33,155 nt of DNA from Candidatus Cloacimonadota bacterium (GCA_016838885.1 JAEKNW010000311.1:1-33155); one strand, 5' to 3'; shown: positions 1 through 33,155, numbered from the stretch's first letter. The notes: generated by a model from the letters alone, not told the origin. A program made the numbers and translations.

Positions 1-61
1 CTCTTCATTTGCTCAAGCAAATGTTTCCAAGAGGGGTGGCATCGAAGATGACGGGGTGTTT
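1..61. repeat. Structured intergenic repeat, copy A (cut by window edge)
   Basis: Two successive hairpins sit in a conserved frame. CTCTT (1-5) pairs with AAGAG (29-33) around an inner hairpin whose arms are CATTTGC and GCAAATG (6-12 and 17-23). A second hairpin follows, with arms GCATC (39-43) and GATG (47-50), and then CGGGGTGTTT (52-61). The frame AAGAGGGGTG, hairpin, CGGGGTGTTT recurs at 441-503 with different hairpin sequences. This looks like a dispersed REP-like element. Family and function are unknown, and the left boundary lies outside the window. Confidence 0.55.
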
Positions 62-440
62 AAGTCTTGCTTCGCAAGAATGAAAAGTGAAAAATGAAAA
101 ATGAAATAGTTTTAAAGAAAAGCTTTTACCACAAAGGAACAAAGAACAAAAAAAAAGAAGAGGAAGAGTGAAAATTAAGAGATAGAACACAGATAACACT
201 GATTTAACTGATTATAGCTGATAAAAAGAAGATCTTTAACCACAGAACACTGAGAAGAAAATAATCAAGAAATTAACTCTGTGCCCTCTGTGTCTCAGTG
301 GTGAAATTATAAATATTATACCACACACAGATAAGTTAAGAAAGAAGAAGAAGAAGAGCCTTCACATGAATAAACTCGAATTAAAACGAATAAACACGAA
401 TTATTTTGTGAATGGAAACAGAGATAAAGCCCCTAGTCTT
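62..440. other. Non-coding stretch with degenerate palindromic and direct repeats
   Basis: No convincing gene is seen. A small hairpin TCTTGC-TTC-GCAAGA lies at 65-79, followed by GTGAAAAATGAAAAATG-type direct repetition (87-105). Positions 124-310 contain several related motifs built on ACCACAGA / ACACTGA and their complements, including an inverted pair formed by ACCACAGAACACTGAGAA (239-256) and TCTCAGTGGTGAAA (293-306). A short triplicated word, (A)CGAATTAA / CGAATAAA / CGAATTAT, lies at 376-404. Repeats of this look are common between genes in several bacterial phyla. Here they look like decayed copies. Confidence 0.5.
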
Positions 441-503
441 AAATCCCCTCTTAATCCCAAAGGGATGGTGCAAGAGGGGTGCCTTGTTAAAGGCGGGGTG
501 TTT
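441..503. repeat. Structured intergenic repeat, copy B
   Basis: CCCCTCTT (445-452) pairs with AAGAGGGG (472-479) around an inner palindrome ATCCCAAAGGGAT (454-466). The second hairpin is GCCTT-GTTA-AAGGC (481-494), followed by GGGGTGTTT (495-503). The layout matches copy A at 1-61: the outer frame is conserved and both inner hairpins differ in sequence while still pairing. It lies just beyond the dnaA terminator. Confidence 0.6.
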
Positions 504-518
504 GTACCTAAAATACAT

Positions 519-551
519 AAAACCTCTATTCTCGCCTGAGATAGAGGTTTT
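519..551 (-). terminator. Intrinsic terminator of dnaA (bidirectional form)
   Basis: An 11-bp perfect stem has arms AAAACCTCTAT (519-529) and ATAGAGGTTTT (541-551) with an 11-nt loop. It sits 26 bp past the dnaA stop codon. Read on the minus strand, the stem ends in U-rich sequence; on the plus strand it is followed by TTTTATCTTTT. It can therefore act in both directions, but the only flanking gene that needs it is dnaA. Confidence 0.75.
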
Positions 552-577
552 TTATCTTTTATTCGTGCAAAAAAAAG

Positions 578-1912
578 TTAAGCTTTTAGTTCTTTAATTA
601 AAGACTCTAAATCTACCCTTAAATCATTATCTTTATTGAATTTATTCTCAATCATCCGTTTGGCATGAAGGACAGTTGTATGGTCCTTGCGGTTAAAGTA
701 GAGAGCAATCTCTTTGAGAGAAATATGGGGGATTAATAAACAAATAAGATACATGGCTACTTGACGTGGGAAAGCAATATTTTTAACTCTTGTTTTATCC
801 ATTACTTGCTTTCTAGTGATACTATAGAACTTGCAGACTTTATCAATAATACTGTCCATATTAATATCCTTAGGTTTATCAGTAATCATATCACCTAAAA
901 TATCTAATACCATGCTTTTATTGATATCTAAAGGGTTAACTCTATTATAGGAAGCATAAGCTAAGATTCTGATTAATGACCCTTCGAGAGCACGCACAGA
1001 ACTAGAAATTCCATGAGCAATGTATTCAATAATATCATTTTGCAAGATAATATTCTGATTATCAGCTTTCTTCTTTAAAATAGCAACTCTTGTTTCGAAG
1101 TCAGGGTTCTTAAGATCTGCAAGAAGTCCTGATTCAAATCTGGTTACTAATCTATTTTCCAAATCTGAGATATCCTTTGGTGGTCTGTCACTTGTAAGAA
1201 TAATCTGCTTTTTAGCAGAAAGTAGAGCATTGAAAGTGTGGAAAAACTCTTCTTGAGTCCCCTCTTTCCTAGCTAAGAAGTGGATATCATCTACCAGTAA
1301 GACATCAACATGACGGAACTTCTGTCGGAAAGTAGACATGCTATTACCCCGAATAGATTCAATCATCTGATTGGTAAACTCTTCAGAAGAGATATAATAG
1401 ATATTTTTATTTTTATCTATTTCTAAGAGATAATGACCGACAGCTTGCATCAAATGAGTCTTCCCCATCCCTGATTCACCATAAATAAAGAGGGGGTTAA
1501 AAGTTGAACCTGGAGATTCTGCTACTGCCATTGCAGCAGAATAGGCAAAGTTGTTATTTTTACCTACCACGAATTGTTCAAAGGTGTAATATTCATTAAG
1601 TGGTGGTAAATCATAGTTTTCCCCAAATCCGCTTTTCTTAGTCTTTTGAGTGGGACGCTTCTTGAGGGCTGACTCATCATTAAAGAATCTGATATCAAAC
1701 TTTCTTTGATAGATATTAAAGGCTAATTCAGATATCATATTCGCGTAATTCTTATTAAGAAAATCAGATGCAACTTTTGTTGGGGTCATGACAAATAGAG
1801 TTTCTTCCTCAAACTTCATCAATTTTGTTTCACTAAACCAAGTATTAAAACTTTGTTTAGCCACATGATCTTCTAATTCATCTAAAATATTTTGCCAAAT
1901 GTCTTGATCCAT
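578..1912 (-). CDS. dnaA: Chromosomal replication initiator protein DnaA
   Basis: DnaA binds DnaA boxes at the origin, forms an ATP-dependent filament, opens the AT-rich unwinding element and loads the helicase. The 444-residue product has the usual length and all four domains. Domain I is at about 1-80 (MDQDIWQNILDELE...), followed by a short Lys/Thr-rich linker (84-95). The AAA+ core has Walker A GESGMGKT at 145-152 and Walker B with the Asp pair at 208-209 (VLLVDDIHFL), with the sensor region ILTSDRPP after it. The C-terminal helix-turn-helix carries the box-binding signature RKDHTTVLHA at about 408-417. The start is supported by an AAGG-type ribosome site about 5-8 nt upstream. It reads leftward away from a cluster of DnaA boxes, the classic dnaA-oriC arrangement, which also suggests autoregulation. 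Nothing is missing or disrupted. Confidence 0.97.
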   Translation of the reverse strand: MDQDIWQNILDELEDHVAKQSFNTWFSETKLMKFEEETLFVMTPTKVASDFLNKNYANMISELAFNIYQRKFDIRFFNDESALKKRPTQKTKKSGFGENYDLPPLNEYYTFEQFVVGKNNNFAYSAAMAVAESPGSTFNPLFIYGESGMGKTHLMQAVGHYLLEIDKNKNIYYISSEEFTNQMIESIRGNSMSTFRQKFRHVDVLLVDDIHFLARKEGTQEEFFHTFNALLSAKKQIILTSDRPPKDISDLENRLVTRFESGLLADLKNPDFETRVAILKKKADNQNIILQNDIIEYIAHGISSSVRALEGSLIRILAYASYNRVNPLDINKSMVLDILGDMITDKPKDINMDSIIDKVCKFYSITRKQVMDKTRVKNIAFPRQVAMYLICLLIPHISLKEIALYFNRKDHTTVLHAKRMIENKFNKDNDLRVDLESLIKELKA

Positions 1913-1946
1913 AGCTACCTTTTTGTTAAGAAATTTTATTTATTGT

Positions 1947-2058
1947 TTACCCACAATATGTGGATAACTTATTATTTAATCGCATTTTCCCTCTAAAAGA
2001 ACGTATTTAGACTAGTTTATAAGTGGGATTAATTTAACTTATCCACACCTTATCCACA
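1947..2058. promoter_or_regulatory. DnaA box cluster
   Basis: Three perfect TTATCCACA boxes are present: minus strand at 1959-1967, and plus strand at 2039-2047 and 2050-2058. A fourth, TTACCCACA, lies at 1947-1955 on the plus strand with one mismatch. The first two form a convergent pair with a 3-bp gap, and the last two form a direct tandem with a 2-bp gap. This is the classical high-affinity consensus. The cluster starts 35 bp upstream of the dnaA start codon, so it can serve both origin assembly and repression of dnaA. Confidence 0.88.
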
Positions 2059-2417
2059 AATCTAAATTAATGACAATTCTTCATCTCCAATTAATCATTC
2101 TCAAGAGGTAAGGTTTAAATTATTCGGATGATTTATCTTGTCAAGTATCTAAATTTTAACTTAAAATGTTATGAAAACAGTAACTTCAATTTTATTAATG
2201 GGTTAATCATTAATAAATTATAAATTAGGAGATTATTAATCAATATTTAATTATATGATTAACAGAGGGTTAAGAATCAGTTAATTTATTTTATAAAAAT
2301 CTATTTATCAACTACTATATTTATTATGTTAAAAGAAATATTTTCATTTAAAAAAGATTTTTGCTATGATGAGAGATTTAACCCAAATAATGATAAGAGA
2401 AGCTAGAAAAAATACAC

Positions 2418-2445
2418 TTGCCAAGAATAGCACATAAATTATAAT
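2418..2445 (+). promoter_or_regulatory. Sigma70-type promoter for the M1 peptidase gene
   Basis: A -35 element TTGCCA (2418-2423) and a perfect -10 TATAAT (2440-2445) are separated by 16 bp. Transcription would start near 2452, giving a leader of about 24 nt that contains the AGGAG ribosome site at 2463-2467. Lon starts only 42 bp after this gene with no terminator visible between them, so the promoter may also serve lon. Confidence 0.6.
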
Positions 2446-2475
2446 AAACTTGATAAAGATTTAGGAGTACTTTTT

Positions 2476-5337
2476 ATGAAAAAAATATTAATCATTACAG
2501 CTATTTTACTAAGTTTAGTCAGCATAATGGCTCACCCAAAGGTGGATATTGAGGATCACCCACGCTTTAATCAACCTTCTCGAATTGATTCTTTACATGG
2601 TTTCGATGTTATCAGTTATTTCATTGATATTGAAATAGATGATCAGGAGCAATATATTGAGGCTTCTGTTGAAGCAGTTGTAGTCGCCCAAGAGAATTTA
2701 GAAGTAGTTGAGTATAATCTAGTTGATTTAGAAGTTAGCAGTGTGCTTGTAGATGGCGTAAACACCGACTATACTTACGATAACGGGGTGATTAGTATTC
2801 CAGTAACTGTGGAAAATAATCAACAGTTTACGACAAAAGTATTCTATTCCGGGAATCCGCAATTAAGTACAGATGGCTATAATATAGGGATGATTTTTAG
2901 AACAAACATGGTTTTTACTATTTCTGATCCTTATGCTGCCAGGAACTGGTATCCTTGTTATGATTATCCTTGGGACAAGGCTATAGTAAGTTTTAATGTA
3001 ACCTGTAGAGATGATTGGGTGGCAGCTTGTAACGGCTTACAGGGAGCTAGTATTGATAATGGGGATGGAACAAAAAGTTATGAATGGATAGGCCATAATC
3101 CCATGGCGACATATTTAGCTGTAATTCACATTGCTCCTTATTTATTGATAGAACAGACTTTTACCAAGGAGAATGGTGAAGTTATTCCCATTCAGCATTT
3201 TGTCCAGAGTAATTATTATAATGATTGTTTAGTTGATTTTGCCAGAGTTCCTGAGATGATGCAGGCTTATACCGATGCTTATGGAGAGTATCCTTTTGAG
3301 AAGTATGGTCAAGCTATTGTGAACATGCAGACTTTTGGGGCAATGGAGCATCAAACCATGACTACTTTAGGGGCAAACTATATAAACGGTAATGTTTCAA
3401 ATCCGCAATATGTTGTAGCTCATGAGCTTTCTCATCACTGGTTTGGGAATAGTCTTACCGCTTTTACGTGGAAGGATGTTTGGTTATCAGAAGGTTTTGC
3501 TACATATTCTGAAGGAGTATGGGCTAATTACCTTTTAGGTTATGATGCCATGATAGAATATGTTAATATAAATATTCAAAATTATTATAAGAATTGGCAG
3601 AATTCTGCCGGTCCTCAGACAATCTATGACCCTGCATATCTTGCTTATTTCACTCCGCCCTCTTATGAAAAGGCTGCTTCAGTACTGCACATGTTAAGAT
3701 TAGAGTTAACTGATGAAGTTTTCTGGAATATGATTCAAGCATGGTTTGCTGATAATCTTAATGGAAACGTCATTACAGAAGAGTTTCAAGCCCATTGTGA
3801 AAATATTTCAGGCTTAGATTTAGATCAGTTTTTCCAACAATGGATTTATTCACCCGGCATCCCTTCCTATGAATATGCAGTTTTAAGAAACCCAAATACA
3901 AATCAGATAAAGTTTTATAATAATGTAACTTCTGATAGTGGGGTTGATTTCTATCTCACTATCCCTTTTTATGTTGGAGAAGAATCGGATTCATTACGAA
4001 CCACCTTTACACCCGGTTTTAGCATGACTGACCCCATAGATGTTGACGATATTAATTCACTTATTACTCTTGATCCTGACTCTTGGAATTTAGTTGAGGG
4101 AAGCCAAGAATTAGCAATCACCTTAAGCAGTGTATATGCCGGTGATGGTCAGGCAATTCTAAACTGGACATCATTCGCCAATGAAGCTGATTTTATTGGT
4201 TATAATATCTATATGAAAGAGCTTAGTGCTGAAGAGTGGACTCTAGTAAATCAAGAACCTCTTCTAGCAAACAGCTATTTTGTGGAAAATTTAGAGAATG
4301 GGTTGGAATACCACTTTTATGTTGTTATAGCAGATGCAGATGGCTTTGAATCTTACCCAACAGATAGTTTAGATTTAATTATTACCCCTCAAGCCATAGA
4401 GCCAACTCAGTCCATTCTGATAGTTGATGACAGTGCTGATGGGGTTGGAGCTCTGCTAAGTCCTACAGATGAAGATATTGATAACTTTTATAATATCGAC
4501 ATTTTTGCAGGCTATGAAGTCAGCAATCTTGATTTAAATGAAGAAACTATCACTTTTGATCTTATGTCAGATTATGACCTAGTTATATGGCACAATGATA
4601 CTATTGCTTTAAGTGATTTAGACGATTATGAAGGATTATTAGGTAATTATCTGCTTTCCGGAGGTAAATTAGTGCTTTCAGGCTGGAAGACAGTTGCAGA
4701 ACTATCACCTAATTTTCTGTCAACTTTCATGGGAATTGATTCTTTTCAAGTTATAAACACTCCCACGCTGAACACTGCTATTAGTAGCATTCCCACCTTA
4801 CCGAATTTAGAGATAAACCCTAGTTTGTTGCCTGAGATCTGGAATGGAAACCTCTCTATGGTTACAACTTTTTCAGCTGAAGAGGAAAATACTCTATATA
4901 CTATGGATCAACCCTCTGCAGTAGTAGCAGTTAGGTCTTCTTCCCAGCATAACTGGGAGACCTACTTTTTCGGTTTCCCACTCTACTACTTCCAGCCGGA
5001 ACAGGTAAAATCGATGATTCTGTCCATTCTAAACAATACAAATCCTCCTGTAGAAAATGAAAATGATGTTAGCTTAGCCCAATCTAAATTGACTCTGTAT
5101 CCAAATCCCACCAGCAATACCTTATATATTAAATCAGATTCCAAGACTGATGAAAGCTTGAATATTTATCTATACAATTTACGAGGCCAGAAAGTTGGTT
5201 CTTATAATAACATGAAGATAAAAAATGGCAATTTACAGTTAGATTTGACAGAAATAAAATTAGCAAATGGTCTGTATTTCGTTAAAATTTATAATAACAA
5301 AAGAAACGAATTAAGAAAACTACTAATTTTGAAATAG
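2476..5337 (+). CDS. Secreted M1-family zinc metallopeptidase with T9SS sorting domain
   Basis: A predicted secreted gluzincin aminopeptidase of 953 residues. The signal peptide is MKKILIITAILLSLVSIMA. The N-terminal beta domain precedes a substrate-binding motif GAMEH at 288-292, a variant of the usual GxMEN. The zinc site is HELSH (316-320) with Glu339 as third ligand, and Tyr397 (SYEKAASVL) is the likely transition-state tyrosine. After the catalytic part come a fibronectin-III-like module (about 549-640), a Rossmann-like module beginning ILIVDDSADG (about 647-860) of a kind seen in large extracellular proteins, and a type A T9SS C-terminal domain starting LYPNPTSNTLYIKSD (about 873-953). 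It is therefore probably exported through the outer membrane and anchored or released after domain cleavage. The family assignment is firm; the substrate is unknown. AGGAG lies 8 nt before the ATG. Confidence 0.9.
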   Translation: MKKILIITAILLSLVSIMAHPKVDIEDHPRFNQPSRIDSLHGFDVISYFIDIEIDDQEQYIEASVEAVVVAQENLEVVEYNLVDLEVSSVLVDGVNTDYTYDNGVISIPVTVENNQQFTTKVFYSGNPQLSTDGYNIGMIFRTNMVFTISDPYAARNWYPCYDYPWDKAIVSFNVTCRDDWVAACNGLQGASIDNGDGTKSYEWIGHNPMATYLAVIHIAPYLLIEQTFTKENGEVIPIQHFVQSNYYNDCLVDFARVPEMMQAYTDAYGEYPFEKYGQAIVNMQTFGAMEHQTMTTLGANYINGNVSNPQYVVAHELSHHWFGNSLTAFTWKDVWLSEGFATYSEGVWANYLLGYDAMIEYVNINIQNYYKNWQNSAGPQTIYDPAYLAYFTPPSYEKAASVLHMLRLELTDEVFWNMIQAWFADNLNGNVITEEFQAHCENISGLDLDQFFQQWIYSPGIPSYEYAVLRNPNTNQIKFYNNVTSDSGVDFYLTIPFYVGEESDSLRTTFTPGFSMTDPIDVDDINSLITLDPDSWNLVEGSQELAITLSSVYAGDGQAILNWTSFANEADFIGYNIYMKELSAEEWTLVNQEPLLANSYFVENLENGLEYHFYVVIADADGFESYPTDSLDLIITPQAIEPTQSILIVDDSADGVGALLSPTDEDIDNFYNIDIFAGYEVSNLDLNEETITFDLMSDYDLVIWHNDTIALSDLDDYEGLLGNYLLSGGKLVLSGWKTVAELSPNFLSTFMGIDSFQVINTPTLNTAISSIPTLPNLEINPSLLPEIWNGNLSMVTTFSAEEENTLYTMDQPSAVVAVRSSSQHNWETYFFGFPLYYFQPEQVKSMILSILNNTNPPVENENDVSLAQSKLTLYPNPTSNTLYIKSDSKTDESLNIYLYNLRGQKVGSYNNMKIKNGNLQLDLTEIKLANGLYFVKIYNNKRNELRKLLILK

Positions 5338-5379
5338 ATTAAAAAGAATGATTCAAATTTAGCTTAAAGGGGATTATCT

Positions 5380-7695
5380 ATGCATGATGAAAAGAAGATT
5401 CCGCGGACTTTACCTGTCTTGGTAAATCCTTCTTTGGTATTATTTCCTTTTATGATAATGCCATTAATTGTTGCTGATCCGGAAAAAATAGCTGTTGTAG
5501 ATTTCGCTTTAACTCACGATAAATCTTTAGGACTTTTTCTTCAGAAGGAGAACCAGGAGAGCGAAGAAGTTGAGGTTTATGAATATGGGACAGCCGCATC
5601 TATAATTAAGATGGTACGTAATAAAGATGGCTCACTTTCTATTTTACTGCAAGGAAACTCACGAGTCAGGATTGAAAGAATAATCCAACATGAGCCAATT
5701 CTCATGGTAGAAGTTGAATCTTTAAGTGAAAGAACAGATGATACACCTAAGATTCAAGCTTTAAGAAAAATAGCTTTAGAGTTGTTAGAGACAGTTGCTA
5801 ACGAGAGTAATCTTCCGGGTAAGGAGTTTCTTCCTTCGATTAAACAGATTCCTCAAACAAGCAGAGTAGCAGATTTAATAGCTGAGAATACAGATATTAG
5901 AATTTTAGAAAAACAAGATATTCTTTCCACTTTAGATTTAGTTTTTCGTTTAGAGAAGTTAAACAAATATTTAGCTGATTTAATCAAACAGCTTCAGCTG
6001 GAAAATAGAATAAGAAGCAATGTTGAATTAGAAATGTCAGAAGATCAGCGCAAGTATTATCTTCGTGAACAACTAATGGCTATCAGAAAAGAGTTAGGCG
6101 AGAGTGACGAAGTAGAGCAAGAGATAGAAAGCTGGGAAGAAAAGATTAAAAAAGCTAATTTACCGGTCCATGTTTTAGAGGCTGCAGAGGACGAGTTGTC
6201 TAAGATGAAAACAATGCAACCTGCTTCCAGTGAATATAGTGTTATCAGAAACTACTTAGAGTGGATTGTGAATATTCCTTGGAGCAAAAAAACCAAAGAT
6301 AATTATAATTTAGATAAAATAGACAAGATTCTCACCAAGGACCACTATGGTTTAGAGAAGGCAAAAGAGAGGATTATTGAGTTTATTGCTGTTAAAAAAC
6401 TTAGGCAAGAAGTAAAGGGACCCATCCTCTGTTTTGTAGGACCTCCAGGAGTTGGTAAGACTTCCATAGGAAGGTCTGTCGCCCGTGCTTTAAACAGAAA
6501 CTTCATCCGTATGTCCTTAGGTGGTGTCCATGATGAAGCAGAGATACGCGGTCATCGCAGAACCTATATAGGAGCTATGCCGGGTAAGATTATTACTGAA
6601 TTAAAACGCGCAGGCTCTTCAAATCCAATCTTCATGCTAGACGAAATTGATAAGTTGGGACGTGATTTTAGAGGAGACCCGGCCTCTGCCCTCTTGGAAG
6701 TTCTTGATCCTGAACAAAATTTCTCCTTTGTTGATCACTATATAAATCTTCCTTATGACTTAACAGACGTCATGTTTATCACCACAGCAAATTCTCTTAG
6801 TACAATACCTCAACCTTTGTTGGATAGAATGGAGATTATCGAGTTTTCGAGTTATGTGGAAGAGGAAAAAATTGAGATTGCCAGAAGATACTTGATTCCT
6901 AGAGAGATTGAAAACAACGGAATTAAGAAAACGCATGTAACTATGAGCAAGTCTGCTTTACAAGAGATTATCAGATACTATGTTAAAGAGGCGGGGGTTC
7001 GTTCATTACAAAGGACAATAGGCACAGTCATGCGTAAAATTGCTCGTAAAGTAGCAGAGGGTGATGAGACCTTAATTAAAGTAACAGACAAAAATATAAA
7101 AGATTATCTTGGCTTTAGAAAATTCTCTGCTGAAATGAAGAATAGAAAACCCGAAGTCGGTATTACTACAGGTTTAGCTTGGACCAGCTTTGGGGGTGAG
7201 ATTCTCTTCTGTGAAGCTATAAAGATGCCTGGTAAAGGAGCAATTAAGCTGACCGGACAGCTAGGTAAAGTCATGCAGGAATCAGCTCAAATCGCTCTCA
7301 GCTATCTCCAGTCTAATCATAAAAAATATAACATAGCTCCTGAAACATTTACAGACAACTCTCTGCACATTCATTTCCCTGCCGGAGCCATTCCTAAAGA
7401 TGGACCTTCTGCAGGTGTAACATTGACAACTACCATAGCATCCCTCTTAATGAACAAGAAAGTTAAACATGATATTGCTATGACAGGTGAGATAACCCTT
7501 TTAGGCAAGGTTTTACCGATTGGGGGATTGAGAGAGAAGATTTTAGCAGCAAAGAGAGCCGGGATTCATCAGGTTTTAGTACCTTTTGAAAACCAGGATA
7601 GTATAGAAGAATTGCCAGACTATATAAAAGCTGGTATGACTATTGAGTTTGCTAAAAATGTTGATGAAATTCTACAAAAAGTGCTTATTGATTAA
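5380..7695 (+). CDS. lon: ATP-dependent protease Lon
   Basis: A cytosolic AAA+ serine protease that unfolds and degrades misfolded and regulatory proteins. At 771 residues it has normal LonA length. It has an N-terminal substrate-binding domain (about 8-200, LPVLVNPSLVLFPF...), a helical region (about 200-330), and an ATPase with Walker A GPPGVGKT at 354-361 and Walker B FMLDEI at 418-423. The proteolytic domain carries the Ser-Lys dyad: Ser677 in DGPSAGV and Lys720 in GGLREK, the same 43-residue spacing as in E. coli Lon. The ribosome site AAGGGGA (5367-5373) lies 6 nt before the ATG. It follows the peptidase gene by 42 bp and may be cotranscribed. No heat-shock element is recognisable. The gene is intact. 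Confidence 0.97.
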   Translation: MHDEKKIPRTLPVLVNPSLVLFPFMIMPLIVADPEKIAVVDFALTHDKSLGLFLQKENQESEEVEVYEYGTAASIIKMVRNKDGSLSILLQGNSRVRIERIIQHEPILMVEVESLSERTDDTPKIQALRKIALELLETVANESNLPGKEFLPSIKQIPQTSRVADLIAENTDIRILEKQDILSTLDLVFRLEKLNKYLADLIKQLQLENRIRSNVELEMSEDQRKYYLREQLMAIRKELGESDEVEQEIESWEEKIKKANLPVHVLEAAEDELSKMKTMQPASSEYSVIRNYLEWIVNIPWSKKTKDNYNLDKIDKILTKDHYGLEKAKERIIEFIAVKKLRQEVKGPILCFVGPPGVGKTSIGRSVARALNRNFIRMSLGGVHDEAEIRGHRRTYIGAMPGKIITELKRAGSSNPIFMLDEIDKLGRDFRGDPASALLEVLDPEQNFSFVDHYINLPYDLTDVMFITTANSLSTIPQPLLDRMEIIEFSSYVEEEKIEIARRYLIPREIENNGIKKTHVTMSKSALQEIIRYYVKEAGVRSLQRTIGTVMRKIARKVAEGDETLIKVTDKNIKDYLGFRKFSAEMKNRKPEVGITTGLAWTSFGGEILFCEAIKMPGKGAIKLTGQLGKVMQESAQIALSYLQSNHKKYNIAPETFTDNSLHIHFPAGAIPKDGPSAGVTLTTTIASLLMNKKVKHDIAMTGEITLLGKVLPIGGLREKILAAKRAGIHQVLVPFENQDSIEELPDYIKAGMTIEFAKNVDEILQKVLID

Positions 7696-7699
7696 GCAT

Positions 7700-7726
7700 T
7701 TGTAATATAAATTATTGTATTATAAT
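7700..7726 (+). promoter_or_regulatory. Possible promoter for the deacetylase-nrdJ pair
   Basis: A perfect TATAAT (7721-7726) is preceded by TTGTAA (7700-7705) with a 15-bp spacer, which is slightly short. It lies in the 54-bp gap after lon and 23 bp before the next start codon. The region is very AT-rich, so chance is a real alternative. Confidence 0.35.
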
Positions 7727-7749
7727 AAGAACTTAAATTTAAGGAAAAA

Positions 7750-9219
7750 ATGGTAAAAAACGAAGTAAACGAGATTAATATTCTCATTGATGTTGAGAAA
7801 GAATTTGTTAATAAAGCCGAATATGTATTTAGAACTTATTGCCATATTTTAGGGTTAATCCCAATATTCTTTCATGAAGAAACACGTAAGCATGTTGATA
7901 TCTATTATGGGAGTAAGCTTAATACAAACTACCCTTTAACTATTAAGTATAATAAGGGTACCAATGACTTTTTCTTAGCTAATAAATATTATCCTCAATT
8001 CAAAGTGAGATTTAATAACTATAAAAATGAAAAGATTCCTTTCTTCTTTTCAGATCCGGGCAGTATTTATGCAGTTGGCACTAAAACAACTCGCATTAAC
8101 AAAGATATCATCGCCTCAGGATTCTATTTTCTCTCTTGTTGGAAAGAGTATGTGAATAAAAGGAATACTAATCCTGATATCAGATTCAACTATAAAAAAT
8201 CCATGCAATACAAATGGGATTTTGTGGAAGTTCCTGTGGTTGATGCTTATTGTGATATCCTAGATAACATTCTTGAGCTAAGTCTACCCAACTATGAACG
8301 GGGTAATAGATGGAAAGATGACCACTCTTTTTGTATGACTCTATCCCATGATATTGATTATTGGGATATTTGGAGCAAAGAACAGTTCTCAAAAATAATG
8401 AAATATAATCAAGAAAGAATAAAACAAGCTCCTATTCGCTCACTATATAAAATTATTGGTCATTACTTCACTAAGAAGAGATTTAACCCCCAAAAAGCTA
8501 TTCACAATATTCTCAATAAAGAGACTAAACTTAAGGTGAAAAGTACTAATTTTATTTTAGTGCAAGATGATTCTGATGATGATAGAAGAAATTATTTTTC
8601 AGACCCTGAATACAAAACAAGAATAGCTTCAGTATTTAACTCTTATAGTGTAGGCTTACATGGATCTCCTGATTCAGCCTATTCTGCAAAAAAAGCAAGA
8701 AAAGAGTTTAATAAGCTAGAGGAACTTTTTCCATCTACAATTGGCTATCGTTCACACAAGCTGTCTTTTCAATATCAAAGCAGTTTTGAAATTTTAGAAA
8801 AAGTAGGTCTTAAGTATGATTCATCTCTAGGTTACTGGGAGCATATTGGCTTTAGGGCAGGGATTTCTTATCCCTTCTACCCTTATGATTTTGAACATGA
8901 TAAGCCCTTTGATATTTTAGAAATACCCTTAATTGTGATGGATACCTCCCTGATTTCCCACTTAGGTATGGGGATTAACCCATTCGTTGCTTCCTATAGA
9001 TTATCAAAGCTGATCCAAAGAGCTAAGAAATTTCAATCTCATATCTCTATTTTATGGCATAATAACACTTTTGATAATGTTGATTACCCCTGGTGGGGCT
9101 GGCTCTATTGGTCCTTGATTAAACGAGCAAAAATGCAAAATGGCTGGGTATGTTCACAAGATGACTTGTATGATTATTGGCTTAATAAAGGAAACACAAA
9201 TAATAATGAAATTTTTTAA
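7750..9219 (+). CDS. Polysaccharide-deacetylase-like (NodB-fold) protein
   Basis: A 489-residue protein without a clear signal peptide. The N-terminal third (about 1-180) is an accessory region of the kind that precedes NodB domains in many Bacteroidetes-group proteins. The C-terminal part has recognisable metal-dependent deacetylase motifs in order: SHDID (199-203, motif 1), GLHGS with His304 (motif 2), GYRSHKLSF (motif 3 region) and LWHNNTF with His437 (motif 5). The second histidine of the usual HxxxH pair is not obvious after His304, so activity should not be assumed. Family members remove acetyl groups from envelope polysaccharides or peptidoglycan; no specific substrate can be given. 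AAGGA lies just upstream of the ATG. The next gene begins 20 bp after the stop, suggesting cotranscription with nrdJ without an obvious functional link. Confidence 0.75.
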   Translation: MVKNEVNEINILIDVEKEFVNKAEYVFRTYCHILGLIPIFFHEETRKHVDIYYGSKLNTNYPLTIKYNKGTNDFFLANKYYPQFKVRFNNYKNEKIPFFFSDPGSIYAVGTKTTRINKDIIASGFYFLSCWKEYVNKRNTNPDIRFNYKKSMQYKWDFVEVPVVDAYCDILDNILELSLPNYERGNRWKDDHSFCMTLSHDIDYWDIWSKEQFSKIMKYNQERIKQAPIRSLYKIIGHYFTKKRFNPQKAIHNILNKETKLKVKSTNFILVQDDSDDDRRNYFSDPEYKTRIASVFNSYSVGLHGSPDSAYSAKKARKEFNKLEELFPSTIGYRSHKLSFQYQSSFEILEKVGLKYDSSLGYWEHIGFRAGISYPFYPYDFEHDKPFDILEIPLIVMDTSLISHLGMGINPFVASYRLSKLIQRAKKFQSHISILWHNNTFDNVDYPWWGWLYWSLIKRAKMQNGWVCSQDDLYDYWLNKGNTNNNEIF

Positions 9220-9239
9220 TTTATAGATAGGAGTTTTTA

Positions 9240-11507
9240 ATGATTTTAACAGACAACGCGAAAGTAGTATTAGAAAAGAGGTACTACAAGAAAAATGACC
9301 TAGGAGAAACTATTGAGGATTGGGAAAAGCTTATAAGCAGAGTAGCTGGCAATATAGCTCAAGGCGATAAGGAGAAATACCAACGTTACTTCAAACTATT
9401 AGATTCAGGGGATTTTCTCCCTAACTCTCCAACCCTGATGAATGCGGGAAATGATTTGCAACAACTCTCAGCCTGCTTTGTACTGCCATTAGAAGATAGT
9501 ATGGAAGGGATATTTACCACTATAAAAAATGCAGCTATGATCCATAAGAGCGGTGGCGGAACAGGATTTTCATTTAGTAAATTACGTGAAACTAATGCTC
9601 GTGTTCGTTCAACCAATGGCGTTTCTTCCGGACCAATCAGCTTTTTAAAAGTCTTTAACTCTGCTACTGATGCTGTGAAACAGGGTGGGACCAGACGTGG
9701 AGCTAACATGGCTATTTTAAGTGTTCAACACCCTCAAATAATTGATTTTATCACCTGTAAAGAAGATACAAGTGAGTTGAATAATTTTAATATCTCTGTC
9801 GGTGTTACAGAAGATTTTATGAGAGCAGTGAGAAATGATGATGATTTTCCTCTTATCTCTCCTCATGATTATCAGATAAAAGAGATTGTTAAAGCTCGTG
9901 ATATTTTTGCTTTAATAGTCGAAAAAGCCCATAAAAATGGAGAACCCGGCATTATCTTCCTCGATAGAATTAACAAACATAACCCTACCCCATTGGTTGG
10001 AGAAATTGAATCAACCAACCCTTGCGGAGAACAGCCCCTCCTTCCTAACGAAGCATGTAACTTAGGTTCTATTAATCTTGATAACTTCTATTCAGAAGAA
10101 GGAATCAAATGGGATGCACTCAAAGAAGTAATCTATGATTCAGTAGATTTCTTAGATGATGTGATTAATGTCTCCAACTTCCCACTTCCTGAAATAGACA
10201 AGATGGTAAAAGCTAACAGGAAAATTGGACTTGGCATCATGGGTTGGGCAGATCTCCTCTTCCAGATGGCTATCCCCTATAGCAGTGAAGAAGCAATAGA
10301 TTTAGCTCGCCAGGTCATGGAATTCATCGATTATCATAGTAAAGTAAGATCTATGGAACTGGCTAAACTTCATGGTTCCTTCCCTAATTTTAAAGGAAGT
10401 ATTTATGATGATATGTCATTGATTAGAAAAGATACTAAACTTAAATGGGAAGACTTAAAAGCCCAGATTAAAGAAAATGGCTTACGCAATGCTACTGCAA
10501 CAACCATTGCCCCTACAGGAACAATTTCTATGATTGCCGATACCTCCAGTGGGATCGAACCACAATTCTCACTAGTCTATGTTAAGTATGTGATGGATGG
10601 TGAAAAACTTATCTATGTAAATAAACATCTTAAAGAAAAATTAGAAGATGCCGGTATCTATAGCGAAGAACTAATGGAAAAGATTTCACAAGCAGGTGGA
10701 TTAGCCCACCTTGAAGAGATTCCCCAAGATATTAAAGATGTCTTTGTTACTTCTCATGATATCTCTCCTGAATGGCATATTAGAATGCAGGCAGCTTTTC
10801 AAGAATATACAGATAATGCTGTTTCTAAGACTATTAACTTTAAAAATGATGCTACACCTGAAGATATTAAAATGGCTTACGAATTAGCTTATGATACCCG
10901 TTGTAAAGGTGTTACTGTTTATCGTGACGGATCTCGTCACTTCCAAGTTCTTAATGTGGGGAAGAAAATTAACGAAGAGAAAGATCTTCCCAATGTTAAA
11001 CGTTCTCCTCGCATCAGACCTGAAATTACCAGTGGAATTACCCAGAAAATAGAAACAGGTTGCGGACACATGTATGTTACCATTAATTCAGATAATCAAG
11101 GGGCCTGCGAAATGTTTATCCAAATGGGAAAAGTCGGAGGTTGTGCCTCAGCCCAACTGGAAGCTCAAGCTCGTCTTATCTCCTTAGCCCTTAGAGCAGA
11201 TATCGATATCGAGTCTATCGTCAGACAACTCAAAGGCATTCGCTGTCCTTCTCCTATGTGGAATAAAGGAAAATTAGTTACTTCTTGCTCTGATGCAGTA
11301 GCTACAGCTCTCCAAAAGTTCATTGAATTAAACAAAATTAATGAAATCTCAAATATAAACTTCCAAACAGAAAATAATCCTAACCCTGAAGTCGAAGAAC
11401 AAGCTCAATCTAATACTTCTATCAAAACCTGCCCGGAATGTGGATCAGTAGTTTACCATGAAGAAGGTTGCCTGAAATGCCAAGCCTGTGGCTGGTCTAA
11501 GTGCTAG
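9240..11507 (+). CDS. nrdJ: Adenosylcobalamin-dependent (class II) ribonucleotide reductase
   Basis: Makes deoxyribonucleotides with a B12-derived radical, with or without oxygen. The 755-residue chain has the class II catalytic set: Cys79 (LSACFVLP) and Cys273 (NEACNLGSINL) as the redox pair, and Asn260, Cys262 and Glu264 in NPCGE as the radical-site residues. The 11-residue spacing of Cys262 and Cys273 matches known NrdJ. Further motifs are the phosphate-binding ATTIAPTGTIS segment and SSGIEPQFSLVY. A TSCPD-type domain (about 600-690, TGCGHMYVTI, GGCASAQLEAQARL) is followed by a C-terminal Cys cluster CPECG...CLKCQACGWSKC, probably a zinc ribbon or thiol shuttle. No N-terminal ATP-cone is apparent. 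The start has AGGAG 6-7 nt upstream. It implies a cobalamin-using, probably anaerobic or oxygen-indifferent lifestyle. Confidence 0.95.
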   Translation: MILTDNAKVVLEKRYYKKNDLGETIEDWEKLISRVAGNIAQGDKEKYQRYFKLLDSGDFLPNSPTLMNAGNDLQQLSACFVLPLEDSMEGIFTTIKNAAMIHKSGGGTGFSFSKLRETNARVRSTNGVSSGPISFLKVFNSATDAVKQGGTRRGANMAILSVQHPQIIDFITCKEDTSELNNFNISVGVTEDFMRAVRNDDDFPLISPHDYQIKEIVKARDIFALIVEKAHKNGEPGIIFLDRINKHNPTPLVGEIESTNPCGEQPLLPNEACNLGSINLDNFYSEEGIKWDALKEVIYDSVDFLDDVINVSNFPLPEIDKMVKANRKIGLGIMGWADLLFQMAIPYSSEEAIDLARQVMEFIDYHSKVRSMELAKLHGSFPNFKGSIYDDMSLIRKDTKLKWEDLKAQIKENGLRNATATTIAPTGTISMIADTSSGIEPQFSLVYVKYVMDGEKLIYVNKHLKEKLEDAGIYSEELMEKISQAGGLAHLEEIPQDIKDVFVTSHDISPEWHIRMQAAFQEYTDNAVSKTINFKNDATPEDIKMAYELAYDTRCKGVTVYRDGSRHFQVLNVGKKINEEKDLPNVKRSPRIRPEITSGITQKIETGCGHMYVTINSDNQGACEMFIQMGKVGGCASAQLEAQARLISLALRADIDIESIVRQLKGIRCPSPMWNKGKLVTSCSDAVATALQKFIELNKINEISNINFQTENNPNPEVEEQAQSNTSIKTCPECGSVVYHEEGCLKCQACGWSKC

Positions 11508-11533
11508 TTTTCTGTAAGTTTCTTTAGCCCCTA

Positions 11534-11680
11534 TGATGCAGTAGAGCTTTAGAGAAGAGTGCAGATTCTTTTAGCAAAATAACTTACAGAATTCGGACAC
11601 ATATAATATATATACGGGAGAATTATGGAAGTTACTTTTGCAAAAGAATATAGTGCTATTCTCAGAGATCTACTGCATTA
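11534..11680. repeat. Long imperfect inverted repeat (about 61-bp arms)
   Basis: The left arm (11534-11594) and right arm (11620-11680) are reverse complements at roughly 70 percent or more of positions with one small gap, around a 25-bp AT-rich centre. The best-paired blocks are CTACTGCAT at the base, AAAAGAAT in the middle and AAGTTA near the tip. No open reading frame or ribosome site is visible. It could be a degraded miniature transposable element, a long hairpin RNA, or the 3' end structure of the nrdJ transcript. Confidence 0.6.
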
Positions 11681-11687
11681 TTTGTGT

Positions 11688-11726
11688 TTAACCCCGGGCT
11701 AAACTATTTATCCCCTTCGGGGATTT
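11688..11726 (-). repeat. Dispersed palindromic repeat, copy 1
   Basis: On the minus strand this 39-nt segment matches 32946-32984 (plus strand) at all but three positions. It contains ATCCCC-TTC-GGGGAT (11710-11724 on the plus strand) and a CCGGGG block. The hairpin is followed on the plus strand by TTTT, so it might weakly terminate nrdJ transcription, but the T run is short. Confidence 0.7.
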
Positions 11727-11732
11727 TAGATA

Positions 11733-11788
11733 ATGCCGGCAAGGATGCCGGCGCTCCCAGTGGTGCTCCCAGTGGCGCTCCCAGTGTT
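11733..11788. repeat. GC-rich short direct repeats (ATGCCGGC x2, 12-bp unit x3)
   Basis: ATGCCGGC occurs at 11733-11740 and 11745-11752, followed directly by three tandem 12-mers, GCTCCCAGTGGT, GCTCCCAGTGGC and GCTCCCAGTGTT (11753-11788). Base composition is far richer in G+C than the surroundings, suggesting an inserted or mobile repeat unit. Confidence 0.8.
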
Positions 11789-11805
11789 TTCCCCAGTTAG
11801 GGTTA

Positions 11806-11830
11806 TTGTGGAAGCATCTTGCATCCACAA
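11806..11830. other. Hairpin of unknown role
   Basis: TTGTGGAAGC (11806-11815) and GCATCCACAA (11821-11830) pair with one mismatch around a 5-nt loop. It stands next to the terminator at 11836-11860 and may be part of a 3' end structure or a repeat. Confidence 0.45.
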
Positions 11831-11835
11831 GCAAA

Positions 11836-11860
11836 AACCCTCTCATTTTCAGAGAGGGTT
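11836..11860 (-). terminator. Intrinsic terminator of the minus-strand giant operon
   Basis: A perfect 9-bp stem, AACCCTCTC (11836-11844) with GAGAGGGTT (11852-11860), has a 7-nt loop. Read on the minus strand it is followed by TTTTT. It begins 36 bp beyond the stop codon of the PorE-like gene, the last gene of the operon. Confidence 0.8.
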
Positions 11861-11895
11861 CTATTTACTTATATAGAATTTTCTTTTTTAGGGGA

Positions 11896-14136
11896 TTATT
11901 CTTCTAGTGGATTAATTTCCATAACATAGTTTGTTAAATCAACACCGGGGATAAACCAGCCATCGATAATAGATTTTACAGCTTTATCGAAACTATCATT
12001 CTGCATACCACCTTCAATTTGGATGGCAGTAACCTGAACACGGTTATTGTTATTAATCATCTGAACTTGGATTTTATTTTCAATACCATACTCAGTAGCA
12101 ATTCTGATAATTTTATTTTTAAGAATTTTAATTTCTGAGTTGGTGAAGAAAGGAGAATTAGCTTCTTGAGATTGTTGCACAATGGCTTGAACTTCTTCTT
12201 CAGGTAAGAATTGAGAATCATCTAAGTGTACTTGAGGAGTTGCCTCTTCTTTAGTCATTTCTTCCTCTTCAGCGGGGACTTCTGTTGATTCTGGAACTTC
12301 TTCTACAGGGATTACTTCAACTCCTTTTTCCGCTACAGGGATTACTTCAGCTTCAGGAGTTACTTCAGCTTCAGGAGTAACAACTTCAAGGGTTTTATCA
12401 CCTCTAGTTACTACAAATTCAACCCTTCTATTAAGCTGTCTGTTTTCTTCAGTATCATTAGGAACTTTTGGGTTCTCTTGTCCTTCTCCGCGATAATTAA
12501 GCATATCTTTATCAACGCCATTATCAATGAGATATTGGACAACAGATTGAGCTCTTCTTTCAGAGAGGTTTTTGTTATATTTAGCAGAACCAATATTATC
12601 GGTGTGGCCAACAACACAAACTTCAATACCGGGGTTTGCTTTGAGAGTTGTTACTAACATATTCAAACTTGGGAAAGATTCTTCTTTAAGAGTAGCTTTA
12701 TCAAAATCGAAATAGATGTTTTCGATAACATAATTCTTCTCTTCTAAGAGTTCAATTTGGATATCATGTTTAAGTTCATTGATACCCTCATCAAAAATAA
12801 TGACCCCTGAATAAGCTTGATAATTAGATTGAGTAATCTGAATATTTACAGTATCTATTCTAGGTAAATAGAGATTATAGTATCCGTTGGCATTGGATTG
12901 AGCAACATTGGTGATGACTTCATCATCAATAGTATAAGTCCAGTTGACGTCGGCAGAAACAGGTTTTCCGTAATTATCTACGACATCACCATATACTCTA
13001 ATTCCATCAATATACTCTTCGTTAAGAATAACGACTTTATAGATATCTTCCCCACCTTGACCACCCGGGCGATCTGAGGAGATAAATGCTTCGTTAGAAT
13101 TTTCTACTCTGAAATAGTGTCTTTCATTATAGATAGTGTTAATTTCAGGACCTAAGTTTATTGGGGCTTCCCAGTCAGTCCATGAAGACCCATTTTTTCT
13201 GGCTCTGAAGATATCAAATCCACCAAATGAAGAGTGTCCATTAGATGAGAAGAAGAGAGTTCTTCCATCCCAGCTGATAAAAGGACTTTGTTCGTCATTA
13301 ATAGTATTAATAGTAGAACCTAAGTTAATGGGTTCTTGCCAACCATTGATATTTTCTGAAACCCAGATATCATAACCACCTAATGAACCAGGTCTGTTGG
13401 AAGTAAAGAACATAACTTTATCTTCAAAAACATAGGGTTGTAGGTCGCTATAATCGGAGGAAACATTGTTTATTCTCACAGGTTTTGTGAAAGCATCTTG
13501 TACTTTTTCAGCACGGTAGATCCCTCTTTTACCATCATAATGACCAAAGAGATAAGCATAATTACCATCTTTCGAGAAAGAGTTCAATGATTCGTTACCA
13601 TTGGTTAATAATGTAGGAACCGGCTTAAGTTGTCCCCAAGAAGAACCAAGTTTTTCACTAACAAAGATGTTTTCTTTGAGAGCTTGGCATTTTCTGGATG
13701 ATGTAAAATATAATTGATTTCCATTAGGACTGAGAATCGGAGCAAAATCTCCATATTCTGAATTCAAATATTGTGGGAAATAACCGAATTGGTATTGTTT
13801 AATACCTTTAGCAGTTTTAATCACAGTATCTTCTATTAGCATAAGCAGGTTATCATAATATGCGTGGTCAATTCCAGACTTATTATTAACGTAGTGATCT
13901 AAGTTATCATAAGCTTTCTGCAAATCGCCTTTGGCCATTTGTACTTGAAACATAACTAGATAATTATCATAGTTATCTGGACTCTGAGCTATAGCTTTTT
14001 CCATAAGAACTTCAGCGTGAGGATAGAATCCTCCATCTAAGAAACTTTTAGCCTGCTCAATATAAGATTGACTTGTTTGAGCCAACAGAAAAGAAAAACT
14101 TAAAAGAGCCAAAGCAATAAAAAGTTTAGTTTTCAT
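11896..14136 (-). CDS. PorE-like OmpA-family envelope protein (TPR, beta-propeller, CRD, OmpA)
   Basis: The start is placed at 14136, not at the upstream in-frame ATG at 14238. AAGGAG lies 7 nt before it, a clean signal peptide MKTKLFIALALLSFSFLLA follows, and the upstream extension would be coded by a hairpin. The 746-residue product has TPR-like helices (about 20-95), a WD40/PD40 beta-propeller (about 105-365, repeated FTSNRPGSLGGYDIW-type blades), a carboxypeptidase-regulatory-like fold (about 380-460) and an OmpA peptidoglycan-binding domain (about 475-580, GHTDNIGSAKYNKNLSERRA). This four-domain order is that of PorE, a T9SS periplasmic component. P. gingivalis PorE is a lipoprotein; this protein has no lipobox Cys. 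Unusually it continues into a Glu/Pro/Val linker, which includes an exact 18-bp tandem duplication (12342-12377), and an unrecognised domain of about 85 residues. It probably anchors an outer-membrane complex to peptidoglycan. Confidence 0.85.
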   Translation of the reverse strand: MKTKLFIALALLSFSFLLAQTSQSYIEQAKSFLDGGFYPHAEVLMEKAIAQSPDNYDNYLVMFQVQMAKGDLQKAYDNLDHYVNNKSGIDHAYYDNLLMLIEDTVIKTAKGIKQYQFGYFPQYLNSEYGDFAPILSPNGNQLYFTSSRKCQALKENIFVSEKLGSSWGQLKPVPTLLTNGNESLNSFSKDGNYAYLFGHYDGKRGIYRAEKVQDAFTKPVRINNVSSDYSDLQPYVFEDKVMFFTSNRPGSLGGYDIWVSENINGWQEPINLGSTINTINDEQSPFISWDGRTLFFSSNGHSSFGGFDIFRARKNGSSWTDWEAPINLGPEINTIYNERHYFRVENSNEAFISSDRPGGQGGEDIYKVVILNEEYIDGIRVYGDVVDNYGKPVSADVNWTYTIDDEVITNVAQSNANGYYNLYLPRIDTVNIQITQSNYQAYSGVIIFDEGINELKHDIQIELLEEKNYVIENIYFDFDKATLKEESFPSLNMLVTTLKANPGIEVCVVGHTDNIGSAKYNKNLSERRAQSVVQYLIDNGVDKDMLNYRGEGQENPKVPNDTEENRQLNRRVEFVVTRGDKTLEVVTPEAEVTPEAEVIPVAEKGVEVIPVEEVPESTEVPAEEEEMTKEEATPQVHLDDSQFLPEEEVQAIVQQSQEANSPFFTNSEIKILKNKIIRIATEYGIENKIQVQMINNNNRVQVTAIQIEGGMQNDSFDKAVKSIIDGWFIPGVDLTNYVMEINPLEE

Positions 14137-14170
14137 GAAATCTCCTTTTTTAATGTTATTTTTCATTTTT

Positions 14171-14240
14171 TCAAAACTTCTTTTAAACTCTACATGATAG
14201 AGTTTAAAAGAAGTTTTGAGAGGGGAACCCCCTCTCAAAA
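14171..14240. promoter_or_regulatory. Two overlapping intercistronic hairpins (PorV-like to PorE-like spacer)
   Basis: Hairpin 1 has 22-bp perfect arms (14171-14192 and 14198-14219) with a 5-nt loop CATGA. Hairpin 2 has 12-bp perfect arms, TTTTGAGAGGGG (14214-14225) and CCCCTCTCAAAA (14229-14240), with a 3-nt loop. The arms share 14214-14219, so both cannot form fully at once. On the transcribed minus strand neither is followed by a U run, so they are not simple terminators. They may act in attenuation, RNA processing or 3' end protection. Confidence 0.75.
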
Positions 14241-14250
14241 CACTCTATGT

Positions 14251-15207
14251 TTAGAATCTAAATGTTAAACCATATCTATGATTATCTTCGTTGATTCCTT
14301 CTGAATCTTCTCTAACATAACCATAGTTCATTTCGACCATTTTGAATCTGATACCAAAACCGGCTGTGAATTGACCATCATTAGCACCAATTCTAACCCC
14401 GGCTTGTACTTGTGATAACATATCTTCCCAAGTAGGATCCTGAGTATTTCTCATTGTTCCAAGTCCTGAACCTAAATCAGTATCGCTACCAACATTTGTC
14501 CAATATTCTGCACCCATGTGAACAGTGATTTCATCACGGCTTTCTTCTTGTCTCAAATCTCCGGATACAGTAAGACCCTTGATTGGGAATACTGCAAGAC
14601 CGAGATTATATTGCATTGGAATACTTACATTATCTGATTTACTATACACGTCTCTAACATGTGCACCAAAAGAGATGTATTCGTTCATTTCATACATCAT
14701 TCCTAAGTCCATGCCAAAACCGGTAGTTTTGTCATCATCAATATTATCGAAATACATTTTGATACTTGAACCCCAAAGGAATTTTCCTGTGCGAGTAGCT
14801 AAACTAATATTGATATTGTTATCTTGAGCATCGTAGGTCCCGGTAGAGTTACCTGTTGCATCATAACCATCAAAATCAGTTACACCGGCATTTAACCAGC
14901 TTAGAGCTAAGTATCCGTATTTAAATCTCATTCCCATACCGGCATAGCTGGTTGTTCTATCTAAACCTAAGCCATCGGTATAATCTATTCCTACTTGATA
15001 ATCTGCAATCTTAGCCAATCCGGCAGGATTCCAGTAAGCAGCTGTGATATCATTCATATAAGCTGTTCCTGTTCCACCCATTGCCATACCTTTTGCACCA
15101 TAACCCATACGGAGATAAGGTTTATTGTGGTTATTATCAGCAATAAGAGCGGAAACAAGACCAAGCATCACTGCTACAACTATCATTATTTTTACACTTT
15201 TAGTCAT
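14251..15207 (-). CDS. PorV/UPF0164-type outer membrane beta-barrel protein
   Basis: A 318-residue protein with an N-terminal signal peptide (about 1-23, ending VSALIA). The PorV/PorQ/UPF0164 family mark follows: LRMGYGAKGMAMGGTGTAYMNDITAAYWNPAGLA. After it come alternating beta strands with aromatic girdles and a C-terminal strand ending YGLTFRF, as expected of an outer-membrane barrel. In T9SS, PorV binds the sorting domain of substrates and carries them from the translocon to the attachment complex; PorQ is a related accessory. Which subtype this is cannot be settled by eye. It lies 46 bp after the giant gene and precedes the PorE-like gene, suggesting that the three work together. GGAGG lies 5 nt before the ATG. 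A PorP/SprF assignment was considered, but the usual N-terminal signature of that family is absent. Confidence 0.82.
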   Translation of the reverse strand: MTKSVKIMIVVAVMLGLVSALIADNNHNKPYLRMGYGAKGMAMGGTGTAYMNDITAAYWNPAGLAKIADYQVGIDYTDGLGLDRTTSYAGMGMRFKYGYLALSWLNAGVTDFDGYDATGNSTGTYDAQDNNINISLATRTGKFLWGSSIKMYFDNIDDDKTTGFGMDLGMMYEMNEYISFGAHVRDVYSKSDNVSIPMQYNLGLAVFPIKGLTVSGDLRQEESRDEITVHMGAEYWTNVGSDTDLGSGLGTMRNTQDPTWEDMLSQVQAGVRIGANDGQFTAGFGIRFKMVEMNYGYVREDSEGINEDNHRYGLTFRF

Positions 15208-15231
15208 TTATTCCTCCAAATTTTTAGAGGA

Positions 15232-15247
15232 AGGGGGCGTACCCCCT
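15232..15247. promoter_or_regulatory. GC-rich hairpin between giant gene and PorV-like gene
   Basis: GGGGG (15233-15237) and CCCCC (15242-15246) form a compact stem, extended by an A-T pair, with loop CGTA. It begins 7 bp past the stop codon of the giant gene on the minus strand. No U run follows in the direction of transcription. It resembles the G-run/C-run hairpin at 14220-14236, which has the same position relative to the next stop codon. Confidence 0.65.
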
Positions 15248-15253
15248 CCCAAT

Positions 15254-18200
15254 TTATTGAATTGCTATCTTAACAACCTTATTAATTTCCTTAGCACCAT
15301 CAACTACTCTGATTCTTGCGAAGTAAGCACCACGAGCTAATCTCTTACCATCGTCGGTTCTTCCGTCGAATTGAATCATATTATTGGTGTCTCCACCGAG
15401 TGAGTTATGGCTCATTTCGCGAACAAGTTTACCTGCGAAATCGAAGATCTCGATAGTTACTTGTGCTTCTTTTGAAGTAGGAATTACGAAAGTACCAACA
15501 TCTCCTCTTGTAAGAGGTGAAGGATACATATAAGGTTTTGCTGTGAACATTAAGTCAACATTTGACCAGTCAATTTCAACCATGAAGTTCATCATCTTAG
15601 TGGTACTGTTTCCAGCTCTATCATAGATGGTTGCTTCAATACGATATTGACCTACTCCGTTAACAGGAACACGGCAAGCATAACTATTTGAGACATTAGC
15701 ATGTGTTGTATCAATTAATGCTAGATTATTATTATCAAAGACTTTCATCTCTAATCTATCTAAACCTGAGCTTGCCATTGCTTTAACTTCAGGCATGATA
15801 TCAGATAATTCTATCATAACATCAACAAACATGTTTTCTGCGTGAGTAAATGTAGCATTTACTACAGGTGATACAAATTCAATAGTTGGACTGTAAGAGT
15901 CTATTGGGTAACTTTGATTAGAAACAGAGTTTCCACCAGCTAGGTTAGAAGCCATTACAACAACTTTGATTGTATTTGCATCTTCAGGAATTACTCCACC
16001 GTGAACATTTAGGTTGAAGTAATATACATCACTTGTATCAGCAATTGCTTGGATAGTAAATGGTTCATAGATAACTTCATTACTTGGCATAGCGATTACG
16101 CTTGCCATGATAGAAGTATTATCTAAGTCAGAACCATTTCCATCAACAGTGAATCTGATTGCATTATTATTTTGAGTGTTAACCCAACCATTAGATGCTT
16201 CAAGTGCTGAGATGTTGATGATTGGAGCTGGAGCAGTAACTTGGAAGTTTCTAGTAACAGTTGTAATGTTACCAGCATTATCTTTTGCTTTAGCTTCAAT
16301 TACATAAGTTCCTGCAACTAAATTAGCTGCTGGTATAGCAAAGTTGAATGATTCAGGTGTTACTAAAGTAGTATCAGCCCAGGTTGAATCATTATTCAAT
16401 CCACTAACTTTTATTGAAGACATAGCCAAGCCTGACATATTATCATCAGCCACAATTTGAACATTAACACCATTACCAACTAATACTGAGTAGTTAGGAA
16501 CTGGATTAACAATTGTTAATTCAGGTCTGCTATTATCGATTGGATATGTTTGACCAGTTACAGTCTGAATATTCCATTCGTTTTCAGCAACTACTTCAAC
16601 TCTAACCGAGTTTTGTCCAGGAGATACAATACCACCATGGAAGTTAATTGTTCCTGAGAATAATCCATCGATTGGATTATCATTATCGTCATACGCTTGT
16701 TCCCAGGCAACAGAGAAAGGACCTTGAATAACTTGGTTATTAGGCATTTCAATGATAGTAGCAACAAGAGATTGAATATCAGTAGCAGTATGTCCTGATT
16801 CAACAGTTAAGTTGAATTTACTGTTTTGGGTAGTAGTAATCCACCATGAGCCACCTTCACCCACAGGAGTGAAGTCAACAACAGGAGCAGGACCACCAAC
16901 AATTTCGAAGTTGATAGTAGCAGAGCCAGTATTACCAACATGGTCAGTAACAGAAGCAACAGCAGTATGAGCACCAGGTGTTAAGTCTGAAGCTGCATAA
17001 ACAACTGAACCATTATTAACTTCGCCTATAACAACTTCACCATCTAAGGTTAATTTTACTGAATCAGAATTAATTCCTGAAGCACCAGAGTAATGTTGCA
17101 CGAAGACTCCATTAACCTCTTCAAGGAAATGACCTTGTGGATCAGTAAATGAGAAGGCTATTTGTACATCTGTACCATAATTAACTATTGGGTTTGCAGG
17201 AGCAGTAGCAGTAACAACAGGATCCATATAATCTAAACTGAATGTTTGTTCAGCAACATTATTAACACCTAAGTCATCTACAGCATTTACTCTAATCTTC
17301 AAACCAAGTGAGTTTGGAAGTTGTAATTGAGCAAATCCGAACTGATACTCATCTTCGTTTTGAACATTACCGTGGTCGTCTGTGTATTCTAATGACTCTG
17401 GATTTGAAGTTTGCATAAGAATTCCGGCAGGGTTAAGATCTGTGATAGCAAGGATACTAACATTGATATTTTCTAATTCTATTTCACCATCACCTGGTTC
17501 AACAGTCATAAGAACTTGGTTAGACATTGCAGGATTTACCCACCATCCGTTTTCAAATCCATCATTAAGAATAGTAATGGTTGGTCTGTTAACTACCACG
17601 TTTGCGATAACGTTAGCAGCCATTACATTAACTTGGTTGAGGTTATTAACAGCAGTCCACTGAACATTAAGAGAAGCAACTTCTCTGCTTCTTATTGGTT
17701 GTGGAACTAAGTAAACTAACTCATCAACTGTTAAATCATAAGAGAATTCATTACCTGAAACAGTAATATCATTCATAGGAACGTTTATAACAGCATTAAC
17801 TGCAGGATCGTTGTTAGTAACAACTAAACTATAATCAACAAGACCTGTTTCAAGATCTTCCATAGTAGCAGTTAAAGTATTGTTTTCAACTGAGATGTTT
17901 TCAACAGCAAATTGAATAGTGGGAAGTGAATTATCAACAAAGAATGTTTCTACATGGCTAGCATGATAACCATAGCTATCAACATTAACCATTAATTCAT
18001 TTTCACCAGCATTCATTGCTAAGTCAAATGTTAATACACCGTTATTTAGAAGGATGCTAGTAACATTATTAACATCATCATTTAGAGTAACTGAAATGTT
18101 AGCTAAACCGAAGTTTACAGGTAATTGAAGACCTTGAGTCTCTTCATCTTGATCAAGTGATACTTCAACGGAAGCATTTTGAAGATGAGTCCAATCAGCA

Positions 18201-21200
18201 CCATCAATTTCGATCATATCGATATCATAAGCAAACTCAAGTGAGTGCAATACAAATTCAGCAACAGTAACTACTCTATTAACAGGAGCTGTGAAAGTCA
18301 TAGTTGCATCAGTTTCATTATATTCAACATCGATTTCTACGAAGTCACCAATAACTGCATCCCAAGCAAGAGCAACAACATTACCTTGATCAGCAACAGT
18401 ACCTGTAAGAGGTAAGGTATAAACTGCGTTTCCGGCAATATTAGATTGAACAAGAACTTGGTCTGTAAGTGGTGTATAATGGTCAGCTAAAGGCATATCG
18501 TTATCTAACATAGCAAACCAGTAAGGATTGTTATATTCAACAGTATTGCCATTAGAAGCAGCCATAGCATCTAATTCAACGAATTTAATCCAAGCAGCAT
18601 CATTAGCTACACCTGATAACCAGTAGCCCGGTAATTCGTTATTAGCATTAACAACTAAGTCGAATTCATTGTCTTCATTAATAGTTTCATAACCAGCATA
18701 GCCATTTTCATCAATTCTGATTACGTTTGGCATGCTAATTGTTTCATCTATTACTAAGATATTATTTTCATGAATTTCGATATATTCGCTAGCAGTTTCA
18801 TCTTCAGTAAGACCGAAATTAAAGTCGTTAGCATCAATACTATATCGATATGAAGATTCTGCACCGTTGTTCATTATTACAAGAACTTTAATAGAATCAG
18901 CATTTGAAATAGCTTCAGCATTGAAATCGAATTCATAGTAAGGATCATTATTTACTGAATTGATAGCAAAATCAACCCATCCGTTATTACTAGTATAGTA
19001 TTGAGCTACAACAGCTGTAACATTATTACCCCAGTTGGTAACCTTAGCATACATTACGTCAGAACTGATTGCTTCATTATCAAATTCAAAACCGGTAATA
19101 ACTGCATAAGGGTCATTTTCATCAGGAGTAACAACTACAACATCTTGTAGAACGTTATTAGTGAATCCATCATCATCAGTAACGATAGCTTCGATTGTGT
19201 AAGTACCAACATTAGCAAGAAGAGCTGTATTCCATACATAAGTGTAAGGAGCAGTTGTTATTACATCATGAGATACACCGTTTACTTTGAATTCAACTGA
19301 AGCTACATCATTAGGCACTAATTCAACTTCCGGAGTTGTGCCTGATTTCCAAGTATCAATAAGACCTTCAATAGTAACTAAAGCACCTAATTCATACTCA
19401 TATAATGGATTATTAGGATCTGCTTGAGGTTGAATATCGAGGGTAATTCCTGGAGCACTAGCATCGAAATAGACTGTTGAAGCTAAATCAATATCTGTAT
19501 GGTTTGCAGGTACTGCAAGATCACTAACAATAGCCTTGAAGTTGTAGAAACCACTTACAAGACCTAAGTTACTGAATGTTACTTCAGATACCCCTGCGTT
19601 TAGAACAGCAAGAGTTGTACCTAAAGACATCCAATCATCAGGTTCAGAAACTTCAGCATATTGAAGTTCCATATTAAGATCAAGAACTTCATTAGCATCA
19701 ACATCTAAGTTAAGAGAAATCTCATCGTTCATATTGAAGATTGTGTCATCGCTAACACCTGCAATTACAGGATTAGATACTGAAACAGCTCTATCAATAA
19801 TAACATCAATTTCTACTTGAATTTCATTGAATCTGACAACAGGTCCGAAACCGAAGGTATAAATACCATCAACATCATCAACTGTTGGCGAGAATACGAA
19901 GTTAGCGATACCGGTTACAGGATCAACAGGCAACACTAGAGGAGCATTCCAATCGGTAGCACCCGGAGCTTTTACCCAACTATTAATTTCAGTAACATCG
20001 GCGCCAACAGTTAATTCTATTTCAACATCACCGTTGAAATGAACACCATTAGAAGCAACTATGTTATTTACGTTATTTATAGCAATCACGGTAACATTAT
20101 CTCTAACTTGGTAAGTAACCATAGATTCACTTACGTTTGTATATTCGTCTGTTACTTCAGCTTTGAAGTCGTAGCTTTCATTCATTAACCAGTTGTTTGG
20201 AATAATCCATTGGTTATTAACATCAAGTACGATTGGAGTCCATACATCTGCACCTGCTAAAGACCAGAAGTAGTTAATAGTTAAATCTTCAATAGCAGTT
20301 ACATTATCCATTGCGTTAGCATTGAATGTGTAAGCCAGGTCTCTTTCAATATAACCATTATCATTTTCTTCTAATACTAAAGCACTTGTTGGAGCATCTG
20401 TATCAACACTGAAGCCAAATACTTCATTATAAGTATGAGCAACAAAGTCAGCAGTAGTAACTTCGATTTGATATGTTCCAGTTGTTAAAGTGGAGATATC
20501 TAATGTATAGTTAACTATAGTAGGATCAACTTGGTTATTTGTATCATAAGCAACTGCGTTAACTTCAGTACCATCAAGAGCGATAACAATGCTTGATAAA
20601 TCAAGAACAGCATTATCAACTGTTATAGCGATATCAAGAGCATTATTATTTGCTACCCAGCTATCAATAGCTACAGGGTTACCTGCTTGAGTTACTGTAA
20701 GATCAGTAATCATAGGAGCATCGCTATCTACGATATCAACAACATAAGGTATACCGCCGTTAGCAATGAAGCTAGCTTGGTCAGCAACATTATTGAAGAT
20801 ATTTTCAATTTGAACAGCAATTTGAACTTTTTCAGCAAAGAGATAATCCATGCCAATAGTCCAGTTGTATTCATTAGCAATGAAGCCACTTAATTGGTTC
20901 CAAGGAGAAGCTACATTATCATTTTCATCTAAGAAACGATACATATAGTTAACTTGGTTGAAGAATTCAGGGTGAGTAGAAGTGAAGTTTCCGATAGAAA
21001 CAAGATATTCTGAACCTCTGTTTACTTCAGTAGTAGCAACACCTTCAAGTGTTGATACTGTAATTTCAGGAACGATAGTAGAGTTCCAGATATGTAAGTT
21101 AGTTTCGTTAACAACCTCACCGAAGTTATATTCAGAAACTGTTCTTACTGTATAATCACCATCCATGTTAGCAATATTCCAGTTAACTTCCATATATTTG

Positions 21201-24200
21201 GCATAACCGGAAATTGTTCCAGTACCTGCGAAGTTGGCAATAGGATTCCAGACAGCACTTGCTGCGAATTGGATCCAGTTTGTACCATCCCAGTATTCGA
21301 ATCTAACATTGTTTGGATCGATAACATTATTACCTTCTGGTAAGAAAGCAAACATGTTAATATTATTACCACCGATTACATCAGTGATTTCATTATTATT
21401 AGTTACGCTTGTTTGATGGTAGGTTTCAGTTCCATTTCTGAAGTCTGAAACAACCATAATTTTAGCACCAACTTCTGCACTTCTAAGAGTGAAGTTACCA
21501 GCGTTGAAAATAGCAGAAACGTAATCATTATGATCAGTTAAAGCAACATCAACATTAACCAAGATGTTATCTTGACCGTTAATAACTTCATTCATCATAG
21601 CTTGTGAAGGAGTCCAGTCAAATACTAACATAGCACCATCATCACTAACTTTTACATCAACAACATCGACTATTGAGTTGTGAGTGAAAGTAGCTTCAAG
21701 AGCTTTAATACCAAGTCCGTCACCATTAGCATCAAGTAATTGAGCTAAGTAGTCGTTGTAGGCTACTGTGAATTGGTGAGTTTCTGTGTAGATACCAGAC
21801 ATATTGAGAGCATTATTAACTGCTGTAATTACAGGAGCATTTGTATCAATATGAAGGTCGTCACCTAAAGCTGGAGTTTGGTTATTAACATTGAATACGA
21901 AGTCTTGAACAGTTACTTCAAGATAGTAGTTACCATCAGGAATACCGGCAAGAACAACTGAGAAATCAGTAGGTCTTACATCGTAAGCTGCATAGACATC
22001 ATTCACTAATATATAAGTATTTGCAGGATTATTTACATCAACTAACCAAGCTTGAACTGTATGAACATCATTTGGATTAGCATAAGCCAAAGAGAATTCA
22101 ACATTTTCAGCAAGAGTTTTGTAAGTATCAAGCATTACGAAGTTAAGTGCTGTGAAATCGAAAGCTGGAGCTGTGTTATCAATGATTAAGTTCATTTCAA
22201 CAGCTGCTGCTTGGTCATCAGTAGCATCTAAGTTATCAAATGGAACAGCTCTGAAGAGGTATGAACCATCTGGAATTGTAGTAGTATCGAATTGGAAAGC
22301 ATAACCATCAGCATTAATTGCATCAGTTTTTACTTCATAATTTGCTCTTTCATTAGCATCGATCACACCATCATTATTGATATCAACATAGTATTTGACA
22401 TCATAAGTGTCTCTAGCTAAATCGTTAACTAAGATAGACCAAATTCCATTGTTATTAGCTAATTCAGCAGTTCTAAATCCAGTAACAGCACCTGTTAATT
22501 CTACATGAACACCAGGTACAAAATAAGGAAGAGCAGCTGAGTTATAGTTAAATTCATAAGCTACATCTACCATTGAGTCATCAGTCCCTAGAGAAATCCA
22601 GTTAGTTCCATCACTATATTGGAAATCAACAGATACGATATTCGCAGGAGTAGCAACATTAGCTGTTAATAAAGTTAAACCAGAGATAACATCATCAACA
22701 TTGTGATTAACAATAGTTGTTGTGATATCAACAGGGTAAAGAACATTAACAGTTAAGTTTACAGCATTATCTAACTCATCGGCTTCTAAAAGGCCATTTA
22801 ATGGTCTAATTACATTACCAAGAGCATCTCTTAGAACTACATCGCCTTCAACATTACCACGAGTGTCTTCTGCGATAACAGCATACTCAACAACATCACC
22901 AGTATCGACAGTGATATTGAATTCATACATGCCACTAGCATTTACTTCGTGATCGTAAGCGATTAAGTTCCAACCTGCATTATCTATATTGCTATAGAGT
23001 TTTACAGGAGGATAGATGTCATCATCATTGTTGAAGTACCAAGGTTGAATTCTGTTACGCCACATAACTGTGTTTTCGTTAGATAATCCAAGAATCTGTG
23101 ACTTATCAATTTGAATAGTCAAGTTCTGAGAATTATCAGCCATAACATGAATTGGATTTCCATCAAATACATGGAAATTATTCATAGCATCGCCACCATG
23201 ATCAACATCAGTAAGATATTTAAGGTTAGCAATTTCAGTTTGTGGAGCTAAGTTATCAACATATACATCGATAGGAGTACCAACGGAAACATTACCGTTA
23301 AAGTCAGTAACTGTAACAGTGTAAGTTACTATACCTTCAAGCTCGATTTCATCAAGTCCTGTCCAAGGGATAGATACTGTATTTGTTAATGCGTCGATTG
23401 TGATGTTCGCATTATCTGCAACATTAACACCATTGAAATCAACAACATAGTCATTAACATTTCTTGGGTCATTAACATAATCAACATAATCAAATACTAA
23501 TCTATCTACAGTACCATCATAATAAGCATAAGAAGTATGGGTAACTGAAGCGTTATTAACAGTAAGTTCAGGTTTTAAGTAATCTACTCTAAAGTTAGCA
23601 TCACTATTAACTATACCAGCTTGAGGGATAACTTCAACAGTAGTATAACTGTCAATTAGAACAGCATAGAACTCATAAGAGTAGTCAGTGCCAGCGAAGT
23701 TTCCATTATTAGTATAGAGATTAGAATCAACAGTTATCCAGCTATTCCAAACATCAGCAGTTGCATCATAACAGTTAGCAGGATAAACAATATTATCATT
23801 TCCATATTGAGGATTAATAGCATTGTTGTTGTTCACAGGTAAAGTTGCAAGAACATTTCCTGTTGCAGTTTCAATTCTGTTAACGAAGAATTGGATTTCT
23901 GCAATACCATCTAAACCGTTTGGATAAAGAGCATATAATCTAACATCATTAGTTGTTAAATCATTGTTTGGTGAGTAGATAGTTCCATTATTGATAGTAT
24001 TATCTAAAATACTATTATAGTTTTCATAATCTATCAAGGTTAAATTATAGAATTTATCATAGGAAGGATTAACTATAGTTAAGACAGTAGAGAAATCTGC
24101 TTCAAGAGATTCATTTCCCATAAAATCATAAGCTTTGGCAGTAATTACGACTTCGCCAATATCATCAGCATCATAAGTCCAGTTAACCGGAGTTACTAAG

Positions 24201-27200
24201 TCATAATTAAAAACATCACCGTTAATAGTTAATTCTACATAATCAACATCAATCCAAGTGCCTACAAGAGCAGTGATATTAATGTTATTATTAGCAGGAG
24301 TAATATAGTCATAAACTACTTGAATACTATTTAAACCAGCAGCAAGCACATCTGTAACTTCAGGAGCTGTTACATCAGCCACTGCATACATAAAGATCTC
24401 TTCACTTACAGATCTCATAGTTGTGCTTGTAGTTAAGACTCTTACATAATAGTAACGAGGAGATGTTCCGTAGTTAGCATTAGCAAGATATTGGGTATAG
24501 CGATCAGTAGTAAGATCCCAGTTAAATCCGTAAGGATAAGTAGTATCTTCAACTAAAGGTACAACAATATCATTTGGATCTAAAACATATCCATCAACAT
24601 TATTGTCAGTGTCATTATTAGCATCATAATATACTTCAAATCCAACTTTATTAACAACAGTGTTTGGATCATGAACTAAGAATTCTAAATCAACAACATT
24701 GCCACTATTTAAAATAGTACCAGGAGCTGTAGTAGCAACAACAGTTGCAGGAGAATGGCTATATCTTAACTCTTGAACTTGAGTGAATGAATTATCTAAA
24801 TTATCTGTTGCAGTAACAGTAATAGTATAATTACCTTCAGCTAAGTCATAAGCAGAATAGTTACCATTGAATCTTAACTCAACAGCATTTCCATTTTGAA
24901 TGCCAAATACATTAGTAAAGGCATTTGTTGATGGAGTAACTGTTCCTAAAGCAAATACGATATTAGCATTATTAATACCAACACCATCTGTACCGAACAT
25001 AGCTGGATCTTCAAGATTAACTCTTAGAGCAGTCCAATTTTGGTTATTGTTAATAGTTGAAGTGATATCCCAATCGTAATTACTATTACCATCAGCAGAT
25101 ACAAACTCAATTGCATTATTAACAATTGGTCTAGGTGCGGTAGCATCTAATAAGATATTTTGAGTTTCAGATTTTTCGAAACCATAAATATTTGTATAGG
25201 TTACTGTGAAATCTGTGTTACCAAGATTTGCAGCTGCAGCTGTAAAGTCACTAGCATCGATTGTAAGACTTGCAACGTTACCATTGAAGGTAGTTGGATT
25301 CAAGTCATTAACAAGCTCATTACTAGAAACTACGAAATCAGTTAATGCAGGAGCAAAAGCAGGGTCAAATGTTTCACCAAAGTTAGTGAAATCAAATGAG
25401 AATTCAAAATTACCTAATACAGGGTTTTGAGTTCCTGGATTATTTAAAGCAACATCGAAATCATTACCATCAACAATTGCAGTAACTGTTACTTCGTGTT
25501 CGAAAGGATTAGTTAATACATTAGCGAATGGATTTCTGATAGATGTGATATCAAAATCAACAGCATCATCTTCAGTAAATTGTGATGGATCAACTATTGT
25601 TACAGGGAAAGTAGCGAGCCAGTTTGCTCCATGAGAAGAAACAAGTAATGGATCGATAGCTACTGTAGTTGTTGGTCCAAATTGACCAATAGTTAAACCA
25701 GTAATATCTTCAATTTCGATATCATCTATATACTCTTTATATTCAGTATTAATATATACTTCTAAAGTAGCATTAATAACTTCAGTTCCATTAATTGCTA
25801 AATAGTTAATTGCATCACCATTAGGTGTAGAAGTAACTAATTGAGCATGTTTAATAAGAGGAACGATTGGTCCACCACCAGCGAAGGAGAGGATTTTATC
25901 TGATTCAGCACTTACTAAACCAGTAAATGAAGTAGCTTTTGCTTTAACAATAGAAGATGTTTCAAGTGGATTCACTGAATGTTGGTCACGTACAGTTAAA
26001 CCACCAATTTCAGCTACCCAAAGATTATTTGCAGAATCCCAAGTTGCATCAACATTGAAGCTAGGAGCAACATCAAGAATTGTATTGAAATCCATGAAGG
26101 TTGCGAAAGCTTGAGCTGTTGTATTTGCTAGAGGAGCTGTACTTGTGAAAGTCATTCTGATATGAGCATCTGTATCACCAGGTGTTACATAATACATACC
26201 ATTTTCACCTAAAGTTTCACTCCAAACATCCATTGCTACAACTTCAGTTGTGGAACCATCAACTACTTGGAATACGCCAGTTTGTCTTCCGGTTCTAACT
26301 TGATTTGTAGAATAAGTAATTCTATAATCAACAGCTAATGGGCCAACAGGTTTATTTACTACTACATTTGTATTGAGATAATAAACATCTTCAACAGCAT
26401 CATAAGCAAGAGCTACCCAGCCTTGATTTAAGCCATTGTAGTTATTACGATCAATTTCAACATTAGTAATTGTTACACCGGGGCTATCATTAGGTTGTGG
26501 TTCAATATTAAGGATAAGACCAATGTTGTTACCGGAACTTACAAAAGGTCTGGTAGCTGTATTCATCCTGTCTAAACCATCATACTGGAATCCAATGATA
26601 CTATTAGTATCAGCATCACTTGATTCAAAACCTAAGCCGATAGTTGGTCCATAAGGTTCATATCTGTTTGAAGGTGAGTTATAGTCTTCATCACCTGAAT
26701 AGTTCAAGTGACCAACTAAGTCTTCTAGTTGATTGAATTGAATTTCAACTAAATCAATGTTCTCAACATCAGTAGGAAGAACCGGACTAAATTTCCAAAT
26801 AGCCTCTAAGGTAGTACCAACAGTTTGAGTTCCTAAATATTCAGCAGTCCAACCAGCACTAATAGTAGGTAGTGGGATAGCTGAAGGATCTAAAGAGACA
26901 CCATTCAAGTCATTTATAACTTTCTTTACGTAAATATGACCTTCAAAGAAGTAATCTCCACTAGCATCGAGTGTTAAATCATAGTAATTACGATTTTCTG
27001 GATTCAATGGAGCATTTAGTCCAATAATTCCATCTGCTACTGCATAATCAGAAGTATTATTGTTGTCTTTAACAATAAAATATCCATCTTCATAAACAGG
27101 AACTTCAAGATCTATTTTGATATTTTGAACTAATTCAATTGGATTTGGATTGAAGAAGTCATTATAACGAATATCAACATCTATCTGCTCGCCATCATCA

Positions 27201-30200
27201 TAATGATTCCAGCAAGCTTGGACATCTGGAGTCTCAATCCAAGTTATTTCATGAATATATATAGTAATACCATTAACATTTATAAGTGTAACATCATCGT
27301 CACCTAGTACCCATTGAACATCAGGGAAATTATTAGTGATATTATCAAAATCAGCAATAGGATTAACATCAGCTAAAACAGAGTTTACCTGCATTGTTAA
27401 TTTAACATCATGTTCAGGGGCAAACCAACCTTCAGGGTCGATTCCACTATATCTATTATTATTTATACCATTGAATGTATAAGCTGGAACAGCTAAACCA
27501 ACAAGGTTTTCACTGTAAGGAACAGCAACAAAGTTATAGTTTGATCTTGCATTAACTTCAAAGCTATATACATCATAACCATCTGAAGCTAAATCAGCAG
27601 TTTGGAAGTTTGCAAAATTAAAGTCTCCATTATTCCAAGTATAGGTATATCTATATTTTACATAGCCAGGTTTCACAGTTTGGAATACTGGACCTTGAAC
27701 ACTAGTTGGGTTTCCGGCAACTGCTCCATTATAAGATAGAACAACATCATTGTTATCTAAATGGCCTGCATAAGTGATTACGTTAGCTCTGATTTCAAAA
27801 GGAATACTTGAATCAAGAGTAAAGTAATTATTTGTTTCCACGCCATTTACGAAAACTGCGATATCTGTGATATCAACTTGGTTGTTATCTACAAATGGTA
27901 CGTGAGATGTAGGAAGACTATTAGCAGAAGAGCTATCAGCATAATGTTGATAAGGATGGTCGATTGTTACAGTAGCTCTTAATGTAGCATCTTGAGTTCC
28001 TGTACCAAAATCAGTAAATTCATAAGTATTTACACCATCACTGAAGTTAGCAGCAACATAAGCAGCATTTAAGTCTATATCAGTCCCATTGTTTAGTTCA
28101 ATAGAAACACCATCAATTCTCTCAACTTGAGTAAGATTGAATTTAACAATAACTTTATTGTTATTTTCAATTATATATTGATGATTACCGTGATCAGCAT
28201 GTTGAGTTGCTTGAACATTCTCAACAATAACATTTGATACTGTAGGCATTGGGAAGATATCAACAATAGTACTTGTTCCACTTTCATTGTCTAATCTATC
28301 TTTAGCAACAATATCAAAATTAATAGTGTTTGTTGAGAAATTAGCAGGAATTGGAACATTCCACTGATAAGCAATACCAGTAACACTGCTATAAGCCATG
28401 TTGGTGATACCTAATTCAGGACATGATAATCTCACACTTGGATTCATAATCCCGGTATGAAGGTCAGAAATGTTATATCTAATCACATAATTTGTGCCTT
28501 CAGTAGCAAAATTTGGAACTGAATTTACTGTAATTAGTGGATTAGTATTATCAAATCTGATTAGATTTTCATGAGCAAAATTAACTCTATGAACAGCATT
28601 ATCTCCTGTTTCAAAGCTAAATGCTAAAGTACCGGTAATATCCAAATAATCACCAGAAGAGTAGCTCAATGGGTTAACAGTGTAATCACCAGCATAGGTG
28701 ATTTCCCAGTTGCCGTCTCCGTTGAGTACTGCAGAGGTTGTAGCATTTACGGAAGCAAAATCATCAAAGTAAACATCAAAGAGATAGTCTTCAACGCCTC
28801 TTAAATTTGATTCAGCAGGAACAATAGCATTGTATGAAGAAACTTCAACTACAAATTTGAATTCACCTTCTTCATTGACTCTATTGCTCACTTCATCATC
28901 AATACTATTAATATGATAGAAGTTTGTTGAAACAACCTCAATATCATTTGTAAGATGAATAAAGCGAAGATAAGCTTCAGCAGAGTCATGATACCAAGCA
29001 TCTGCCCCATAAGGGAATGGAGGATCATTTTGTCTGCCAGGGTTTCCACCAAAGTCATTAGGAGCTCTAAGAACTAAGACATTGTTAACAGCTTGATCAG
29101 GAATCCCAGCTAGGGTAATAGTGAGATCGAATTCTGAATAAGCATCTTCTCCACTAGTTGGTAAAGTAACAGGAGTTCCCTTACCTTCAGCAACTATAGA
29201 AACACTTGAACCGGTTAGGACATTATATAAGTCTTGATTAAAGACAAGTCCTGTCCAACCGGTTTCTCTCAACGGTTCTGAAGTTTTAATTGGGAGTTCA
29301 ATGGTATTTGTATTATTAGTAACATAATATGTGTTACCATCTTCATTAAGATCAGATAAATAACCACCAACTAAAGCAGAACCGTCTGCATTCAAAATTC
29401 CAGGATTCTGGTTATCAACTTTTGTAGTTGCAGTTGAGGTTAAAGCTTCTGGTGCTACATAACCACCATCAGTGTAAGGAACTGGGTTAACTGTTAAAAC
29501 AACATCTAATAACCCTGTTGAAGTCTCAGCAACTAATGGTAAGAAGTTATTTGTTAAATTATAGAACTGAATTGATTCATCAACTGCTGGGCCATTAGCA
29601 GTATAAGAACCTGTTTCAGTGAATGTTCTGTTATTAACAGGATTTCTAATAGCTAATGTCCAGTTATAATCTTTGTTGGAAGTACCGATTTCAAATTCTA
29701 TTTGGTTACTTGAAACTGTTCCATCATTAGCTGGATTTGTTACTGAATCATAAGCATAAGATGGATTACCAGGACTTAAGCAATAAGGATTAGCAATTAC
29801 ATTACTAGTAATAGTAGGCCAGCTTGGTTCTTCAGGACGATTAACTTTAAATCTCTTAATACCTGCAGCATATACTTCAAGGTCATAAGGATTAGTCTGT
29901 CCACCAACAGGATCATCACCAACAGTTCTGGTCATAACAGATATTTCAAGATCAGTTCCAGCTTGTCCGAAAGTAAATTCTTTACTTCCTGCAAGGAAAT
30001 CATCTTCATCAAAAGCTGACATAGGAACAGTTAGTACTGCAAAACCTGAATTTGGAGAACCAGCAATAGCTTCAAAATCAGCTGTTAAAATCTGTGTGTT
30101 AAAAGCACTAGGAAGAGCCGGATCATTAGCATCAAAGACTACTTTCTCGGCTTGATCTATTCCATTAACTCTAACTCTAAAAGTAACAACATTATTATGT

Positions 30201-32158
30201 GTATCATTAGTAAAGTAGATTTCACCTTGGTCAGGACCAGCCTGATAGGTTGAGTTAACATAGAATTGTTTCCAATTATTTGGTGTATCATAAGTTGTAG
30301 GGAATCCACCAGCATGACTAGAAGTTAGGTCATGTGAACCTATGTTAGATTGTGACACTATTGGACCTGAATAACCAAAGAAACTATCTTCAATAGTGAT
30401 AGTTTTGCTTGAGGTTTTTATGTTACCTGCATTATCTTGAATATAAGCAGTAACTGTCCAATCACCTTCAGGGTAGATAGTCCAATCAGAAGCTTTCCAT
30501 TTGAATGTAGGCATAGTCCCCAATGAATTAACATTAGCGAATGCTTGAGTAGCAACAAAGTCCACGTCAGTTTTTACTTCAGCATTTTCTCCAAGAAGAC
30601 CTGCTCCAGGGTAGAAATATTTTTTGGTTGCACCTTGAGATACTTCAATCCAATACTTAACAAGCTCTTTACGATTTTGCTCAGTATCATTAGAGAAATC
30701 TCTTTTTACATCAAAGGTGAAATATAATTCAGGTATAGAATCAAATGAATCTCCTGCTGAAATTTCATAAGGAGAAGGATCATTTGCACCTTCATTAATG
30801 TTTCTTGTTATAGTATTATTAGTAGGAACTTGGTTTGTAGCAGTATCCAAGACTTGAAGTCCGGATTTGATGTTCCCTAATTTTTTAAATTCAGGAGCAA
30901 CATTATCTACAACCCAATCGACAGCATTTAATAATGAATTACCAGCACTTAAAAGAGGATTAGCAACTTCAGGTTGTGGAGTATATACTACTTCATTACC
31001 TGCAGCATCAGCTATTTTCTTCAAAGTGAATCCATAAATTCCATTAACAATAGTGTGACCAGGAATTGTACCATCCCAAGTAAAAATTACATCATCACCG
31101 GAAACTTGTACATCAGCATCACCATGAGTATACTGAAGTAAGGTTGAATAAACCTCATCAGTATTTTCATTTTGAACTTGAAGATAGAAGGTGTTAATTT
31201 GACCTGCATCTCCGAAGTTAGGAATAGTTATTTTTCCTTTAATATCATTAGGAGTACTGTCCCAACCTGTAACTTCTACAGATTGAGGAGAGAACCTATA
31301 TTGATCATTATGAGCTACAGGATTACTTCCGTCAGGAACTGAAGGATATGCTGTATCAGCACCTACCGGATCGCCATTGCTTTTTCCACTAATGACATCA
31401 CCAGCAGCTGAAAGGCTTTCAACACCGTGAGTATTGATCATTCTGATAGGGATTGATATCACTGGAAGATAACCAGTTGGACCAGGTAATCTGTCATTAG
31501 CTATATCACCTTCTGCAAGTGTATGTGAATATGAGAAAACACCAGCTGAAAGACTTGCCATAACTTCATCAGCAACACCTAAAGATGAAAGATCTAAATA
31601 TACAGTATCTACATCTGTTGTGGTTGGATTCCAAGCTCTTCTGAACTTAAAAGTAACCTCATCACCAATACCAACAAAATCTTTTGTGGCATCACCATCA
31701 AATTCTATCCAGGTAGAATTTGAGGCTGTAATGGTTGGAAATACTCTGTTATCAATCTTTAGTTGATGTGTTTCTTCAATTGGTGAAGCTCCACCATCAT
31801 AAACTTCAACGGTAAAATCAATACCTGGTGCGGTATTGTTTACGTTACCTGATGAAACAGTATAAGTACCTTTATAAAGCACATTAATTGTCTCAGGAGT
31901 GAGAATTAATGGGTTATCGTAAGATAAATCTGCTAAATCATCAGTAAATATTCTAACTTGAGTAATATTACCATCAGGGGTAATATTAACTGTAAATTCT
32001 ACAGTATCCCCAAATCTGGCAATGTTATCTGCTACAATTGCGTCATCCGCGTCAGTAACACTGTAAGTTACGTCAGTGATTGTAGTACCACCGGTAGCAA
32101 AAGCTAAACTTGTCAGCATCACGAACAATAAGATTAAAATCGGATGTTTGTTCAACAT
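15254..32158 (-). CDS. Giant secreted Ig-like repeat surface protein with FlgD/T9SS-like C-terminus
   Basis: A 5,634-residue open frame without interruption. It starts MLNKHPILILLFVMLTSLAF, a signal peptide probably cut after AFA, with GGAGG 9 nt before the ATG. Nearly all of the rest is a chain of beta-sandwich modules. Many end in a linker of the form V-D-x-x-x-P (DNTAPAFDF, DTNAPVITAV, DTDAPTSAL, DSDAPMITD, DNSLPTIQF, DNSRPELTIV) and many contain GTYxIEAxAxDNxGN-like strands typical of bacterial Ig-like/cadherin-like folds. It is rich in Asn, Asp, Val and Thr, with only about five Cys. The last 98 residues (YPSPLTRGDVG..., IEIFDFAGKLVR, DGKRLARGAYFARIRV) match the FlgD-Ig/T9SS C-terminal sorting-domain pattern. 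It is a probable surface adhesin or matrix protein displayed through T9SS with the help of its two downstream partners. No catalytic domain is recognised. Ligand and function are unknown. Confidence 0.88.
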   Translation of the reverse strand: MLNKHPILILLFVMLTSLAFATGGTTITDVTYSVTDADDAIVADNIARFGDTVEFTVNITPDGNITQVRIFTDDLADLSYDNPLILTPETINVLYKGTYTVSSGNVNNTAPGIDFTVEVYDGGASPIEETHQLKIDNRVFPTITASNSTWIEFDGDATKDFVGIGDEVTFKFRRAWNPTTTDVDTVYLDLSSLGVADEVMASLSAGVFSYSHTLAEGDIANDRLPGPTGYLPVISIPIRMINTHGVESLSAAGDVISGKSNGDPVGADTAYPSVPDGSNPVAHNDQYRFSPQSVEVTGWDSTPNDIKGKITIPNFGDAGQINTFYLQVQNENTDEVYSTLLQYTHGDADVQVSGDDVIFTWDGTIPGHTIVNGIYGFTLKKIADAAGNEVVYTPQPEVANPLLSAGNSLLNAVDWVVDNVAPEFKKLGNIKSGLQVLDTATNQVPTNNTITRNINEGANDPSPYEISAGDSFDSIPELYFTFDVKRDFSNDTEQNRKELVKYWIEVSQGATKKYFYPGAGLLGENAEVKTDVDFVATQAFANVNSLGTMPTFKWKASDWTIYPEGDWTVTAYIQDNAGNIKTSSKTITIEDSFFGYSGPIVSQSNIGSHDLTSSHAGGFPTTYDTPNNWKQFYVNSTYQAGPDQGEIYFTNDTHNNVVTFRVRVNGIDQAEKVVFDANDPALPSAFNTQILTADFEAIAGSPNSGFAVLTVPMSAFDEDDFLAGSKEFTFGQAGTDLEISVMTRTVGDDPVGGQTNPYDLEVYAAGIKRFKVNRPEEPSWPTITSNVIANPYCLSPGNPSYAYDSVTNPANDGTVSSNQIEFEIGTSNKDYNWTLAIRNPVNNRTFTETGSYTANGPAVDESIQFYNLTNNFLPLVAETSTGLLDVVLTVNPVPYTDGGYVAPEALTSTATTKVDNQNPGILNADGSALVGGYLSDLNEDGNTYYVTNNTNTIELPIKTSEPLRETGWTGLVFNQDLYNVLTGSSVSIVAEGKGTPVTLPTSGEDAYSEFDLTITLAGIPDQAVNNVLVLRAPNDFGGNPGRQNDPPFPYGADAWYHDSAEAYLRFIHLTNDIEVVSTNFYHINSIDDEVSNRVNEEGEFKFVVEVSSYNAIVPAESNLRGVEDYLFDVYFDDFASVNATTSAVLNGDGNWEITYAGDYTVNPLSYSSGDYLDITGTLAFSFETGDNAVHRVNFAHENLIRFDNTNPLITVNSVPNFATEGTNYVIRYNISDLHTGIMNPSVRLSCPELGITNMAYSSVTGIAYQWNVPIPANFSTNTINFDIVAKDRLDNESGTSTIVDIFPMPTVSNVIVENVQATQHADHGNHQYIIENNNKVIVKFNLTQVERIDGVSIELNNGTDIDLNAAYVAANFSDGVNTYEFTDFGTGTQDATLRATVTIDHPYQHYADSSSANSLPTSHVPFVDNNQVDITDIAVFVNGVETNNYFTLDSSIPFEIRANVITYAGHLDNNDVVLSYNGAVAGNPTSVQGPVFQTVKPGYVKYRYTYTWNNGDFNFANFQTADLASDGYDVYSFEVNARSNYNFVAVPYSENLVGLAVPAYTFNGINNNRYSGIDPEGWFAPEHDVKLTMQVNSVLADVNPIADFDNITNNFPDVQWVLGDDDVTLINVNGITIYIHEITWIETPDVQACWNHYDDGEQIDVDIRYNDFFNPNPIELVQNIKIDLEVPVYEDGYFIVKDNNNTSDYAVADGIIGLNAPLNPENRNYYDLTLDASGDYFFEGHIYVKKVINDLNGVSLDPSAIPLPTISAGWTAEYLGTQTVGTTLEAIWKFSPVLPTDVENIDLVEIQFNQLEDLVGHLNYSGDEDYNSPSNRYEPYGPTIGLGFESSDADTNSIIGFQYDGLDRMNTATRPFVSSGNNIGLILNIEPQPNDSPGVTITNVEIDRNNYNGLNQGWVALAYDAVEDVYYLNTNVVVNKPVGPLAVDYRITYSTNQVRTGRQTGVFQVVDGSTTEVVAMDVWSETLGENGMYYVTPGDTDAHIRMTFTSTAPLANTTAQAFATFMDFNTILDVAPSFNVDATWDSANNLWVAEIGGLTVRDQHSVNPLETSSIVKAKATSFTGLVSAESDKILSFAGGGPIVPLIKHAQLVTSTPNGDAINYLAINGTEVINATLEVYINTEYKEYIDDIEIEDITGLTIGQFGPTTTVAIDPLLVSSHGANWLATFPVTIVDPSQFTEDDAVDFDITSIRNPFANVLTNPFEHEVTVTAIVDGNDFDVALNNPGTQNPVLGNFEFSFDFTNFGETFDPAFAPALTDFVVSSNELVNDLNPTTFNGNVASLTIDASDFTAAAANLGNTDFTVTYTNIYGFEKSETQNILLDATAPRPIVNNAIEFVSADGNSNYDWDITSTINNNQNWTALRVNLEDPAMFGTDGVGINNANIVFALGTVTPSTNAFTNVFGIQNGNAVELRFNGNYSAYDLAEGNYTITVTATDNLDNSFTQVQELRYSHSPATVVATTAPGTILNSGNVVDLEFLVHDPNTVVNKVGFEVYYDANNDTDNNVDGYVLDPNDIVVPLVEDTTYPYGFNWDLTTDRYTQYLANANYGTSPRYYYVRVLTTSTTMRSVSEEIFMYAVADVTAPEVTDVLAAGLNSIQVVYDYITPANNNINITALVGTWIDVDYVELTINGDVFNYDLVTPVNWTYDADDIGEVVITAKAYDFMGNESLEADFSTVLTIVNPSYDKFYNLTLIDYENYNSILDNTINNGTIYSPNNDLTTNDVRLYALYPNGLDGIAEIQFFVNRIETATGNVLATLPVNNNNAINPQYGNDNIVYPANCYDATADVWNSWITVDSNLYTNNGNFAGTDYSYEFYAVLIDSYTTVEVIPQAGIVNSDANFRVDYLKPELTVNNASVTHTSYAYYDGTVDRLVFDYVDYVNDPRNVNDYVVDFNGVNVADNANITIDALTNTVSIPWTGLDEIELEGIVTYTVTVTDFNGNVSVGTPIDVYVDNLAPQTEIANLKYLTDVDHGGDAMNNFHVFDGNPIHVMADNSQNLTIQIDKSQILGLSNENTVMWRNRIQPWYFNNDDDIYPPVKLYSNIDNAGWNLIAYDHEVNASGMYEFNITVDTGDVVEYAVIAEDTRGNVEGDVVLRDALGNVIRPLNGLLEADELDNAVNLTVNVLYPVDITTTIVNHNVDDVISGLTLLTANVATPANIVSVDFQYSDGTNWISLGTDDSMVDVAYEFNYNSAALPYFVPGVHVELTGAVTGFRTAELANNNGIWSILVNDLARDTYDVKYYVDINNDGVIDANERANYEVKTDAINADGYAFQFDTTTIPDGSYLFRAVPFDNLDATDDQAAAVEMNLIIDNTAPAFDFTALNFVMLDTYKTLAENVEFSLAYANPNDVHTVQAWLVDVNNPANTYILVNDVYAAYDVRPTDFSVVLAGIPDGNYYLEVTVQDFVFNVNNQTPALGDDLHIDTNAPVITAVNNALNMSGIYTETHQFTVAYNDYLAQLLDANGDGLGIKALEATFTHNSIVDVVDVKVSDDGAMLVFDWTPSQAMMNEVINGQDNILVNVDVALTDHNDYVSAIFNAGNFTLRSAEVGAKIMVVSDFRNGTETYHQTSVTNNNEITDVIGGNNINMFAFLPEGNNVIDPNNVRFEYWDGTNWIQFAASAVWNPIANFAGTGTISGYAKYMEVNWNIANMDGDYTVRTVSEYNFGEVVNETNLHIWNSTIVPEITVSTLEGVATTEVNRGSEYLVSIGNFTSTHPEFFNQVNYMYRFLDENDNVASPWNQLSGFIANEYNWTIGMDYLFAEKVQIAVQIENIFNNVADQASFIANGGIPYVVDIVDSDAPMITDLTVTQAGNPVAIDSWVANNNALDIAITVDNAVLDLSSIVIALDGTEVNAVAYDTNNQVDPTIVNYTLDISTLTTGTYQIEVTTADFVAHTYNEVFGFSVDTDAPTSALVLEENDNGYIERDLAYTFNANAMDNVTAIEDLTINYFWSLAGADVWTPIVLDVNNQWIIPNNWLMNESYDFKAEVTDEYTNVSESMVTYQVRDNVTVIAINNVNNIVASNGVHFNGDVEIELTVGADVTEINSWVKAPGATDWNAPLVLPVDPVTGIANFVFSPTVDDVDGIYTFGFGPVVRFNEIQVEIDVIIDRAVSVSNPVIAGVSDDTIFNMNDEISLNLDVDANEVLDLNMELQYAEVSEPDDWMSLGTTLAVLNAGVSEVTFSNLGLVSGFYNFKAIVSDLAVPANHTDIDLASTVYFDASAPGITLDIQPQADPNNPLYEYELGALVTIEGLIDTWKSGTTPEVELVPNDVASVEFKVNGVSHDVITTAPYTYVWNTALLANVGTYTIEAIVTDDDGFTNNVLQDVVVVTPDENDPYAVITGFEFDNEAISSDVMYAKVTNWGNNVTAVVAQYYTSNNGWVDFAINSVNNDPYYEFDFNAEAISNADSIKVLVIMNNGAESSYRYSIDANDFNFGLTEDETASEYIEIHENNILVIDETISMPNVIRIDENGYAGYETINEDNEFDLVVNANNELPGYWLSGVANDAAWIKFVELDAMAASNGNTVEYNNPYWFAMLDNDMPLADHYTPLTDQVLVQSNIAGNAVYTLPLTGTVADQGNVVALAWDAVIGDFVEIDVEYNETDATMTFTAPVNRVVTVAEFVLHSLEFAYDIDMIEIDGADWTHLQNASVEVSLDQDEETQGLQLPVNFGLANISVTLNDDVNNVTSILLNNGVLTFDLAMNAGENELMVNVDSYGYHASHVETFFVDNSLPTIQFAVENISVENNTLTATMEDLETGLVDYSLVVTNNDPAVNAVINVPMNDITVSGNEFSYDLTVDELVYLVPQPIRSREVASLNVQWTAVNNLNQVNVMAANVIANVVVNRPTITILNDGFENGWWVNPAMSNQVLMTVEPGDGEIELENINVSILAITDLNPAGILMQTSNPESLEYTDDHGNVQNEDEYQFGFAQLQLPNSLGLKIRVNAVDDLGVNNVAEQTFSLDYMDPVVTATAPANPIVNYGTDVQIAFSFTDPQGHFLEEVNGVFVQHYSGASGINSDSVKLTLDGEVVIGEVNNGSVVYAASDLTPGAHTAVASVTDHVGNTGSATINFEIVGGPAPVVDFTPVGEGGSWWITTTQNSKFNLTVESGHTATDIQSLVATIIEMPNNQVIQGPFSVAWEQAYDDNDNPIDGLFSGTINFHGGIVSPGQNSVRVEVVAENEWNIQTVTGQTYPIDNSRPELTIVNPVPNYSVLVGNGVNVQIVADDNMSGLAMSSIKVSGLNNDSTWADTTLVTPESFNFAIPAANLVAGTYVIEAKAKDNAGNITTVTRNFQVTAPAPIINISALEASNGWVNTQNNNAIRFTVDGNGSDLDNTSIMASVIAMPSNEVIYEPFTIQAIADTSDVYYFNLNVHGGVIPEDANTIKVVVMASNLAGGNSVSNQSYPIDSYSPTIEFVSPVVNATFTHAENMFVDVMIELSDIMPEVKAMASSGLDRLEMKVFDNNNLALIDTTHANVSNSYACRVPVNGVGQYRIEATIYDRAGNSTTKMMNFMVEIDWSNVDLMFTAKPYMYPSPLTRGDVGTFVIPTSKEAQVTIEIFDFAGKLVREMSHNSLGGDTNNMIQFDGRTDDGKRLARGAYFARIRVVDGAKEINKVVKIAIQ
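15560..17560 (-). repeat. Three tandem ~220-230-residue units near the giant protein C-terminus
   Basis: Units start near 17545 (GWWVNPAMSNQVLMTV), 16850 (SWWITTTQNSKFNLTV) and 16190 (GWVNTQNNNAIRFTV). Shared internal marks in the second and third units are VIxxP-F, a FxxxxNxHGGxxxP segment, VxVxAxN, and SYPID/TYPID followed by a new Ig-like module with DxMSG or similar. The first unit is more diverged. Each unit pairs one long and one short beta-sandwich. The repetition is at protein level and is not obvious in the DNA, so it is old. Confidence 0.6.
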
Positions 32159-32175
32159 AATTTGAAACCTCCAAA

Positions 32176-32340
32176 TTACAATTTTTTTTCTAATATTTGT
32201 AAGAATCTACCGAACATTTCGGTATTTCTTGTTTCAAAACTCTTAAATTCTTCTACTTTTCTCTCAATTTTTCCAGACCCATGAGCTGGTTCTCCTCTGT
32301 TCTTAACAATCATTAAAATCCCATTAAAACTGCTATTCAT
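32176..32340 (-). CDS. Possible 54-residue leader protein upstream of the giant gene
   Basis: An open frame beginning MNSSFNGILMIVKNRGEPAH and ending FLQILEKKL, stopping 17 bp before the giant gene start. AGGAG lies 9 nt before this ATG. An in-frame ATG two codons upstream (32346) is only 3 nt from the AGGAG and is less likely. The second half is highly charged and probably helical. I recognise no family. It would be the first cistron of the operon, between the promoter candidate at 32423-32451 and the giant gene, and its stop lies just before the giant gene's own ribosome site. It could be a small structural or regulatory protein, or a translated leader. It may also be chance. Confidence 0.42.
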   Translation of the reverse strand: MNSSFNGILMIVKNRGEPAHGSGKIERKVEEFKSFETRNTEMFGRFLQILEKKL

Positions 32341-32408
32341 AAGCATTTTCTCCTATATAAGTTTATTAAAAATTCTACTCAAAAACTTGCATTTCACGCA
32401 TAAACGTT

Positions 32409-32500
32409 ATTATATAAATTCGATTTGATAAGGACTAGAGGAAATTGTCAAGGTTTTTATTTTTTTTTATTCTTTTTTTTTTAAAGACCCTTTTTTATTA
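32409..32500 (-). promoter_or_regulatory. Promoter with A-tract upstream element for the giant operon
   Basis: On the minus strand, TTGACA (32446-32451) and TCAAAT (32423-32428) are separated by 17 bp. Directly upstream of the -35, at about 32454-32500, lie several phased A tracts (T runs on the plus strand), as in UP elements. A perfect TATAAT also occurs at 32409-32414 but without a good -35. Transcription from the first pair would leave about 75 nt before the 54-residue frame. Confidence 0.45.
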
Positions 32501-32642
32501 ATATTTAGTGAAATAAATCACGATAAAAGGCTATATCATGCCTATTTCATATTTTGCAACAAGATTTTATTTTATACTAAAAGAAGTATATTTATCTATC
32601 TTCTTATATTTATAGTAGTTATCAATATTTACTTTAGGTGAA

Positions 32643-32688
32643 CTATTTCTCAAAATGTAAGCATTAAAGAGAAATAGATTTTTTTTTT
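32643..32688 (+). terminator. Terminator-like hairpin with T10 tract
   Basis: CTATTTCTC (32643-32651) pairs perfectly with GAGAAATAG (32669-32677) around a 17-nt loop. It is followed by A and ten T residues (32679-32688). The stem is AT-rich and the loop long, so strength is doubtful. No confident plus-strand gene precedes it; a 25-residue frame at 32538-32615 is the only candidate. Confidence 0.4.
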
Positions 32689-32768
32689 AAAATTAGTTAC
32701 CAAAGTCTGTTATCACTTCAAGTCTCTACTGTATACTTTTTAGACAGGTGTAAATGCCTAGATGGAAA

Positions 32769-32817
32769 GGTTGAGGTTGAGATTGAGGTTGAGGTTGAGA
32801 TTGAGGGTTGAGGTTAA
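32769..32817. repeat. GGTTGA/GATTGA hexamer microsatellite
   Basis: Eight hexamer units, GGTTGA, GGTTGA, GATTGA, GGTTGA, GGTTGA, GATTGA, (G), GGTTGA, GGTTAA, form two exact 18-bp higher-order units and a partial third. It is in non-coding DNA, about 320 bp upstream of the giant-operon promoter candidate. The DNA between it and the palindrome array (32818-32926) shows nothing recognisable. Confidence 0.85.
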
Positions 32818-32926
32818 CTGAGACATTTAGAAAAAGTGGACCCTATAGCATATTAATTATATTAGAGAAAGTTACAAGTATAAATTTACTATTAAAAGTA
32901 TGTCTTATTTGCTGAAAATGCTACAA

Positions 32927-33155
32927 TCCTGAAAGGATAAGTCTTAAATCCCCAAAGGGGATATATAGTTTAGCCCGGGGTAAAATCCTGAAGGGATTGC
33001 AACCCCGGGTATTGATGATAAACAAAACCTTACCCTGAAAGGGTTAAATAAAATCCTATATACCAAAGACTTATTATATACATTATTTATACTTTTATTA
33101 AACCCTTACAGGGTAATATCTCTGTGGTAGCCACATTACCCAGGGTTGCGATACT
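32927..33155. repeat. Array of nested intergenic palindromes (continues past window edge)
   Basis: Successive short hairpins: ATCCTGAAAGGAT (32927-32939), ATCCCCAAAGGGGAT (32948-32962), ATCCTGAAGGGAT (32985-32997) and ACCCTGAAAGGGT (about 33033-33045). The third is nested inside a larger stem made by CCCGGGGT (32974-32981) and ACCCCGGG (33002-33009). TTACCCTGAAAGGGTTAA near 33031 is answered in inverted orientation by TTAAACCCTTACAGGGTAA near 33099. The segment 32946-32984 is the second copy of the element at 11688-11726. No gene or CRISPR structure is present. The family is unknown to me by name. Confidence 0.7.

Follow-up and report, generated by a model that had tools for sequence, protein, structure and literature searches.

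Current accounts of the T9SS describe one general carrier, PorV, for all type A sorting domains and dedicated carriers for type B substrates (PMC12618676, PMC12635249). Type B substrates of F. johnsoniae stay attached to an SprF-like barrel of their own; five operons also encode a PorE homologue, for which a static complex anchored to the cell wall has been proposed (PMC12618676). The PorE-PorP-PG1035 complex of P. gingivalis is of this kind (PMC9143113). In the same organism, PorU and PorZ keep their C-terminal domains (CTDs) and pair 1:1 with PorV and PorQ, respectively (PMC5562754). The giant adhesin SprB of F. johnsoniae and its dedicated barrel SprF are encoded in one operon (PMC12635249, PMC9143113).

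The locus described here lies in a stretch of 33,155 nucleotides (the window, meaning the whole stretch of DNA that was analysed) from a Candidatus Cloacimonadota bacterium. T9SS in this phylum has been mentioned merely as possible (PMC11285876), and no literature on the present gene set in Cloacimonadota was found. The cassette encodes a giant surface protein, an outer-membrane barrel and a PorE-like OmpA protein. Similar to the F. johnsoniae operons (e.g. Fjoh_3952-3951-3950; PMC12618676), which contain a substrate gene, its own substrate-specific barrel of 14 strands and, in five operons, a PorE homologue, and similar to PG1035-PorP-PorE of P. gingivalis, with its substrate, own barrel, PorE and proposed static wall anchor (PMC9143113), the cassette has a substrate, its own barrel and a PorE-like gene in a conserved run, as in type B/PorP-SprF/PorE operons. 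In contrast to these operons, its sorting domain is type A/PorU-type and not type B, its barrel is PorV/PorQ-type and not PorP/SprF, its OmpA protein lacks a lipobox, and some genomes fuse barrel and anchor into one protein with three OmpA domains. The PorU-PorV and PorZ-PorQ pairs (PMC5562754) share with the cassette a barrel of the PorV/PorQ family and a type-A-like CTD, which would be retained in the cassette as well, and their CTDs are the closest by tree, profile and fold. However, these pairs are machine parts (sortase, A-LPS delivery) with no OmpA partner gene, whereas the cassette cargo is a giant repeat protein, in whose scanned parts no enzyme domain was found. SprB-SprF offers the same combination of giant adhesin, dedicated barrel and operon layout (PMC12635249, PMC9143113), but it has a type B CTD and a PorP/SprF barrel and is mobile on a track, whereas the cassette has a peptidoglycan anchor and no PorL, PorM or PorN was found. 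The logic of a substrate with its own barrel and wall anchor is already known from Bacteroidota; the parts of the cassette differ and seem to derive from the PorU-PorV side.

Organization of the cassette locus

The window is one contig (C311) of a 3.34-Mb genome in 350 contigs that is 99.3% complete. The genes for the giant, the barrel and the OmpA protein were located as consecutive ORFs on the minus strand, at the positions given in the initial annotation. The features of the locus are as follows:

15254..32158, minus strand: giant surface protein of 5,634 aa, with a signal peptide, a long Ig-like body and a terminal sorting domain
15254..15577, minus strand: C-terminal sorting domain of the giant, ~105 aa, type A/PorU-type, Ig-like sandwich of 7 strands
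15233..15250, minus strand: G+C-rich hairpin in the 46-bp giant-barrel gap, without a U tract after it on the coding strand
14251..15207, minus strand: PorV/PorQ-type outer-membrane barrel of 318 aa with 14 predicted strands; proposed dedicated carrier
14213..14241, minus strand: 13-bp hairpin with a T-rich tail, terminator-like, in the barrel-OmpA gap
14173..14217 (approximate), minus strand: second stem in the barrel-OmpA gap, ~21 bp, near-perfect
11896..14136, minus strand: PorE-like periplasmic anchor with a signal peptide without lipobox, TPR, PD40 propeller, CRD-like stretch, OmpA domain and C-terminal tail
12427..12714, minus strand: OmpA domain with the peptidoglycan-binding motif GHTDNIGSAKYNKNLSERRA
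11838..11856, minus strand: terminator-like hairpin 3' of the OmpA gene, with the tail TTTTTGCTTG

The outer boundary first assigned to the cassette, 32346, marks where a 56-aa ORF upstream of the giant begins and not the start of the giant itself. This ORF was considered as a part of the cassette and set aside, as none of 12 other giants showed a counterpart in front of it. The barrel gene starts 46 bp past the end of the giant. The OmpA gene more likely starts at the ATG at 14136, just after AAAAAAGGAGATTTC, which gives a protein of 746 aa and a gap of 114 bp to the barrel, than at 14238, to which the listed ORF extends.

In 13 loci, of which 10 are unfused and 3 fused, giant and barrel are 8-12 bp apart; the gap measures 46-68 bp in the window and seven others, each of which has a G+C-rich hairpin of differing sequence and without a U tract. 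Such short gaps, seen in many relatives, favour a single transcript, which the gap hairpins could tune or process. The run had been described as ended by a clear terminator. A terminator-like site does follow the OmpA gene, but another terminator-like hairpin lies inside the run (14213-14241), between the barrel and OmpA genes, which weakens the case for cotranscription in the window. A scan for sigma-70-type promoters upstream of the giant gave no excess over shuffled sequences.

The remaining genes of the window are ordinary: besides dnaA and lon, they encode an M1 aminopeptidase carrying a T9SS sorting domain, a B12-dependent ribonucleotide reductase and a VimE-like deacetylase. VimE in P. 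gingivalis is tied to the surface polysaccharide, the attachment point of T9SS cargo; the deacetylase of the window (7750-9219), which contains DUF7033, scores 111 bits against a cut-off of 440. The dnaA gene lies ~10 kb from the cassette, and in four loci of one family (L034, L036, L039, L041) the cassette is just beside apparent gyrB and gyrA genes, identified by their N-termini only. Upstream of the giant, 32760-32815 is occupied by GAGGTT-like units in a short tandem run, read by eye. The cassette is also flanked by a 36-bp inverted repeat (11691-11726 and 32946-32981) whose copies are 94% identical; past the right copy, 174 bp of contig remain. The idea that this repeat delimits a mobile element was considered and rejected, as no transposase was seen in the window and the motif was not found around the cassettes of relatives. 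Two copies of a related unit occur in another locus (L038), outside its cassette. Based on these three observations, the repeat is probably a dispersed intergenic one.

Domains of the giant, barrel and OmpA proteins

The giant of the window begins with the signal peptide MLNKHPILILLFVMLTSLAFA, and a domain scan found matches to the bacterial Ig-like families Big_13, Big_7 and Big_3_2 in its C-terminal half. Complete giants range from 1,533 to about 7,500 aa, and the body of the giant in L041 contains 37 CHB_HEX_C_1 repeats by domain scan. Judged from sequence, the bodies are unrelated between loci (Ig in the window versus chitobiase-type repeats in L041) and only the ends are common. The last ~105 residues can be aligned across all giants and contain DFAGK and ARGTYFAR motifs. 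The FlgD/T9SS-like C-terminus recognized in the initial annotation is borne out by matches to FlgD_ig (29.9 bits, cut-off 27) and to the T9SS type A model TIGR04183 (30.5 bits, cut-off 23), the latter of which matches 22/22 cassette members. The label of a FlgD-like sorting domain agrees with the FlgD_ig match, but PorU-type, within type A, is the better description. PF18962, its Pfam counterpart, scores 23.5 bits against a cut-off of 27 on the isolated window domain and 29.2 bits within the C-terminal half of the giant. The type B model TIGR04131 gave no match in the window domain and matches 4/22 members at E <= 0.01.

The PorU-type assignment was probed using trees, sequence comparison and fold comparison. 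The 22 cassette domains form one clade (99/94; all bootstrap trees) that is sister to nine other domains, and the two groups jointly stand apart from 34 ordinary type A domains (100/96). All six of the sister domains that were scanned belong to PorU-like sortases, and all five that were scanned among the eight nearest non-cassette matches belong to PorU. The closest solved T9SS domains by sequence are those of PorU (6za2) and PorZ (5m11), and PorU is among the best fold matches of the CTD. By these comparisons, the cassette CTDs are a separate clade, sister to the CTDs of these bacteria's own PorU sortases.

A CTD profile built from the giants themselves finds one strong match per genome, exactly in the barrel-bearing genomes (22 genomes, 106-160 bits), while the next-best match anywhere in 59 genomes scores 78.6 bits. 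Because this profile was trained on the same proteins, clades were held out in turn. Most held-out giants still outscore every background domain tested; when the fused clade is held out, its CTD scores of 70-81 overlap the best background score of 71, without clean separation. T9SS substrates are plentiful in the window's genome, as indicated by 96 Por_Secre_tail matches, and the cassette domain is one special case among them. In the fused lineage, another large protein is encoded directly upstream of the cassette giant (L051:1-4158, L050:16843-19998, L052:16278-20000). Its sorting domain is of the ordinary type A, which suggests that the special domain tracks the cassette and not protein size. 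A diverged giant of at least 1,686 aa in L167:1-5357, with a C-terminal domain of 60 bits and the start of a PorV-type barrel at the contig end, is perhaps from a second cassette lineage.

The barrel had been assigned to a PorV/UPF0164 type, of which the first half is supported. The PorV/PorQ model NF033709 scores 86.1 bits against the window barrel (cut-off 90) and matches 20/20 aligned barrel members at E <= 0.01 (best 5.8e-31). The UPF0164 identity was rejected, as PF03687 found nothing in the window's genome, in a search whose controls did not match either; a PorP/SprF identity was rejected as well, PF11751 having no match in the window's genome and weak, scattered matches elsewhere. The structural model, of moderate confidence (pLDDT 70.7), has 14 strands (FadL-type) and a fold closest to PorV and FadL, with the PorV of the substrate-CTD-bound complex 8gl6 as the best match, and PorV is also nearest by sequence among solved structures. 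The window barrel ends at its last strand without a C-tail. A tree that included 24 PorV/PorQ paralogues of the same order groups the barrels of the cassettes and those of the fusions together (96/97), such that the barrels next to giants form a clade of their own, as anticipated. The window's genome also contains a generic PorV-type paralogue (C15, L161; 209 bits), which could carry the giant and counts against a dedicated carrier.

The OmpA protein has the architecture first read from it. Matches were found to TPR_19, a PD40 propeller, a CRD-like stretch and OmpA, in the order known from PorE, with the CRD weak in the window and detected at E 5e-7 in L041. The PorE model NF052230 scores 209.3 bits against a cut-off of 600, with nearly the full model length covered. 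Unlike PorE, the OmpA protein does not look like a lipoprotein: in the window its first 45 residues contain no cysteine, and none of 16 relatives showed a clear lipobox. In three genomes (G019, G032, G044), the gene directly after the giant encodes a fused protein of 763-767 aa in which the barrel is joined to a CRD-like stretch and three OmpA domains. PorV-type barrels have both ends in the periplasm, and consequently the fusion places the OmpA domains at the peptidoglycan side.

Distribution of the cassette and of T9SS machinery in Cloacimonadota

The barrel family occurs in 44/125 Cloacimonadota genomes (26/71 near-complete), with one copy in each. Among 59 genomes, the window barrel and 22 close relatives are separated by a wide gap from other paralogues, and all 17 named barrel relatives from GTDB genomes come from Candidatus Cloacimonadota MAGs. 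Most of the genomes are MAGs, and giants often break contigs. The order giant-barrel-OmpA was read in the window and 18 related loci, and it was seen again in GTDB loci and in additional genomes. In 21 genomes outside the set from which the CTD profile was built, a giant-type CTD lies at most ~100 bp upstream of the barrel in 17; a giant-type CTD interrupted by runs of N is upstream of the barrel in G059, a weaker one (64 bits) precedes it in G100, and the contigs of G096 and G107 begin inside the barrel. In G023 only the last 73 residues of the giant remain before the barrel, as the contig starts within the giant gene. Thus, the conserved adjacency implied by the initial annotation was found throughout, as the giant or its visible C-terminal part precedes the barrel in 42/42 genomes with upstream contig. 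An OmpA gene or domain accompanies the barrel in 43/44 genomes; in G100, which has giant and barrel, no OmpA was found in the 1.07 kb left on the contig. The recurrence of the gene set throughout the phylum argues against chance. Orthologues residing away from giants would speak against the module, and none was seen for the barrel, but one OmpA paralogue in G011 (one contig, 2,246,820 bp) is an exception. The protein encoded before this second PorE/OmpA-like one (L055:7264-11629) has 665 aa and no clear family, and is not a cassette barrel.

The core T9SS presupposed by the initial annotation is present as regards the translocon, as SprA was found in the window's genome (SprA_N in C119, 2,127-aa frame) and in all near-complete genomes searched (50/50). 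No match to the GldM or GldN profiles exceeded the cut-off in 59 genomes, and GldL gave none in 10; because these searches had no positive control genome, they do not separate divergence of PorL, PorM and PorN from absence. A separate run in L164:487-9968 encodes a TonB-dependent-receptor-like protein, ExbB, ExbD, a second ExbD, TonB, a ~1,010-aa protein with a PorZ-like C-terminus and a generic PorV/PorQ-type barrel. The ExbB-ExbD-TonB run is conserved also in L161, L162, L163, L165, L166, L173, L174 and G000:C15, its domains having been scanned in L164. Since no PorL, PorM or PorN was found, this run is a candidate replacement for the T9SS energy source. Another pairing of a CTD protein with a barrel was seen in L170:117-6186, where a PorU-like C25 sortase (1,685 aa) is immediately followed by its own PorV2-type barrel.

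Proposed function, alternatives and significance

The initial annotation proposed a module analogous to known adhesin sets and differently built, and both the adjacency in every genome with upstream contig and the separate barrel clade support it. Based on the observed gene order, one-to-one occurrence, separate clades, fusion and presence of SprA, it is proposed, with a probability of about 0.7, that the cassette serves one giant protein as its dedicated T9SS carrier and anchor. First the giant would reach the periplasm via its signal peptide, and its C-terminal domain would then take it through the SprA translocon. Next, the PorU-type domain would stay docked on the adjoining PorV/PorQ-type barrel, which the genomic pairing suggests is specific to this one substrate. 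Finally, the PorE-like protein would hold the barrel from the periplasmic side while its OmpA domain grips peptidoglycan, as the fusion in three genomes suggests. The outcome would be a static, non-covalent link from cell wall to outer membrane to an adhesin- or coat-like giant, in which the body is exchangeable and the docking parts are fixed. By analogy with PorU and PorZ and with the PorE-linked operons, we infer both the retention of the CTD and the static role.

It is also conceivable, although unlikely, that the barrel functions exclusively as a docking receptor, like PorQ for PorZ, to which an ordinary PorV hands over the giant after carrying it from SprA, and that barrel and OmpA protein together then hold it. 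The window barrel scores higher with the PorQ profile (65 bits) than with the PorV profile (24 bits), the generic PorV-type barrel is available in the genome, and PorZ-PorQ and PorU-PorV are 1:1 subcomplexes in P. gingivalis (PMC5562754); however, the retained type B adhesins that are known exit and anchor via the same barrel (PMC12618676). The occurrence of one barrel per giant across 44 genomes agrees both with a carrier and with a docking receptor.

The remaining alternatives concern the relation of the giant to its neighbours. Barrels linked to OmpA commonly tether the outer membrane, and in the window a terminator-like hairpin of 13 bp stands between the barrel and OmpA genes. On this view, the two proteins would make up a general tether between outer membrane and peptidoglycan beside which the giant is a mere neighbour, exported like other type A substrates. 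This is very unlikely given that the CTD of the giant is a separate clade found only beside the cassette barrel, that the barrel was not found without a giant where sequence reaches, and that the large protein upstream in L050-L052 has an ordinary type A domain. The least probable of the readings considered is a moving adhesin system, in which the giant would be linked through the barrel and OmpA protein to a track or motor. While a giant adhesin with its own barrel is the layout of the gliding SprB-SprF pair (PMC12635249), the PorL, PorM and PorN profiles found nothing (in searches without a positive control genome), the barrel lacks a C-tail, and a peptidoglycan-binding partner suggests a static anchor, as in the PorE-linked F. 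johnsoniae operons (PMC12618676).

On the preferred reading of a dedicated carrier and anchor, the evolution of the set can be sketched, though only speculatively and with a broader scenario that is itself doubtful. The T9SS of Cloacimonadota might work without PorL-PorM-PorN and be powered otherwise (e.g. by TonB-ExbB-ExbD-ExbD), and the giant branch might have evolved from a PorU-PorV pair, the docking domain of the sortase having moved onto giant bodies and a dedicated barrel having turned into its own wall anchor, sometimes as one polypeptide. Its origin would then be independent of the type B/SprF solution of Bacteroidota.

If the proposal is true, the cassette represents a dedicated PorV/PorQ-type carrier for a domain of the type A class, and its wall anchor is built in. 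For studying how T9SS carriers become anchors, the natural barrel-OmpA fusion offers a ready construct. Furthermore, the small CTD common to unrelated bodies leads to the prediction that passengers fused to it would be displayed on the surface, and the cassette may provide a handle on the cell surface of a largely uncultured phylum.
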